Shown one piece after another: positions 1 to 64,000 of a stretch of 64,000 nucleotides of DNA (the first letter of the stretch is position 1; each line of letters begins with the position of its first letter). The position numbers and the translations under genes were made by a program. Source of the DNA: Acinetobacter sp. XS-4 (GTDB lineage: Bacteria > Pseudomonadota > Gammaproteobacteria > Pseudomonadales > Moraxellaceae); NCBI RefSeq assembly GCF_023920705.1, contig NZ_CP094657.1, positions 1,674,001 through 1,738,000 of the forward strand, in the 5' to 3' direction. The notes beneath the pieces were generated by a model that was given only the letters and a program-made list of their open reading frames with translations, did not search any database and was not told the DNA's origin.

Positions 1-293
1 GTTGTTTGTGAATTTTGCTCAGAATGGGCAGGACGAGTTTCACGGCGAATTTCAGTTGTGGTATTCGCTGTTTCTTCGTGATGAACTTCGACTTGCGTTG
101 GTTCCTGAGTTTGAGCTTCTTCAGTTTTAACACTTTCTAAAGACTCAAATTTTGCAGGTTCAGCAGGCTTAGGTTCTGAAACAGCAGTTTCAACCTTTTC
201 TTGCTCTTCTTCTGGTGTTTCTTTTTTGACACATGCGGTTAACAATAGTCCAGCTGCAATAGCAGCACAGATTAAAAGTTTTTTATTTGCCAT
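1..293 (-). CDS. Lipoprotein, C-terminus cut off by window edge
   Basis: The first 97 or so residues of a secreted lipoprotein read leftward from an ATG at 293 and run off the window. The start MANKKLLICAAIAAG is followed by a hydrophobic stretch and the lipobox LTAC, with lipidation Cys at residue 21. The mature part seen is Glu/Pro/Lys/Thr-rich, acidic and probably disordered, which suggests a tethered spacer before an unseen C-terminal domain. The gene is divergent from pyrG and shares its roughly 220 bp upstream region. No function can be assigned from this part; the signal peptide and lipobox are clear. Confidence 0.8.
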   Translation of the reverse strand, partial: MANKKLLICAAIAAGLLLTACVKKETPEEEQEKVETAVSEPKPAEPAKFESLESVKTEEAQTQEPTQVEVHHEETANTTTEIRRETRPAHSEQNSQT

Positions 294-433
294 TGTCCTA
301 AACAACATTTAATTGAGGAGCTCGCATTATAACAGCAAAAGAGAATGAAAAAATCATGTGAGATTGACCTAATTTTTTATTAAAAATGCTGATAGAATAG
401 CCAGTTGTTTAATGATCTTTGAATTGGTGCGGT

Positions 434-2154
<1,721 letters not shown>

Positions 2155-2184
2155 TGCGATTTTAAATAAACTGGGAAAGTTTAA

Positions 2185-4393
<2,209 letters not shown>

Positions 4394-4432
4394 TCTTTAA
4401 ATAAAAAGTTAAAATTAATTTTTTAACATTTT

Positions 4433-4475
4433 AAGGTGCTGTTTCTCTATTTTAATAGGAAATGGCACCTTTTTT
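4433..4475 (+). terminator. Intrinsic terminator after eno
   Basis: The arms AAGGTGC and GCACCTT enclose further pairing of TTTC with GAAA and CTATT with AATAG, and a T run follows. It closes the pyrG-kdsA-eno block and abuts the end of the convergent DUF421 gene. Confidence 0.8.
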
Positions 4476-4476
4476 A

Positions 4477-5154
4477 TTACCCTAGGCGATGGGTTTTTAA
4501 TGACTTAGCCCAACTACGGTGTTTACAACGGGAACACTCTTGATCCAGCATATTTAGAATTTTCGTTTCACCGCATTTCATACATGAATAAAAAGTATTG
4601 ATTTTAAGTATGTTGGCTTCGCAATAGGCATCTGGGAATAAGGGAAGTCCCCATTTTACTTCGCCATCTTCATAGTACAATAAACTAAGAATACCGTCAG
4701 ACTCCAATAAAGCTGTTCTCACTTGACCTAAATGTTCAACATTTTGTTGGCGCATTTCTGAGAAAAACTCATCATGTGAATATGATTGTTTCTGGAAATC
4801 TTTGTAGACTAAAAGTCCATCTTTGACTACACAAAGGGCTTTTCCTTCTAGTAGGTCTTCAATTTTCTTATGCTTCACCATTGTCCAAGTTACAATACGA
4901 TAGAGAAAAAGAATAACGATAAACACGACAAAAGTATGAATAATAGGTAAGTCCTTGTTAAACATTGGATCACCAGCGGCGGAACCTAAACATAAAATAA
5001 TTGCGAGTTCAAAAAGGGAAAGTTGGCGAACACCACGCTTACCTGATAGCCTTAAAAAACTAATAATAATGATAAACATGATGAAACATCGAACCAAAAT
5101 TTCCAAAATAAAGGTCCAAGTTGTGTCACCTATGAAAATATTAAAAAAATCCAT
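4477..5154 (-). CDS. DUF421 (YetF/YcaP-like) membrane protein with C-terminal zinc ribbon
   Basis: A 225-residue protein with three N-terminal membrane helices (about 13-36, 48-64 and 70-90) and the DUF421 hallmark GKRGVRQLSLFELAIILCLGSAAGDP spread over the second helix. A cytoplasmic alpha/beta domain of the YetF type follows. The C-terminus carries two Cys pairs, CMKC at 191-194 and CSRC at 207-210, looking like a small zinc ribbon that most YetF-like proteins lack. The family function is poorly defined; some members are linked to membrane or spore physiology. The gene is convergent with eno and begins the accessory segment between eno and ftsB. Family call is firm, the zinc ribbon is inferred from Cys spacing. 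Confidence 0.85.
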   Translation of the reverse strand: MDFFNIFIGDTTWTFILEILVRCFIMFIIIISFLRLSGKRGVRQLSLFELAIILCLGSAAGDPMFNKDLPIIHTFVVFIVILFLYRIVTWTMVKHKKIEDLLEGKALCVVKDGLLVYKDFQKQSYSHDEFFSEMRQQNVEHLGQVRTALLESDGILSLLYYEDGEVKWGLPLFPDAYCEANILKINTFYSCMKCGETKILNMLDQECSRCKHRSWAKSLKTHRLG

Positions 5155-5516
5155 TTTTCTTTTCCCTAATAGATGGATGAAGTCTTTATAAAATTCTTAG
5201 CAAATTAAAAATAAAAAAACATACTTTTTAAGTAGTTATTGGTTAAGGGTGCGAACTTTATGTGATTTTGTATAACTTCTCTCATTCATAATATTTATTA
5301 AAATAAACATACAGTTAAAGCTTCAATCGTAAATAAAACAGCAAGAAAAAATCATTGTTGAAGTTATCAAATAAGATAAAAATGTTATTTATTAGAATTT
5401 TATTTTAAAGCTTTATGTGTTTACTAAATTTAAGCCTCTCTTTTTTTATAATATTTAGTCTCAACATATATATGATATATTTTAATATTATTGGGCTTTA
5501 AGCGAATTTTTATATC
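5155..5516. other. AT-rich intergenic region, no gene seen
   Basis: About 360 bp of very AT-rich sequence between two divergently read genes. It should hold both promoters. No open frame, RNA or repeat could be supported. Confidence 0.5.
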
Positions 5517-5894
5517 ATGAGAAAGCAATATCATTTTAGGAAAATTGAAAATGATACTTATATTTGGGATGTAGATAATTTAGTCGCATTAACTAAAGGT
5601 TTTAAAGTAAAAGAAATTTTGCTATCAGAAATAAAAGAATTAAATGAGCCGTATTGGTATCCAGACTCTTACCCCACTACTCAAGATATCATTGATCATA
5701 TGATACTAGTTCAAGAAGCAGATTTGTCTTATCCAATAATAATATGTTCACAGGGGAGAATAATGGATGGTATGCATAGGGTAGGGAAAGCAAAAATTTT
5801 AGGTAAGGTTAAAATATGTGCTGTACAATTTGATAAAGACCCTCAACCAGATTATATTAATGTTGATGAAAATGATCTTAACTATGACGATTAA
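5517..5894 (+). CDS. Stand-alone ParB/sulfiredoxin-like domain protein
   Basis: A 125-residue protein resembling the ParB N-terminal/sulfiredoxin fold. Residues about 33-42 read VKEILLSEIK, and about 75-95 read PIIICSQGRIMDGMHRVGKA. The latter matches the ParB box in which a D-G-x-H-R motif binds nucleotide. There is no DNA-binding helix-turn-helix and no ParA partner, so a plasmid-partition role is unlikely; free-standing members of this fold are often hypothetical. No good Shine-Dalgarno precedes the ATG, so the start is uncertain. The neighbours are unrelated accessory genes. Confidence 0.65.
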   Translation: MRKQYHFRKIENDTYIWDVDNLVALTKGFKVKEILLSEIKELNEPYWYPDSYPTTQDIIDHMILVQEADLSYPIIICSQGRIMDGMHRVGKAKILGKVKICAVQFDKDPQPDYINVDENDLNYDD

Positions 5895-5917
5895 TTATAA
5901 ATAATTGTTAATATGGC

Positions 5918-6598
5918 TCAGCTACAATCAGGGCTGTAGGGAATAGTATCTAAACGTTTCTGAAAGACCTTAGGATTCAGTATATTTTCATACATTTGTT
6001 GATATGTTTGTTTATGATCCTCAATGTGATGATAATCAATGATTTCTTGAAGTTTATCCTTATATTCTATATGGCCCGCATGAAACATCGCTGCATAATG
6101 GCCCCACAGTGCATATTGATATCGTATGGCTGCCTTTGGAATTAAATTTATTTCGTTTAGATAGCTTTGAGCCGTTTTTTCATAACATTCTTTTATTTCA
6201 TGAGCATCTTTTTTCATTTTTCTTAAGAAAATGCATTGCATCTCTTGCAGTTGTGAACTATCTGTTTTATTTAAAATTTTTTCGGTAACTATATATGCCT
6301 CTTCAAGGCAACCTAAGTGAATAAGTACCTTGCGTTTGGTTTTTAAAATATCTAAATTATTATCATTAGGAGGAATTTTTTTTAATAAGTTTTTAAATTT
6401 TAAATGGGTAGAATCTTGGGGGTGTTCAGCTTTTAGACTGTAAACAATATCATTATATTCAAATATATAGGGGTTAGCAGGTGTATATTGTTTATGATTG
6501 CTCTCCATATTAATTATTTTTGAAGGGCTATCATCAGTAGGGTGATCACAAGCACTTAAACCTAAGCTTACTAAAGAAAACGCTAAAATTTTGTGCAC
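5918..6598 (-). CDS. Hypothetical lipoprotein
   Basis: 226 residues starting MHKILAFSLVSLGLSAC, with a type II signal peptide and lipobox LSAC (lipidation Cys at residue 17). The mature part is mostly helical, rich in Lys/Glu/Tyr and has Cys at scattered positions. It could be a repeat-helical (TPR-like) protein, but no motif is clear enough to claim. It converges on the ParB-like gene. Likely anchored in the inner or outer membrane facing the periplasm; function unknown. Confidence 0.7.
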   Translation of the reverse strand: MHKILAFSLVSLGLSACDHPTDDSPSKIINMESNHKQYTPANPYIFEYNDIVYSLKAEHPQDSTHLKFKNLLKKIPPNDNNLDILKTKRKVLIHLGCLEEAYIVTEKILNKTDSSQLQEMQCIFLRKMKKDAHEIKECYEKTAQSYLNEINLIPKAAIRYQYALWGHYAAMFHAGHIEYKDKLQEIIDYHHIEDHKQTYQQMYENILNPKVFQKRLDTIPYSPDCS

Positions 6599-6848
6599 TA
6601 CAGTTTATACCTTTATTCTCTTTCATGAGATTTATGAAGAATAATAAAATATAAAAGAAAATACTGTGTAGTTTTTTATTTCTCAGGTTCTTGAGCGGTT
6701 CAACAGTCAATTTGAGTTTAAAAATTAGTTTATCTTTTTTGAATCAATAATATAAAGCCTATGGTTTCAACACCATTATTCAACAAGATCAGTATTCAAT
6801 CTGTTAAAAATCCAAATTTTGATGTGTGGATGGCGATTCTATGCTTAA

Positions 6849-7226
6849 TGCAATATTGACAATTGGGGTATTAGCTTTGGTATTGCTAATTTTGAAGCAA
6901 AAGATGCAAAAGGCACAAAGGTTAATACGACAAACTCTCGAACAACATCGAATCTATTTATTAAGTACAAACTTGATCAATGGAGTGCAGGACTTGGTTT
7001 AAATTATAAGAGTAAATACTATACGGGTAGTGGAAGCTATCGTATTGAGCAAGATGCGTATGTTTTAGCAAGTGCGATGCTTGGCTATCAAGTAGATAAA
7101 AATATCAAACTTCAATTTAATATCGATAATATTTTTGATGAAAAATATTATGAAGGTATTGGTGCTAACTCAATGAATTGGGGCACACCACGAAATGCAA
7201 CAGTAAGTGTTCGTTATAATTTCTGA
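6849..7226 (+). pseudogene. C-terminal remnant of a TonB-dependent siderophore receptor
   Basis: In this frame about 125 codons read to a TGA at 7224 as the last beta-strands of a TonB-dependent outer-membrane receptor. Visible pieces are DNWGISFGIANFEAK, LGLNYKSKYYTGS, the near-terminal plug-type box FNIDNIFDEKYYEGIG, then WGTPRNATVSVRYNF ending in the aromatic outer-membrane signal Phe. A stop (TAA, 6846-6848) lies just upstream in frame, and 6600-6845 contains no plug domain, signal peptide or start. The gene therefore lost some four fifths of its length. The family is FhuE/FpvA-like by eye; the intact substrate cannot be told. A terminator still follows. Confidence 0.8.
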
Positions 7227-7254
7227 TTTAAACTTACATAAGAAACCGATTTAT

Positions 7255-7287
7255 AAAAGCTCTCGAAAGAGGGCTTTTATTCTTTTT
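7255..7287 (+). terminator. Intrinsic terminator after receptor remnant
   Basis: Ten-pair stem AAAAGCTCTC / GAGGGCTTTT (one G-U) capped by a GAAA tetraloop and followed by ATTCTTTTT. It is probably the original terminator of the decayed receptor gene. Confidence 0.8.
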
Positions 7288-7337
7288 AAGCTCGTTTTAA
7301 AAGTGAAGAAAATCTTGACTTCTTTTTTACAAATATG

Positions 7338-7352
7338 GTTGTATTATGCAAC
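7338..7352. promoter_or_regulatory. Inverted repeat, candidate MarR operator
   Basis: GTTGTAT-T-ATGCAAC is a 7 bp inverted repeat with one mismatch, about 20 bp before the ATG of the MarR-GNAT gene. MarR-type repressors commonly bind such palindromes over their own promoter, so autoregulation is a plausible inference. Confidence 0.45.
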
Positions 7353-7372
7353 TATATTTTGAGGGTGCAGTG

Positions 7373-8326
7373 ATGATTGAGCAAAAAATTATTGATGAAA
7401 TCCGTAGTTCATCTCGAATCATGGTTCGAGAATTAGGTTTTATGAGTTCAACCCTTGCTGCCACTGATTATTCTCCGTCAGCTGTTCATTCTTTACTTGA
7501 ACTTGAAAATAGAGGTTCTCTAACAGCTGGCCAATTAGGACAAATTTTAGGTTTAGAGAAATCAAGTGTGAGCAGAATGTTGGTTAAACTCATTACGGCT
7601 GGTGAGATTAGAGAAGAACAAGATAAGAATGATGCCAGATTAAAGGTGATTCAACTCACTCCGAAAGGAGAGGATACTGTAAGAAAAATTAATAATTATG
7701 GAGAAATGCGAGTTATTCAAGCCATTGAGAAATTAAACTCTTCTAATCAACTTGTTATTGCTCAAGGTTTGACAGCCTACGCTGAATCTTTAGTAAACTG
7801 TCGAAATAATAAAGATTTTATAAATAACAATAATATTGAAATTGTGAGTGGCTACCGCGCAGGTATGATTGGCAGAATCGCAGAAATGCATGGTACTTAT
7901 TATTATGAAAATTATAATTTTGGAGCTTTTTTTGAAGGAAAAGTGGCTACCAATTTAGCTGAGTTCTCTAGCCGTCTTTATAAAGACTCTAATAATATTT
8001 GGTTGGCAATAAAAAATAATAAAATTGTGGGTTCTGTTGCAATTGATGGCGAAGATTTAGGGAATAACGAGGCTCATCTTCGGTGGTTTATTTTAAGTGA
8101 CGATTGTCGAGGACAAGGTATTGGCAAAAAGCTATTAAAAGAAGCAATACACTTTTGTGATCAAAAACAATTTTCTGCTGTTCAATTATGGACTTTCAGT
8201 GGCCTTAGTGCAGCAGGAAAACTTTATGAAACTTTTGGTTTTAAACTCATGAATGAATGGGAAGGAGACCAATGGGGCAACACCATGTTAGAGCAACAAT
8301 TTACGCGGGTAAATAATGTAAATTAG
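7373..8326 (+). CDS. MarR-type regulator fused to GNAT acetyltransferase
   Basis: A 317-residue two-domain protein. Residues about 1-145 are a MarR winged helix, with recognition segment LTAGQLGQILGLEKSSVSRMLVKL and wing DARLKVIQLTPKG. Residues about 155-310 are a GNAT acetyltransferase, with the acetyl-CoA loop CRGQGIGKKLL and the C-terminal block AAGKLYETFGFKL. Such fusions are known and are usually annotated as bifunctional helix-turn-helix/GNAT proteins, with substrates mostly unknown. The start at 7373 is chosen because GAGGGT precedes it by 6 bp; an ATG at 7346 lies inside the palindrome. It probably regulates itself. Confidence 0.88.
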   Translation: MIEQKIIDEIRSSSRIMVRELGFMSSTLAATDYSPSAVHSLLELENRGSLTAGQLGQILGLEKSSVSRMLVKLITAGEIREEQDKNDARLKVIQLTPKGEDTVRKINNYGEMRVIQAIEKLNSSNQLVIAQGLTAYAESLVNCRNNKDFINNNNIEIVSGYRAGMIGRIAEMHGTYYYENYNFGAFFEGKVATNLAEFSSRLYKDSNNIWLAIKNNKIVGSVAIDGEDLGNNEAHLRWFILSDDCRGQGIGKKLLKEAIHFCDQKQFSAVQLWTFSGLSAAGKLYETFGFKLMNEWEGDQWGNTMLEQQFTRVNNVN

Positions 8327-8457
8327 CCATCTTTGATGTATTAGGCTTGGAAAGTTATATCTCAGGTTTATTACAACAATATCTGAAAAATGCATGAAAA
8401 GGTCAGTGGAATTCTGTGGTTTTAGTTTACTGCTCTTTAATAGTATGAAGTATTGCT

Positions 8458-9129
8458 TTAAGTCAGATTGCTTAAATAATTAATCGCACTTTTCAATTCA
8501 TCATAATGATGAATGTAACTATCTACAGAAGCTGAAGTCACAGAGGTATTGGGTTGAAAAAAGATAGTTCGCATCCCAACTTTTTTTGCACCCTCAATAT
8601 CAGCTTTTAGGTTGTCTCCTACAAAAATACATTCGTTTGGAGTGCAACCTAATTCATTGCATGTATATTTAAAAATTTCTGGATCGGGTTTTCTTAAACC
8701 TACTGCTTCAGATACGGTAATAGCTGAAAAGAACTCGGTTAGTCCTAGCGCGTGAAAGTTGTTTTCCTGAAACGGAGATTTTCCATTTGAAATTAATCCT
8801 AATTTATAGCCTTGATCGTATAAGTAATGGATTGTTTCAGGCACTCTTTCAAATGCTATAGCAAATTTATTGAAATCAGTTATATAAGAATGAAGTAGCT
8901 CATCTGTATCAAGTTTTTCTATATGAAACTCTTTGATTAATTGAGAATAAACGAGGTCTTTCCAAACGCTGCCGTGATCATCTAGTTCTACAAACCTAGC
9001 GATGAAGTGTTTTTTACTCTGCTGAGGTACGAGTTGGTAATAGTCAACTTGCCATTCGATAAATTTTATCAGTGAGGTTATCCGATCAAGTAGGGTTTGA
9101 TCCAAATCAAATAAAATAGCTTTGAACAT
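8458..9129 (-). CDS. HAD-family phosphatase (YjjG-like)
   Basis: 223-residue haloacid-dehalogenase hydrolase. Motif I is LFDLDQTLLD (nucleophile Asp at 8, general acid Asp at 10), motif II ends LISNG at about 114-118, the motif III Lys sits in GLRKPDPEIF, and motif IV is FVGDNLKADIEGA. A helical C1 cap occupies residues 15-85. The size fits small-molecule phosphatases such as YjjG nucleotidases, but the substrate cannot be fixed from sequence. It is convergent with the MarR-GNAT gene and alone on its strand. Confidence 0.88.
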   Translation of the reverse strand: MFKAILFDLDQTLLDRITSLIKFIEWQVDYYQLVPQQSKKHFIARFVELDDHGSVWKDLVYSQLIKEFHIEKLDTDELLHSYITDFNKFAIAFERVPETIHYLYDQGYKLGLISNGKSPFQENNFHALGLTEFFSAITVSEAVGLRKPDPEIFKYTCNELGCTPNECIFVGDNLKADIEGAKKVGMRTIFFQPNTSVTSASVDSYIHHYDELKSAINYLSNLT

Positions 9130-9202
9130 TTTACTTTTATTAAATTTATAGATTTATTAATTATAGGTTCTTAGTTGCCAGAATTATTTTTTAATTTGTA
9201 GC

Positions 9203-9379
9203 TTAGTTATTTATTGATAGGAAAAAGTTGTCTAACTGAATTGCTACGATGAGAGCAGAATCTTCGTCATCACATGTTTTTTCCAACATAAATTTCTCAT
9301 ACTTAGAATGATTTTTTTGTGCGTAGATTGATTTATAAGCAATTGTACTTATAAATATTATTTCCCTTTCAAATTCCAT
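9203..9379 (-). CDS. Small open frame of 58 codons, uncertain
   Basis: Within the 408 bp gap between the HAD gene and ftsB, the minus strand has an open frame MEFEREIIFIST... ending LDNFFLSINN. It is acidic, with a cluster CDDEDSAL. No clear ribosome binding site precedes it and no family is recognised. It could be a real small protein or the tail of a decayed gene. The rest of the gap shows nothing beyond the ftsB promoter region. Confidence 0.3.
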   Translation of the reverse strand: MEFEREIIFISTIAYKSIYAQKNHSKYEKFMLEKTCDDEDSALIVAIQLDNFFLSINN

Positions 9380-9537
9380 TCATTTTTGACAAAATGAAAC
9401 ATGTCACAATGGTCAATTAAAGTAATATGCCCATTAATAATTTTGCTTAAATTTTTGCAGGAATTGCGCATGCTACTTGTTAATTACTATACAATACAAA
9501 CTCTTAACGAAAGTTTTTAATTAAAAATCTTAATGAT

Positions 9538-9927
9538 ATGTTAGAAGTATTTCGATCCACTTCAAGCAAACTGATATTGCTACTTGTTATTGTTTTAGTA
9601 GCTATACTGCAATATCAATTTTGGTTAGGTGAGGGTGGCTATATCCCTCATCAAGCTCTCATGCAACAAATTCAGCAACAAGCTGAGGTAAATGAAGAGC
9701 TTAAAGAACGAAACCGTATTTTGGCAGCAGAGGTTTTTGACCTGAAAAATGGTACAGAAGCAATAGAAGAACATGCCCGCCTTGATCTTGGTTTGGTTAA
9801 ACCTCACGAGACATTTGTGCAAATGAGTACAATCAGTACCCATTACAAGCCTATTTATATTGACCCGAACGCTAAAGTTGATTTGGAAACGAATGAGACA
9901 CCTGCATCCCCAGATATCCCAGACTAA
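9538..9927 (+). CDS. ftsB: Cell division protein FtsB
   Basis: Bitopic inner-membrane septum protein that forms the FtsQ-FtsB-FtsL complex. It has a short cytoplasmic start, one membrane helix at residues 11-28 (LILLLVIVLVAILQYQFW), and a periplasmic coiled coil (EELKERNRILAAEVFDLK) followed by the conserved EEHARLDLGLVKPHETF. At 129 residues it is longer than E. coli FtsB (103), with a Thr/Pro-rich tail. Its 3' end overlaps ispD by 35 bp, the usual ftsB-ispD arrangement, and this pair normally follows eno, so the genes between are likely an insertion. Confidence 0.93.
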   Translation: MLEVFRSTSSKLILLLVIVLVAILQYQFWLGEGGYIPHQALMQQIQQQAEVNEELKERNRILAAEVFDLKNGTEAIEEHARLDLGLVKPHETFVQMSTISTHYKPIYIDPNAKVDLETNETPASPDIPD

Positions 9928-10609
9928 ATTATGGGCAGTGATTCCAGCTGCAGGATCAGGAAGTCGTTTTTCTAAAACTGAATTGAAACAGTATCAATAT
10001 ATTCAGAATAGGACTGTTTTAGAACATACGATTGGCCGTATAAGCCAACTTCCGTTAAATGGTTATGTTTTAGCAATTGGTACACAAGATACCTTTGCTC
10101 AAACTCTAGCATTTCAAAATATAGATAAGGCGCATTTTTGCATTGGTGGAGCTGAGCGAGTCCATTCAGTGTTAAATGCGTTAAATCATCTTTTAAATTT
10201 TGCCGATGAAAATGATTGGGTTCTTGTGCATGATGCGGCTCGCCCTTGTGTAACAATTGATTGTTTAAATGCACTTGTGGCAAAGGTAATTGAATCAAAT
10301 GAGAGTGCTATTTTAGCAATTCCTGTTCGCGATACTTTAAAGCAGGTTAAATCAGGCAATCAAATTGATAAAACAGTTAGCCGAGATTTATTATGGCAAG
10401 CTCAAACTCCTCAAATTACCAAAATCGGTAAACTAAAAAAAGCAATTGAATATGCTTTAGAAAATGACGTTACTATTACCGATGAGGCAAGTGCACTCGA
10501 GTATATGGGTGAAACTGTACAGGTCGTAATGGGGCGTTCGGATAATATAAAAATTACCTATCCCGATGATTTAGAACTGGCGCGTTTGATTCTTCAATCT
10601 CAGTCTTAA
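9893..10609 (+). CDS. ispD: 2-C-methyl-D-erythritol 4-phosphate cytidylyltransferase
   Basis: Third step of the MEP isoprenoid pathway: MEP plus CTP gives CDP-ME. The start at 9893 (MRHLHPQISQTKLWAVIPAAGSGSRF) gives 238 residues; an in-frame ATG at 9860 would extend further into ftsB. The CTP-binding loop PAAGSGSRF with downstream Lys is present, as are VLVHDAARPCV at about 95-105 and DEASALE plus GRSDNIKITYPDDL in the C-terminal half. Translationally coupled to ftsB by overlap and closed by a strong terminator. Confidence 0.96.
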   Translation: MRHLHPQISQTKLWAVIPAAGSGSRFSKTELKQYQYIQNRTVLEHTIGRISQLPLNGYVLAIGTQDTFAQTLAFQNIDKAHFCIGGAERVHSVLNALNHLLNFADENDWVLVHDAARPCVTIDCLNALVAKVIESNESAILAIPVRDTLKQVKSGNQIDKTVSRDLLWQAQTPQITKIGKLKKAIEYALENDVTITDEASALEYMGETVQVVMGRSDNIKITYPDDLELARLILQSQS

Positions 10610-10622
10610 TTCTCTTATTTTT

Positions 10623-10661
10623 AACTTGCTTGGATGATTTGTTCATCTAAGCAAGTTTTCT
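10623..10661 (+). terminator. Intrinsic terminator after ispD
   Basis: A 15-pair stem (AACTTGCTTGGATGA with its complement at 10643-10657, one G-U pair) and a 5-base loop are followed by TTTTC. It separates the housekeeping genes from the pca operon. Confidence 0.85.
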
Positions 10662-10741
10662 ACATATCTATTTATAACAACTCATATTCTTTTACATTGA
10701 TACGTTTTAGGATTTATCAACATCGGACAACTACATTAGAT

Positions 10742-10782
10742 AATGTTCGATCATCGAACAAAAAATATTTATACCGAACAAA
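10742..10782 (+). promoter_or_regulatory. PcaU-type operator upstream of pcaI (three 10 bp repeats)
   Basis: Three related decamers are visible: AATGTTCGAT at 10742-10751 (inverted), ATCGAACAAA at 10753-10762 and ACCGAACAAA at 10773-10782. The first two make a palindrome centred on C10752; the third is a direct repeat exactly 20 bp on. One palindrome plus one direct repeat spaced by 10 bp is the architecture known for the IclR-type activator PcaU in Acinetobacter baylyi. It ends 167 bp before the pcaI ATG. PcaU responds to protocatechuate in that species. Confidence 0.8.
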
Positions 10783-10949
10783 ACCATGGTTTGATAACTA
10801 GATCAAATTACAAAAATTATCAAGAATGTTTAAAAGGAAATCTAAGGGAAACACTCGGGATTGGGTGAAATATCTATCTGTTCATTCTACCTCGTTGTGC
10901 CTAAATCTTTTATCTATTTCTTCCTGAATGAGCACAATGGAGTTGTCTA

Positions 10950-11621
10950 ATGATTGACAAAAGTAAGTCCTCTCTTAGCGAGGTACTATCGCAGATTAAA
11001 GATGGTGCAACCATTCTGATTGGTGGTTTTGGTACCGCAGGACAACCCGCTGAACTCATTGACGGACTCATTGAACTGGGTATTAAAGATTTAACGATTG
11101 TCAGCAATAACGCCGGTAATGGCGATTATGGTCTGGCTAAACTGCTTAAAGCTGGTTCGGTTAAAAAAGTAATCTGTTCTTTCCCACGTCAGGCAGACTC
11201 TTATGTGTTTGATGAACTGTACCGTGCTGGAAAGGTTGAGCTTGAAGTGGTACCGCAAGGTAATCTGGCTTGCCGTATTCAGGCAGCCGGTATGGGATTA
11301 GGTGCTGTGTTTACCCCAACAGGCTTTGGAACACTTTTAGCTGAAGGCAAAGAAACCCGCCAGATTGATGGTAAAGACTATGTACTCGAATATCCAATTA
11401 AGGCTGACTTTGCCTTGATTAAAGCTTACAAAGGCGACCGCTGGGGTAATCTGGTTTACCGTAAATCTGCACGTAACTTTGGCCCAATTATGGCCATGGC
11501 AGCGGATGTAACCATTGTTCAGGTTTCTGAAGTGGTTGAGCTAGGTGGATTAGATCCAGAGCACATCATCACCCCAGGTATCTTTGTACAGCATGTTGTA
11601 CAAGTACAGCCCGCACAATAA
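10950..11621 (+). CDS. pcaI: 3-oxoadipate CoA-transferase subunit A
   Basis: Alpha subunit of beta-ketoadipate:succinyl-CoA transferase, which moves CoA from succinyl-CoA to 3-oxoadipate. 223 residues; the family's glycine-rich CoA-binding start ATILIGGFGTAGQPAEL is at about 19-35, and FPRQADSYVF and PTGFGTLLAEGKETR follow. First gene of the pca-qui operon, 18 bp before its partner pcaJ. It is identical in protein to the second copy at 55079-55750; only three clustered synonymous changes were seen in the 3' part compared. Membership in the pca operon, rather than general acetoacetate metabolism, is set by context. Confidence 0.96.
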   Translation: MIDKSKSSLSEVLSQIKDGATILIGGFGTAGQPAELIDGLIELGIKDLTIVSNNAGNGDYGLAKLLKAGSVKKVICSFPRQADSYVFDELYRAGKVELEVVPQGNLACRIQAAGMGLGAVFTPTGFGTLLAEGKETRQIDGKDYVLEYPIKADFALIKAYKGDRWGNLVYRKSARNFGPIMAMAADVTIVQVSEVVELGGLDPEHIITPGIFVQHVVQVQPAQ

Positions 11622-11639
11622 GCAATAAGGAGAAATAAC

Positions 11640-12293
11640 ATGAGCTACCAGAAACTCAGCCGTGACCAGATTGCAAAACGTGTGGCACAAGATATTCCAG
11701 ATGGTGCCTATGTGAATTTGGGCATTGGTTTACCAACCAAGATTGCAAGCTACTTACCTAACGATAAAGATATTTTCCTTCATTCTGAAAATGGTCTATT
11801 GGCTTTTGGCCCACCACCAGCGGCAGGTGAAGAAGACCCTGAACTGATTAATGCAGGTAAAGAGTTTGTGACCATGCTTGAAGGCGGTAGCTTTTTCCAC
11901 CATGGCGATTCATTTGCGATGATGCGTGGTGGTCACCTTGATATTGCAGTGCTGGGTGCATTTCAGGTTGCAGCGAATGGTGACTTGGCGAACTGGCACA
12001 CGGGTGCACCGGATGCAATTCCTGCGGTGGGTGGTGCGATGGATTTGGCTGTAGGTGCTAAAAAAGTTTTTATCACCACAGACCATGTGACCAAGCAAGG
12101 TGAACCGAAGATTGTGGCTGAGCTGAGCTATCCAGTAACTGGAAAAAACTGCGTTGACCGTATTTACACAGACCTGTGTGTGATTGATGTGACTAAAGAT
12201 GGTTTAAAGGTGCTTGAGAAGGTGGAAGGTCTTAGCTTTGATGAGTTACAGGCTTTAACGGGTGCAACTTTGATTGATGCGACTCAAGGGTAA
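11640..12293 (+). CDS. pcaJ: 3-oxoadipate CoA-transferase subunit B
   Basis: Beta subunit of the 3-oxoadipate CoA-transferase, carrying the catalytic glutamate in the SENGLLAFGP motif at about 49-58. 217 residues, normal for the subunit. GIGLPTKIASYL and the glycine-rich VGGAMDLAVGAKKV block are typical of family I CoA-transferases. AAGGAG precedes the ATG. The protein differs from the cat copy (54407-55060) at a single position seen: Glu versus Lys in AAG-x-EDPE. Confidence 0.96.
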   Translation: MSYQKLSRDQIAKRVAQDIPDGAYVNLGIGLPTKIASYLPNDKDIFLHSENGLLAFGPPPAAGEEDPELINAGKEFVTMLEGGSFFHHGDSFAMMRGGHLDIAVLGAFQVAANGDLANWHTGAPDAIPAVGGAMDLAVGAKKVFITTDHVTKQGEPKIVAELSYPVTGKNCVDRIYTDLCVIDVTKDGLKVLEKVEGLSFDELQALTGATLIDATQG

Positions 12294-12305
12294 GGGAATA
12301 GGGAA

Positions 12306-13517
12306 ATGACATTAAAAAACGCTTATATCATCGATGCCATCCGTACTCCATTCGGCCGTTATGCCGGTGGTCTTGCACCTGTCCGTGCCGATGACCTTGG
12401 CGCTGTGCCGATTAAAGCACTCATGCAGCGTAACCCGAATGTAGATTGGGAACAGGTCGATGATGTGATCTATGGCTGTGCTAACCAAGCTGGTGAAGAT
12501 AACCGTAACGTCGGCCGTATGTCAGCACTACTTGCAGGTTTACCATATCAAGTGCCAGCAACCACCATTAACCGTTTGTGTGGTTCTTCACTCGATGCGA
12601 TTGCTATTGCTGCCCGTGCTATTAAAGCAGGTGAAGCGAACTTGGTGATTGCAGGTGGTGTGGAAAGCATGAGCCGTGCACCTTATGTGATGGGTAAGTC
12701 TGACAGTGCTTTTGGCCGTAGCCAAAAGATTGAAGACACCACCATGGGCTGGCGTTTCATTAACCCTAAACTTAAAGAATTATATGGTGTAGACACCATG
12801 CCCCAGACTGCCGAAAACGTGGCTGAACAGTTTAACGTTAATCGTGCAGATCAGGACCAGTTTGCCTTGGTAAGCCAACAACGCACCGCAAGCGCGCAAG
12901 CCAAAGGCTTTTTTTCTAAAGAAATCGTGGCAGTTGAAATCCCTCAGCGTAAGGGTGATGCTGTTGTGATTGATACCGATGAACATCCACGTGCATCAAC
13001 CACGCTTGAAGCTTTAAGCAAACTTAAACCTGTGGTTAAAGCAGATGGTTCTGTGACTGCGGGTAATGCTTCAGGTATTAATGATGGTGCTGCGGCTCTG
13101 CTGATTGCTTCTGATGATGCAGTTCAAGCCTACAACCTCAAACCGCGTGGCAAGATCATTGCTTCAACAGCAGTGGGTGTAGAACCGCGCATTATGGGTT
13201 TTGCTCCAGCACCAGCCATTAAAAAATTACTTAAACAAGCCAACCTGACTTTAGATCAGATGGATGTGATTGAGTTAAATGAAGCCTTTGCTGCACAAGC
13301 TTTGGCAGTGACTCGTGATTTAGATTTGCCAGATGATTCTAACAAGGTGAATCCAAACGGTGGTGCAATTGCATTGGGCCATCCACTGGGTGCATCAGGT
13401 GCACGCTTAGTCACTACAGCTTTAAACCAACTTGAACAAACAGGCGGCCGTTATGCTTTATGTTCAATGTGTATTGGTGTGGGCCAAGGCATCGCATTGA
13501 TTATTGAGAGAGTCTAA
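12306..13517 (+). CDS. pcaF: 3-oxoadipyl-CoA thiolase
   Basis: Last step of the beta-ketoadipate pathway: 3-oxoadipyl-CoA plus CoA gives succinyl-CoA and acetyl-CoA. 403-residue thiolase with nucleophile Cys in [11 protein letters not shown] (about 90), the [10 protein letters not shown] block, [16 protein letters not shown] and the second active-site Cys in [10 protein letters not shown] near the end. It starts 12 bp after pcaJ. Compared with catF it begins MTLKNAY instead of MKNAY, ends at ERV instead of ERVEAL, and has about seven internal substitutions, mainly in the 3' half. Confidence 0.96.
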
Positions 13518-13519
13518 TC

Positions 13520-14878
13520 ATGAGCCAGTTATATGCCAGCTTGTTTTATCAAAAAGATGTCACTGACATTTTTAGTGATTCATCTTTAATCGCATACATG
13601 ATTCAGGTTGAAGTTGCGTTAGCTCAAGCACAGGCAAAAGTTGGCGTGATTCCTCAAGATGCGGCTAATACCATTGCCCAAGTAGCTGAGCAGGCAATAG
13701 AAAAGTTTGACTTTTCAGCGTTGGCTGTAGCAACTGGCTTAGCTGGAAATATCGCAATTCCATTTGTAAAACAACTTACGGCAATTGTGAAAGATGTGGA
13801 TGAAGATGCTTCACGTTATGTGCATTGGGGAGCAACGAGTCAGGATATTTTAGACACAGCTTGTATTTTGCAATGCCGTGATGCGTTAAACATTGTGGAA
13901 GCACAACTTCAACAGTGCTACACCGCTGCATTACAACAAGCTAAGCAATATCGCTATCAAGTCATGATTGGGCGTACATGGTTGCAGCAAGCTTTACCAA
14001 TTACTTTAGGGCATAAGCTTGCTCGCTGGGCTTCTGCATTTAAACGTGATTTAGATCGTATCCAAGCAATGAAATCACGTGTACTCACTGCTCAGTTAGG
14101 CGGTGCTGTGGGTTCATTAGCTTCTTTGCAAGATCAAGGTTCACTTGTGGTCAGTGTATTTGCTCAGCAGTTGAATCTGACTGTACCGACAAGTACATGG
14201 CATGGTGAGCGTGATCGCATTGTAGAAATCGCAAGTGTGCTCGGCATCATTGTCGGGAATACGGGCAAGATGGCACGTGATTGGTCACTCATGATGCAAA
14301 CCGAAATTGCAGAATTGTTTGAACCAACAGCAAAGGGTCGTGGTGGTTCATCGACCATGCCGCATAAGCGTAATCCAGTCGCAGCAGCTTCAGTACTTGC
14401 AGCAGCGAATCGTGTACCAGCACTTATGTCTAGCATCTATCAAAGTATGGTGCAGGAACATGAGCGTAGCTTAGGCGCATGGCATGCAGAATGGTTAGCA
14501 ATCCCTGAAATTTTTCAGCTTTGTGCTGGAGCATTAAGTCGTACTGACGAAGTTTTACAAGGTTTCGAAGTTAATGCTGAGCATATGCAGCAGAACCTTG
14601 ACTGTACCAACGGGTTGATTATGGCGGAAGCTGTGATGATGGCGCTTGCTCCAAAAATTGGACGTTTAAATGCACATCATGTTGTTGAAGCAGCTTGTAA
14701 AACAGCCGTGGCTCAAAAGCAGCATTTATCTGAGGTTGTTAGTCAGTTAGATGAAGTAAAAGAACATTTTAGCCCAACAGAAATTTTGGAAATATTTAAA
14801 GCAGAAAACTATTTGGGCAACATTCAAGCTCAAATTGATGCTGTTCTGCAAGAAGCACAAGGAGGAGACATAAAGTGA
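13520..14878 (+). CDS. pcaB: 3-carboxy-cis,cis-muconate cycloisomerase
   Basis: Converts the ring-fission product of protocatechuate to 4-carboxymuconolactone. It belongs to the fumarase/aspartase superfamily: conserved blocks are HWGATSQDILDTA at about 95-107 and the signature GRGGSSTMPHKRNPVAA at about 272-288, with the mobile-loop Ser. 452 residues, typical. It follows pcaF by 2 bp and overlaps pcaD by 4 bp. It has no counterpart in the cat copy, so the pcaIJF/catIJF near-identity stops here. Confidence 0.95.
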   Translation: MSQLYASLFYQKDVTDIFSDSSLIAYMIQVEVALAQAQAKVGVIPQDAANTIAQVAEQAIEKFDFSALAVATGLAGNIAIPFVKQLTAIVKDVDEDASRYVHWGATSQDILDTACILQCRDALNIVEAQLQQCYTAALQQAKQYRYQVMIGRTWLQQALPITLGHKLARWASAFKRDLDRIQAMKSRVLTAQLGGAVGSLASLQDQGSLVVSVFAQQLNLTVPTSTWHGERDRIVEIASVLGIIVGNTGKMARDWSLMMQTEIAELFEPTAKGRGGSSTMPHKRNPVAAASVLAAANRVPALMSSIYQSMVQEHERSLGAWHAEWLAIPEIFQLCAGALSRTDEVLQGFEVNAEHMQQNLDCTNGLIMAEAVMMALAPKIGRLNAHHVVEAACKTAVAQKQHLSEVVSQLDEVKEHFSPTEILEIFKAENYLGNIQAQIDAVLQEAQGGDIK

Positions 14879-15660
14879 AACAGCTTATAACCAATCGACA
14901 AGGTAAGCAGCTCGCTGTATATACCGACGGATTAAAAGATGCTCCAGCACTTGTGCTATCTAACTCGTTAGGAACAGATCATGGAATGTGGCAGCCGCAA
15001 GTAGATGAGCTTAAAAGTCATTTTAATGTCATTACATACGATACACGTGGTCATGGCGAAAGTGATGTGATCGCTGAATCATCTTTACAAAATTTAGGTG
15101 AAGATGTTGCTGATATTTTAGATGCCTTAAATATTGAAAAAGCTCATTTTTGTGGCATTTCAATGGGCGGAATTACAGGGCTTTGGTTGGGTGTTCATTA
15201 TCCAGAGCGCTTTCTAAGCATTACTGTCGCGAACTCGGCAGCTAAAATTGGTCAAGCTGAAGCTTGGTTGAGTCGCGCAGAGTCAGTAGAACAAAATGGA
15301 CTGGCTGAATTGGTTAAAACCACGCACACACGTTGGTTTAGCGAAAAATTCGACTATCAACATAATGTGGTTGCACAAACGACGATTCAAAGTCTGGCAA
15401 ACACACCAGCACAAGGTTATGCCAATGCATGTCGTGCTTTAGCTCATGCTGATTTAAGAGATGAAATTACGCAAATCCAAGTTCCAGTATTGCTAATTGC
15501 AGGAACAGCAGATCCAGTGACGACAGTAGCAGATGCTGAGTTTATGCAGAATGCTATCAAGAATAGTCAAATTGCTAAATTGGAAGCATCTCATCTTTCT
15601 AATATTGAGCAACCGCAAAGATTTACTCAGGAATTGACTAGGTTTATTCAACAAATCTAA
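14875..15660 (+). CDS. pcaD: 3-oxoadipate enol-lactonase
   Basis: Alpha/beta hydrolase that opens 3-oxoadipate enol-lactone to 3-oxoadipate, where the protocatechuate and catechol branches meet. 261 residues; oxyanion region SNSLGTDHGMW, nucleophile elbow FCGISMGGITG (Ser about 103), the acid in GTADPVT and catalytic His in ASHLSNIEQP. It starts as a GTG overlapping the pcaB stop (GTGA), so it is translationally coupled. It is clearly related to CatD (52002-52781) but much more diverged than the IJF genes. Confidence 0.94.
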   Translation: MKQLITNRQGKQLAVYTDGLKDAPALVLSNSLGTDHGMWQPQVDELKSHFNVITYDTRGHGESDVIAESSLQNLGEDVADILDALNIEKAHFCGISMGGITGLWLGVHYPERFLSITVANSAAKIGQAEAWLSRAESVEQNGLAELVKTTHTRWFSEKFDYQHNVVAQTTIQSLANTPAQGYANACRALAHADLRDEITQIQVPVLLIAGTADPVTTVADAEFMQNAIKNSQIAKLEASHLSNIEQPQRFTQELTRFIQQI

Positions 15661-15702
15661 GAGCTTAGTCGTTTAAAAGGAATTGGCCTTAAGGAGGCAA
15701 AT

Positions 15703-17058
15703 ATGGCGTCTCAGGATTACGCTGCACCAAATAAAAGTATCGATGCTCAAGCATTGATTAATGATGCTCCACTTAGTAAGTATCAATGGATGATCGCAAT
15801 CATCTGTTTCTTAATTATTTTTACTGATGGTATCGATACTGCTGCAATGGGTTTTATCGCTCCAGCTTTGGCTCAAGATTGGGGTGTTGATCGCTCTCAG
15901 TTAGGCCCAGTGATGAGTGCTGCACTTGGTGGGATGATTATTGGGGCTTTGGTGTCTGGCCCAACAGCTGATCGGTTCGGTCGCAAAATTGTTTTGGCCG
16001 TTTCAATGCTGATTTTTGGTGGTTTCACTTTGGCATCAGCTTACGCAACCAACTTAGATAGCCTTGTCGTTTTACGCTTTTTGACAGGTATTGGCTTGGG
16101 TGCAGCTATGCCAAATGCCACCACATTATTTTCTGAATACTGTCCAACACGCATTCGTTCATTACTCGTGACATGCATGTTCTGTGGCTACAACTTAGGT
16201 ATGGCAACAGGTGGCTTTATTAGTAGCTGGCTTATCCCGACCTATGGTTGGCACAGTCTATTTTTACTTGGCGGTTGGTCACCTTTGATCTTAATGGTTT
16301 TAGTGATTTTTGTCTTACCTGAGTCTTACCGCTTTTTAATTGTTAAAGGTAAGAACCCTGAAAAAGTACGCAAAATCTTAAATCATATCGCACCAACTCA
16401 AGTTCAAAATGCGACTGCATTTCACGTACCTGAAGAGAAAACTGAAACAGCTCAAAAGAAAAATGTCTTTGGAATTATGTTTTCTAAACCATATGCAAAA
16501 GGAACACTTTTACTTTGGTTGACCTATTTCATGGGCTTGGTTGTTGTTTACTTGCTTACAAGCTGGTTACCGACACTTATGCGTGAAACTGGTGCTTCAA
16601 TGGAGCGTGCTGCATTTATTGGTGGTTTGTTCCAGTTTGGTGGTGTGGTGAGTGCATTGTTCATTGGTTGGGCGATGGACAAATTTAACCCGAACCGAGT
16701 CATTGCCATTTTCTACTTTGCTGCGGGTCTATTTGCGATTGCTGTGGGTCAAAGCTTAGGAAACTCAACATTACTTGCTGTATTGGTTCTTTGCGCAGGT
16801 ATCGCGATTAATGGTGCGCAATCTTCAATGCCAGCTTTAAGTGCTCGTTTCTATCCAACGCAGTGCCGTGCAACGGGTGTGTCTTGGATGACAGGTATTG
16901 GACGTTTCGGTGCGGTATTTGGTGCTTGGATTGGTGCCGTATTACTCGGTAATGATTGGTCGTTTACTGCCATTCTCAGTTTATTACTAATTCCAGCGAC
17001 TGCTGCGGCTGTTGCTGTATTTGTTAAATCACTTGTTGCGCATACCGATGCAACTTAA
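15703..17058 (+). CDS. pcaK: Aromatic acid:H+ symporter, MFS AAHS family
   Basis: Inner-membrane importer for 4-hydroxybenzoate/protocatechuate. 451 residues with 12 predicted membrane helices; the family motif DGIDTAAMGFIAPAL lies in helix 1 and the MFS loop motif GPTADRFGRKIV between helices 2 and 3. A strong AAGGAGG precedes the start. It sits between pcaD and pcaC, as in A. baylyi. Exact substrates are taken from the family and context rather than shown. Confidence 0.93.
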   Translation: MASQDYAAPNKSIDAQALINDAPLSKYQWMIAIICFLIIFTDGIDTAAMGFIAPALAQDWGVDRSQLGPVMSAALGGMIIGALVSGPTADRFGRKIVLAVSMLIFGGFTLASAYATNLDSLVVLRFLTGIGLGAAMPNATTLFSEYCPTRIRSLLVTCMFCGYNLGMATGGFISSWLIPTYGWHSLFLLGGWSPLILMVLVIFVLPESYRFLIVKGKNPEKVRKILNHIAPTQVQNATAFHVPEEKTETAQKKNVFGIMFSKPYAKGTLLLWLTYFMGLVVVYLLTSWLPTLMRETGASMERAAFIGGLFQFGGVVSALFIGWAMDKFNPNRVIAIFYFAAGLFAIAVGQSLGNSTLLAVLVLCAGIAINGAQSSMPALSARFYPTQCRATGVSWMTGIGRFGAVFGAWIGAVLLGNDWSFTAILSLLLIPATAAAVAVFVKSLVAHTDAT

Positions 17059-17073
17059 TAGAGGTCTATCACA

Positions 17074-18223
<1,150 letters not shown>

Positions 18224-18237
18224 TCGGGAGCACGAGC

Positions 18238-18867
18238 ATGAATAACTGGAATTTTCAGGAATTAAAAGAAACTCCATCTCAAACAGGTGGTCCTTACGTC
18301 CACATTGGTTTATTGCCACAACAAGCAAATATTGAAGTGTTTGAAAACAACTTTAATAACCAGTTAGTACAAGACCAAACTAAAGGCGAGCGTATTCGTC
18401 TTGAAGGTCAAGTATTTGACGGATTAGGTTTACCGCTGCGCGACGTGCTGATCGAGATTTGGCAAGCCGATGCGAATGGTATTTACCCAAGTCAGGCAGA
18501 TACGCGTGAGCAAAAAGCTGATCCTGCATTTCAGGGTTGGGGCCGTACTGGTGCTGACTTTGAAACAGGTATCTGGAGCTTCAATACAATTAAGCCGGGT
18601 GCTACAGCAGGTCGCAAAGGTTCAACTCAGGCGCCTCATATTGCATTAGTGATTTTCGCTCGCGGTATTAACTTAGGTCTTCACACACGTGTTTATTTTG
18701 AAGATGAAGCCGAAGCAAATGGCAATGATGCAATTCTAAATAGCATTGAATGGGCACCTCGTCGCCAAACTCTTATTGCAAAACGCTTTGAAGAAAATGG
18801 TGAAATTGTTTACCGCTTTGACATTCGTATTCAAGGCGATGACGAAACTGTATTTTTTGATATTTAA
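18238..18867 (+). CDS. pcaG: Protocatechuate 3,4-dioxygenase alpha subunit
   Basis: Non-iron subunit of the 3,4-dioxygenase; it shapes the active site with PcaH. 209 residues with the intradiol fold: ETPSQTGGPYVHIGLLP at the N-terminus, VLIEIWQADANGIYPS in the middle, then QAPHIALVIFARGIN, where the HIH iron ligands of PcaH are lost (HIA), as expected for alpha chains. It is the last pca gene; a terminator-like hairpin separates it from quiB. Confidence 0.95.
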   Translation: MNNWNFQELKETPSQTGGPYVHIGLLPQQANIEVFENNFNNQLVQDQTKGERIRLEGQVFDGLGLPLRDVLIEIWQADANGIYPSQADTREQKADPAFQGWGRTGADFETGIWSFNTIKPGATAGRKGSTQAPHIALVIFARGINLGLHTRVYFEDEAEANGNDAILNSIEWAPRRQTLIAKRFEENGEIVYRFDIRIQGDDETVFFDI

Positions 18868-18876
18868 GAAGTACCT

Positions 18877-18918
18877 AAGGCTACACATGATCGGCCATGG
18901 ATGCGTGTAGCCTTTTTT
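18877..18918 (+). terminator. Intrinsic terminator inside the pca-qui operon
   Basis: Perfect 10 bp stem AAGGCTACAC / GTGTAGCCTT with an 18-base loop that can itself pair (CATG...CATG), ended by six T residues. It begins 9 bp after the pcaG stop and ends 12 bp before quiB. Its position argues that qui genes are expressed by read-through, attenuation or a separate promoter. Confidence 0.8.
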
Positions 18919-18930
18919 AGGATGAATGAT

Positions 18931-19764
18931 ATGAACATGAAAACATTATTAAGCTTAAGTTTGCTTGCACTCCCATTTTTTACAGCACAGGCAAATGCTG
19001 AACCTGTTGCTTTAGCTACTCAAACACAATCTGCGACTACAGCTGTTAAAACAATTGTTCCGATTACAGCAAAAACCAAAGAACAAGCTTTAGCGCAAGC
19101 TCAAGTCATTGCAAATACAGCAGATGCTGATTTGGCAGAGTTTCGTATCGATTTACTCAGTTTTGCGAGTGATACAAAACAAGTGATTGCCTTGGGTCAT
19201 GAATTGAAAAAGATTTTAGGCAATAAACCAATGATTGCCACAATTCGTACCAAAAACGAAGGCGGTCAGCTTGAAATTAGCGATGCTGATTATGGCAAGA
19301 CATATCAGGCTTATTTAAAAAATCCGTTCATGGACTGGTTAGATGTTGAAATGTTCCGTGATCAAAAAGTAGTTTCAGAGATTGTTCAAAAAGCACATCA
19401 AAAGAAAGTATTAGTGGTGATGTCTAATCATGACTTCCAAAAAACACCAAGCCAAGATGAAATTGAAAAACGCTTGTTAAAACAAGATCAAATGGGCGCA
19501 GATATTCTAAAAATTGCCGTAATGCCAAAATCTAAACAAGACGTTTTCACTTTAATGAACGCGACTTTAAAAGTAAGTCAGCAAACCACTAAACCATTGT
19601 TGACGATGTCGATGGGGCAATTAGGTACGATTTCTCGTGTTGCCACAGCCAATATGGGGGGAAGTTATAGTTTTGGCATGATTGGCGAGGCGTCAGCACC
19701 GGGCCAAATTGATGTGACCAAGCTCAAACAGATTCTAAAAATCGTTCAACCAACAAACCCATAA
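18931..19764 (+). CDS. quiB: Catabolic 3-dehydroquinate dehydratase (type I), exported
   Basis: Dehydrates 3-dehydroquinate to 3-dehydroshikimate in quinate breakdown. The start at 18931 has AGGA 8 bp upstream; longer in-frame starts lie in the terminator. The first about 25 residues (MNMKTLLSLSLLALPFFTAQANA) form a Sec signal peptide, so the enzyme acts in the periplasm, unlike biosynthetic AroD. The type I barrel is seen in DLAEFRIDLLSF, the HDF block with catalytic His (VVMSNHDFQKTP) and the Schiff-base Lys in ADILKIAVMP; SMGQLGTISRV and the C-terminal GEASAPGQID follow. 277 residues. Confidence 0.93.
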   Translation: MNMKTLLSLSLLALPFFTAQANAEPVALATQTQSATTAVKTIVPITAKTKEQALAQAQVIANTADADLAEFRIDLLSFASDTKQVIALGHELKKILGNKPMIATIRTKNEGGQLEISDADYGKTYQAYLKNPFMDWLDVEMFRDQKVVSEIVQKAHQKKVLVVMSNHDFQKTPSQDEIEKRLLKQDQMGADILKIAVMPKSKQDVFTLMNATLKVSQQTTKPLLTMSMGQLGTISRVATANMGGSYSFGMIGEASAPGQIDVTKLKQILKIVQPTNP

Positions 19765-19783
19765 ATCATAAGGACATGATGAA

Positions 19784-21238
19784 ATGAATACATTACGTTT
19801 AACTACTCTTGCATTAGGTTTGATGGTTTCAGGAATGGCCGCGGCACAAACTTATGTTGTTGACCGTTATCAAGACGATAGCAATAAAGGTTCTTTACGC
19901 TGGGCAATTGAACAAGCCAATGCAAATTCAAGCGAAGCAAGCGAAATTTTGATTCAGGCTGTAGGCAAAGCACCTTATGCAATCAAATTAAACAGCGCGC
20001 TTCCTGAAATTAAAGCACCCGTCAAAATCATTGGTACCGAATGGGATAAAACCGGTGAATATATCGCAATTGATGGTTCAAATTATATTAAAGGTGAAGG
20101 GGCAAAAGCTTGCCCTGGTGCAAACCCTGAACAATACGGAACTAATGTACGTACCATGACCTTACCGGGCTTGGTACTACGTGACGTCAACAATGTCACT
20201 TTAAAAGGTTTAGATATTCATCGTTTCTGTATTGGTGTATTGGTTAACCGTTCAAGCAATAACCTTATTCAACATAACCGTATTAGTAATAACTACGGTG
20301 GTGCTGGTGTCATGCTTACTGGTGATGATGGACAAGGTAACCCAACTGCAACCACGACCAATAATAATAAGGTTTTAGACAACATCTTCCAAGACAATGG
20401 TGATGGTCTAGAGATGACACGTGGCGCTGCGTTTAACTTAATTGCGAATAACCATTTTGTTTCAACAAAAGCTAACCCAGAGCCATCACAAGGTATTGAA
20501 ATTTTGTGGGGTAATGACAATGCCGTAGTTGGTAATAAATTCGAAAACTATTCGGATGGCTTACAGATTAACTGGGGCAAGCGTAACTATATCGCTTACA
20601 ACGAAATGACCAATAACTCGATTGGTTTTAACATGACGGGTGATGGCAACATTCTTGATAGCAATAGAGTACATGGTAACCGTATCGGTGTTGCTATACG
20701 CTCCGAAAAAGATGCAAACGCAAAAATTACATTGACTAAAAACCTGATTTGGGACAATGGTAAAGATATTAAACGCTGTGAAGCTGGCGGTTCATGTGTA
20801 CCAAATCAGCGTTTAGGTGCAATTGTATTTGGTGTACCTGCACTTGAGCATGAAGGTTTTGTCGGTTCTCGTGGCGGCGGTGTAGTTGTTGATCCATCTA
20901 AACAACAAAAAACATGTACTCAACCAAATCAACAAAACTGTAATGTTCAGCCGAATCAGGGCATTAAAGCACCTAAGTTAACCGCTACTAAAGGCTCAGT
21001 TACTGTAGAAATTAATGGTTTACCAAACCAACGCTATCAAGTTGAGTTCTTTGGAAATCAAAATGCTGCATCAAAAGAAGCTGAGCAATATTTAGGAGCT
21101 GTTACCGTTGCTACAAATGCTGAAGGCAATGCAAAACTGAATTGGAAACCAACTGTAAAAGTTGCTTCAATTACAGCGAATATCACTGATCGCTTTGGAG
21201 CGACGTCTGAACTTAGTTCAGCCGTACAAACTAAATAA
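19784..21238 (+). CDS. quiC: 3-dehydroshikimate dehydratase, periplasmic
   Basis: Converts 3-dehydroshikimate to protocatechuate, linking the qui to the pca genes. 484 residues with signal peptide MNTLRLTTLALGLMVSGMAAAQ. The body is a right-handed parallel beta-helix of NosD/CASH type, with Asn-rich turns such as NRSSNNLIQHNRISNNYGG and NNKVLDNIFQDNGDG. It is unrelated in fold to AsbF-type dehydratases. Cys residues at CPGANP, RCEAGGSC and CTQPNQQNC may form periplasmic disulfides. Function is from the qui operon order quiBCXA. Confidence 0.88.
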   Translation: MNTLRLTTLALGLMVSGMAAAQTYVVDRYQDDSNKGSLRWAIEQANANSSEASEILIQAVGKAPYAIKLNSALPEIKAPVKIIGTEWDKTGEYIAIDGSNYIKGEGAKACPGANPEQYGTNVRTMTLPGLVLRDVNNVTLKGLDIHRFCIGVLVNRSSNNLIQHNRISNNYGGAGVMLTGDDGQGNPTATTTNNNKVLDNIFQDNGDGLEMTRGAAFNLIANNHFVSTKANPEPSQGIEILWGNDNAVVGNKFENYSDGLQINWGKRNYIAYNEMTNNSIGFNMTGDGNILDSNRVHGNRIGVAIRSEKDANAKITLTKNLIWDNGKDIKRCEAGGSCVPNQRLGAIVFGVPALEHEGFVGSRGGGVVVDPSKQQKTCTQPNQQNCNVQPNQGIKAPKLTATKGSVTVEINGLPNQRYQVEFFGNQNAASKEAEQYLGAVTVATNAEGNAKLNWKPTVKVASITANITDRFGATSELSSAVQTK

Positions 21239-21252
21239 TAACAATAAGGGAA

Positions 21253-21271
21253 GCGCCTCAAACTGAGGCGC
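21253..21271 (+). other. Hairpin between quiC and quiX
   Basis: Perfect 8 bp stem GCGCCTCA-aac-TGAGGCGC in the 69 bp quiC-quiX gap, without a following T run. It is probably an mRNA stability or processing structure, not a terminator. Confidence 0.6.
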
Positions 21272-21307
21272 AGCATAGAAATATAGAAATGATAAAAGGG
21301 ACTTGAA

Positions 21308-22627
21308 ATGCCAAATATAATGAAATTGAGTGTGTTAACAATCGCTGTATTAGGCAGCCAATTTACACTTGCTAATGAGCCTTGGTCACAAGACCGTCAA
21401 TGGTTGCTAGGCGACTGGAATGGTGAACGCCAGCAGTTAGAGCAACAGGGTTATAAATTTACAGCTTCTATCATGAGCCAAGCCGCCACAAATTTAGATG
21501 GTGGTTACAACGACAGCAATACTTTTGAAAATGCTGCACAACTTTCTTTAGGTGCAAACTTCGATTTAGAAAAGATTGCTGGGTGGAAAGATACAACAGC
21601 CAGTTTAGTCGTGACTAAACGTGACGGAAATGCACTAACTCTCGAGCGTATTAAAGATCCACGTTCTAGCCAATTAGGTAATGCTCAAGAGATTTATGGC
21701 CGCGGTAAAATCTGGCGCTTATCCCAAGCATGGATCAAAAAAGGCTTCGCTGATAATACCGTACAGGCCAAAGTTGGCCGTATGGGCATGTCAGAAGACT
21801 TCAATAGTTCTCAATGTGAGTTTCAGAACTTATTGCTTTGTGGTGGGCAGTTAGGAAAATCAATTGGTTCAATTTGGTACAACTCACCAGTTGGTGTCTG
21901 GGCTGCAAACGTTAAATATCAATTTGCGCCTGAGTGGACTTTGGGTGTCGGTGTTTATGAAGTAAACCCAGACAACATTAAAACCGAATCGAATAGTGAT
22001 GGTTTTAATCTGGATATGAACAACGTGAAGGGTGCAACTATACCTGTTGAGCTCGCATGGAAACCAAAACTCGCTGCTTTTAATGGTTTACCAGGTGAAT
22101 ATAAAGTAGGTGCGCTGTACTCAACCGCAGAAGCGAATGATATTAAAACAGCGGGTAAGGTTCATGATGGAAAACAAAGTTTCTGGGTTAATGCACAACA
22201 ACAACTTACGCATAAAGGCGAAGACCCTAAACGCGGTTTATATGTAAGTTTGAACGGTGTGGTGAACGATAAAGCAACCACCTTTGTACAAAGTACGCAA
22301 CAACTTGCACTTTGGTATAAGGGGCCATTTGATAGCCGTCCAAATGATTCGATTGGGTTTGGTATTGCCAATTATGTGGTCAATGATCGTGCTAAAGATA
22401 AGCAAATCGCAACTAACGAAAGTCGTGGATATTATAGCTATGATGCGATTGCATCTGACTATATTCCAATCCAAGACGACGAATTAAACGTTGAGTTGAA
22501 CTATACCTATCAATGGTCTCCGGCCGTTATGTTACGTCCAAACATTCAATATATCCATCAACCTGCTGGTGTAAAAGCAGTCGATGATGCTTGGGTCGCG
22601 GGCTTAAGCGTGAAAGTCAATTTTTAA
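21308..22627 (+). CDS. quiX: OprB-like outer-membrane porin of the qui operon
   Basis: 439 residues with signal peptide MPNIMKLSVLTIAVLGSQFTLA and a beta-barrel of OprB/carbohydrate-porin type (WLLGDWNGERQQLEQQGYKF near the N-terminus, GLYVSLNGVVND and a final VAGLSVKVNF ending in Phe). It probably admits quinate and shikimate through the outer membrane. It lies between quiC and quiA exactly as quiX does in A. baylyi, which gives the symbol. Substrate is inferred. Confidence 0.87.
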   Translation: MPNIMKLSVLTIAVLGSQFTLANEPWSQDRQWLLGDWNGERQQLEQQGYKFTASIMSQAATNLDGGYNDSNTFENAAQLSLGANFDLEKIAGWKDTTASLVVTKRDGNALTLERIKDPRSSQLGNAQEIYGRGKIWRLSQAWIKKGFADNTVQAKVGRMGMSEDFNSSQCEFQNLLLCGGQLGKSIGSIWYNSPVGVWAANVKYQFAPEWTLGVGVYEVNPDNIKTESNSDGFNLDMNNVKGATIPVELAWKPKLAAFNGLPGEYKVGALYSTAEANDIKTAGKVHDGKQSFWVNAQQQLTHKGEDPKRGLYVSLNGVVNDKATTFVQSTQQLALWYKGPFDSRPNDSIGFGIANYVVNDRAKDKQIATNESRGYYSYDAIASDYIPIQDDELNVELNYTYQWSPAVMLRPNIQYIHQPAGVKAVDDAWVAGLSVKVNF

Positions 22628-22708
22628 CAATATTGATGGCTGGTTAGACATGGTTTAACTGGCCCAAATGCTTGAACTATTGTGTTCAGTATATGTGGAG
22701 TAGGATCT

Positions 22709-25138
22709 ATGTCTGAGTCAGATTCTAAGTTTCATATCTTATTCAAAATATGGTGTTTTCTATTAGGCCTAGTTTTATTGGCTACTGGTGTTTTTTACAT
22801 CGTAGGCGGTGGAAAGCTAGTTTCATTAGGTGGATCTTGGTATTTCCTAGTTGCAGGACTGTTAATCACCATTTCTGCATTTAGTATTTTTCGTAAAAAG
22901 GCACTTGGTGTCTGGATTTTTGCGGCTGTTTTTGTTGGCACCGTAATTTGGTCATTTGTTGATGCTGGATGGGAATTTTGGCCATTATTTTCTCGGCTAA
23001 TGTTTCCTGCAGGTCTTTTTGCCGCATTGTTATTTACCTTGCCTTCAATTCGACGTTACCAATTTCAAACTAGCTTGGCATCTTCATCTTATGCAGTTGG
23101 TGGGTTAGTTGTTATCGGTATGTTGATTGCGTTTTATCAAATGTTCCAACCGCATCCAACAGTAGCAAGTTCAGGTGAAAAGCTACCTTTAGTACCAGTT
23201 GACCCTGCTAAAAAACAGGTGAATTGGGAAAATTATGGAAATGATGCAGGTGGTAGTCGCTTTGTTGCTCTCGATCAAATTAATCGAGATAACGTTCATA
23301 AACTAAAAGAAGCTTGGCGTTTTAGAACAGGTGATTTTACAACGGGTAGTGGTAATGGTGCTGAAGACCAAATGACCCCATTACAAGTTGGAAATAAAGT
23401 TTTTTTATGTACACCACATAACAACATTTTTGCGATAGATGCTGACTCGGGTAAACAACTCTGGAAAGCTGAAGTGAACTCTAAAGCTGATGCTTGGGAG
23501 CGTTGCCGTGGGGTTGCATACTTTGATTCGACCAAACCACTTGTACAACCAACTTTGGTTGGTGCAAACGCAATAACTACAGTTGCAGCCAATACGGCAT
23601 GTCCGCGTCGTTTATATACCAATACACCTGATGGTCGTTTAATTGCGGTCAATGCAGATAACGGTCAGCGCTGTGCTGATTTTGGTGTTAATGGAACGGT
23701 TGATCTGTTAGAAGGTCTGGGAGCTGGAACTAAAGCTCCACGTTTTGAAGTGACTTCTGCACCGACTATTGCTGGAACAACCATTGTAGTGGGTAGCCGT
23801 ATTGCTGATAACGTAGCAGCAGATATGCCGGGTGGTGTTGTTCGTGGTTATGACGTCATTACTGGCAAACTTCGCTGGGCATTTGACGCACGTAATCCAG
23901 ATCCTAACTATGTGCTTAAACCGGGTGAAACTTATAAACGTAGTTCGGCAAACTCTTGGGCTGCAATGTCATATGACCCGCAAATGAATACGGTGTTCTT
24001 ACCTATGGGTAGCTCATCTGTCGACATTTGGGGTGGTAACCGTAATCCGTTAGATCATAAATACAATACTTCTGTTTTGGCACTTGATGCGACAACAGGT
24101 AAAGAAAAGTGGGTATATCAAACTGTTCATAACGATTTATGGGACTTTGACTTACCAATGCAACCGAGTCTAGTCGACTTCCCATTAAAAGATGGTACGA
24201 CGAAACCAGCTGTTGTGATTGGAACCAAATCAGGTCAATTTTTTGTGCTTGACCGCGTAACTGGTAAACCACTGACTAAAGTGATTGAACAGCCAGTTAA
24301 GCCTGCCAATATTCCGGGTGAGCAATACAGCGCAACTCAACCACGTTCAGTTGAAATGCCTCAAATTGGTAATCAGACTTTAACTGAATCAGATATGTGG
24401 GGTGCAACGCCGTTTGATCAGCTCATGTGCCGTATTAACTTCAAGTCAATGCGTTACGAAGGTCTATTTACTGCACCGGGTACTGACGTTTCATTAAGCT
24501 TCCCAGGTTCTTTGGGTGGCATGAACTGGGGTAGCATTGCTTTTGATCCGACTCATCGTTATATGTTCGTGAACGATATGCGCCTTGGCTTATGGGTTCA
24601 ATTAATGGAACAGACTCCTGAAGATATTAAGATTCAGGCGAGTGGTGGAGAAAAAGTAAATACGGGTATGGGTGCTGTACCAATGAAAGGTACACCGTAT
24701 AAAGTGAATAAAAACCGCTTTATGTCGGCTCTAAGTATTCCTTGTCAGAAACCACCATTTGGTACGATGACGGCAATTGACATGAAAACTCGTCAAGTTG
24801 CATGGCAAGTACCGCTAGGAACGGTTGAAGATACAGGACCTATGGGTATTAAGATGGGCTTAAAAGCACCGATCGGTATGCCAACAATTGGCGGGCCGAT
24901 GGCAACTCAAGGTGGTTTGGTTTTCTTTGCTGCAACACAAGATTACTACTTACGTGCATTTGATTCATCTACAGGTAAAGAACTGTGGAAATCACGCATG
25001 CCAGTAGGCAGCCAAGGAACTCCAATAAGCTATGTTTCACCTAAAACAGGTAAACAATATGTGGTTGTTACGGCAGGTGGAGCTCGCCAGTCGCCTGATC
25101 ATGGTGATTATGTAGTCGCTTATAGCTTAGAACAATAA
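22709..25138 (+). CDS. quiA: PQQ-dependent quinate/shikimate dehydrogenase
   Basis: Membrane-bound quinoprotein that oxidises quinate to 3-dehydroquinate and shikimate to 3-dehydroshikimate, passing electrons to ubiquinone. The start at 22709 gives 809 residues (MSESDSKFHILFKIWC); an ATG at 22682 would add nine. Five N-terminal membrane helices (about 10-145) are followed by an eight-blade propeller with the expected tryptophan-docking repeats and blocks such as NWENYGNDAGGSRFVALDQI and YQTVHNDLWDFDLPMQPSL. It is the final gene of pca-qui and has a terminator behind. Active only where PQQ is available. Confidence 0.95.
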   Translation: MSESDSKFHILFKIWCFLLGLVLLATGVFYIVGGGKLVSLGGSWYFLVAGLLITISAFSIFRKKALGVWIFAAVFVGTVIWSFVDAGWEFWPLFSRLMFPAGLFAALLFTLPSIRRYQFQTSLASSSYAVGGLVVIGMLIAFYQMFQPHPTVASSGEKLPLVPVDPAKKQVNWENYGNDAGGSRFVALDQINRDNVHKLKEAWRFRTGDFTTGSGNGAEDQMTPLQVGNKVFLCTPHNNIFAIDADSGKQLWKAEVNSKADAWERCRGVAYFDSTKPLVQPTLVGANAITTVAANTACPRRLYTNTPDGRLIAVNADNGQRCADFGVNGTVDLLEGLGAGTKAPRFEVTSAPTIAGTTIVVGSRIADNVAADMPGGVVRGYDVITGKLRWAFDARNPDPNYVLKPGETYKRSSANSWAAMSYDPQMNTVFLPMGSSSVDIWGGNRNPLDHKYNTSVLALDATTGKEKWVYQTVHNDLWDFDLPMQPSLVDFPLKDGTTKPAVVIGTKSGQFFVLDRVTGKPLTKVIEQPVKPANIPGEQYSATQPRSVEMPQIGNQTLTESDMWGATPFDQLMCRINFKSMRYEGLFTAPGTDVSLSFPGSLGGMNWGSIAFDPTHRYMFVNDMRLGLWVQLMEQTPEDIKIQASGGEKVNTGMGAVPMKGTPYKVNKNRFMSALSIPCQKPPFGTMTAIDMKTRQVAWQVPLGTVEDTGPMGIKMGLKAPIGMPTIGGPMATQGGLVFFAATQDYYLRAFDSSTGKELWKSRMPVGSQGTPISYVSPKTGKQYVVVTAGGARQSPDHGDYVVAYSLEQ

Positions 25139-25144
25139 TTAAAT

Positions 25145-25182
25145 AAGGCAAAAGGGAGCAATTCTCTTTTGCCTTTAATTTT
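25145..25182 (+). terminator. Intrinsic terminator after quiA
   Basis: A 13-pair stem AAGGCAAAAGGGA / TCTCTTTTGCCTT with a 5-base loop and a T-rich tail closes the pca-qui operon. Confidence 0.85.
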
Positions 25183-25537
25183 AATATATTTTTTGTATTA
25201 AAGTGCATTGGTAAGTTCTATTTTTTTAATAAGATAGCTTTACCAAATAGTAAAAAAGTGCTTTAACTTATTGCAAAGTTTAAAATATTCTTAAGATTAA
25301 TAATGCTTGGACCCTAGATGTGGCCGAATGATTAGATATTTTTCACAATGTTTTACCTATAAATAAATCTTCTTTGTTTATTAAGTTTTGTTTAACTTAA
25401 ATTTGTGAATTTTAATTAGAAATAAACATTATTGACTTTTTAGACCTGAAAAGTAGGATTTTTTTGCTGAAAAAACAAGCGTAAATATATATTTATATTA
25501 TATTTATATAATTTATAGCATTACGCTAGAATGGTCA

Positions 25538-25627
25538 TCGCAGGTTATTACTACCCAGTAATAATTTGTATTTCAGGAATTTAAGCTTTTATTGGCTTAA
25601 GGCTCATCGAAAGATGGGCCTTTTTTT
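25538..25627 (+). ncRNA. Candidate small RNA (~90 nt)
   Basis: In the 600 bp gap after quiA there is a compact RNA-like unit with no reading frame. A -10-like TAGAAT lies at 25527-25532; then comes a perfect hairpin TTATTACT-accc-AGTAATAA (25545-25564), a weaker AAGC/GCTT hairpin, and a strong terminator AAGGCTCATC-gaaa-GATGGGCCTT (25599-25622) with seven T residues. The terminator is orphan: quiA already has its own 420 bp earlier. No clear -35 is seen, and the RNA is an inference. The sequence between 25183 and 25526 is AT-rich and shows nothing else. Confidence 0.45.
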
Positions 25628-25659
25628 ATGTGATTTAAATCAGAATATTGGATTATTAT

Positions 25660-25673
25660 AGAAATAGCCTAAG
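25660..25673 (+). repeat. AGAAATAGCCTAAG repeat, upstream copy
   Basis: This 14-mer recurs exactly at 28084-28097, and its core AAATAGCCTAAG recurs at 28125 and 28160. Together the copies bracket the lipoprotein and sulfur genes between them. Confidence 0.7.
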
Positions 25674-25779
25674 TATTGTACTGTATGAATTAATGAAAAC
25701 AATCACATAAAATAGTCGTTAATGACAAAAAGTGTATGATTTGATAAATTAAAGCCACTTGATAATAATAGGTGATACG

Positions 25780-26247
25780 ATGAGATTTTTGGTTCTTGCA
25801 ACTTTATCTGGTTTAGCTCTGATGGGTTGTGCTTCTGTTCAGCAGGCACCGAATACACAAGAGACAATTCGTTATGCTTCTAGTCCATGCTTTGGTGCAT
25901 GCCCAATTTATTCTGTAGAAGTAACACCTACGGGTTTAATTCGTTTTGAAGGCAAGCAATATACTAAAGCTATCGGTGTTAAAGAAATTCAAGGTAGCGT
26001 AAAAGATTATAAAAAACTTGCAGATGATCTAAAAGCTTATCGTCCTGAAACAGGTACACAATCTAAAACTGCGGGTTGTCAGCAAACGGCAACTGATATG
26101 TCTAGCTATTACATTTCATGGATTCAACCAAATGGCACGGAAACAAAATTAAGCCATTACACAGGTTGTATGTCTCCTGCAAATAATAGATTGAATAAAG
26201 TCATGGAAAAATTGCCTGAACAATTAGGCATTAAAGATCTAATTTAA
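25780..26247 (+). CDS. DUF6438-type lipoprotein
   Basis: 155-residue lipoprotein with signal peptide MRFLVLATLSGLALMGC (lipidation Cys 17). The mature domain has the run SSPCFGACPIYSVEVTPTGLIRFEG, characteristic of DUF6438, with the C-x3-C pair probably disulfide-bonded, and later Cys in AGCQQTATD and YTGCMSP. The family has no established role. The ATG at 25780 is preceded by TAGGTG; an ATG at 25759 is less likely because it would precede the signal peptide with an acidic residue. It has its own terminator. Confidence 0.8.
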   Translation: MRFLVLATLSGLALMGCASVQQAPNTQETIRYASSPCFGACPIYSVEVTPTGLIRFEGKQYTKAIGVKEIQGSVKDYKKLADDLKAYRPETGTQSKTAGCQQTATDMSSYYISWIQPNGTETKLSHYTGCMSPANNRLNKVMEKLPEQLGIKDLI

Positions 26248-26251
26248 TGAT

Positions 26252-26278
26252 AAAAGCCCCAGAACTTTGGGGCTTTTT
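26252..26278 (+). terminator. Intrinsic terminator after DUF6438 gene
   Basis: Ten-pair stem AAAAGCCCCA / TGGGGCTTTT with a 6-base loop and a T tail. Confidence 0.85.
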
Positions 26279-26382
26279 CTTGTTAAGAAGAATTATATAC
26301 TTAAAAGTTTTATTTAAAGTATTTCTAAAAGAATCAGCGTATAATACATATTATAAAAACATATATTGTTAAGAGTGGTTAT

Positions 26383-26796
26383 ATGTCAAATATTGTCTAT
26401 GCCTTTTTGGGTGGTTTGTTACTCGGCATCGCAACAGTTGGATATTTATATATAAATGGTCGTATCGCTGGAATTAGTGGGTTGCTTGCTCAAATCATTA
26501 ATCCCACCAAAGATACGTTTAAAAGTTCTGCATTTTGGTTTGTTGCAGGACTTGTGATTACACCTTTCATATATGGTTATTTTTATCAGCCTGAAATTGA
26601 AATTAAAGCCAATACATTTGCACTTATTTTAGCAGGTGTATTCGTTGGCTTTGGAACACGGCTAGGATCAGGCTGTACAAGTGGTCATGGCATTTGTGGG
26701 ATGAGCAGGCTATCAAAACGCTCGATGATAGCGACAGCAGTTTTCATGTTTGCTGGCATGTTAACCGTTTATATCATTCGTCATGTGTTGGGATAA
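26383..26796 (+). CDS. YeeE/YedE-family sulfur transporter, first half
   Basis: 137-residue membrane protein with four predicted helices. The conserved cysteine motif is GFGTRLGSGCTSGHGICGMS at about 90-109, a hallmark of YeeE/YedE (TsuA-like) thiosulfate/persulfide-sulfur permeases. It is half the length of fused family members; the second half is the next gene, starting 4 bp after the stop. The following metallo-hydrolase supports a role in sulfane-sulfur uptake or detoxification. Substrate unproven. Confidence 0.87.
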   Translation: MSNIVYAFLGGLLLGIATVGYLYINGRIAGISGLLAQIINPTKDTFKSSAFWFVAGLVITPFIYGYFYQPEIEIKANTFALILAGVFVGFGTRLGSGCTSGHGICGMSRLSKRSMIATAVFMFAGMLTVYIIRHVLG

Positions 26797-26800
26797 TCTT

Positions 26801-27214
26801 ATGAAAAACATTTTTGCTTTTATATTTGGTGGTTTGTTTTCATTGGGTTTAATGATTTCTGGCATGTCTAATCCTGAAAAAGTATTAGGTTTTTTAGATA
26901 TTTTTGGGCAGTGGGATATTAGCTTAATGTTTGTGATGTTAGGCGCGATTGCTGTGGCATTTATTCCATTTCAAAAGGCTATAAAAAGTCCTAAAACGCT
27001 TTTTAATGAGAAAATTCAATTACCAATGAATACACAGATTGACCAAAGGTTAATTGTTGGTGCTTTTATTTTCGGTATAGGCTGGGGAATAGCAGGGATA
27101 TGTCCAGCGCCCGCTTTAACACTTATCGGATTAGGACATTTTGAAGCGCTGTATTTTATTGTGGCCATGTTATTAGGAATGTTTATTTACCGAGTCTTAA
27201 ATAAAGGAAATTAA
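26801..27214 (+). CDS. YeeE/YedE-family (DUF6691) protein, second half
   Basis: 137-residue membrane protein starting MKNIFAFIFGGLFSLGLMISGM. Its Cys motif GWGIAGICPAPALTLIG at about 88-104 mirrors that of its partner. The ATG at 26801 is preferred over 26783, which lies within the upstream gene. Together the two genes rebuild one full YeeE-like unit. Its stop is 4 bp before the next ATG, so the three genes are one operon. Confidence 0.87.
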   Translation: MKNIFAFIFGGLFSLGLMISGMSNPEKVLGFLDIFGQWDISLMFVMLGAIAVAFIPFQKAIKSPKTLFNEKIQLPMNTQIDQRLIVGAFIFGIGWGIAGICPAPALTLIGLGHFEALYFIVAMLLGMFIYRVLNKGN

Positions 27215-27218
27215 ACCT

Positions 27219-28085
27219 ATGCAACAACCTCTAGTAAAAGATTTTTTTGATGAAAACACCAATACTTTTAGCTATGTTGTTGCGGATTTAGCGACTCGTC
27301 AATGCGCTATTATTGATAGTGTGCTTGACTACGATGCAGCTTCAGCGACTACAAAAACAACCAATGCTGATCTGATTGTCGATTATGTCTTGGCTCAAAA
27401 CTTTAAAGTGCAATGGATTTTAGAAACCCACGTCCACGCCGACCATATGACTGCTGCCCAATATCTAAAATCTAAATTGGGTGGTGACATCGCAATTAGT
27501 CAAAAGATTTCAATCATCCAAGAAACATTTTCCGCTATTTATAATTTTGATTTTAAGAAATTCAATGAAAATCAACCTTTTGATTATTTGTTTGAAGATC
27601 ATGAACATTTCAAAATAGGGGATATAGAAGCCTATAACATTCCTACACCAGGGCATACACCCGCTTGCTTGAGTTATGTGATTGCCGATGCTGTTTTTGT
27701 AGGTGATACTTTATTTATGCCCGATTATGGCTCAGCGAGATGCGATTTTCCTAAAGGAAGTGCTGCTGCACTTTATGATTCGGTACAAAAACTTTATACA
27801 CTTCCTGACAACATGCGCATGTTTTTATGCCATGACTATAAACCCGAAGGCCGCGATGAATATGTCTGTCAAACAGATATTAGAACTCAAAAGCAAAGCA
27901 ATATTCATTTAAATCGACGAGTTTCCAAGGACTCATTCATCAAAATGCGCCAAGAACGAGATGCAACTTTGGCCATGCCAAAATTAATTCTGCCTTCAAT
28001 TCAAATTAATATGAACGGTGGAAACTTTCCGGAGACAGAATCAAACGGCATTCGTTATTTGAAAATTCCTTTCAACTACTTCTAG
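27219..28085 (+). CDS. MBL-fold hydrolase, persulfide dioxygenase-like
   Basis: 288-residue metallo-beta-lactamase-fold protein. The metal motif is ETHVHADHMTAA at about 70-81 (H-x-H-x-D-H), with further ligands in TPGHTPACLSY and GDTLFMPDYGSARCDFPKGSA. This matches the ETHE1/SdoA/Blh group that oxidises glutathione persulfide to sulfite. Linkage to the YeeE pair is common in sulfide-detoxification operons, where an ArsR-type BigR regulator is often present; none is seen here. Enzyme class is firm, substrate inferred. Confidence 0.85.
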   Translation: MQQPLVKDFFDENTNTFSYVVADLATRQCAIIDSVLDYDAASATTKTTNADLIVDYVLAQNFKVQWILETHVHADHMTAAQYLKSKLGGDIAISQKISIIQETFSAIYNFDFKKFNENQPFDYLFEDHEHFKIGDIEAYNIPTPGHTPACLSYVIADAVFVGDTLFMPDYGSARCDFPKGSAAALYDSVQKLYTLPDNMRMFLCHDYKPEGRDEYVCQTDIRTQKQSNIHLNRRVSKDSFIKMRQERDATLAMPKLILPSIQINMNGGNFPETESNGIRYLKIPFNYF

Positions 28086-28171
28086 AAATAGCCTAAGCAT
28101 TTATTTTGGATATTTTCATGTTCTAAATAGCCTAAGCAAATAAAAAAATTACCCTATCAAAATAGCCTAAG
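28084..28171 (+). repeat. Three AAATAGCCTAAG repeats
   Basis: Copies start at 28086, 28125 and 28160 (spacing 39 and 35 bp) in the convergent gap between the MBL gene and the IclR gene. The first shares the longer AGAAATAGCCTAAG with 25660. No palindrome, so it does not look like a terminator; role unknown. Confidence 0.7.
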
Positions 28172-28177
28172 TAAGAT

Positions 28178-28990
28178 TTAAAGAACTTGTCTTAAGTCCC
28201 GCGAAGTCTCTTGCAATAAAGGCAGAATGTGTTGAACTAAATATTCTTCAGTTGTTTTCATGGTCGGAGAGACAATATTTAAAGCTGCAACAACTTTAAA
28301 GTCTTGTCCATAAATGGGTACGGCGAGCGCATGAACGCCTAATTCGTGTTCTTCACGTGAATAACACCAATCTTGTTCTCTAATTTCATTAAGTAACTCT
28401 AAAAATTTATCATTTTCGACATGCGTATATTTAGTTAAACGTTGAAGAGGATATTTTTGAAGCCAGTCGAGTTGTTCTTGTTGGCTTAAATGTGCCAGTA
28501 AAATTTTACCTGCCGAGGTCGCATGAGCAGGCAGGCGGTTACCTAAGTGCAAACCATATGGGTTTACACGGTCAGTTTGTTGGTGGGCAGCACTACGTGC
28601 AATGGTAATGGCTTCATAACCATCAAGTACCATCACCGAATAAATCAGCGAGGTTTGGTTGGTTAATAGATTTAATAAAGGCTGAGAAACTTTTGGAAGC
28701 TGAGCTGCACCTAAATAAGCTCCTGAAAATTTAAGAACTTTCGGAGTTAAATAATAATAGTGGCCATCAGACTCAAGATAACCTAAATATTCTAAAGTTA
28801 GTAAATGGCGTCTTGCAGCCGCTCGGGTAAGTCCGGTTTTTTCGGCAGCCATAGAAATATTTAAACGATGTTGATTACTGCTAAAGCTATCTAAAATAGC
28901 CATGCCTTTACCAATGCCAGCAATGTAATCTTCATGACGAATCGTTTTTTTGTTGTCCTGATTCTGGATTATCCGTTCATCTTTACTCAT
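28178..28990 (-). CDS. pcaU: IclR-family regulator of the PcaU/PobR group
   Basis: 270-residue IclR regulator: N-terminal winged helix (about 25-85, recognition segment AAEKTGLTRAAARRHLLTLEYLGYL) and C-terminal effector domain with PYGLHLGNRLPAHATSAGKILLA. The overall pattern, including IRHEDYIAGIGKGMAILDSF, resembles Acinetobacter PcaU and PobR. In A. baylyi pcaU sits next to pcaI; here the pcaI upstream region holds only the operator, so this gene, 17 kb away, is the best candidate for its activator. PobR is the alternative, but no pobA is in the window. LysR gene 29033-29953 lies upstream on the same strand. Family firm, identity as PcaU inferred. Confidence 0.65.
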   Translation of the reverse strand: MSKDERIIQNQDNKKTIRHEDYIAGIGKGMAILDSFSSNQHRLNISMAAEKTGLTRAAARRHLLTLEYLGYLESDGHYYYLTPKVLKFSGAYLGAAQLPKVSQPLLNLLTNQTSLIYSVMVLDGYEAITIARSAAHQQTDRVNPYGLHLGNRLPAHATSAGKILLAHLSQQEQLDWLQKYPLQRLTKYTHVENDKFLELLNEIREQDWCYSREEHELGVHALAVPIYGQDFKVVAALNIVSPTMKTTEEYLVQHILPLLQETSRDLRQVL

Positions 28991-29032
28991 TACTGGTCCT
29001 TGTACGATAGAAGCTTAGTAGATCAATTTGCT

Positions 29033-29953
29033 TTACTGAAAAAGTTTAATAATTTCATGTCGCAAAAATTGATGTCTTAAATTATCCCTTAAATCTTCGT
29101 GCCAAAACATACCCATTTTAATATTGGTTATCTCAAAAGGCAGAGAATGTAAGCAAATTTCAGGACTATAAGATAAATGCTGCAAAATCATACGTGGCAT
29201 GGTCAATATTGCGTTGGCTTGAGCTGCCAGAACTTGTAACGCCGTTGAGTAGTTTTGACAGCGCATAAATACATTTCTTGAAATTTTTTGATGTTGGTTT
29301 AAATAAATATCTTCAAGCAAAGCGCCCGTACGGCGTGATGAAACACCAATGTGTCGACCACTAATATAATTTGATAAATCGACTTCTTTAAGTTGACTGC
29401 AAATGACGAACTCATCTGTTACCAAATGGTCAAAGGTAATTTTTGGAGATAAGTATTGTTCTAGGTCAATGACAAAATCGAGCTGCTGCGTCGCCAAGTC
29501 CGCCATTATATGTTTTCGATCTAGCTTCATGCTTACAAACTGTAAATCTAAATTAAGATTTTGAAAATGTTGAGCAAGCCTTGGAAGAATAATCGGTTCA
29601 ATCTCATCATGAACGGCAATTTTTAAGCTTTTTAAACTGGTTGGATCAAAAACATGTTTCTGCTGACTAATATTTTGAATCGTTAAAAGTGCTTGCTTAA
29701 CAGTCGGGTAAATCTGTTCTGCAAAAGGCGTTGCAGACATTTTATTACCTACACGTATAAATACATCATCTTCAAGTTGCTGACGTAATCGTTGTAAAGC
29801 ATGACTTGCGGCTGACTGAGTAATATTGAGGCTACTTGCTGCATTTGAAATACTTTTTTGCTCATAAATTGCGATAAATAGCGGATATAAGTTGATATCA
29901 ATCCGGTGAAAAAAACTTAAGTCTAGGCCATGTAGGTTATGAATATTATTCAT
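29033..29953 (-). CDS. LysR-family regulator of the ACAD operon
   Basis: 306 residues with an N-terminal LysR helix-turn-helix (ISNAASSLNITQSAASHALQRLRQQLEDDVF at about 35-65) and a periplasmic-binding-fold effector domain. It is divergent from the acyl-CoA dehydrogenase operon with 88 bp between starts, the classic layout for a LysR regulator and its target. The effector cannot be told. It also lies 42 bp upstream of the IclR gene on the same strand, so both may be cotranscribed. Confidence 0.88.
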   Translation of the reverse strand: MNNIHNLHGLDLSFFHRIDINLYPLFIAIYEQKSISNAASSLNITQSAASHALQRLRQQLEDDVFIRVGNKMSATPFAEQIYPTVKQALLTIQNISQQKHVFDPTSLKSLKIAVHDEIEPIILPRLAQHFQNLNLDLQFVSMKLDRKHIMADLATQQLDFVIDLEQYLSPKITFDHLVTDEFVICSQLKEVDLSNYISGRHIGVSSRRTGALLEDIYLNQHQKISRNVFMRCQNYSTALQVLAAQANAILTMPRMILQHLSYSPEICLHSLPFEITNIKMGMFWHEDLRDNLRHQFLRHEIIKLFQ

Positions 29954-30041
29954 GAGGTGTTATTTAATAAAATCATTTCATTCATATTAAGTTTCAAGTT
30001 ATGTTGATGTAAAGACCAGATAATGATGTAAAGGAAAAAGA

Positions 30042-31286
30042 ATGTTTGAACTCTCAAAGAAAGCTCAGGATTTTGCAGGGCGAACAAGAAAATTTATTCA
30101 AGAAGAAATAGAACCTGTCGAAGCAAAATTTTGGGAAGAAGTTCACGAGTTAAATCCAGATGGAAACTGGAAAAAGTGGCAGTGGCCCGAGCTTTTAGAA
30201 ACTCTGAAATCTAAAGCTAAACAAGCTGGTCTTTGGAATATGTTTTTACCCGATGAAAAGTTGGGTGCAGGACTAAGTGTTCAAGAATATGCGCACATAG
30301 CCGAATTAACTGGTCGTAGTTTATTGGCACCTACTGTTTTTAACTGTAATGCACCAGACACTGGAAATATGGAATTGTTATGGCGCTATGGTAGTGAGCA
30401 GCAAAAACAACAATGGTTAGAGCCTTTATTGGACGGAAAAATTCGCTCTGTTTTTTGTATGACTGAACCTGATGTTGCGTCAAGCGATGCAACCAATATG
30501 CAAGCGACTGCACTCATAGAGGGTAATGAAATTGTTTTAAATGGTAAAAAATGGTGGTCGTCTGGCTTAGGTGACCCAAATGCTAAAGTCATTATTTTTA
30601 TGGCACATACTCCAGATGAAACTAAAGACCGCCATCATCAACATTCTATGGTTTTAGTACCGATTGATACGGCGGGTGTCGAAATTCAACGTATGTTACC
30701 TGTGTTTGGTGACTACGATGCACCACATGGACATGGTGAGGTTCATTTTAATAATGTTCGAGTACCTCTTGAAAACTTTATTGGTGGAGCGGGGCAAGGT
30801 TTTGAAATCGCACAAGGTCGTTTAGGGCCAGGGCGTATTCACCATTGCATGCGCTGTATTGGAGCTGCTGAAAAAGCTCTAGAACTTATGATTGATAGAG
30901 GCATGTCTAGAACGGCGTTTGGAAAAGAAATTTTAAAACTTGGTGGAAACCTTGAGCGTGTAGCCGATGCGCGAGTAGCTATAGATCAAGCCAGACTTTT
31001 AACCTTGTATGCTGCTTATAAAATGGATACTTTAGGAAATATGGCTGCTTTAACAGAAATATCTGCAATTAAAGTGGTCGCTCCGAGTGTTTTAGAAAAA
31101 GTAGTCGATATGGCGATTCAGCTACATGGCGGTGCGGGTGTTTCAAGAGATACACCATTAACGGGTTTCTTTGCTCAAGCACGCAGTTTACGTTTAGCCG
31201 ATGGTCCGGATGAAGTACATAAAGGCATGATTGCCAAATTAGAGTTGGCCAAACGTGGTTATTTCGGTCGTCATAAGAAAGTATAA
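30042..31286 (+). CDS. Acyl-CoA dehydrogenase (ACAD10/11-like)
   Basis: 414-residue flavoprotein. FAD/substrate-binding blocks are FCMTEPDVASSDATNMQATA at about 145-165 and KKWWSSGLGDPNAKV; the C-terminal helical domain includes QLHGGAGVSRDTPLTGFFAQARSLRLADGPDEVH. The LHGGAGVS...ADGPDEVH signature and the adjacent APH-like gene resemble the dehydrogenase half of mammalian ACAD10/11 and of bacterial 4-hydroxyacyl-CoA routes. AAGGAA precedes the ATG. First gene of an operon with kinase, phosphatase and SDR. Family sure; substrate inferred. Confidence 0.87.
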   Translation: MFELSKKAQDFAGRTRKFIQEEIEPVEAKFWEEVHELNPDGNWKKWQWPELLETLKSKAKQAGLWNMFLPDEKLGAGLSVQEYAHIAELTGRSLLAPTVFNCNAPDTGNMELLWRYGSEQQKQQWLEPLLDGKIRSVFCMTEPDVASSDATNMQATALIEGNEIVLNGKKWWSSGLGDPNAKVIIFMAHTPDETKDRHHQHSMVLVPIDTAGVEIQRMLPVFGDYDAPHGHGEVHFNNVRVPLENFIGGAGQGFEIAQGRLGPGRIHHCMRCIGAAEKALELMIDRGMSRTAFGKEILKLGGNLERVADARVAIDQARLLTLYAAYKMDTLGNMAALTEISAIKVVAPSVLEKVVDMAIQLHGGAGVSRDTPLTGFFAQARSLRLADGPDEVHKGMIAKLELAKRGYFGRHKKV

Positions 31287-31303
31287 GTTTAAAGGAAGTG
31301 AAG

Positions 31304-32425
31304 ATGTCGGTAATTGATATAGGCGGTGAAGTACGTGAAGGTGAAGAACTTGATATTGGGGCAGTTGAAAACTGGTTAAAAAACCAAGGTGTTGAGTTGA
31401 TTGGCCCAGCAGTCGTTACTCAATATACAGGTGGGGCGTCGAATTGGACTTATCGTTTAAAATATGAAAATACCGATTTAATTTTACGCCGTCCTCCAAA
31501 AGGAACAAAAGCGAAATCGGCCCACGATATGGCCCGTGAATATATGGTGCAAAAAAATCTTGTGCCTTATTATCCAGTGCTTCCTAAAATGGTGGCACTT
31601 TGTCAGGATGAATCGGTCATTGGCTGTGATTTTTATGTCATGGAACGCATTGAAGGCATTATTCCTCGTGCAAAATTGCCGCCTGAGCTTGGCTTTAATG
31701 AAGAAGATGTTCATCAACTTTGTGTGAATGTTATTGATAAGTTGATTGAGCTACATCAAGTTCCCTATGAGAACACGCCTTTAGCTGAACTAGGCAAAGG
31801 AACAGGATATTGCCGTAGACAAGTTGAAGGTTGGGATAAGCGCTATGAAAAAGTCCGCACAATCAATGTTCCTTCATTTAAATATGTCCGAAAATGGCTA
31901 AATGATAATATCCCTCAAGACTCCACCACTTGTATTATTCACAATGATTGGCGTTTTGATAATGTGATTTTAGATCCAGAGCATCCAACAGAAGTGATTG
32001 GCGTGCTGGATTGGGAAATGGCGACCTTGGGTGATCCACTAATGGATTTGGGTAGTGCTTTAGCTTATTGGGTTGAGCCTACTGATAACATGATTTTTAA
32101 ATCAACACGCCGTCAGCCGACTCACTTAAAGGGAATGTTCTCTCGCAAAGAAGTCGTTGACTATTATTTGCAAAAAACAGGTCTGCAAACTGCAAACTGG
32201 GCTTTTTATGAAGTGTTTGGTGTATTCCGTTTGGCAGTGATTGCCCAGCAAATCTATTACCGTTATTACCATAAACAAACCCGAAACCCTGCCTTTAAAG
32301 ATTTCTGGATCGTGATTCATGCGCTGCATATCCGAGCTTTAAAACTTATCGCACAGCAAAAATTGCAAGAATCTGAATTTGCTCAACAATCTCTACAGAA
32401 AATACAGGGTATTTTAAGAAGATGA
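31304..32425 (+). CDS. APH-like kinase (ACAD10/11 N-terminal domain-like)
   Basis: 373-residue phosphotransferase of the aminoglycoside-phosphotransferase/choline-kinase fold. The ATP-site Lys region is YRLKYENTDLILRRPPKG; the catalytic loop is CIIHNDWRFDNVILDP (H-x-D-x4-N) and the metal Asp lies in VLDWEMATLGDPLMDLG. The ATG at 31304 is preceded by AAAGGAAG. Stand-alone copies next to an ACAD gene correspond to the fused kinase-dehydrogenase ACAD10/11; this kinase group phosphorylates 4-hydroxyacyl-CoAs rather than drugs. An antibiotic-resistance role is unlikely. Its stop overlaps the next ATG. Confidence 0.85.
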   Translation: MSVIDIGGEVREGEELDIGAVENWLKNQGVELIGPAVVTQYTGGASNWTYRLKYENTDLILRRPPKGTKAKSAHDMAREYMVQKNLVPYYPVLPKMVALCQDESVIGCDFYVMERIEGIIPRAKLPPELGFNEEDVHQLCVNVIDKLIELHQVPYENTPLAELGKGTGYCRRQVEGWDKRYEKVRTINVPSFKYVRKWLNDNIPQDSTTCIIHNDWRFDNVILDPEHPTEVIGVLDWEMATLGDPLMDLGSALAYWVEPTDNMIFKSTRRQPTHLKGMFSRKEVVDYYLQKTGLQTANWAFYEVFGVFRLAVIAQQIYYRYYHKQTRNPAFKDFWIVIHALHIRALKLIAQQKLQESEFAQQSLQKIQGILRR

Positions 32426-33120
32426 CCACAATTTATCTGGTAAGACATGGACAGGCATCATTTGGTAAAAGTAACTATGATGAGTTGTCTGAAAATGGTG
32501 AAGCTCAAGCGACTTTATTAGGCCATTATTTTAAGCAAATATTGAAAGAACAACCTTATGTGGTTGCAGGAACCATGCAGCGCCATGAGCAGACTGCAAA
32601 GCTCGCACTTAATGAATGCTTTCCAGATGCGGTGATTCAACATAATAATTTATGGAATGAGTTTAACCATCAACAGGTTTTTGCACGTTATGAACCACGA
32701 TTTGAACAGCCTGAACTGTTAAAAGCTGATGTAGCACAAGAACAGAACCCACGTGCTTATCTTGCCAAAATATTTGAAGGTGCAATAGGACGATGGACAG
32801 ATGGCGATTTTCATCATGAGTATGATGAGTCTTGGCCACACTTTAAAGAAAGAGTCGAAACGACGTTGCAGCAACTTTGTGATGAGTTAGCAAAAACCAA
32901 GCCTCGCTATGCAGTTGTTTTTACTTCTGGTGGTGTGATTTCTGTAGCAATTGGAAAATTGCTTGAACTTAGCCCCAATCGAACTTTTGCGTTGAATTGG
33001 GCAATTGCTAATACAAGCCTCACGACTTTGCGTTTGGTTGGAAATGAAGCTCAGGTTTTAAGTTTAAATGAACATCATTTTATAAAAGCTGAGCGTCCAG
33101 ATTTACTGACATGGATTTAA
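32422..33120 (+). CDS. Histidine phosphatase family protein
   Basis: 232-residue phosphoglycerate-mutase-like phosphatase. The catalytic motif YLVRHGQASFG opens the protein, and the second catalytic His region AVVFTSGGVISVAIG is near 170-185. Its start overlaps the kinase stop by 4 bp (ATGA), so the two are coupled. It may hydrolyse a phosphorylated intermediate of the operon's pathway or be a side-product repair enzyme; this is inference. Confidence 0.85.
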   Translation: MTTIYLVRHGQASFGKSNYDELSENGEAQATLLGHYFKQILKEQPYVVAGTMQRHEQTAKLALNECFPDAVIQHNNLWNEFNHQQVFARYEPRFEQPELLKADVAQEQNPRAYLAKIFEGAIGRWTDGDFHHEYDESWPHFKERVETTLQQLCDELAKTKPRYAVVFTSGGVISVAIGKLLELSPNRTFALNWAIANTSLTTLRLVGNEAQVLSLNEHHFIKAERPDLLTWI

Positions 33121-33135
33121 AATAAGGATAAAAGC

Positions 33136-33879
33136 ATGGCAAAGACAATTTTGATTACAGGTGCAAGTTCTGGATTGGGCGCAGGTATGGCGCATGAATT
33201 TGCAGCCAAAGGCTATAACTTAGCGATTTGTGCACGCCGTTTAGACAGATTAGAAACTTTAAAAACTGAACTTGAGAATGAGTACGGTATAAAAGTAATT
33301 GCAAAAAGTCTGGATGTCACCAATTATGATCAGGTTTTTGAAGTATTTCGTGCCTTTAAACAAGAATTTGGCTATTTAGACCGAATTATTGTAAATGCTG
33401 GAGTCGGAAATGGTCGCCGTATTGGTAAAGGTAATTTTGAAATTAATAAAGCCACGGCTGAAACAAACTTTATTTCTGCTTTAGCACAGTGTGAGGCAGC
33501 AACTGAAATTTTTAGAGAGCAAAACGCAGGTCATTTGGTGGTGATGTCATCCATGAGTGCTATGCGCGGATTACCAAAACATTTATCGACCTATGCGGCG
33601 AGTAAAGCTGCAGTGGCTCACTTGGCCGAAGGCATTCGTGCTGAATTATTAGATACCCCAATTAAAGTCTCAACCATTTTCCCAGGTTACATCCGTACCG
33701 AAATGAATGAAGGTGCTAAACATTTACCCTTTGAAGTAGATGCCAAAACAGGATGTAAAGCTTTGGTAAAAGCTATCGAAAAACAACCTGTAAAAGCTTA
33801 TGTCCCACAGTGGCCATGGTTACCAATGAGTATTGCTATGAAAGTTTTGCCTTTAAGATTGGTCAATAAATTAGGGTAA
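33136..33879 (+). CDS. Short-chain dehydrogenase/reductase
   Basis: 247-residue classical SDR. NAD(P) motif TGASSGLGAGMA at 7-18, NAG motif VNAGVGNGRR at about 90-99 and catalytic Ser/Tyr/Lys as SSMSAMRG...YAASKAA (Tyr about 155). It follows the phosphatase by 15 bp and ends the operon at a strong bidirectional terminator. Probably an alcohol or 3-hydroxyacyl oxidoreductase in the same pathway. Confidence 0.87.
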   Translation: MAKTILITGASSGLGAGMAHEFAAKGYNLAICARRLDRLETLKTELENEYGIKVIAKSLDVTNYDQVFEVFRAFKQEFGYLDRIIVNAGVGNGRRIGKGNFEINKATAETNFISALAQCEAATEIFREQNAGHLVVMSSMSAMRGLPKHLSTYAASKAAVAHLAEGIRAELLDTPIKVSTIFPGYIRTEMNEGAKHLPFEVDAKTGCKALVKAIEKQPVKAYVPQWPWLPMSIAMKVLPLRLVNKLG

Positions 33880-33880
33880 A

Positions 33881-33911
33881 AAATTACCCCCTAAATTTTA
33901 GGGGGTAATTT
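33881..33911. terminator. Bidirectional terminator
   Basis: Perfect 15 bp stem AAATTACCCCCTAAA with its complement, one-base centre, T run on each strand. It serves the convergent SDR and OprD genes. Confidence 0.9.
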
Positions 33912-33915
33912 TTAT

Positions 33916-35172
33916 TTAGAATTTTTTGGTGTAATTGACGAATAAACGGTCTTCACCAAAATCATTGCCATGTTTAACGTTGTAATCAATACGAATATAT
34001 TGCAGGGCAACGCCTTTTAAGAGCGGCTGCTGAAACGCATAGTTTAAAATCACATTCGACTCGGTTTCGTGGTTTTTCTCACCATTTGCTGCTTTAAAGT
34101 CATGTCCGTAAACATATTTCACCATCGCGTTTAGGCCTGGCACATAATCTTTAAAGTCGTAGCCATACATGACATGGTAAGACTTTTCATCTTCTTTAAA
34201 GAAACCTGTGGCATTCCAGTTAATGAAATACGTCTCTGGTAAGAAGCCATCTGGTAGCGGGTAAGCTGATTCACCAATAATCTGTTGGTAACCCAAACCA
34301 AAGGTATGGTTTTTTACTTTAACGGTTTCAAGTAATCCAATGTTCTGCGCATCAATATCAAAAGTATTGCCATCATCTTTTGCATTGAAGTATTTGAATT
34401 TAGAGGTGAGAGCAAAAGTTGGCTGCTTCCACGTATGTTCAAGCCCAACATAATGCTTGTTATACAGATCTTCTAAATTACCAAAGTAGTATTCGCCCTT
34501 TAAAGACGGCGTGAATTGATATCGTAAGTCAATGTAGTTCAAACCATCAGATTCTTTAGTAACCCCATTTGCCGTAAAGGAAAACCTTTTAAAGTCTTCT
34601 TCATTTCGTGGCGACACTTTTTCCACTCGGCCAATTTCGGCATAGAGCTGATCTGAAAGTTGAGACTTTAAGTTGGTTCCCCAATACGATGTGAGTAACT
34701 GACGACTAGCATCGACTGCCGTTACAGGTAAATCTAGCCAGAGTTCACCGACACTTAAAAGGGTTTTGTCATAGCCCAGCTTTAAAGTCGCACCGTATTT
34801 TAGATAATCTGATGCTTGAGATTGCGTTTCTTTATTAAAAGGCAAAACTGTATCTGCGACATGTTTGTCTGAACTTAAGCGCACGGCGTATTGAGCAGAA
34901 GCATCAGCCCCAATCGTAAGCGGCTTATCTGCTATGACTAACGGAGTGTCATGCATTTTTGATTTATAAAATAAAGACGCTGCCTGAGACCAACTGCCAG
35001 TATCTTTTAAGGCATCATTATCAAAATCACGGTTGATATAGGCATTTTTTAAAGTGAATTTCCATTCATCTTCAGTTTGTTGATTTGGATTTGCGGCCCA
35101 TGAGTTGCTACACATCAGTAATAAAGTGGCAACAGCTAAAGTGTGTGGTTTAAAACGGTGAAATAATTCCAT
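33916..35172 (-). CDS. OprD-family outer-membrane porin
   Basis: 418 residues with signal peptide ending SNSWAA and an 18-strand OprD-type barrel: FTLKNAYINRDFDNDALKDTGSWSQAASL after the signal is diagnostic, then SDQLYAEIGRVEKVSPRNEEDFKRF and the final GEDRLFVNYTKKF with terminal Phe. OprD-like porins admit carboxylates and amino acids. It is downstream of the MFS gene on the same strand, likely as an importer pair serving the adjacent ACAD operon. Confidence 0.9.
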   Translation of the reverse strand: MELFHRFKPHTLAVATLLLMCSNSWAANPNQQTEDEWKFTLKNAYINRDFDNDALKDTGSWSQAASLFYKSKMHDTPLVIADKPLTIGADASAQYAVRLSSDKHVADTVLPFNKETQSQASDYLKYGATLKLGYDKTLLSVGELWLDLPVTAVDASRQLLTSYWGTNLKSQLSDQLYAEIGRVEKVSPRNEEDFKRFSFTANGVTKESDGLNYIDLRYQFTPSLKGEYYFGNLEDLYNKHYVGLEHTWKQPTFALTSKFKYFNAKDDGNTFDIDAQNIGLLETVKVKNHTFGLGYQQIIGESAYPLPDGFLPETYFINWNATGFFKEDEKSYHVMYGYDFKDYVPGLNAMVKYVYGHDFKAANGEKNHETESNVILNYAFQQPLLKGVALQYIRIDYNVKHGNDFGEDRLFVNYTKKF

Positions 35173-35228
35173 AATCCATTTCCCAGATGTATGCCAGTCC
35201 TCGGCACTACGTAATTTTGAATATTTCG

Positions 35229-35258
35229 GTACTCTCTAAGCGTTTAGTTAGAGAGTAC
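35229..35258. other. Hairpin between MFS and OprD genes
   Basis: Perfect 11 bp inverted repeat GTACTCTCTAA / TTAGAGAGTAC with an 8-base loop, lacking a T tail in the direction of transcription. It may set unequal expression of the two genes by mRNA processing. Confidence 0.55.
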
Positions 35259-35281
35259 ATTTTTGCAATTGGTGAGACCTA

Positions 35282-36631
35282 TTAATTTAATTTTTCAAGC
35301 TTCATACTTTCACTAAAGAATTTGCAGCCTTTAAAAAGTAGGACCAAAGCCAGTACACACGACAAGCCGCCCACAATAGATAAAGACGAACCCACCATTA
35401 ACGGACTACCAAAAACTTTATCTGTGATAATGGCCACCAATGTTGTACCAATACCGAGTCCAATTAAGTTGCTCACCAAAAGGAATAGGGCAGAAAGGCG
35501 TGCTCTAAATTGGTTTGGGGCTAACATTTGCAAAGCAGTTGCCGAAATTACTAGAGGGAAAGATGCGAAAAACATTGCAGGAATCAGTAAGCTTACTGAA
35601 AGCCAGAGTTGATCTGTTTGGGTAAAAAATGCAATTGGAATAATTAGGCCAACAATTCCAATCACACCAGTGAACATCGGCGCATCTTGACGACCTTTTT
35701 TAATAAACCAGTCGTTTAACCAACCTGCACAAAACACACCTAAGGTATTTGCAATTAACAGAATCGTACCGAGCATGTAACCTGTTTCAGTCGGTGCAAG
35801 TTGAAACTTTCGAATATAAAATGCAGGTGTCCAGCTAGTCAGACTGTAGAGTGCCATTGCATAAAAGGTAAAACCTAAATAATGACAAGCAAATGTTTTC
35901 GAATGCTTTTTAATAAACTGAAGACATTGTGAAAATTTGACTTGGTCAACTTGTCCATTTTGATTGAGCTGTTGGCCTTTACGTGCAGGGTCTTTAACAG
36001 TCAGAATAAATAGCAGACCAATAATGATACCGGGTAAACCTACTACAAAAAAGGCAATTTGCCATGCTTTAAGTGCGCCTAATAGTGGAACTTCAATGAG
36101 TGTCACGCCTTTAAGCAAGTTAATGACATAACCGCCAACTAAAAAGGCGATACCACCACCTAAAAAAGCGCCAATTGAATAAATCCCGACCGCGCGGCCT
36201 AGTTTGTCCTTACTAAACATGTCGCTAAACATTGAATAAGCGGCTGGAGATAACGCAGCTTCACCTACGCCGACCGCCATACGGCTCAGGAACAGTTGAA
36301 TAAAGTTTTTACTTAAACCACAAGTTGCCGTTGCTAGGCTCCAAACAATAATCCCGATTGAAATCAGTTTTGGTCGTGAAAAACGATCGGCAATATAGGC
36401 TAAGGGTAAACCCATAACCGCGTAGAACAGAGAGAAGGCAAGGCCATGTAACAAGCTAAATTGTGTATCTGAAAGTTGGAGATCTGCTTTGATGGGTTCA
36501 ATCATCAACGCCAGAATTTGGCGGTCAATAAATGAAAATATATATGCCAACATACAAAGTGTGACGACATACCATGCATAAGCATTGCTTTTCTTTTGTG
36601 TCCTTTCAACAGCGATATTACTTTGGTTCAT
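35282..36631 (-). CDS. MFS transporter (spinster/phthalate-permease-like)
   Basis: 449 residues with 12 predicted membrane helices. Start MNQSNIAVERTQKKSNAYAWYVVTLCMLAYIFSFIDRQILALMIEPIK, helix 1 with FIDRQI, loop motif AYIADRFSRPKL and second signature GVGEAALSPAAYSMFSDMFSKDKLGRAVGIYS. This pattern is typical of organic-anion/carboxylate importers. Upstream of OprD on the minus strand. Substrate unknown. Confidence 0.87.
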   Translation of the reverse strand: MNQSNIAVERTQKKSNAYAWYVVTLCMLAYIFSFIDRQILALMIEPIKADLQLSDTQFSLLHGLAFSLFYAVMGLPLAYIADRFSRPKLISIGIIVWSLATATCGLSKNFIQLFLSRMAVGVGEAALSPAAYSMFSDMFSKDKLGRAVGIYSIGAFLGGGIAFLVGGYVINLLKGVTLIEVPLLGALKAWQIAFFVVGLPGIIIGLLFILTVKDPARKGQQLNQNGQVDQVKFSQCLQFIKKHSKTFACHYLGFTFYAMALYSLTSWTPAFYIRKFQLAPTETGYMLGTILLIANTLGVFCAGWLNDWFIKKGRQDAPMFTGVIGIVGLIIPIAFFTQTDQLWLSVSLLIPAMFFASFPLVISATALQMLAPNQFRARLSALFLLVSNLIGLGIGTTLVAIITDKVFGSPLMVGSSLSIVGGLSCVLALVLLFKGCKFFSESMKLEKLN

Positions 36632-37046
36632 ACACTTAATCCTTATGTATAAAACGCTTAAAGAAATTGATATCTAACTTTTATTATTCCTCTGAAGTTT
36701 TCGATATTTCCCCCTTTTAGATAAGAATAATAAATAGGCTAGAAATGAGTAATTTGGTCTCGTACAGACCGGAAGAGTGCATCTAAACCCAATTAGGAGT
36801 TAATGGGTTTTTAAAGATCATGGAATTATTATTTTCTTTTTATATGTAAAATTCCATTACTTATTGAGTATGTTAGAATACCTAAAAAGTATGTTAAGTA
36901 AACAGATAGTAATAATTTATTGAATTAAGAAACTGATTTTTATTTATTTTTTAATATTAAAACTTATTTTAATAAAGAGCAGCGAGAAAAGAAGAACTGT
37001 TTCATGCTGCTCTTGAGCGTATCTAACCCCATATCAAGTCAAATAA
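36632..37046. other. Intergenic region with possible hairpin
   Basis: About 415 bp between the MFS gene and iacR, both minus strand. It must hold the MFS promoter. An imperfect stem AAACCC.../...GGGTTTTT at about 36785-36112+ (arms 36785-36790 and 36105-36110 region, i.e. within 36785-36812) resembles a weak terminator but has no gene to end. Nothing else is seen. Confidence 0.3.
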
Positions 37047-37514
37047 TCAACTTGATGGCATGAGATCAAATAATTTTTTTAACTGGTGATTTAAATTGTG
37101 AAGCTCATCTTCTGAAAAAGCATTTAGGATGCCTGCTAAGGTAACCACACTAATTTGATTAATCTGTTCAACTAGCTCAACACCTTTGGCCGTTAATTTC
37201 ACCATCGAGATGCGTTCATCGGTGGTAGAAGAGTAGACCTCGACAATTCCATCTTCTACTAAGCGATATACAGCTTTTGTTGCCGTAGTTAACTTTAAGG
37301 TAGAAAGATTAGCGATATCGGTAATACTGGCTTCACCCAAAGCATTAGTACTTAAAATGATTTTACGGCGTGTATTATCAATACCTAGTTTTTTTATTGA
37401 TTTTTCAATGAGTTGTGAATATTTTCCGTTAACTTGGGATACCCAAAAAAAAGGGAAGTTTTGAATACTCGACGGTTCTTTATTAGGAAGAAATTGTTCT
37501 AAATGATCAAGCAT
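37047..37514 (-). CDS. iacR: MarR-family regulator of the iac cluster
   Basis: 155-residue MarR winged-helix protein: helix-turn-helix ALGEASITDIANLSTLKLTTATKAVYRLVEDGIVEVYSS at about 55-95 and wing TDERISMVKLTAKG. It is divergent from iacH with 149 bp between, matching IacR of the known A. baumannii and Pseudomonas iac loci, where it represses in the absence of indole-3-acetate. Symbol from context and family. Confidence 0.85.
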   Translation of the reverse strand: MLDHLEQFLPNKEPSSIQNFPFFWVSQVNGKYSQLIEKSIKKLGIDNTRRKIILSTNALGEASITDIANLSTLKLTTATKAVYRLVEDGIVEVYSSTTDERISMVKLTAKGVELVEQINQISVVTLAGILNAFSEDELHNLNHQLKKLFDLMPSS

Positions 37515-37601
37515 AGCTAAGCAATAACTTAGTGAAAAAAGGGTAATCCTATTATAAACAAAATTTTGGATATTTCCTTGGGAACAAATTATAAAAAATA
37601 C

Positions 37602-37630
37602 TTGACAATTCCATTAAATTTTCCGATATT
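37602..37630 (+). promoter_or_regulatory. Likely iacH promoter
   Basis: TTGACA at 37602 and GATATT at 37625 with an exact 17 bp spacer, 34 bp before the iacH ATG. A small inverted repeat TTCC-ttg-GGAA at 37574-37584 lies upstream and could be part of an IacR operator. Confidence 0.6.
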
Positions 37631-37663
37631 TTGATTAATGAATAAAAATACATGGAAAAGTGA

Positions 37664-38773
37664 ATGAATATTGTTAGCCAAAGCGTGCACAAAGGAAGTG
37701 GCAAGCTCAAGGTGATGGTCAAGGACACAATTGATATTCAAGGTCTAAAAACCATTGCTGGTAGTCGAGCTTTATTAAATGTTGAACCTGCTCAAGATGA
37801 TGCTGAGGTGGTTAAAAACATTTTAAAAGCTGACTGTGAAATTATTGCCAAAACAAATTTGCACGAATTGGCTTTTGGTATTACAGGCATTAACCATGCT
37901 TTTGGTACACCTGTTAATCCAAAATATCCTGAACTTATTCCAGGCGGCTCTTCGAGTGGTTCGGCTGCGGCAGTTGCAGCAAAACAAGCTGATTTTACTT
38001 TAGGTACAGACACGGGCGGTTCTATCCGGATGCCCGCTGCGTGCTGCGGAGTTTTTGGTTTAAAACCAACTTTTGGTCGTGTCAGCAGAAAAGGCGTATA
38101 TCCGCCGTCGAGTTCTTTAGATTGCGTTGGTCCCTTTGCAAATTCAGTCGAGATGATTGAAAAGGCCATGCAAATTATTGATCCAACTTTCAAACCTACT
38201 GAATTTACTAGTGCACCAAAAATTGCTGTTCTCGATGTCAAAGCAGATGAGGTTGTTTGGAACTGTATTCATCAAGCACTTCAAAAAGCCAATTTACAGA
38301 CCACTTTAGAAAAAGTTGAACATTTTGAAGCAGCTTATGACGCAGGCATGCAGATTATTAATTATGAAAATTGGCAAGCTTTTGGTGAGTTAACTCAAAC
38401 CGGCTTAATTGGTTCTGATGTAAATGGTCGTTTATTAAAAGCGGCACACACCACTTTAGAGCAAGTAAAACAAGCGGAAGCTGTGAAAGCGCAGCTCACC
38501 CAAGAACTCGATGCTTTATTAGAAAAATATGATGCACTGGTTTTACCGACACTTCCACAAATTCCACCGAAAGTTTCTGAAGCTGAAAACACAGTCGCTT
38601 TTTTGAATCTTACAGGTTTAGTTCGACCATTTAATTTATCAGGTCATCCCGTTATTTCAGTGCCACTTGAAACCAGTGAAGGTTTACCAGTGGGCTTACA
38701 GATCGTATCGAAGCATCAAAAAGATGAGCAATTATGCGCTATAGCTAAATTTTATGTTGATGCAATGCAATAA
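37664..38773 (+). CDS. iacH: Amidase-signature protein IacH
   Basis: 369 residues with the complete amidase Ser-Ser-Lys triad: KVMVKDTIDIQG (Lys about 20), PGGSSSGSAAAVAA (cis-Ser), and GTDTGGSIRMPAACCGVFG (nucleophile Ser). It is shorter than typical 450-500-residue amidases, as is IacH elsewhere. In iac loci it is thought to act on an amide or conjugate intermediate; its precise reaction is not settled. First gene of iacHABICDEFG. Confidence 0.88.
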   Translation: MNIVSQSVHKGSGKLKVMVKDTIDIQGLKTIAGSRALLNVEPAQDDAEVVKNILKADCEIIAKTNLHELAFGITGINHAFGTPVNPKYPELIPGGSSSGSAAAVAAKQADFTLGTDTGGSIRMPAACCGVFGLKPTFGRVSRKGVYPPSSSLDCVGPFANSVEMIEKAMQIIDPTFKPTEFTSAPKIAVLDVKADEVVWNCIHQALQKANLQTTLEKVEHFEAAYDAGMQIINYENWQAFGELTQTGLIGSDVNGRLLKAAHTTLEQVKQAEAVKAQLTQELDALLEKYDALVLPTLPQIPPKVSEAENTVAFLNLTGLVRPFNLSGHPVISVPLETSEGLPVGLQIVSKHQKDEQLCAIAKFYVDAMQ

Positions 38774-38788
38774 ATTACAAGGAGTTAG

Positions 38789-39958
38789 ATGATGAATAAG
38801 TTGTCTAAAATGGAGTTTGATTCTCAAGATAAAGCAATTGACTTAGATGCTTTGTGCCAAGAAATTCGTGAGCGTGCCTGTACAGGTGAATTTGATAATC
38901 AGGCTTATGTAAGCCAAGACGTTATCGAAAAGCTAAAGCAAATCGGTGTTTACCGTGCACTGGTTCCTAAACGTTTTGGTGGTGAAGAATGGTCACCAAG
39001 ACAGTTTTGTGAATTGATTGAAACTTTATCTAAAGCTGATGGTTCAGTGGGTTGGGTAGCAAGTTTCGGTATGAGCCCTGCGTATTTAGGAAGTTTGCCA
39101 GAAGAAACGCTTAAAGAATTGTACCAAAACGGACCAGATGTGGTGTTTGCTGGAGGTATTTTTCCGCCACAACCTGCTGAAATTACCGATGAAGGTGTAG
39201 TGGTTCGTGGACGTTGGAAATTTTCCAGCGGCTGTATGGGAGCAGACATTGTTGGCGTGGGAATTTCACCGCTTAAAAATAATGAAATGCAGGGCTTACC
39301 TCGCATGGCAGTGATGCCTGCCAAAAAAGCTAAAATTGAAATGACTTGGGACACCGTTGGCTTAAAAGGTACAGGAAGCCATGATTTAGTCGTTGAAGAT
39401 GTATTGGTTGAAAAGAAATGGACTTTTGTCCGTGGTGAACCGTCAAAACTAAGTGAGCCATTTTTTAAATATCCGTCTCTGTCTTTAGCGACTCAAGTAT
39501 TAACTGTGGTGGGGATTGGTGTTGCAGCTGCCGCATTAGAAGAATTTGAAAAATTAGCCCCGGGTAAAGCATCGATTACAGGTGGGGCAGAAATTGCAAA
39601 CCGCCCAGTGACTCAATATGAGTTTGCTCAAGCCGATGCAGAATTTCAGGCTGCAAAGTCTTGGTTTTATCAAACCATGGACATTGTTTGGAATGAAATT
39701 ATTGCTGGTCGTGAAGCAACAGCTGAACAAATTAGCGATATGCGTCTGGCATGTACTCATGCAGCGCGAGTTTGCGCCAAAGTCACCCGAAAAATGCAAA
39801 TGCTCGCGGGCATGACAGCAATTTATACCAACAATCCATTTAGCCGTTTTGTGAATGACACCAACGTGGTCACTCAGCATGCCTTTATGGGCGATGCGAC
39901 TTTACAAAATGCAGGCTCAATCAGTTTCGGGTTAAAACCCACCCCAGGTTATTTATAA
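38789..39958 (+). CDS. iacA: Flavin-dependent monooxygenase (acyl-CoA dehydrogenase fold) IacA
   Basis: 389 residues of the ACAD-like two-component monooxygenase family (HpaB2/HsaA/DszC-like): N-terminal helical LVPKRFGGEEWSPRQFCELIETLSKADGSVGWVASFGMSPAYLGSLP, the substrate-loop FSSGCMGADIVGVG and C-terminal QHAFMGDATLQNAGSISFGLKPTPGYL. IacA oxidises indole-3-acetate, using reduced flavin from a reductase (probably IacG), giving 2-hydroxy-type oxidation products. Two ATGs occur together (38789, 38792). Confidence 0.9.
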   Translation: MMNKLSKMEFDSQDKAIDLDALCQEIRERACTGEFDNQAYVSQDVIEKLKQIGVYRALVPKRFGGEEWSPRQFCELIETLSKADGSVGWVASFGMSPAYLGSLPEETLKELYQNGPDVVFAGGIFPPQPAEITDEGVVVRGRWKFSSGCMGADIVGVGISPLKNNEMQGLPRMAVMPAKKAKIEMTWDTVGLKGTGSHDLVVEDVLVEKKWTFVRGEPSKLSEPFFKYPSLSLATQVLTVVGIGVAAAALEEFEKLAPGKASITGGAEIANRPVTQYEFAQADAEFQAAKSWFYQTMDIVWNEIIAGREATAEQISDMRLACTHAARVCAKVTRKMQMLAGMTAIYTNNPFSRFVNDTNVVTQHAFMGDATLQNAGSISFGLKPTPGYL

Positions 39959-39983
39959 GTTTAATTTTTAAAAGGATATTGAG

Positions 39984-40343
39984 ATGGAAGCTAAAAAATC
40001 ATTACGCGTTTTGTTCTGTATGGGTATTAATCAAAACTTTTTTGATGCAGAACCTGCTGAAGCGAAAGCAGTTTGGGCAGCGTTTGGTGAAATGTGGAAT
40101 GGCATTCATGACTTACCGGGCGTACATGTTTTTGGAAATCTTGATGATGACCAAAGCATGGTTGGCCCAAGTGCGGGCTGGCCTTGGACAACGTACTTAC
40201 TTGCAGATGTTCCAGATATTGAAACAGTACACGCGGCTTGTAATTTGTTTAGAACGACAGTGGTGGGTGAAGGTCCATACAAGCTTTGGAAATATTGCAA
40301 AGTTGAAGCTCGTGTTGGACGCGAATTGATTATCCAACGTTAA
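39984..40343 (+). CDS. iacB: Small protein IacB
   Basis: 119 residues (MEAKKSLRVLFCMGINQNFF...), a small dimeric alpha/beta-barrel-like protein of unknown chemistry. Conserved-looking stretches are IHDLPGVHVFGNLDDD and GWPWTTYLLADVPDIETVHAACNLFRTT. Its place right after iacA matches iacB elsewhere, where it helps IacA product conversion. The ribosome binding site AAAGGATATTGAG precedes the ATG. Confidence 0.85.
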   Translation: MEAKKSLRVLFCMGINQNFFDAEPAEAKAVWAAFGEMWNGIHDLPGVHVFGNLDDDQSMVGPSAGWPWTTYLLADVPDIETVHAACNLFRTTVVGEGPYKLWKYCKVEARVGRELIIQR

Positions 40344-40347
40344 GGCG

Positions 40348-40881
40348 ATGGCAATGAATGACAAAGTGAATTTTGCAGAAATCATAGAGCGACTAGAACA
40401 GTTAGAAGCGCACAACGCCATTCGTAATTGTCTGAACCGTTATATGGAAATCTGCGACGAGCTCAATGCAAATACAGATCTTGATGAGCTGATGAATCTT
40501 TTTGATCAAGACTGTATTTGGGAAGGTGTTGGCGAGAAATATGCCAAATCCTTTGGCCGTTATGATTCTTGGCAGTCGATTTACGACATGTTTAAAAGTT
40601 ATACCCAAAAAGAATCTCACTTTGTTATGAATGCACACTTTGTAAATTCAGAACAAATTTATGTAAATCAAAATGATGCAAATGCTTCATGGCTGATGTT
40701 GCAAACTTCAACGTTTAAAGATGGCCGTAGTCATCTGAATACAGCAAAGCTCAATGTGAAGTTTCAAAAGCAAGCAGATGGAACATGGAAAATTAAACAT
40801 TTCCAAACACAGAATATTTTCAGTCGTCCCGTATCGCATTGGCACAGTGAAGCCGAATTGCCAGTACCTTCCCAGGAATGA
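40348..40881 (+). CDS. iacI: SnoaL-like protein IacI
   Basis: 177 residues of the SnoaL/NTF2-like fold: IRNCLNRYMEICDELNANTDLDELMNLFDQDCIWEGVG in the N-terminal half and HFVMNAHFVNSEQIYVNQNDANASWLMLQTSTF in the sheet. It resembles small-subunit-type and hydroxysteroid-isomerase-like proteins. The start is at 40348 or 40354 (ATGGCAATG). The order H-A-B-I fits A. baumannii iac loci. Exact role uncertain. Confidence 0.82.
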   Translation: MAMNDKVNFAEIIERLEQLEAHNAIRNCLNRYMEICDELNANTDLDELMNLFDQDCIWEGVGEKYAKSFGRYDSWQSIYDMFKSYTQKESHFVMNAHFVNSEQIYVNQNDANASWLMLQTSTFKDGRSHLNTAKLNVKFQKQADGTWKIKHFQTQNIFSRPVSHWHSEAELPVPSQE

Positions 40882-40910
40882 CCCAGGACATATTTAAAAG
40901 GACTATTGAT

Positions 40911-42188
40911 ATGAACAGTATTATCCCGACGCATAACATTGGCACTGATTACGATACTTTGGTTCAAAGTGACCGTGCCCATACTTCTCTTTATAAAGAT
41001 GAACGCATTTTTGATGAAGAAATGGAAAAAATCTTTTATAGCACTTGGGTGTGGGTTGCACATGCCAGCGAAATTCCAGAAGGCGGAAGCTATAAAACCA
41101 TTAACATTGGTAAACAACCAGTTGTTGCGGTGCGTGACCGTAAAAAGAAAGTCCATGTACTTTTAAACCGTTGCCGTCACCGTGCCGCAACCGTATGCGA
41201 ACATAAAAAAGGAAAAACCAATAGTTTTGTATGTCCGTACCACGGTTGGAGTTATGCACTTGACGGTAGTTTACGTGGTGTGCCATCTCCAGAAAGCTAT
41301 GGTGATTGTTTAGATAAGTCTGAATTACCACTGGTGAGTCTACGTGTAGAAGAATATAACGGCATGATCTTCGCTTCATTTAAAGAAGACATTCAACCGC
41401 TTGAAGAGTTCCTTGGGCCAGCAAAAAAATGGATTGACCTGTTTATGAAACAAGGTGCGGGTTATCCAATTAAAGTGTTAGGTGAACACCGTTTCCGCTT
41501 CCCGGGTAACTGGAAAATCCAGCTTGAAAATACAACCGATGCATATCACTTTCCGTTGGTACACAAGTCATTCTTAAGTTCTGTCGATGAAAAAACCGAA
41601 GAACTCTTTAACTTCGAAAACCAGCCGGGCTTTGTTGAAGATTTAGGTAATGGTCACAGTGTAATGGTCATGATTCCTGATCTGATCGATTTAGACGAAG
41701 AGCTCATGGAACGTCCAATTCAAGAGCGTTTTGAAGATTTGGCTCAAGCTTTGCGTGATGAAGGCCATGAAGAATTAGAAGTACGCCGTATTGTTCGTGC
41801 AGTCGGTGGTTCTGGCTTTAACTTAAATTTATTCCCGAATATTGCATGTTCAATGGCGTTCTTCCGTGTTTTACAGCCAATTTCAGTGGCTGAAACAGAA
41901 ATTCATCACTCGGTGATTACGATGGATGGTGGTCCGCAAATTGCCAACCAATATCGCTTACGTTTGCATGAACATTTCCAAGGTCCATTTGGTTTTGGTA
42001 CTCCAGATGACTCAGAAGCTTGGGAGCGCGTACAACACGGCGCCAATGCAGGTAATGATTTATGGATCATGTTGAACCGTGGTTTACCGGGCGAAGTGCA
42101 AACTGAAGATGGCTTAAAAAGTGATGTCAGCGCTGAAACAGGTATGCGTGCAGCATATCAGCAGTGGAAAAAGATGATGAAGGCTTAG
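40911..42188 (+). CDS. iacC: Rieske aromatic-ring dioxygenase large subunit IacC
   Basis: Ring-hydroxylating oxygenase alpha subunit. The start at 40911 (MNSIIPTHNIGTDY) has AAAGGAC 8 bp upstream; an ATG at 40878 overlaps iacI and has no spacing for a ribosome binding site. The Rieske [2Fe-2S] ligands are CRHRAATVCEHKKGK...CPYHGW; the mononuclear iron site is NTTDAYHFPLVHKSF with D-x2-H-x4-H. 425 residues. With IacD it oxidises the oxindole-type intermediate towards catechol. Confidence 0.93.
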   Translation: MNSIIPTHNIGTDYDTLVQSDRAHTSLYKDERIFDEEMEKIFYSTWVWVAHASEIPEGGSYKTINIGKQPVVAVRDRKKKVHVLLNRCRHRAATVCEHKKGKTNSFVCPYHGWSYALDGSLRGVPSPESYGDCLDKSELPLVSLRVEEYNGMIFASFKEDIQPLEEFLGPAKKWIDLFMKQGAGYPIKVLGEHRFRFPGNWKIQLENTTDAYHFPLVHKSFLSSVDEKTEELFNFENQPGFVEDLGNGHSVMVMIPDLIDLDEELMERPIQERFEDLAQALRDEGHEELEVRRIVRAVGGSGFNLNLFPNIACSMAFFRVLQPISVAETEIHHSVITMDGGPQIANQYRLRLHEHFQGPFGFGTPDDSEAWERVQHGANAGNDLWIMLNRGLPGEVQTEDGLKSDVSAETGMRAAYQQWKKMMKA

Positions 42189-42198
42189 GGAGAGAGCA

Positions 42199-42684
42199 AT
42201 GAATATGAATCTGCAATTATTAAATGAAGTCACTGCTTTCATCTGGGCTGAAGCAGATATGTTAGACCACAGTGAATATCGTGAATGGCTCAATTTATGG
42301 AATGAAAAAGGTGTTTATATCATTCCAATTGACCCAAATCTCACTGACTACGAAAACAACTTAAATTATGCCTATGACGATAACCATATGCGTACTTTAC
42401 GTGTGGAGCGTCTTGAAAATGGTGAAGCAATTTCTACAGCACCTAAAGCCAATACGGTGCGTAGTGTTTCTCGTGTACGTGTTATTCAAGACCAAGATAA
42501 TCAAATTGTTTTACGCTGTGCTCAAAACTTACGTGAGTTTCGTAAAGAAAACCTCAAGCATTACACAGCAGATATTACTTACCATTTGACTCGTGATGGG
42601 GCTACAGGCTTTAAGATTAACCGTAAAATCATTAACTTGGTTAACTCAACCGATACCTTAGCCGGTATTAGCTACATTCTTTAG
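42199..42684 (+). CDS. iacD: Aromatic-ring dioxygenase small subunit IacD
   Basis: 161 residues of the ring-hydroxylating beta-subunit (NTF2-like) fold: FIWAEADMLDHSEYREWLNLWNEKGVYIIPID at the N-terminus and NTVRSVSRVRV in the sheet. Pairs with IacC 10 bp upstream. Confidence 0.9.
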   Translation: MNMNLQLLNEVTAFIWAEADMLDHSEYREWLNLWNEKGVYIIPIDPNLTDYENNLNYAYDDNHMRTLRVERLENGEAISTAPKANTVRSVSRVRVIQDQDNQIVLRCAQNLREFRKENLKHYTADITYHLTRDGATGFKINRKIINLVNSTDTLAGISYIL

Positions 42685-42694
42685 GAGCGGTAAC

Positions 42695-43432
42695 ATGAAA
42701 CAAGTTGTTTTAGTGACAGGTACTGCTTCTGGACTCGGTAATGTCATTGCTGAATATTTTGCGAGCCAAGGCCATCAAGTGATTTTGTCAGCAAGTACGC
42801 TTGAAAAAGCCGAAAACGCCAAGGCACAAAGTCAATATGCACAAAATATGTTTCCCTTGAAATTAGATATTTCGGTCGAAGCAGATTTTCATGCTGCGGT
42901 GCAATGGATTGAGGAGAAATTTTCTAAACTTGATGTGTTGATTAACAATGCCACTGTCACCAAAGCAACGCCGGTATTAGAAATTACCGCAGCCGATTTT
43001 GATTGGGTAACCCAAGTCAACCAACGTGGCACCTTTCAAGCTTGTCAAATTATTGGCCAATATATGGCTAAAAAAGGCTATGGACGCATCATTAATATGG
43101 CGTCTTTAGCGGGACAAAATGGCGGTACTGCAACGGGTGCACACTATGCGGCAACCAAAGGTGCCATTGTGACGTTAACCAAAATTTTTGCCAAAGAGTT
43201 TGCGGCAAAAGGGGTGACGGTCAATGCGGTTGCACCAGGACCGATGGAATCACCGATTGTTCATAGCGTGGTGTCAGACGAAAAAATGGAACAGTTCATC
43301 CAGAATATTCCAGTTAAAGCCTTAGGAAGTATGCATTTTATTGCTGAAACTTGTGGGTTGCTTGCGAGTCCAAATGCGGGGTTTGTGACTGGTGCAACAT
43401 GGGATATTAACGGTGGTTTATTCATGCGTTAA
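42695..43432 (+). CDS. iacE: SDR-family oxidoreductase IacE
   Basis: 245 residues; NAD-binding TGTASGLGNVIAE at 7-19, NNATVTKA at about 89-96, catalytic SLAGQNG...YAATKGA and the C-terminal GATWDINGGLFMR. Classical SDR. In the iac pathway it handles a hydroxylated intermediate. Third enzyme after the dioxygenase pair. Confidence 0.9.
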   Translation: MKQVVLVTGTASGLGNVIAEYFASQGHQVILSASTLEKAENAKAQSQYAQNMFPLKLDISVEADFHAAVQWIEEKFSKLDVLINNATVTKATPVLEITAADFDWVTQVNQRGTFQACQIIGQYMAKKGYGRIINMASLAGQNGGTATGAHYAATKGAIVTLTKIFAKEFAAKGVTVNAVAPGPMESPIVHSVVSDEKMEQFIQNIPVKALGSMHFIAETCGLLASPNAGFVTGATWDINGGLFMR

Positions 43433-43466
43433 GCCAATCGCTTAACCATGAAAAGGGAGTTAAATC

Positions 43467-44420
43467 ATGACTACACTTTATGATGTTGTCGTTAAAAATC
43501 GCCATGTGGAAGGTGGAAATATTGCAGTCATGGAGTTTGAATCTGCAACTTCTGCAACATTGCCAAAAGTTGAAGCGGGTGCGCATATTGATGTGCACTT
43601 ACCAAATGGTATGGTACGCCAATATTCACTTTGCCAAAATCCAAATGACGAAGGTAAGTTCCGCCTTGGAATTTTACGTGACCCTGAATCACGTGGTGGC
43701 TCAGTCTCGGCTTTTGATGAAATTAAAGATGGCATGCAAATTCAGGTCAGTGAACCAAAAAATTTGTTTCCACTTTTAAAAGCCAAACACAGTGTATTGA
43801 TTGGCGGTGGAATCGGGATTACGCCGTTAATCACGATGGCATATCAACTTGCACACGAAGGTGCATCCTTTGAGCTTCACTACTGTGGTGCTAGCCCTGA
43901 AAACTGCGCTTTTGTTCATGAAATTAAAAATGGTGAGTTAGCAAAATACACAAGCTTCCATTTTAAATCCGAAGGTGCAAGCCACAGAGTATTTTTTGAA
44001 TCTGCCATTAAAAATATTGACTCTGAAAGCCATATTTACACGTGTGGCCCAGTCGGTTTCATGGACTGGGTGATTAACCTTGCCACGACTCACGATTTTC
44101 CTGAGCAGCAAATCCACAAAGAATATTTCCAAGTCGAAGCAGACACATCTGGAGGTTCATTTGAGGTGGTGGCTGAGCGTAGCGGAAAAATCATTATGGT
44201 AGAGGCTGGCGAAACCATTTTGCAGGCTTTGGCTAAAGAAGGCATCGACATTGAAATGTCTTGCGAGCAAGGCGTATGCGGAACTTGCATGTGCGATGTG
44301 ATTGAAGGCGAACCCGATCATCGAGATGTTTATTTTACTGATGAAGAAAAAGCCAGCAATGAACAAATATTGGTGTGTTGTTCGCGCTCTAAAACACCGA
44401 GACTAGTTTTAGATATCTAA
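43467..44420 (+). CDS. iacF: Phthalate dioxygenase-reductase-type ferredoxin reductase IacF
   Basis: 317 residues in PDR order: flavin-binding domain (MVRQYSLCQNPND, R-x-Y-S at about 51-54), NAD domain (GGGIGITPLITMAYQL and TCGPVGFMDWV), then a C-terminal plant-type [2Fe-2S] ferredoxin domain with CEQGVCGTCMCDV and the last Cys in ILVCCSR. It passes electrons from NAD(P)H to the IacCD dioxygenase. Confidence 0.92.
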   Translation: MTTLYDVVVKNRHVEGGNIAVMEFESATSATLPKVEAGAHIDVHLPNGMVRQYSLCQNPNDEGKFRLGILRDPESRGGSVSAFDEIKDGMQIQVSEPKNLFPLLKAKHSVLIGGGIGITPLITMAYQLAHEGASFELHYCGASPENCAFVHEIKNGELAKYTSFHFKSEGASHRVFFESAIKNIDSESHIYTCGPVGFMDWVINLATTHDFPEQQIHKEYFQVEADTSGGSFEVVAERSGKIIMVEAGETILQALAKEGIDIEMSCEQGVCGTCMCDVIEGEPDHRDVYFTDEEKASNEQILVCCSRSKTPRLVLDI

Positions 44421-45422
<1,002 letters not shown>

Positions 45423-45430
45423 GCTCCATT

Positions 45431-45461
45431 AAGCTGATAAATTGAATTGATTTATCAGCTT
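45431..45461 (+). terminator. Terminator-like hairpin after iacG
   Basis: 12-pair stem AAGCTGATAAAT / ATTTATCAGCTT, 7-base loop. The T tail is short (CTTCAC), so efficiency may be modest. It closes the iac operon. Confidence 0.65.
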
Positions 45462-45619
45462 CTTCACATCTAGCTGACTATCATCAAAAGAATTCCATGG
45501 ACAAGGAATTTTTGGCACACAATTTGTTTATCAATAAAACAAAATTGTAAATAAGCCAAGACTGTGAACCACGGCAAAAGAAAATCTTAAGCAGTGGCAC
45601 ATGTATAGAGAGGTAAGGG

Positions 45620-46534
45620 ATGAACCAATATGTAAGCGATGCATTACTCACATGGACGCACCATATTAAAAATGTGTGCGGTAATTTTGAAACAGATTTT
45701 GACGGTACTCGTAATTTATTCATTGGTGAGGTCCAATGTTTTTTATTGGGCGATACCGAAATTGCTTTTATCAAAAACAATGCAAATAAAATTGTCCGAA
45801 AAGCTGATGAAATCGATCGAGTGAATAATCGTTTTTGTTTTTTGATTTTGCAGTATTCGGGAAAAATGCTGCTTGAGTATAAAAATGAAACCTTAAGCCT
45901 GAATGAAGGCGATATTGTGTTGGTAGATCCAGTCGAAACCATTTCGATGTATCCGCAAGGCTTGGTGAGCCAGATTTCAGTACACTTGTCGCGTGAAAAA
46001 TTACTTAAAGAAAATATTAGTACCGAATATTTTGGAAAGCTTATTACTCAAAATATGAGCGGTTTTTTGCTCAAAAATATTTTGAAAAATATGTCTGCTG
46101 AAAACATTAAACTTTGGTACGCAACCGAAGATGGGAATGCTTTTGAAGATGCACTGATTGCCTTAATCAAACCCACAATTAATTATAAAAACATAAACAG
46201 CTCAAATAACCTGATGGAAAAAGCTGAGCGCTATATTATAGAAAATTTAGCAAAACCAGATTTAACACCTAAGTTAATTGCAGAACATATTGGGGTATCG
46301 CTGCGTCATCTTTACCGTCTATTTCTTCAAGAAAACCTATCTATTAACAAATATATACAGCTTAAACGCTTAGAAAAAGTCAAAGCAGATTTACTCGATA
46401 AAAGAAATAAACAAAGCTCTATTACCCAAATTGCCTTGAAATGGGGTTTTTGGGATGGTGCCCATTTTTCAAAAATCTTTAAAAAGGCTTATGGTATTTC
46501 TCCTAAAGAATTTAGAGAAGGTATGTCTGTTTAA
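45620..46534 (+). CDS. feaR: AraC/FeaR-family activator
   Basis: 304 residues; an N-terminal cupin-like sensing domain and two AraC helix-turn-helices at the end (LTPKLIAEHIGVSLRHLYRLFLQ and ITQIALKWGFWDGAHFSKIFKKAYGISPKEFREG). It lies 200 bp upstream of tynA in the same direction and precedes the amine oxidase and aldehyde dehydrogenase, the context of FeaR, activator of phenylethylamine breakdown in E. coli. Family sure, symbol from context. Confidence 0.75.
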   Translation: MNQYVSDALLTWTHHIKNVCGNFETDFDGTRNLFIGEVQCFLLGDTEIAFIKNNANKIVRKADEIDRVNNRFCFLILQYSGKMLLEYKNETLSLNEGDIVLVDPVETISMYPQGLVSQISVHLSREKLLKENISTEYFGKLITQNMSGFLLKNILKNMSAENIKLWYATEDGNAFEDALIALIKPTINYKNINSSNNLMEKAERYIIENLAKPDLTPKLIAEHIGVSLRHLYRLFLQENLSINKYIQLKRLEKVKADLLDKRNKQSSITQIALKWGFWDGAHFSKIFKKAYGISPKEFREGMSV

Positions 46535-46734
46535 AACTTTCATCTCTCAATGTCATTTTTAGACAAGTTCGACGTCATTCTTGAACAAGCTAGCCCCATG
46601 CAAGTGTGTTGAAATTAAATTAATTAGAACAGGTTAGATGAGCTTAATAAGCTTAGAACTATTAAGTTGATCTAATAAATTTCACACATAGGAAAGTGCA
46701 TTTTAACTGTCTGATACAGATAGTTCAGGGATAG

Positions 46735-49059
46735 ATGAAAAGGATGAAACCCATGCGTAAACAACGATTATTGAATGATATACAAAAGATATTAGCGCTT
46801 AATTTATCAATAGCTGCGAGCTTTTGGGGATTAAATACTCAAGCTTATGCTCATGGTGGACATGCCGAAATGGTGTCTCTTTATCAAAACATGAGTGAGC
46901 AAGGCGCTAAAGTTGTCAAAGACGATTTTACCAACACTTATATGATTACCAAAGGCTCTATGATGGTTCGAGCTAAGCCAAATTCAAATCAGGTTTTGGT
47001 GAATGGTAAACCTTTCAAGCTCAGTGTGCCTCTATTAATCAAAGATGGTAAGCCAGTTATTGGGAAAGATTTTTTTAATGAAGTATTCCAGTCTGGTTTA
47101 GATCAAACTTTTAAAATTGAAAATACGTTCCATCCGCTTAATAGTTTAAATTCTGACGAAATCAAAAAGACATTTGATGTCATTAACAGCTCAAAATATG
47201 CCTATAAAAATATGCGTTTTTCAGAGTTAAAGCTAAAGGAACCGGAAAAAGCAAAAGTTTGGGATTACTTTATCAATCACAAAGAATTTAAAGAAGACCG
47301 CATAGCATCTTTCATTTTATTAAAAGGCAACCAAGCGATTGAAGGTGAAGTTAACCTTAACACTCAACAAGTCACAAAATGGAATGTACTTAAAGACACT
47401 CATGGAATGGTGTTGCTCGATAATTTTGAAGCTGTACAACGCGTAATTGAGACAAGTAAAGAATATCAGGAAGCTTTACGGAAACGCGGCATTACTGATG
47501 TGAAGAAGGTGATTGCTACACCGCTAACTGTTGGATATTTTGGCGGTAAAGATGGGCTTGATAAACAACTCAATATATTAAAAGTTGTCGCTTATCTCGA
47601 TGTCGGCGATGGCAATTATTGGGCGCATCCTATTGAAAATTTAGTTGCTGTAATTGATTTAGATAAAGAAAAAATTATTAAGATTGAAGAAGGTGCGATT
47701 ATTCCCGTGCCAATGGCAAATCGACCTTATATGTCGGATAAGCCAGTAACAAGCAAGATAAAACCACTCAATATTACTGAACCTGAGGGCAAAAACTTTA
47801 GCATTACAGGTCAAACCATACATTGGGGCAACTGGTGTTTGCATGTGGCGTTAGATTCTCGTGTTGGCTTACAGCTTTCAACAGTGACCTATAAAGATAA
47901 AGGCGTTAAACGTAAAGTCATGTATGAAGGGAACTTGGGTGGAATGGTAGTTCCATATGGTGACCCTGATATTGGTTGGTACTTCAAATCTTATCTGGAC
48001 TCTGGAGAATATGGGATGGGAACACTTACCTCATCTATTCTTCCGGGAACAGATGCACCCGACAACGCTGTTTTACTTGATGCTGTGATTGCAGATTACA
48101 AAGGCCAGCCACAAGTGATTCCAAATGCTATTGCTGTATTTGAACGTTATGCAGGACCTGAATATAAACATCACGAAATTTTTGGTAACCAAGATGCCAG
48201 TGAAGCCCGCCGTGAACTTGTCGTGCGCTGGATTAGTACGGTTGGAAACTACGATTACATGTTTGACTGGGTATTTGCCCAAAATGGTGTAATTGGGATT
48301 AATGCGGGTGCAACGGGTATTGAAGCTGTTAAAGGTGTTAAATCACGCACCATGCATGACAGTACTGCAAAAGAAGACACTAAATATGGAACTTTAATTG
48401 ACCATAATATTGTGGGTACAACGCACCAACATATCTATAACTTCCGCTTAGACATGGATGTAGATGGGGAAAACAACAGCTTTATGCATATGGACCCTGT
48501 GGTGAAAGCCAATGACAAAGGTGGTGTTCGTACAAGCTCAATGCAAATCGATAGTAAAGTCATTACGAATGAGCAAAATGCAGCTGAAAAATTTGATCCG
48601 TCTACTATTCGCTTACTTACGAATTTCAACAAGGAAAACAAATTAGGTAATCCGGTTTCTTACCAATTGATTCCGTTTGCAGGTGGAACACACCCTGTGG
48701 CGAAAGGAGCCAATTTTTCTAAAGATGAATGGTTATTTAAGCGTTTGAACTTTATGGATAAGCAAATTTGGGTGACTCAGTACAATCCAGACGAACGCTA
48801 CCCTGAAGGGAAATATTCAAACCGTTCAACTCATGATACAGGGTTAGGACAGTTCATTGGCAACAATGAAAATATTGAAAATAAAGACCTTGTGGTGTGG
48901 ATGACAACAGGTACAACCCATGTGGCACGTGCTGAAGAATGGCCAATCATGCCGACAGAGTGGGTGAATACACTCATCAAACCTTGGAACTTCTTTGACA
49001 ACACTCCGACTTTAAACTTGGGTGAAGAAGAGCAAAACACGCAGCATGACCATCACTAA
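46735..49059 (+). CDS. tynA: Copper/TPQ primary-amine oxidase, periplasmic
   Basis: Oxidises phenylethylamine, tyramine and related amines to aldehydes with release of ammonia and peroxide. 774 residues, with a signal peptide ending near QAYAHGGHAE. The TPQ cofactor Tyr is Y506 in VGNYDY; copper ligands are H564, H566 (TTHQHIYNF) and H729 (GTTHVARAEEW). The catalytic base lies in WYFKSYLDSGEYGMG. Overall it follows E. coli TynA closely, including the N-terminal D1 domain. His-rich DHH tail. Upstream AGGGAT serves as ribosome binding site. Confidence 0.96.
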   Translation: MKRMKPMRKQRLLNDIQKILALNLSIAASFWGLNTQAYAHGGHAEMVSLYQNMSEQGAKVVKDDFTNTYMITKGSMMVRAKPNSNQVLVNGKPFKLSVPLLIKDGKPVIGKDFFNEVFQSGLDQTFKIENTFHPLNSLNSDEIKKTFDVINSSKYAYKNMRFSELKLKEPEKAKVWDYFINHKEFKEDRIASFILLKGNQAIEGEVNLNTQQVTKWNVLKDTHGMVLLDNFEAVQRVIETSKEYQEALRKRGITDVKKVIATPLTVGYFGGKDGLDKQLNILKVVAYLDVGDGNYWAHPIENLVAVIDLDKEKIIKIEEGAIIPVPMANRPYMSDKPVTSKIKPLNITEPEGKNFSITGQTIHWGNWCLHVALDSRVGLQLSTVTYKDKGVKRKVMYEGNLGGMVVPYGDPDIGWYFKSYLDSGEYGMGTLTSSILPGTDAPDNAVLLDAVIADYKGQPQVIPNAIAVFERYAGPEYKHHEIFGNQDASEARRELVVRWISTVGNYDYMFDWVFAQNGVIGINAGATGIEAVKGVKSRTMHDSTAKEDTKYGTLIDHNIVGTTHQHIYNFRLDMDVDGENNSFMHMDPVVKANDKGGVRTSSMQIDSKVITNEQNAAEKFDPSTIRLLTNFNKENKLGNPVSYQLIPFAGGTHPVAKGANFSKDEWLFKRLNFMDKQIWVTQYNPDERYPEGKYSNRSTHDTGLGQFIGNNENIENKDLVVWMTTGTTHVARAEEWPIMPTEWVNTLIKPWNFFDNTPTLNLGEEEQNTQHDHH

Positions 49060-49072
49060 AAATGCACATTAA

Positions 49073-49108
49073 CTAAGAATGGGTAACTTATTCATTACCC
49101 ATTCTTAG
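49073..49108 (+). other. Hairpin between tynA and porin gene
   Basis: A 14-pair stem CTAAGAATGGGTAA / TTACCCATTCTTAG, loop of 8, no T tail (GGTCTGG follows). It is probably an mRNA-stabilising or attenuating structure within the operon. Confidence 0.6.
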
Positions 49109-49143
49109 GGTCTGGTAGACCATTCACAAAAAAGGAATTTTGT

Positions 49144-50421
49144 ATGAAAACTCTACTTTCTCAAGTCATGAGAGGGACTCTCTTTGTCTCATTTTTTTCA
49201 ACTGTGCATGCTGGCGAGCTTGAAATTAAACCGACTTTTGAAGCAACTTTTGGGGCTTTTAGTAGCGGTAAAAGCTATAACGGCGAAAACTTAGATGATG
49301 AAAGAATCAATTGGCAAGAAGGCCATCTTAAATATGGCGCTAAAGGGCAATATACCTTCAAAAACAATCAGCTCTATGCAAGTTTGAGCGGTATTAGCTC
49401 AGCAACATTTGGCGATGGTGACGCAGGCCAAAATAGTAATGGTAAGGAACGTAAAACGGATGTGAATGAATGGATCATTGGTTTTAAAGACGGTACTAAT
49501 AAAGATGAATTAACGACTTATGATTTAAGTATTGGTCGACAAAATATCATGATTGGTGATGGGTTTTTCATTGCAGGTGATGCGTTAAACCTCGGTAAAG
49601 CACCTGCAAACGGCGCACTAGATCGTGGCGGGGCATATTATCTGGCAGCTCGTCGAAGCTTTGATTTTACAAGTTTGCTTCAATATAAACCGCAAGAGAA
49701 TACAACGCTAAAACTGGCTTATCTAAAGTCAGACAATAAAGCACAATTTTCCCCAGAACTCTTTGTGACTGATCTGATGTATCAACTTAAAGATAAAGGC
49801 GTTGGGTTCACTTACTTAAATGTATTAGACCTTGAAGATGCTGAACAGATTTCAGGGCGCGAAGATCTTAAAAATTATGCTTTACGCTTGAATTATCAAC
49901 CTTTGCCAGAACTACAGGTTAAAACTGAGTTTGTTGTACAAGATAAAAAAGATGGCCAAGAAAATGCTGGCTACTTAGCGCTGAACTATAACTTTTTATC
50001 TTCAAAATATACCCCCTCATTAGGCTACCGTTTTAGCCATTTTTCAGACCAATATGACACCATGTTTTATGGAAATACAGTCGGGTTTGGTACATGGTTT
50101 CAGGGCGAAGTTGCCGGAAACTATGCTGGTCCATTCAATAAAAATGCAGATATTCATCAAGTTTCTTACATGATGAATTTGAAAGAAAATTTTATGTTGG
50201 GTGCTTTGGCCTATAAGTTCAAAACAGTAAATAAGTCTTTAACCAATGTGGATGGACATGAGCTGGATGTCTTTTCAGTCTGGTCAGTGAATAAAAAATT
50301 CAACGTTATTCCTTTAGTGGGACTCTATAAACCAAAACAGGATATCCATAGCGGCGGTACTCAAAATTACGATGATAAAACCAATGTGTATGCGCAGTTG
50401 ATTCTGCAATACATCTATTAA
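49144..50421 (+). CDS. Outer-membrane porin (alginate-export-like barrel)
   Basis: 425 residues with signal peptide ending TVHAGELEIK and a beta-barrel with alternating aromatics: WQEGHLKYGAKGQYTFKNNQLYASLSG, GRQNIMIGDGFFIAGDALNLG and the C-terminal YAQLILQYIY ending in an aromatic. It resembles AlgE-type/alginate-export-like porins found near amine and aromatic genes. It probably admits the amine substrate of TynA. Confidence 0.78.
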   Translation: MKTLLSQVMRGTLFVSFFSTVHAGELEIKPTFEATFGAFSSGKSYNGENLDDERINWQEGHLKYGAKGQYTFKNNQLYASLSGISSATFGDGDAGQNSNGKERKTDVNEWIIGFKDGTNKDELTTYDLSIGRQNIMIGDGFFIAGDALNLGKAPANGALDRGGAYYLAARRSFDFTSLLQYKPQENTTLKLAYLKSDNKAQFSPELFVTDLMYQLKDKGVGFTYLNVLDLEDAEQISGREDLKNYALRLNYQPLPELQVKTEFVVQDKKDGQENAGYLALNYNFLSSKYTPSLGYRFSHFSDQYDTMFYGNTVGFGTWFQGEVAGNYAGPFNKNADIHQVSYMMNLKENFMLGALAYKFKTVNKSLTNVDGHELDVFSVWSVNKKFNVIPLVGLYKPKQDIHSGGTQNYDDKTNVYAQLILQYIY

Positions 50422-50454
50422 TAGATCCTTTTTAATGAATTGAGAGAAATAAAA

Positions 50455-51942
50455 ATGAGTGAAGTTCAGATTTTACAAAGCGTAAAGCAATTTATGGCAC
50501 GTCAACATGGACACTTTATTGATGGAAAGTTAGTTGCTGCCGAGCATTTAGATAAAGTGGATATTGTAAATCCATCGACTGAACAAGTTGTTGCTCAAAT
50601 TAGTATTGGTAGTCAACATGATGTCGAAAATGCGGTGAAAAGTGCTGAACATGCTTTTCAAAATGCTTGGGCTGAAACTACGCCGTATGAACGTGGCGTT
50701 AAACTGAACAAGCTAGCCGATTTAATTGAGCAATATGGTGAAGAACTTGCACAGCTCGAATCGTTGTCTACTGGAAAACTTATCAATACTTCAAGACATC
50801 TTGAAGTCGCACAATCTGTTATTTTCTTGAGATATTTTGCAGGGTGGGCAACCAAAATTAATGGTCAAACCATGCAACCCTCTATTCCTTCTATGCAAGG
50901 TGAGAAATATACGGCCTTTACTTTAAGACAACCGATTGGTGTGGTTGCAGGGATTGTGCCTTGGAATTTTTCACTGATGATCGGTGTTTGGAAAATTGGT
51001 TCAGCTTTAACAACTGGTTGTACCATTGTGCTTAAACCAAGTGAGTTTGCCAGCTTATCTTTATTACGTTTAGCTGAACTTGCCATCGAGGCAGGTATTC
51101 CGGCTGGTGTAATTAATGTGGTGACAGGTAAGGGCGATACAGGACAATATTTAATTGAGTCACCGCTCGTTAAGAAAGTCTCATTTACAGGTTCAGTGCC
51201 CACAGGTATTGCGATTGGTAAACTTGCGATGAGCAGTGATTTAACTCGGGTAAGTCTGGAGCTGGGTGGTAAAAATGCCATAGCGGTTTTAGCCGATGCA
51301 AATATTGATGAGATTTTACCAACTTTGTTGCAAGCAACTTTTGTACATCAAGGTCAGGTTTGCGCATCCCCAGAGCGTTTTTTTGTACACCGTACAAAAC
51401 ATGATGAACTTGTCGAGAAACTCTCGAAAGCACTCTCGCAGTTCAAAATTGGATCGGCTATGGATGAAGGAAGTATGTTTGGTCCGCTCTCTAATCAGCC
51501 ACATTTTAATAAAGTGAAACATTATTTAGATATGGCTAAAGCCAACAACCAGATTATTGCTGGTGGTGAGACTCTAGATCAGACAGGATATTTTGTACAG
51601 CCGACTTTGATTTCCTTCAAAAATACGGATGATCCTTTATTTTCAGAGGAAACTTTTGGTCCAGTGGTCGGGGTAATGCCATTCGAAACTGATGAAGAAC
51701 TTATTCAGCTTATGAATCAATCTCGCTTTGGTTTAACCGCAAGTATTTGGACAAATGATTTGTCTAAAGCTTTGCGTTTAATTCCTAAAATTGAAGCAGG
51801 AACTTTGTGGGTTAATATGCATACGTTCTTAGATCCATCAGTTCCATTTGGCGGAGTAAAAGCTTCGGGAATTGGCAGAGAGTTTTCAGATGCATTTATC
51901 GAAGATTACACCGAATTAAAATCGGTCATGATTCGGTATTAA
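50455..51942 (+). CDS. feaB: Phenylacetaldehyde dehydrogenase
   Basis: NAD-dependent aldehyde dehydrogenase, 495 residues from the ATG at 50455 (MSEVQILQSVKQFMARQHG). Cofactor and catalytic blocks: VPWNFSLMIGVWKIGSAL, the general base Glu in VSLELGGKNAIAV and the nucleophile Cys in HQGQVCASPERFFV. Next to tynA, it should oxidise phenylacetaldehyde to phenylacetate; the phenylacetate degradation genes are not in this window. Similar in type to E. coli FeaB. Confidence 0.9.
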   Translation: MSEVQILQSVKQFMARQHGHFIDGKLVAAEHLDKVDIVNPSTEQVVAQISIGSQHDVENAVKSAEHAFQNAWAETTPYERGVKLNKLADLIEQYGEELAQLESLSTGKLINTSRHLEVAQSVIFLRYFAGWATKINGQTMQPSIPSMQGEKYTAFTLRQPIGVVAGIVPWNFSLMIGVWKIGSALTTGCTIVLKPSEFASLSLLRLAELAIEAGIPAGVINVVTGKGDTGQYLIESPLVKKVSFTGSVPTGIAIGKLAMSSDLTRVSLELGGKNAIAVLADANIDEILPTLLQATFVHQGQVCASPERFFVHRTKHDELVEKLSKALSQFKIGSAMDEGSMFGPLSNQPHFNKVKHYLDMAKANNQIIAGGETLDQTGYFVQPTLISFKNTDDPLFSEETFGPVVGVMPFETDEELIQLMNQSRFGLTASIWTNDLSKALRLIPKIEAGTLWVNMHTFLDPSVPFGGVKASGIGREFSDAFIEDYTELKSVMIRY

Positions 51943-51962
51943 GTTTAAAAGTTACAAGATAT

Positions 51963-51990
51963 AAAAAATGGCCGTTATAGGCCATTTTTT
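51963..51990. terminator. Bidirectional terminator
   Basis: Perfect stem AAAAAATGGCC-gttata-GGCCATTTTTT between the convergent feaB and catD genes; it can work on both strands. Confidence 0.9.
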
Positions 51991-52001
51991 AGTCATTAAA
52001 A

Positions 52002-52781
52002 TTAACCTAATAAAAAATCTTTTAGAATTTTATTAAAAGCTTCTGGCTGCTCGACATTGGAAATATGAGAGGCATCTATTTCTGCAAGCTTTGATTGAGG
52101 AATGCGTTGTTGCATAAATTCACCATCTGCGATAGTCGTTACTGGGTCTTGAGTTCCAGCAATCACCAATACAGAAATTTTAATGTCTTTTAACTGTTCG
52201 CGGACATCCGCTTTAGCCAAAGCCTCACAACAATTGGCATAACCCATTGCGCTGCCAGCACTTAAGTCGTTACACAGGTTGTTGACGATTGAAGCATGAC
52301 TTTGGATAAAGGGATCTGTAAACCATCGCGAAGCTGCTGTAGCTGCGATCGGTTGTAAACCTTGCTCACGTACTAATTTTGCACGATCAAACCATGCCTG
52401 TTCTTGTCCAATTTTAGCGGCAGTATTTGCCACAACTATATGACTAAAATGGTCAGGGTAATGAATCGCCAGCCATTGACCGGTTAAACCACCCATAGAA
52501 ATTCCACAAAAAGCAGCTTTGCTAATATTCAGATGATCCAGTAAACGGACAACATCTTCACCTAATTGCTCTACAGTATATGGACCGTCAGGCGTAGATG
52601 ATGAACCGTGACCACGAGTGTCATAGCAGATCACAAAAAATTGATCTTTTAACTCATTAAACTGTTTTTGCCACATGCCATAGTTGGTGCCCAAAGAATT
52701 GGAAAACACCAGAGCAGGGGAAGATGGTTTGCCAAAGGTTTGATAGTTAATTTGTGCATCGGCAGATTGGAAAGATGGCAT
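52002..52781 (-). CDS. catD: 3-oxoadipate enol-lactonase, cat copy
   Basis: Isofunctional with PcaD. 259 residues (MPSFQSADAQINYQTFG) from the ATG at 52781, preceded by AAGGAG; an upstream in-frame ATG lies in catF. Same hydrolase landmarks as PcaD: SNSLGTNYGMW, FCGISMGGLTG, GTQDPVT and ASHISNVEQP. Clearly diverged from PcaD in DNA, unlike the neighbouring IJF genes. Last gene of catBCAIJFD, 10 bp after catF. Confidence 0.93.
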   Translation of the reverse strand: MPSFQSADAQINYQTFGKPSSPALVFSNSLGTNYGMWQKQFNELKDQFFVICYDTRGHGSSSTPDGPYTVEQLGEDVVRLLDHLNISKAAFCGISMGGLTGQWLAIHYPDHFSHIVVANTAAKIGQEQAWFDRAKLVREQGLQPIAATAASRWFTDPFIQSHASIVNNLCNDLSAGSAMGYANCCEALAKADVREQLKDIKISVLVIAGTQDPVTTIADGEFMQQRIPQSKLAEIDASHISNVEQPEAFNKILKDFLLG

Positions 52782-52791
52782 TTGTTTCTCC

Positions 52792-54006
52792 TTAAAGTGC
52801 TTCAACACGTTCAATAATCAATGCGATGCCTTGGCCTACACCAATACACATTGAACATAAGGCATAACGGCCGCCTGTTTGTTCAAGCTGGTTTAAAGCT
52901 GTAGTGACTAAGCGTGCACCTGATGCACCAAGTGGGTGACCCAAAGCAATTGCACCGCCGTTTGGATTTACCTTGTTAGAATCATTTGGTAAGCCTAAAT
53001 CACGGGTCACGGCCAAAGCCTGTGCAGCAAAGGCTTCATTTAACTCAATCACATCCATCTGATCTAAAGTCAGGTTGGCTTGTTTAAGTAATTTTTTAAT
53101 GGCTGGTGCCGGAGCAAAACCCATAATGCGCGGTTCTACACCCACTGCTGTTGAAGCAATGATCTTGGCACGCGGTTTTAAGTTGTAGGTTTGAACTGCC
53201 TCATCAGAAGCAATAAGCAATGCGGCTGCACCATCGTTAATGCCTGAAGCATTACCCGCAGTGACAGAACCATCTGCTTTAACCACAGGTTTAAGTTTGC
53301 TTAAAGCTTCAAGCGTGGTCGATGCACGTGGGTGTTCATCGGTATCAATCACAACAGCATCACCCTTACGCTGAGGGATTTCAACTGCCACGATTTCTTT
53401 AGAAAAAAAGCCTTTGGCTTGCGCGCTTGCGGTGCGTTGTTGGCTTACCAAGGCAAACTGGTCCTGATCTGCACGATTAACGTTGAACTGTTCAGCCACG
53501 TTTTCGGCAGTCTGGGGCATGGTGTCTACACCATATAATTCTTTAAGTTTTGGGTTGATGAAACGCCAGCCCATGGTGGTGTCTTCAATCTTTTGGCTAC
53601 GGCCAAAAGCACTGTCAGACTTACCCATCACATAAGGTGCACGGCTCATGCTTTCTACACCACCTGCAATCACCAAGTTCGCTTCACCTGCCTTAATAGC
53701 ACGGGCAGCAATAGCAATCGCATCGAGTGAAGAACCACACAAACGGTTAATGGTGGTTGCTGGCACTTGATATGGTAAACCAGCAAGTAGTGCTGACATA
53801 CGGCCGACGTTACGGTTATCTTCACCGGCTTGGTTGGCGCAGCCATAAATCACATCATCGACCTGTTCCCAATCTACACTTGGGTTACGCTGCATGAGTG
53901 CTTTAATCGGCACAGCGCCAAGGTCATCGGCACGGACAGGTGCAAGACCACCGGCATAACGGCCAAATGGAGTACGGATGGCATCGATGATATAAGCATT
54001 TTTCAT
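52792..54006 (-). CDS. catF: 3-oxoadipyl-CoA thiolase, cat copy
   Basis: 404-residue thiolase with the same active site as PcaF ([23 protein letters not shown]). Nearly identical to PcaF; the start is MKNAY, the tail ERVEAL, and differences seen include Ser for Asn at about 33, Glu/Thr/Ala for Asp/Ala/Gly around 275-285 and Gly/Asn for Asp/Asp in DLxLPxDS. Separated from catJ by a palindromic element, unlike the 12 bp pcaJ-pcaF gap. Confidence 0.95.
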
Positions 54007-54065
54007 TCTAAATTTTGTCCTTTACTTCAGGCCTTTTTAGCCATTCTCCGTAAGTATTTCGCAGT

Positions 54066-54379
54066 GGCGACATGGATGTCGCCTCGTTGCTCAGCACAAC
54101 AGGGATGTTGTGTCTGAGTAACAAAGGTTTTTGGTTACTTTTTTAAAAAAGTGACACGAATTAACTGGTGGCATCTGGCTTAAACAGATAAGACTCCGTT
54201 GTGAGGCTTTATAAATTTTCATATCAACGAATAACATCACGGCTGTAATTTACTGTGATATCTGTAGGTCTGTTGTATAAGCGATACCTTACTTTTGAAA
54301 GGTCAAAAGTAACAAAAACCTTTGTTGAACAGAGGAGGCTTCCTTGCCTCCCTGTCCAACGGGCGACATCCATGTCGCC
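54066..54379. repeat. Palindromic repeat element inserted between catJ and catF
   Basis: Outer ends are GGCGACATGGATGTCGCC (54066-54083) and its near-copy GGCGACATCCATGTCGCC (54362-54379), each an 8 bp hairpin. Inside each comes a second hairpin opening GTTG and closing CAAC or GTAAC (54086-54122; 54324-54360) whose stem sequences differ but pair, then AACAAAGGTTTTTG and a third hairpin of TTACTTTT type (54134-54155; 54289-54312). The element is thus a large inverted repeat of three hairpins per arm. Flanks to about 54021 and 54395 may belong. It resembles interspersed repeats that I recall from many Acinetobacter genomes; that is memory, not a search. Confidence 0.8.
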
Positions 54380-54406
54380 TGTCACGATAGTTACTACTAT
54401 TTAAAC

Positions 54407-55060
54407 TTACCCTTGAGTCGCATCAATCAAAGTTGCACCAGTCAAAGCCTGTAACTCATCAAAGCTAAGACCTTCCACCTTCTCAAGCACCTTTAAACCA
54501 TCTTTAGTCACATCAATCACACACAGGTCTGTGTAAATACGGTCAACGCAGTTTTTTCCAGTTACTGGATAGCTCAGCTCAGCCACAATCTTCGGTTCAC
54601 CTTGCTTGGTTACATGATCTGTGGTGATAAATACTTTTTTAGCACCTACAGCCAAATCCATCGCACCACCCACCGCAGGAATTGCATCCGGTGCACCCGT
54701 GTGCCAGTTCGCCAAGTCACCATTCGCTGCAACCTGAAATGCACCCAGCACTGCAATATCAAGGTGACCACCACGCATCATCGCAAATGAATCGCCATGG
54801 TGGAAAAAGCTACCGCCTTCAAGCATGGTCACAAACTCTTTACCTGCATTAATCAGTTCAGGGTCTTCTTTACCTGCCGCTGGTGGTGGGCCAAATGCCA
54901 ATAGACCATTTTCAGAATGAAGGAAAATATCTTTATCGTTAGGTAAGTAGCTTGCAATCTTGGTTGGTAAGCCAATGCCCAAATTCACATAGGCACCATC
55001 TGGAATATCTTGTGCCACACGTTTTGCAATCTGGTCACGGCTGAGTTTCTGGTAGCTCAT
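54407..55060 (-). CDS. catJ: 3-oxoadipate CoA-transferase subunit B, cat copy
   Basis: 217 residues, one residue different from PcaJ as far as seen. Catalytic Glu in SENGLLAFGP. AAGGAG before the ATG, and the I-J spacer is the same as in the pca copy. In the cat operon it makes the catechol branch self-sufficient. Confidence 0.95.
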   Translation of the reverse strand: MSYQKLSRDQIAKRVAQDIPDGAYVNLGIGLPTKIASYLPNDKDIFLHSENGLLAFGPPPAAGKEDPELINAGKEFVTMLEGGSFFHHGDSFAMMRGGHLDIAVLGAFQVAANGDLANWHTGAPDAIPAVGGAMDLAVGAKKVFITTDHVTKQGEPKIVAELSYPVTGKNCVDRIYTDLCVIDVTKDGLKVLEKVEGLSFDELQALTGATLIDATQG

Positions 55061-55078
55061 GTTATTTCTCCTTATTGC

Positions 55079-55750
55079 TTATTGTGCGGGCTGTACTTGT
55101 ACAACATGCTGTACAAAGATACCTGGGGTGATGATGTGCTCTGGATCTAATCCACCTAGCTCAACCACTTCAGAAACCTGAACAATGGTGACATCTGCAG
55201 CCATGGCCATAATTGGGCCAAAGTTACGTGCAGATTTACGGTAAACCAGATTACCCCAGCGGTCGCCTTTGTAAGCTTTAATCAAGGCAAAGTCAGCCTT
55301 AATTGGATATTCGAGTACATAGTCTTTACCATCAATCTGGCGGGTTTCTTTGCCTTCAGCTAAAAGTGTTCCAAAGCCTGTTGGGGTAAACACAGCACCT
55401 AATCCCATACCGGCTGCCTGAATACGGCAAGCCAGATTACCTTGCGGTACCACTTCAAGCTCAACCTTTCCAGCACGGTACAGTTCATCAAACACATAAG
55501 AGTCTGCCTGACGTGGGAAAGAACAGATTACTTTTTTAACCGAACCAGCTTTAAGCAGTTTAGCCAGACCATAATCGCCATTACCGGCGTTATTGCTGAC
55601 AATCGTTAAATCTTTAATACCCAGTTCAATGAGTCCGTCAATGAGTTCAGCGGGTTGTCCTGCGGTACCAAAACCACCAATCAGAATGGTTGCACCATCT
55701 TTAATCTGCGATAGTACCTCGCTAAGAGAGGACTTACTTTTGTCAATCAT
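55079..55750 (-). CDS. catI: 3-oxoadipate CoA-transferase subunit A, cat copy
   Basis: 223 residues, protein identical to PcaI. In the compared 3' third, DNA differs at only three clustered synonymous sites (GCAGCGGATGTAACC versus GCTGCAGATGTCACC). Its upstream sequence is unrelated to that of pcaI. A hairpin lies in the 144 bp between catA and catI. Confidence 0.95.
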   Translation of the reverse strand: MIDKSKSSLSEVLSQIKDGATILIGGFGTAGQPAELIDGLIELGIKDLTIVSNNAGNGDYGLAKLLKAGSVKKVICSFPRQADSYVFDELYRAGKVELEVVPQGNLACRIQAAGMGLGAVFTPTGFGTLLAEGKETRQIDGKDYVLEYPIKADFALIKAYKGDRWGNLVYRKSARNFGPIMAMAADVTIVQVSEVVELGGLDPEHIITPGIFVQHVVQVQPAQ

Positions 55751-55852
55751 GTGATAAACCTTAAAACTGGGATAAGGGTACGGATTACTTATGACTACCG
55801 CTAAAAATTTATTTGAAATTCTTAGGGGTGGTCATAAATAAAGCTTCCAAAG

Positions 55853-55882
55853 GGTGGATTAAATATGAGCTTTTAATCCACC
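55853..55882 (-). other. Hairpin between catA and catI
   Basis: Perfect 11 bp stem GGTGGATTAAA / TTTAATCCACC with an 8-base loop in the catA-catI gap, without a strong T tail. It may mark processing between the catBCA and catIJFD parts. Confidence 0.55.
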
Positions 55883-55894
55883 TGAGTTCAATAA

Positions 55895-56815
55895 TTAAGC
55901 GCTAGCGCGGCGACGTTCAACTTCTGTTGAAGGTGCAGCTTCAGCATCTTTCACAAGTTCGACATTAAATGTAATGTGTTTGAAAGCATGATCTAAACCA
56001 CGGCGTTGAATTTCAGCTGGGTCAGTTACATCAACTGCTGTTGCAACTAAGCCATCACGTGTTGCGAAAGCAAAGTCATCCCATAAGTATTCATCACCCT
56101 CAATATTGAATTGAGTTGTAAGCTTGCGGAAACCTGGCGCAGAAACGAAGTAGTGAACGTGAGATGGGCGGTTACCATGACGGCCTAACTTGTTAAGAAG
56201 GGCTTGAGTTGTACCTTCTGGAGGGCAACCATAACCCACTGGCATCGTAGTTAATGCAACATATTTACCATCAGCATCAGTCAAAATACTACGGCGTAAG
56301 TTAAAGTCAGATTGAGACTTATCAAAGAATGAGTAATTACCCAAGCTATTGGCATGCCATACTTCAACTTTAGCATTTTCAAGGATATTGCCATCAGTAT
56401 CAGTCACGGTACCTTCAATAATTAAGGTATCAATTTTGCCAGACTCGGTACCATCATCCATACGTGCAAAACCAACGGTTTCAGGAGCACCAGCTACGTA
56501 AAGTGGGCCTTCAATGGTACGAGGTGTACCACCAGTAACGCCAGCTTTTGCATCAGCTTCATCTGCACGTAAATCAAGATAGTGCTCTAAACCTAAGCCA
56601 GCTGCTAAAAGTCCAAGTTCGTTTGCTTGACCTGCATCGGTAAAATATTCCAGACCTTTCCATACTTCTGAAGGTTGGATGTCTAAATCTTCGATGGCTT
56701 GAAATAAATCCCCGAGAAGGCGCACTACAATTTGCTGAACACGTGCATCGACTTCGCCTTTAGCTGTGTCGACATTCATTTGTTTTACAAGCGCATCAAT
56801 TTGTTGACGGTTCAT
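55895..56815 (-). CDS. catA: Catechol 1,2-dioxygenase
   Basis: Intradiol, Fe(III)-dependent ring cleavage of catechol to cis,cis-muconate. The ATG at 56815 with AAGGAG gives 306 residues (MNRQQIDALVKQMN), close to the 311 of A. baylyi CatA; the open frame extends 49 codons further upstream without family support. Iron ligands: Tyr in GPLYVAGAP and LGNYSFFD, His pair in GNRPSHVHYF. The N-terminal helical linker domain is present. It accepts the catechol made by the iac genes. Confidence 0.96.
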   Translation of the reverse strand: MNRQQIDALVKQMNVDTAKGEVDARVQQIVVRLLGDLFQAIEDLDIQPSEVWKGLEYFTDAGQANELGLLAAGLGLEHYLDLRADEADAKAGVTGGTPRTIEGPLYVAGAPETVGFARMDDGTESGKIDTLIIEGTVTDTDGNILENAKVEVWHANSLGNYSFFDKSQSDFNLRRSILTDADGKYVALTTMPVGYGCPPEGTTQALLNKLGRHGNRPSHVHYFVSAPGFRKLTTQFNIEGDEYLWDDFAFATRDGLVATAVDVTDPAEIQRRGLDHAFKHITFNVELVKDAEAAPSTEVERRRASA

Positions 56816-56976
56816 ACTAAAACTCCTTAAGTATGCAATACGGTTTTGGGTGGCAGCGGTGCTGGCATTTTGTTTTGCTAGCGAATAATGACTGCCACGT
56901 TCCTTGTTACCTTTTGAATCAATGTATTTAGCTTTTAAGTGTGTTTCAGACCACACACTCAAACTATTTTCTTAAA

Positions 56977-57267
56977 TTACGAATCATCATCACGAACAGA
57001 TGAAGGGTGGCGATTAAGTGCCATCACTTCGATGTTCATGTAAGGATAGAGAGGTAATCCTTGTAAAATGTTGTGCAATTCTTCATTGCTCTCAACATCA
57101 AAAATACTGATGTTTGAGTACTGGCCTGTAACTCGCCAGATGTGACGCCATTTACCTTGGCGTTGTAAATCTTGCGAATAAGCCTTTTCAACGGCCTTAA
57201 TTTCATTTGCTTTGTCGGCTGGCATATCAAGTGGAATATGCACATCCATACGTACATGAAATAACAT
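56977..57267 (-). CDS. catC: Muconolactone delta-isomerase
   Basis: 96-residue small enzyme converting muconolactone to 3-oxoadipate enol-lactone: MLFHVRMDVHIPLDMPADKANEIKAVEKAYSQ and WRVTGQYSNISIFDVESNEELH...GLPLYPYMNIEVMALNRHPS are the family pattern. It begins 23 bp after catB and is followed by catA. Confidence 0.95.
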   Translation of the reverse strand: MLFHVRMDVHIPLDMPADKANEIKAVEKAYSQDLQRQGKWRHIWRVTGQYSNISIFDVESNEELHNILQGLPLYPYMNIEVMALNRHPSSVRDDDS

Positions 57268-57290
57268 GGAAAACTCCTTATCCTGTTGCC

Positions 57291-58397
57291 TTAACGACGT
57301 AACTTCTCAACTTTATCTTCATCAATTTCAATGCCTAAGCCTGGAGCCGTTGGCAAGTGCAATTCAAAGTTTTCGTAACGTAGCGGTTCTTTCAAAATTT
57401 CTTCGGTAAGTAATAATGGACCAAATAATTCAGTGCCAAACGCTAATGTTTCAAAGGTTGCAAACGCATGAGCAGAAGCAATGCTACCTACAGGGCCTTC
57501 AAGCATGGTACCGCCATAAAGATCGATTCCTGCTAAACCTGCAATCTTGGCAACTTCACAGGCTTCGATCAGGCCACCAGATTGTTCAATTTTCACCGCA
57601 AATACATCTGCACCATGACTTTTTGCAATACGGTACGCGCTGTCAGGACCAGTTAAAGCTTCATCTGCCATGATTGCGACATCAAAACGACGGGTTAAAC
57701 GAGCAAGTGCCTCAGTATTTTGAATAGCACAAGGCTGTTCAATTAAATCAATCCCGCCATCTTGCAGTTGTTGAATACCTTGAATACATTCCAGCTCTGA
57801 CCATGCACGATTTACGTCAACGCGTACACTAATATCTGCACCTAACGCTTTTTTAATTGCAATCACATGATCAACATCATGTTGCAAAGGGCGTGCACCG
57901 ATTTTGAGTTTGAACGTGTTATGACGTTTCAACTCAATCATTTTTCGAGCTTCAGCAATATCTTTTTCTGTGTCACCAGACGCGAGCGTCCAAAGTACAG
58001 GTAAACTATTACGCAGACGGCCACCTAAAACCTCACTTAATGGCACGCCTAAACGTTTTGCCTGAATATCAAGTAGGGCTGTCTGAATGGCACATTTCGC
58101 AAAACGGTTACCATTAATATTCTTACGAATCAGTTTTAGTGTTTGAGCAACATTTAAATCTTTAACTGATGCGAGTAATGGTGCAAAGTAAGTATCAATA
58201 TTGGCTTTGACACTTTCAGGACTTTCTTCACCATAGTTCAGTCCACCAATGGTGGTCGCTTCACCCCAACCTACAATACCATCCGTGGTCGTAATTTTAA
58301 CCAGCACCAAAGTCTGAGTACGCATTGTTGTTACAGACAATTGGTGAGGACGGATAGTTGGAATATCCACAAGTATGGTTTCTATGGTTCTATACAT
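57291..58397 (-). CDS. catB: Muconate cycloisomerase
   Basis: 368-residue enolase-superfamily enzyme that lactonises cis,cis-muconate. K-x-K base motif in FKLKIGARPL at about 163-172; metal ligands Asp in RVDVNRAW, Glu in DLIEQPC and Asp in IMADEAL. Divergent from catM; first gene of the cat operon and expected target of CatM/BenM activation by muconate. Confidence 0.95.
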   Translation of the reverse strand: MYRTIETILVDIPTIRPHQLSVTTMRTQTLVLVKITTTDGIVGWGEATTIGGLNYGEESPESVKANIDTYFAPLLASVKDLNVAQTLKLIRKNINGNRFAKCAIQTALLDIQAKRLGVPLSEVLGGRLRNSLPVLWTLASGDTEKDIAEARKMIELKRHNTFKLKIGARPLQHDVDHVIAIKKALGADISVRVDVNRAWSELECIQGIQQLQDGGIDLIEQPCAIQNTEALARLTRRFDVAIMADEALTGPDSAYRIAKSHGADVFAVKIEQSGGLIEACEVAKIAGLAGIDLYGGTMLEGPVGSIASAHAFATFETLAFGTELFGPLLLTEEILKEPLRYENFELHLPTAPGLGIEIDEDKVEKLRR

Positions 58398-58478
58398 GAA
58401 GTTTCAACTATTTCAAACTTGTTTACATACCATAGAAGAATGTAATAGCCTAAAATAGATATAGAACGGTATTTTAAG

Positions 58479-59412
<934 letters not shown>

Positions 59413-59493
59413 CTTTTTAATACGTTTTAAATTGAATTATCATGTTATTTTAAAACTTTAAGATTATAGGTAATATTTAAAAGGAATTAATAG

Positions 59494-60288
59494 ATGAGAA
59501 AAATTTTAGGCGTAGCTTCTCTCATTATGTCTACCTGTGTTGTACATGCTGAACAATTAAACGAACAAGAAAAAAGCTCTTCATATAGCGCGAATATTAC
59601 TTTTGCTAGCCAATATATTTCACGTGGATTTCAACAGACTTGGGGGAAACCTGCTTTGCAAGGTGGACTGGATTATGCCAACCCGAATGGTTTTTTTGTC
59701 GGGACTTGGGCATCGAGTGTGAGTTCTAACTATTTGAGAGATGCTTCAGTTGAGTGGGATTTTTATACAGGTTATATCAAAACTTTCGATAAGTTTTCGG
59801 CTGGAATGACAGTTTTCTATTACTACTATCCAGGAGCGAGAAGTACACCAGAAACAGGGAGTAGCAGTTATAACTATGGTGAAATTGTGCCTCAAATTGG
59901 TTATGGGCCTTTGACACTTAAATATTTTATTACCTACACACCAGATTATGCAGGCTATAACTCAAACACCATGGGTGGTCCGGTAGGTAAACGATCAAGA
60001 GGATCAAGTTATTTAGACCTAAACTTTACCCAGCCCATCAATGAAAGTTGGACTTTTGGTGCTCATTATGGTTATGAAAGGATTAAAAATTTCTCAGAAT
60101 CTAATTTTCAAGATGTTAAAGCTGAACTTATTAAAGATTTGGGTGCTGGCTGGACTACAGGATTAGCCTATACCAAAGCCTGGGATAAAAATGGGTTCTA
60201 TAAAAAGTATAGTAATGGTGAGCCAGATGCACCTATTTCGAATCCGATTGACTCAACATTTACGGTCTCAGTCAAAAAAGTGTTCTAA
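59494..60288 (+). CDS. TorF-type putative outer-membrane porin
   Basis: 264 residues, signal peptide MRKILGVASLIMSTCVVHA, then the TorF/Gcw_chp barrel start YSANITFASQYISRGFQQTWGKPALQGGLDYANPNGFFVGTWAS. C-terminal strand FTVSVKKVF ends in Phe. It follows catM by 81 bp and may import a precursor of catechol, or be independent. Substrate unknown. Confidence 0.8.
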   Translation: MRKILGVASLIMSTCVVHAEQLNEQEKSSSYSANITFASQYISRGFQQTWGKPALQGGLDYANPNGFFVGTWASSVSSNYLRDASVEWDFYTGYIKTFDKFSAGMTVFYYYYPGARSTPETGSSSYNYGEIVPQIGYGPLTLKYFITYTPDYAGYNSNTMGGPVGKRSRGSSYLDLNFTQPINESWTFGAHYGYERIKNFSESNFQDVKAELIKDLGAGWTTGLAYTKAWDKNGFYKKYSNGEPDAPISNPIDSTFTVSVKKVF

Positions 60289-60297
60289 CTTATAAGT

Positions 60298-60332
60298 AAA
60301 AAGCCTGATTACTTAATTTTGAATAATCAGGC
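60298..60332 (-). terminator. Terminator of the GntR gene
   Basis: On the minus strand a 9 bp stem GCCTGATTA / TAATCAGGC with a 12-base loop is followed by TTTTTACTT. It closes the minus-strand dehydratase-GntR transcript. Confidence 0.75.
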
Positions 60333-60354
60333 GGTATGCCATAAATCTATAAAA

Positions 60355-61071
60355 TTATTTTTTAATTAAATCGTAAGCCATTTTAGTGTCGTCTAGCTGA
60401 ACAAGTGAAGCATGGCGAGCAGAGAGTGGATCTTTATTTTCAATTGCAGTCAAAATTGCTTTGTGTCTTGGTAATGAATGACCTTGTAAATTGGGGCGTA
60501 GACTTGTGACTTGAATCGATTGCTGTAAAGGTAAAACCAACATTTTCGACATATATGCCAATAAGTCATTATGTGTTGCTTTGGCAATTGCCAAGTGAAA
60601 TTGAATATCTGGCTCTATAAATTCTTCAACTGTTGTCGCTTTTTCCATCCCATCATAGGCATGTTTAATACGCTGAACATCTTCATCAGTTGCTGTGCTT
60701 GCGGCAATATAAGCAAGCTCTGGTTCCAAAACACGTCGTACGGTAGAGAGTGTTTTAAAAAACTCATGTTCTGGAGTCGTTTGAATTAGCCAAAACAGTA
60801 CATCGGGGTCGAGTAAATGCCATTCTTCTTTAGGTTTAACTACAGTCCCAATTTTGGGTCTTGAGTAAGTTAAACCTTTAGCATTTAAAACACGTATCGC
60901 TTCACGAAAAACAGGGCGGCTGACTTTGTATTCCTCACACAAATCAACTTCACTTGGCAGCTTTTCATTTTCTGAAATTTCTCCAGAAACAATTTTCAGT
61001 CCAAGTTGTTGAACAATTAATGCATGTTGGCTTTTGCTAGGAATAGGATTTTTATAATCAGCTTTACTCAT
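60355..61071 (-). CDS. GntR/FCD-family regulator of the sugar-acid locus
   Basis: 238 residues: GntR winged helix (GEISENEKLPSEVDLCEEYKVSRPVFREAIRVLNAKGLTYSRPKIGTVV at about 30-80) and FCD effector domain (FHLAIAKATHNDLLAYMSKML). It lies downstream of the dehydratase on the minus strand, 83 bp apart. Two matching operators in the dehydratase/MFS divergent region suggest that it controls both transcripts. Confidence 0.88.
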   Translation of the reverse strand: MSKADYKNPIPSKSQHALIVQQLGLKIVSGEISENEKLPSEVDLCEEYKVSRPVFREAIRVLNAKGLTYSRPKIGTVVKPKEEWHLLDPDVLFWLIQTTPEHEFFKTLSTVRRVLEPELAYIAASTATDEDVQRIKHAYDGMEKATTVEEFIEPDIQFHLAIAKATHNDLLAYMSKMLVLPLQQSIQVTSLRPNLQGHSLPRHKAILTAIENKDPLSARHASLVQLDDTKMAYDLIKK

Positions 61072-61153
61072 ATTTTACTATTACGACACGTTGAATATTC
61101 TATGGTATAGATGACCTTATCTTTTAACAAGATCATCTTTTCTAGAAATAAAT

Positions 61154-62887
61154 TTAGTGGGAATGCCGTGGAACCTCTGAGCCACGACAGCCGACCAAGA
61201 AATCAAAATCACAACCTTCGTCTGCTTGTAGGACATGTTCAACATAGAGTTTACGGTAGCCGCCAATAAAACTTGGTGCAGCCGGAGGTGCCAAATGTTC
61301 AAGTCGTTGTTTAAGTTCTTCATCACTCACTTCTAAATGAAGTTTTCCTTCATAAGCGTCGAGTTCGATAAAGTCTCCGTTTTGAACTACCGCTAAAGGT
61401 CCACCTGCCATGGCTTCGGGTGCAACATGTAAAACTACGGTACCATATGCAGTACCACTCATACGTGCATCGGAAATACGGACCATATCGGTAATGCCTT
61501 TGGCTAAAACTTTTGGAGGTAACCCCATATTGCCAACTTCAGCCATCCCAGGATATCCCTTGGGACCGGCATTTTTCATCACAAGAATACACGTTTCATC
61601 GACATCAAGATCTGGATCGTTAATACGGGCTTTATAGTCATCAAAGTTTTCAAATACTACAGCACGACCGCGGTGTTTCATGAGTTCCGGTGTGGCAGCA
61701 GAAGGTTTGAGTACTGCACCTTTAGGGGCTAAATTGCCACGTAAAATACACATACCACCATCTTGTCGAATTGGGTTATCTATTTTTCGAATGACTTCAT
61801 CATTATAAATAGGTGATTGTTGACAGTTTTCCCAGATGGCTTGACCATTCACGGTTAAAGCTTGTGGATGAGGCAAAAGATTGGCTTCGCCCATTCGGCG
61901 AATTACGGCAGGTAATCCACCACTATAATAAAACTCTTCCATTAAAAAACGGCCCGAAGGCTGTAAGTCAACAATGGTTGGCATGCCACGGCCGACACGG
62001 TTCCAGTCATCGAGTTGTAAATCAACCCCAATACGTCCAGCTATGGCTTTTAAATGAATAACCGCGTTAGTAGAACCACCAATGGCCGCATTGACTTTAA
62101 TGGCATTTTCAAAAGCTTCTTTAGTTAAGATTTTGGAAAGACGTAAATCTTCGTGAACCATGTCAACAATACGCATGCCAGAAAGATGAGCTAACACATA
62201 ACGGCGAGAATCTACCGCTGGAATAGCTGCATTGTGCGGTAAAGAAGTACCGAGGGCTTCTGCCATACAGGCCATTGTAGAAGCGGTACCCATAGTGTTG
62301 CATGTACCAGCCGAGCGTGACATACCAGATTCAGCAGATAGAAATTCATTTAAATCAATTTTGCCTGCTTTTAACTCTTCATGCATTTGCCAAACGATTG
62401 TACCTGCGCCAATGTCTTTACCCTTGTGTTTACCGTTAAGCATGGGTCCACCAGTCACCACAATGGCAGGAATATCACAGCTTGCAGCACCCATTAATAA
62501 GGCGGGTGTGGTTTTGTCACAACCAGTAAGCAGTACTACACCGTCAATAGGATTGCCACGAATAGCTTCTTCAACATCCATGCTGGCCAAGTTACGAGTA
62601 AACATGGCTGTAGGTCGTAAATTCGACTCACCGTTTGAGAATACTGGAAATTCAACAGGGTAACCGCCAGCTTCTAAAATTCCTTTTTTTACATGTTCGG
62701 CAATTTTTCGAAAATGTGCATTACATGGCGTGAGTTCAGACCACGTATTACAAATTCCAATGATCGGTTTGCCTTGAAACTCATGATCTGGAATGCCTTG
62801 GTTCTTCATCCAACTGCGATACATAAAGCCATTTTTATCCGTTGTACCAAACCAAGCTGCCGAACGAAGAACTTGTTTGTTATTCAT
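61154..62887 (-). CDS. IlvD/Edd-family sugar-acid dehydratase
   Basis: 577-residue iron-sulfur dehydratase. Cluster Cys are in IGICNTWSELTPCN, LLTGCDKTTPALLMG and SAGTCNTMGTAS; the KAIAGRIGVDL and ISDARMSGTAYGTVVLHVAPEA blocks follow. Length and pattern resemble L-arabinonate/pentonate dehydratases rather than biosynthetic IlvD, and the GntR and MFS neighbours agree with sugar-acid catabolism. Precise substrate (arabonate, galactonate, xylonate) cannot be fixed. Confidence 0.87.
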   Translation of the reverse strand: MNNKQVLRSAAWFGTTDKNGFMYRSWMKNQGIPDHEFQGKPIIGICNTWSELTPCNAHFRKIAEHVKKGILEAGGYPVEFPVFSNGESNLRPTAMFTRNLASMDVEEAIRGNPIDGVVLLTGCDKTTPALLMGAASCDIPAIVVTGGPMLNGKHKGKDIGAGTIVWQMHEELKAGKIDLNEFLSAESGMSRSAGTCNTMGTASTMACMAEALGTSLPHNAAIPAVDSRRYVLAHLSGMRIVDMVHEDLRLSKILTKEAFENAIKVNAAIGGSTNAVIHLKAIAGRIGVDLQLDDWNRVGRGMPTIVDLQPSGRFLMEEFYYSGGLPAVIRRMGEANLLPHPQALTVNGQAIWENCQQSPIYNDEVIRKIDNPIRQDGGMCILRGNLAPKGAVLKPSAATPELMKHRGRAVVFENFDDYKARINDPDLDVDETCILVMKNAGPKGYPGMAEVGNMGLPPKVLAKGITDMVRISDARMSGTAYGTVVLHVAPEAMAGGPLAVVQNGDFIELDAYEGKLHLEVSDEELKQRLEHLAPPAAPSFIGGYRKLYVEHVLQADEGCDFDFLVGCRGSEVPRHSH

Positions 62888-62901
62888 ACAAATTTCCTTA
62901 T

Positions 62902-62987
62902 ATAGTATTACTATTTAAATTTATTTAAATCAAAATACACCATAAATTTTATTTTTAAAAGGTTTGAAATTTAAATAGTATTACTAT
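62902..62987. promoter_or_regulatory. Paired GntR operators in a divergent promoter
   Basis: ATAGTATTACTAT occurs at 62902-62914 and 62975-62987, starts 73 bp apart (about seven turns). TAGTATTACTA fits the FCD/GntR consensus T-N-GT-NNN-AC-N-A. The flanks mirror each other (TTTAAATTT), so the whole is an 86 bp symmetrical region between the dehydratase and MFS genes. Confidence 0.75.
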
Positions 62988-63056
62988 ATTTTAAATTGAA
63001 AGGATAATTTACGAGCAAGATGCTCTATAAGTAAATAATAGGAAATGGAGTCGAAG

Positions 63057-64000
63057 ATGGATTTCGAAAAGGATGTAATACGGACGATCACGTTTAAGCT
63101 CATACCCGCATTAGTCATACTATATCTCGTGGCCTATATTGACCGAGCAGCTGTTGGTTTTGCCCATTTGCACATGGGTGCCGATGTAGGTATTGGTGAT
63201 GCAGCTTATGGTCTAGGAGCAGGGCTATTCTTTATCGGGTACTTTCTTTTTGAAGTACCGAGTAACTTGCTTCTCGACAAATTTGGTGCTCGCAAATGGT
63301 TTACTCGCATTTTGTTGACGTGGGGTTTAATCACCATGGCAATGGCACTCATTCAAGGGCCAAAAAGCTTTTATTTTTTACGCTTTCTACTAGGTGTAGC
63401 TGAAGCTGGCTTTTTCCCCGGTGTTCTCTACCTGATTACGCAGTGGTATCCAGTACGTCACCGCGGAAAAATCATGGGCATGTTTGTACTTTCACAACCA
63501 ATTGCCATGATGATTGCTGGGCCTTTAGCTGGTCTGTTACTCGGAATGGATGGCATTGCAAATTTACATGGTTGGCAATGGTTATTTATTGCAGTTGGAT
63601 TGCCAGCTGTTTTATTGGCTTTACCTACATTCCTTTGGCTGCCAGATAACATTGAGAAAGTGAAATGGTTGAGCATTGAACAAAAACAATGGCTCAAAAA
63701 TGAACTTGTTAAAGATGAGACTGAATACGACCAAACACGACATGCCAATCCACTGCATGCCTTAAAAGACAAACGCGTACTATTGTTGGCATTGTATTAC
63801 TTACCAGTGACTTTAAGTATTTATGGTTTAAATCTGTGGTTGCCTTCTATTATCAAGCAATTTGGAGGCGGCACCGATCTTCAAATTGGTTTCTTATCTA
63901 GCATTCCCTACGTTTTCGGAATTATTGGATTATTAATTATTCCACGTAGTACCGATCGTCTAAATGACCGTTACGGACACTTAAGTTTTCTCTACGCACT
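63057..64000 (+). CDS. MFS transporter, ACS family, truncated by window
   Basis: 314 codons seen, starting MDFEKDVIRTITFKLIPALVILYLVAYIDRAAVGFAHLHM; the end lies beyond the window. YIDRAAVGFA, the loop FEVPSNLLLDKFGARKW and RFLLGVAEAGFFPG are typical of the anion:cation symporter family (hexuronate, galactonate, tartrate). GGAG precedes the ATG by 7 bp. Divergent from the dehydratase and presumably its substrate importer. Confidence 0.88.
   Translation, partial: MDFEKDVIRTITFKLIPALVILYLVAYIDRAAVGFAHLHMGADVGIGDAAYGLGAGLFFIGYFLFEVPSNLLLDKFGARKWFTRILLTWGLITMAMALIQGPKSFYFLRFLLGVAEAGFFPGVLYLITQWYPVRHRGKIMGMFVLSQPIAMMIAGPLAGLLLGMDGIANLHGWQWLFIAVGLPAVLLALPTFLWLPDNIEKVKWLSIEQKQWLKNELVKDETEYDQTRHANPLHALKDKRVLLLALYYLPVTLSIYGLNLWLPSIIKQFGGGTDLQIGFLSSIPYVFGIIGLLIIPRSTDRLNDRYGHLSFLYA

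Follow-up and report, generated by a model that had tools for sequence, protein, structure and literature searches.

Arrangement and identity of the two gene sets

What keeps two paralogous gene sets, pcaIJF and catIJF, nearly identical within one chromosome when their flanks are far more diverged? In the window (the whole 64,000-nucleotide stretch of Acinetobacter sp. XS-4 that was analysed), pcaIJF (10950–13517, plus strand) and catIJF (55750–52792, minus strand) are inverted paralogues about 40–45 kb apart. The pca arm consists of pcaI, encoding 3-oxoadipate CoA-transferase subunit A (10950–11621, +; TIGR02429, 403 bits), pcaJ, encoding subunit B (11640–12293, +; TIGR02428, 296 bits), and pcaF, encoding 3-oxoadipyl-CoA thiolase (12306–13517, +; TIGR02430, 753 bits); its upstream neighbour is ispD (9860–10609, +; TIGR00453, 215 bits), and the first gene past it is pcaB (13520–14878, +; TIGR02426, 385 bits). 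The cat arm contains the corresponding paralogues catI (55079–55750, −), catJ (54407–55060, −), and catF (52792–54006, −; TIGR02430, 755 bits). It is preceded by catA (55895–56962, −; TIGR02439, 479 bits), with catC (56977–57267, −; TIGR03221, 163 bits) and catB (57291–58397, −; TIGR02534, 617 bits) beyond, and the first gene past it is catD (52002–52814, −; TIGR02427, 298 bits). The inter-arm segment (13518–52791) carries pcaBD, pcaK, pcaHG, an aroD-type dehydratase, a PQQ dehydrogenase, a PcaR/PcaU-family regulator (28181–28936, −), ring-hydroxylation-type genes, FeaR, an amine oxidase, an aldehyde dehydrogenase, and catD. An earlier, sequence-only reading of this DNA broadly agrees with these contents for the pca, quinate-type, FeaR, and amine oxidase genes, but the iac genes that it listed were named by no model used.

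The near-identical inverted arms described in that reading were recovered by a repeat search, with 99% identity over the I–J part (10943–12294 and 54406–55757) and 95% over the F part (12304–13520 and 52798–54014). The reported base-for-base match holds within I, J, and F, but the arms are not collinear throughout, with a gap of 400 bp between catJ and catF versus 12 bp in the pca arm. In a base-by-base alignment, the match begins exactly at the I start codon, as had been proposed: there were no mismatches over the first 551 bases from the ATG, and a mismatch already at the preceding base, forming a sharp edge. Outside the arms, identity in 50-base bins falls to 35–47% upstream and mostly 31–60% downstream, in line with the claim of far more diverged flanks. 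The predicted rise in variation towards the 3′ half of F was also found, with divergence of 0.4% in I, 1.2% in J, 2.3% in the first 600 nt of F, and 5.4% in its last 591 nt; at third positions, it was 1.3%, 3.2%, and 10.5% in I, J, and F, respectively. Of the 58 codons that differ, 50 differ synonymously (all 3 in I, 7 of 8 in J, and 40 of 47 in F). Because the differences are few and mostly synonymous, protein constraint cannot account for the identity. The edge at the I ATG falls on the identical base in all 16 Acb-complex genomes compared, and therefore marks an old limit of homology rather than the place where a recent event stopped.

Relationships among copies across genomes

The comparison included 47 genomes, each carrying two or three copies and referred to below by a G number (the XS-4 genome is G000). 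The two XS-4 copies are 2.5% apart, whereas the nearest copy in another genome differs by 5.8% (pca) or 6.0% (cat), so that in this genome the paralogues resemble each other more than either resembles its orthologues. Across the set, 59 of 99 copies had their nearest relative in the same genome. In a tree of 28 of the 47 genomes, same-genome pairs were sisters in 23, including G000_pca and G000_cat with a support of 100, and the pca/cat label changed 27 times (mean of shuffled labels, 19.0). A single clade of all pca copies was rejected (p-AU 1.5e-46), and such a clade was also rejected within 14 Acb genomes for F, the 3′ half of F, and I alone. The XS-4 copies differ at 62 of 766 polymorphic sites and in the spacer. 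Their longest run comprises 152 agreeing polymorphic sites in succession, a length matched by none of 1000 permutations. Tracts beyond the permutation expectation were found in I of XS-4 and J of G086 (0/1000 each), and in I–J of G096, F of G097, and F of G012 (0/500 each); the pca and cat F genes of G014 differ by 6.6% in the codon alignment. Patchy tracts occur in other species as well. The homogenisation by gene conversion that the sequence-only reading proposed is thus strongly supported by the identity pattern along the arms, the tree, the within- and between-genome distances, the permutation tract test, and the rejection of a pca clade.

The pattern is not uniform. Copies are >20% diverged in 6 of the 47 genomes (G004, G010, G049, G112, G127, and G161), and no copy is nearest to its same-genome partner in 5 of 16 Acb genomes (G015, G045, G066, G067, and G069). 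The tract test was not significant in G015, G069, G066, and G067, where the run was reached by 109, 518, 441, and 257 of 1000 permutations, respectively, or in G010, G135, G141, and G151 (251, 185, 126, and 180 of 500), and was marginal in further genomes. Part of the same pattern could also come from exchange with DNA from other strains or species. Within the Acb complex, the median between-species distances for pca–pca, cat–cat, and pca–cat are nearly equal, so donor and recipient are indistinguishable.

Distance and orientation of the copies

As a driver of homogenisation, distance or layout was rejected (Spearman rho 0.17, p 0.37) in 31 same-contig pairs, a table that omits genomes with copies on different contigs as well as G060, G049, G071, and G165, which have gaps, an unclear class, or three copies. 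In G012, G026, G092, and G096, pairs 0.7–1.3 Mb apart differ by only 0.1–3.4%, two of them in direct orientation, whereas other pairs equally far apart differ by 6.8–23.7%. These well-homogenised distant pairs mean that neither closeness nor an inverted layout is required. All 22 pairs <400 kb apart are inverted, and those >600 kb apart are mixed (3 of 9 inverted).

The catJ–catF spacer

The spacer between catJ and catF (54007–54406, −) is 400 nt long, compared with 12 nt in the pca arm, or 394 bp if counted up to the position that is homologous to the start of pcaF. It folds as a nested hairpin (z −11.7) and has partial relatives elsewhere in the genome (13 rows in 9 places); a consensus scan of it found no promoter and no terminator. 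A single sub-threshold match to a known RNA, scoring 17.5 bits where the gathering score is 80, was taken as chance. In a single-changepoint scan of 47 pairs, the changepoint lay no more than 100 bp from the J/F junction in five (G012, G025, G086, G096, and G097), and many changepoints fell at homology edges. In G086, G096, and G097, whose spacers are unlike, long tracts stop within 50 bp of the junction; such ends are partly built in, because a crossing tract would have made the spacers alike. The spacer as a barrier to conversion is therefore a lead, part of whose pattern is built in. The cat copy of G068 carries a short, pca-type spacer, and the 200 bases on each side of it contain 12 and 10 positions that differ between the copies. 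A tract across the junction would explain this short spacer, but it would then be short or old.

Alternative explanations

The inverted layout raises the question of whether the intervening 39 kb, flipped by crossover between the arms in a fraction of cells or in certain strains, serves as a regulatory or evolutionary switch. Arms of ~2.5 kb with 95–99% identity would be enough in principle, but the crossover inversion that the sequence-only reading envisaged has left no trace in the genomes compared. Among 17 Acb-complex genomes, one per species, the pca arm is flanked by ispD and pcaB in all 17 and the cat arm by catA and catD in 16 (the G091 contig stops inside catF), so that swapped flanks were seen in none of these 17, one of which is incomplete on the cat side. 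Neither catA nor catB is joined to pcaB in any of 65 loci. An inversion would indeed proceed without loss of gene content, but a crossover inside IJF would swap the operon tails: judging from gene order, it would bring pcaBDKCHG under the cat promoter and catD under that of pca, and pcaBDKCHG would probably lose its own promoter. We consider an invertible segment very unlikely.

Recent re-duplication, with a whole arm newly copied into the other locus rather than piecewise, would fit the very high identity of I and J, but divergence is graded along the arm, the cat copy retains its own J–F spacer, and the position of the arm edge is shared across the Acb genomes, all of which leaves this account highly improbable. 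Transformation with DNA of another strain or species might have brought like alleles to both loci, and other cluster genes do look mosaic between species (from the XS-4 genes, ispD differs by 3.5–21.9% and catB by 4.8–12.3%; control-gene divergence counts skip pairs of unequal length, for example keeping 72 of 120 pairs for pcaB). Over IJF, however, none of the 98 other copies compared is as close to an XS-4 copy as its XS-4 partner, making foreign replacement an unlikely source of the identity, if the least unlikely of these alternatives. Transformation by sister-cell DNA would amount to conversion through a different route, and the two are indistinguishable. In favour of an assembly artefact (a collapsed repeat), the draft genome G060 has runs of N inside the arms, but the XS-4 genome is a single 4.17-Mb contig whose copies differ at polymorphic sites and in the spacer, and the probability of such an artefact is close to negligible.

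Probable conversion between old paralogues

The pcaIJF and catIJF genes are thus very probably old paralogues whose likeness is maintained by gene conversion that recurs in patches and without crossover. One arm would be copied onto the other by homologous recombination, presumably of the RecA type, and in XS-4 the latest events would have covered I and J, with the 5′ part of F converted less recently. Tracts would be bounded at the I start codon and the end of F by the lack of homology beyond, and a tract through the catJ–catF spacer would erase or copy it. Because tracts cannot cross the spacer unchanged, I–J and F probably owe their likeness to events that were partly separate, or else to a single event in which the loop was repaired back. 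Crossovers may be rare, or selection may remove them, since they swap tails between two operons under different control.

The third-position GC surplus of IJF over its operon neighbours is largest in two-copy genomes (p 0.0003 against single-copy Acinetobacter, before phylogenetic pairing). Pairing left only five independent pairs on supported branches, in which the direction was mostly as predicted but not significant (sign test, median p 0.5 at the median threshold). The surplus matches the expectation of GC-biased conversion and is a lead, not being significant after pairing. It is possible, though doubtful, that recurrent GC-biased conversion between paralogues raised the G+C of IJF over that of its operon neighbours, while selection against crossovers forbids short-range direct repeats. 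If this reading is true, the genus offers a natural experiment on biased conversion between two loci on the same bacterial chromosome, in which single-copy relatives serve as controls. It would be a test of GC-biased conversion in bacteria with expression controlled, since the genes that are converted share one operon with neighbours that are not. Bacterial GC-biased gene conversion, as presented by Lassalle et al. 2015 (PMC4450053), ties recombination to higher G+C; the recombining partners here, unlike those, are two loci of one chromosome, and the word "paralog" is absent from the main text of that paper.

Comparison with known systems

A literature search returned no work on pcaIJF/catIJF conversion among the matches listed; "Acinetobacter" and "catIJF" co-occurred only in a Burkholderia study, and PMC12455638 contained no occurrence of catIJF, pcaIJF, or gene conversion. 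The long inverted homologous arms of this locus resemble those involved in rearrangements at rRNA operons and insertion sequences. Inversions occur between inverted repeats of these kinds, whereas no inverted arrangement was seen here and the arms lie within operons, so that a crossover swaps tails. The locus is also like duplicated genes under concerted evolution, in that paralogues within a genome are more alike than orthologues between genomes; it differs in that the units are bacterial operon segments, with non-homologous flanks bounding the tracts and a spacer interrupting one copy.

The homogenisation of pca and cat genes is of a kind already known from Acinetobacter. Gene conversion between pcaIJF and catIJF was reportedly described in Acinetobacter baylyi ADP1 by the Ornston laboratory in 1987–1995. 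The same genes are homogenised there in the same two operons, with diverged flanking pcaD and catD; the A. baylyi clusters are much further apart than here, where the copies are about 40–45 kb apart and one contains a long spacer. Our results indicate that this classic case from one laboratory strain occurs widely in the genus and is still going on, that its tract edges can be read, and that it depends on neither the distance between the copies nor their orientation.

Homogenization of pcaIJF and catIJF by gene conversion

The window (bases 1,674,001–1,738,000 of a single-contig genome of 4,171,404 bases) carries pcaIJF (10950–13517, plus strand) and catIJF (52792–55750, minus strand) as inverted arms, whose start codons lie 44.8 kb apart. 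The sequence-only reading had described these sets of two CoA-transferase subunit genes (I and J) and a thiolase gene (F) as nearly identical, and our alignment agreed: the first 551 bases of I contained no mismatches, and the pca and cat copies differed by 0.4% in I, 1.2% in J, 2.3% in the first 600 nt of F, and 5.4% in its last 591 nt, with 50 of the 58 codon differences being synonymous. The nearest genomes belonged to the A. calcoaceticus–baumannii (Acb) complex, including A. calcoaceticus ANC 3811 (G015), A. seifertii (G086), A. pittii (G066 and G067), and A. nosocomialis (G060 and G061); the nearest by IJF was G062, which we take to be A. oleivorans DR1. As judged from the sequences, the sharp edge of identity at the I start codon is an old limit of homology, because the preceding base differed in all 16 Acb pairs and upstream matching was low.

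A DNA search with IJF found matches in 167 of 175 Acinetobacter genomes. The divergence set comprised 99 copies from 47 two- or three-copy genomes, the window's included (a subset of such genomes among the matches listed), plus the single copy of G087. G060 was excluded because runs of N interrupted both of its arms (L122 and L123), as expected where near-identical repeats break assembly. The same-genome copy was the nearest for 59 of the 99 copies; in the window's genome, the two copies were nearest each other, 2.5% apart, and the nearest copies elsewhere were 5.8% and 6.0% away. On a tree of 56 copies from 28 genomes, same-genome pairs were sisters in 23, and the pca/cat label changed 27 times, versus a mean of 19.0 after shuffling. 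A single group of the 28 pca copies was rejected (p-AU 1.5e-46), and so was a pca group restricted to 14 Acb genomes, whether tested on F (8e-93), the 3' half of F (3e-52), or I (0.001). The close own copies, the sister pairs, and the rejected groupings thus support the proposed gene conversion.

The tract test compared the longest stretch of polymorphic sites on which the copies agreed (the run) with 1000 permutations for the Acb complex and 500 outside it, without G091, G098, G049, and the third copies. The observed run was longer than any of the 1000 permuted runs for the window's genome (152 sites, in I), G086 (245 sites, in J), G062 (I–J), G061 (F), and G150 (J). Outside the complex, it exceeded all 500 in G007, G012 (F), G025, G026, G031, G074, G092, G116, and G165, in G096 (from I into the first bases of F), and in G097 (from the end of J through the end of F). 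Tract length was clearly non-significant by permutation in G015, G066, G067, G069, G010, G135, G141, and G151, and in the remaining tested genomes 1–44 per 1000 or 1–41 per 500 permutations reached the observed run. Because the tracts sit in different genes in different genomes, the converted pieces vary from species to species.

The catJ–catF spacer

A gap of 400 bases separates catJ from catF (54007–54406, minus strand), versus 12 bases in the pca copy, a feature unmentioned in the earlier reading. Folding of the spacer gives a very stable nested hairpin (z-score -11.7). The spacer had 16 matches in the genome: three fell on its own sequence or on its inverted halves, and the remaining 13, at nine other places, were partial relatives of 24–119 bases. 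We interpret the spacer as an intergenic repeat element. When the spacer is measured as far as the position corresponding to the first base of pcaF, the window's cat copy has 394 nt, another 14 Acb cat copies have 258–598 nt, and the pca copies have 11–12 nt; at least three unlike versions were distinguished by eye between species. With J and F split by the spacer in just one of the two copies, two conversion events would be needed to explain the similarity on either side, or a single event in which the spacer loop was repaired back.

Three Acb genomes had a third IJF set lacking both pcaB and catD (L110 in G067, L117 in G068, and L101 in G045). Its neighbours were scanned in G068 and G045, and in both it lay behind an alpha/beta-hydrolase gene. 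The third-copy spacers were 371 nt in G067 and 462 nt in G068; the third copy of G045 and the cat copy of G068 had 12-nt spacers. These short spacers could derive from tracts across the J/F junction, although not fresh ones, since the 200 bases on each side still differed (12 and 10 differences between pca and cat in G068; 14 and 15 between pca and third copies in G045).

Arrangement of the arms and the proposed inversion

The suggestion that crossover between the arms would invert about 39 kb found no support. The pca arm was flanked by ispD and pcaB in 17 of 17 Acb genomes and the cat arm by catA and catD in 16 of 17 (G091 breaks off within catF), and neither catA nor catB was joined to pcaB at any of 65 loci of other Acinetobacter (one genome per species). 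As each species, in the Acb complex too, is represented by a single genome, rare or strain-level inversions may still exist. The products would be catBCA-IJF-pcaBDKCHG and pca promoter-IJF-catD; the claim that nothing would be lost holds for gene content only, as the operon tails would be swapped between promoters. From gene order and pathway logic, growth on catechol would persist, as PcaD and CatD both belong to one 3-oxoadipate enol-lactonase model, and growth on protocatechuate would be deprived of its own induction, so that selection against crossovers is predicted.

The copies were inverted in all 14 Acb pairs (38–82 kb) and in all eight other pairs closer than 400 kb; of the nine pairs more than 600 kb apart, three were inverted and six direct. 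Since close direct repeats would delete the intervening DNA, this layout fits selection on crossover products, although no test is claimed for these related genomes. Distance and divergence were unrelated across 31 same-contig pairs (rho 0.17, p 0.37). G015 had the shortest segment among the Acb genomes (38 kb) and lacked an amine oxidase present in the other 15 genomes searched.

A PcaR/PcaU-family regulator gene (28178–28990, minus strand) lies inside the segment, some 17 kb downstream of pcaI, with ispD (9860–10609) upstream of pcaI, an arrangement shared by the six Acb genomes scanned. In G131, G097, and G092, such a regulator is immediately upstream of pcaI and divergent; the window's genome encodes a second, higher-scoring family member elsewhere. 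The regulator at 58498–59412 had CatM as its best profile score, at 547.6 bits, under the cut-off of 580. The ispD gene diverged from the window's by 20.0–21.9% in G061, G086, G150, and G006 and by 3.5–11.3% in the remaining 11 of the Acb genomes compared, which, at the sequence level, looks like allele replacement adjoining the pca arm.

Third-position GC

Ranked by third-position GC among 52 of the window's 54 frames, the I, J, and F genes of the two arms took places 1, 2, 3, 6, 7, and 8. The excess over neighbours of the same operon averaged +9.5 points in 16 two-copy Acb genomes (positive in all 16), +5.2 in 31 other two-copy Acinetobacter (28 of 31), +3.0 in 24 single-copy Acinetobacter (median 1.9; 17 of 24), and +0.8 in 11 Psychrobacter genomes that each had a single strong IJF match (7 of 11). 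The single-copy state was checked through thiolase matches, with G002 (two), G046 (none at threshold), and G087 (neighbours unscored) excluded. Two-copy and single-copy Acinetobacter differed (p 0.0003; p 0.02 without the Acb complex); single-copy Acinetobacter and Psychrobacter did not differ significantly (p 0.19). Higher within-genome divergence accompanied lower excess (rho -0.34, p 0.019, 47 genomes). GC-biased conversion is only a lead, however, because single-copy G079 and G104 had excesses of 21.8 and 12.1, strongly homogenized G026 had just 1.6, and the comparison on the IJF-protein tree, with only five independent pairs, was not significant.

A 1994 paper reportedly described unusual G+C and codon use in A. 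baylyi catIJF. The window's arms illustrate a known phenomenon well, with no support for the inversion idea; the genus-wide picture, the catJ–catF spacer, and the GC lead are what is added here.
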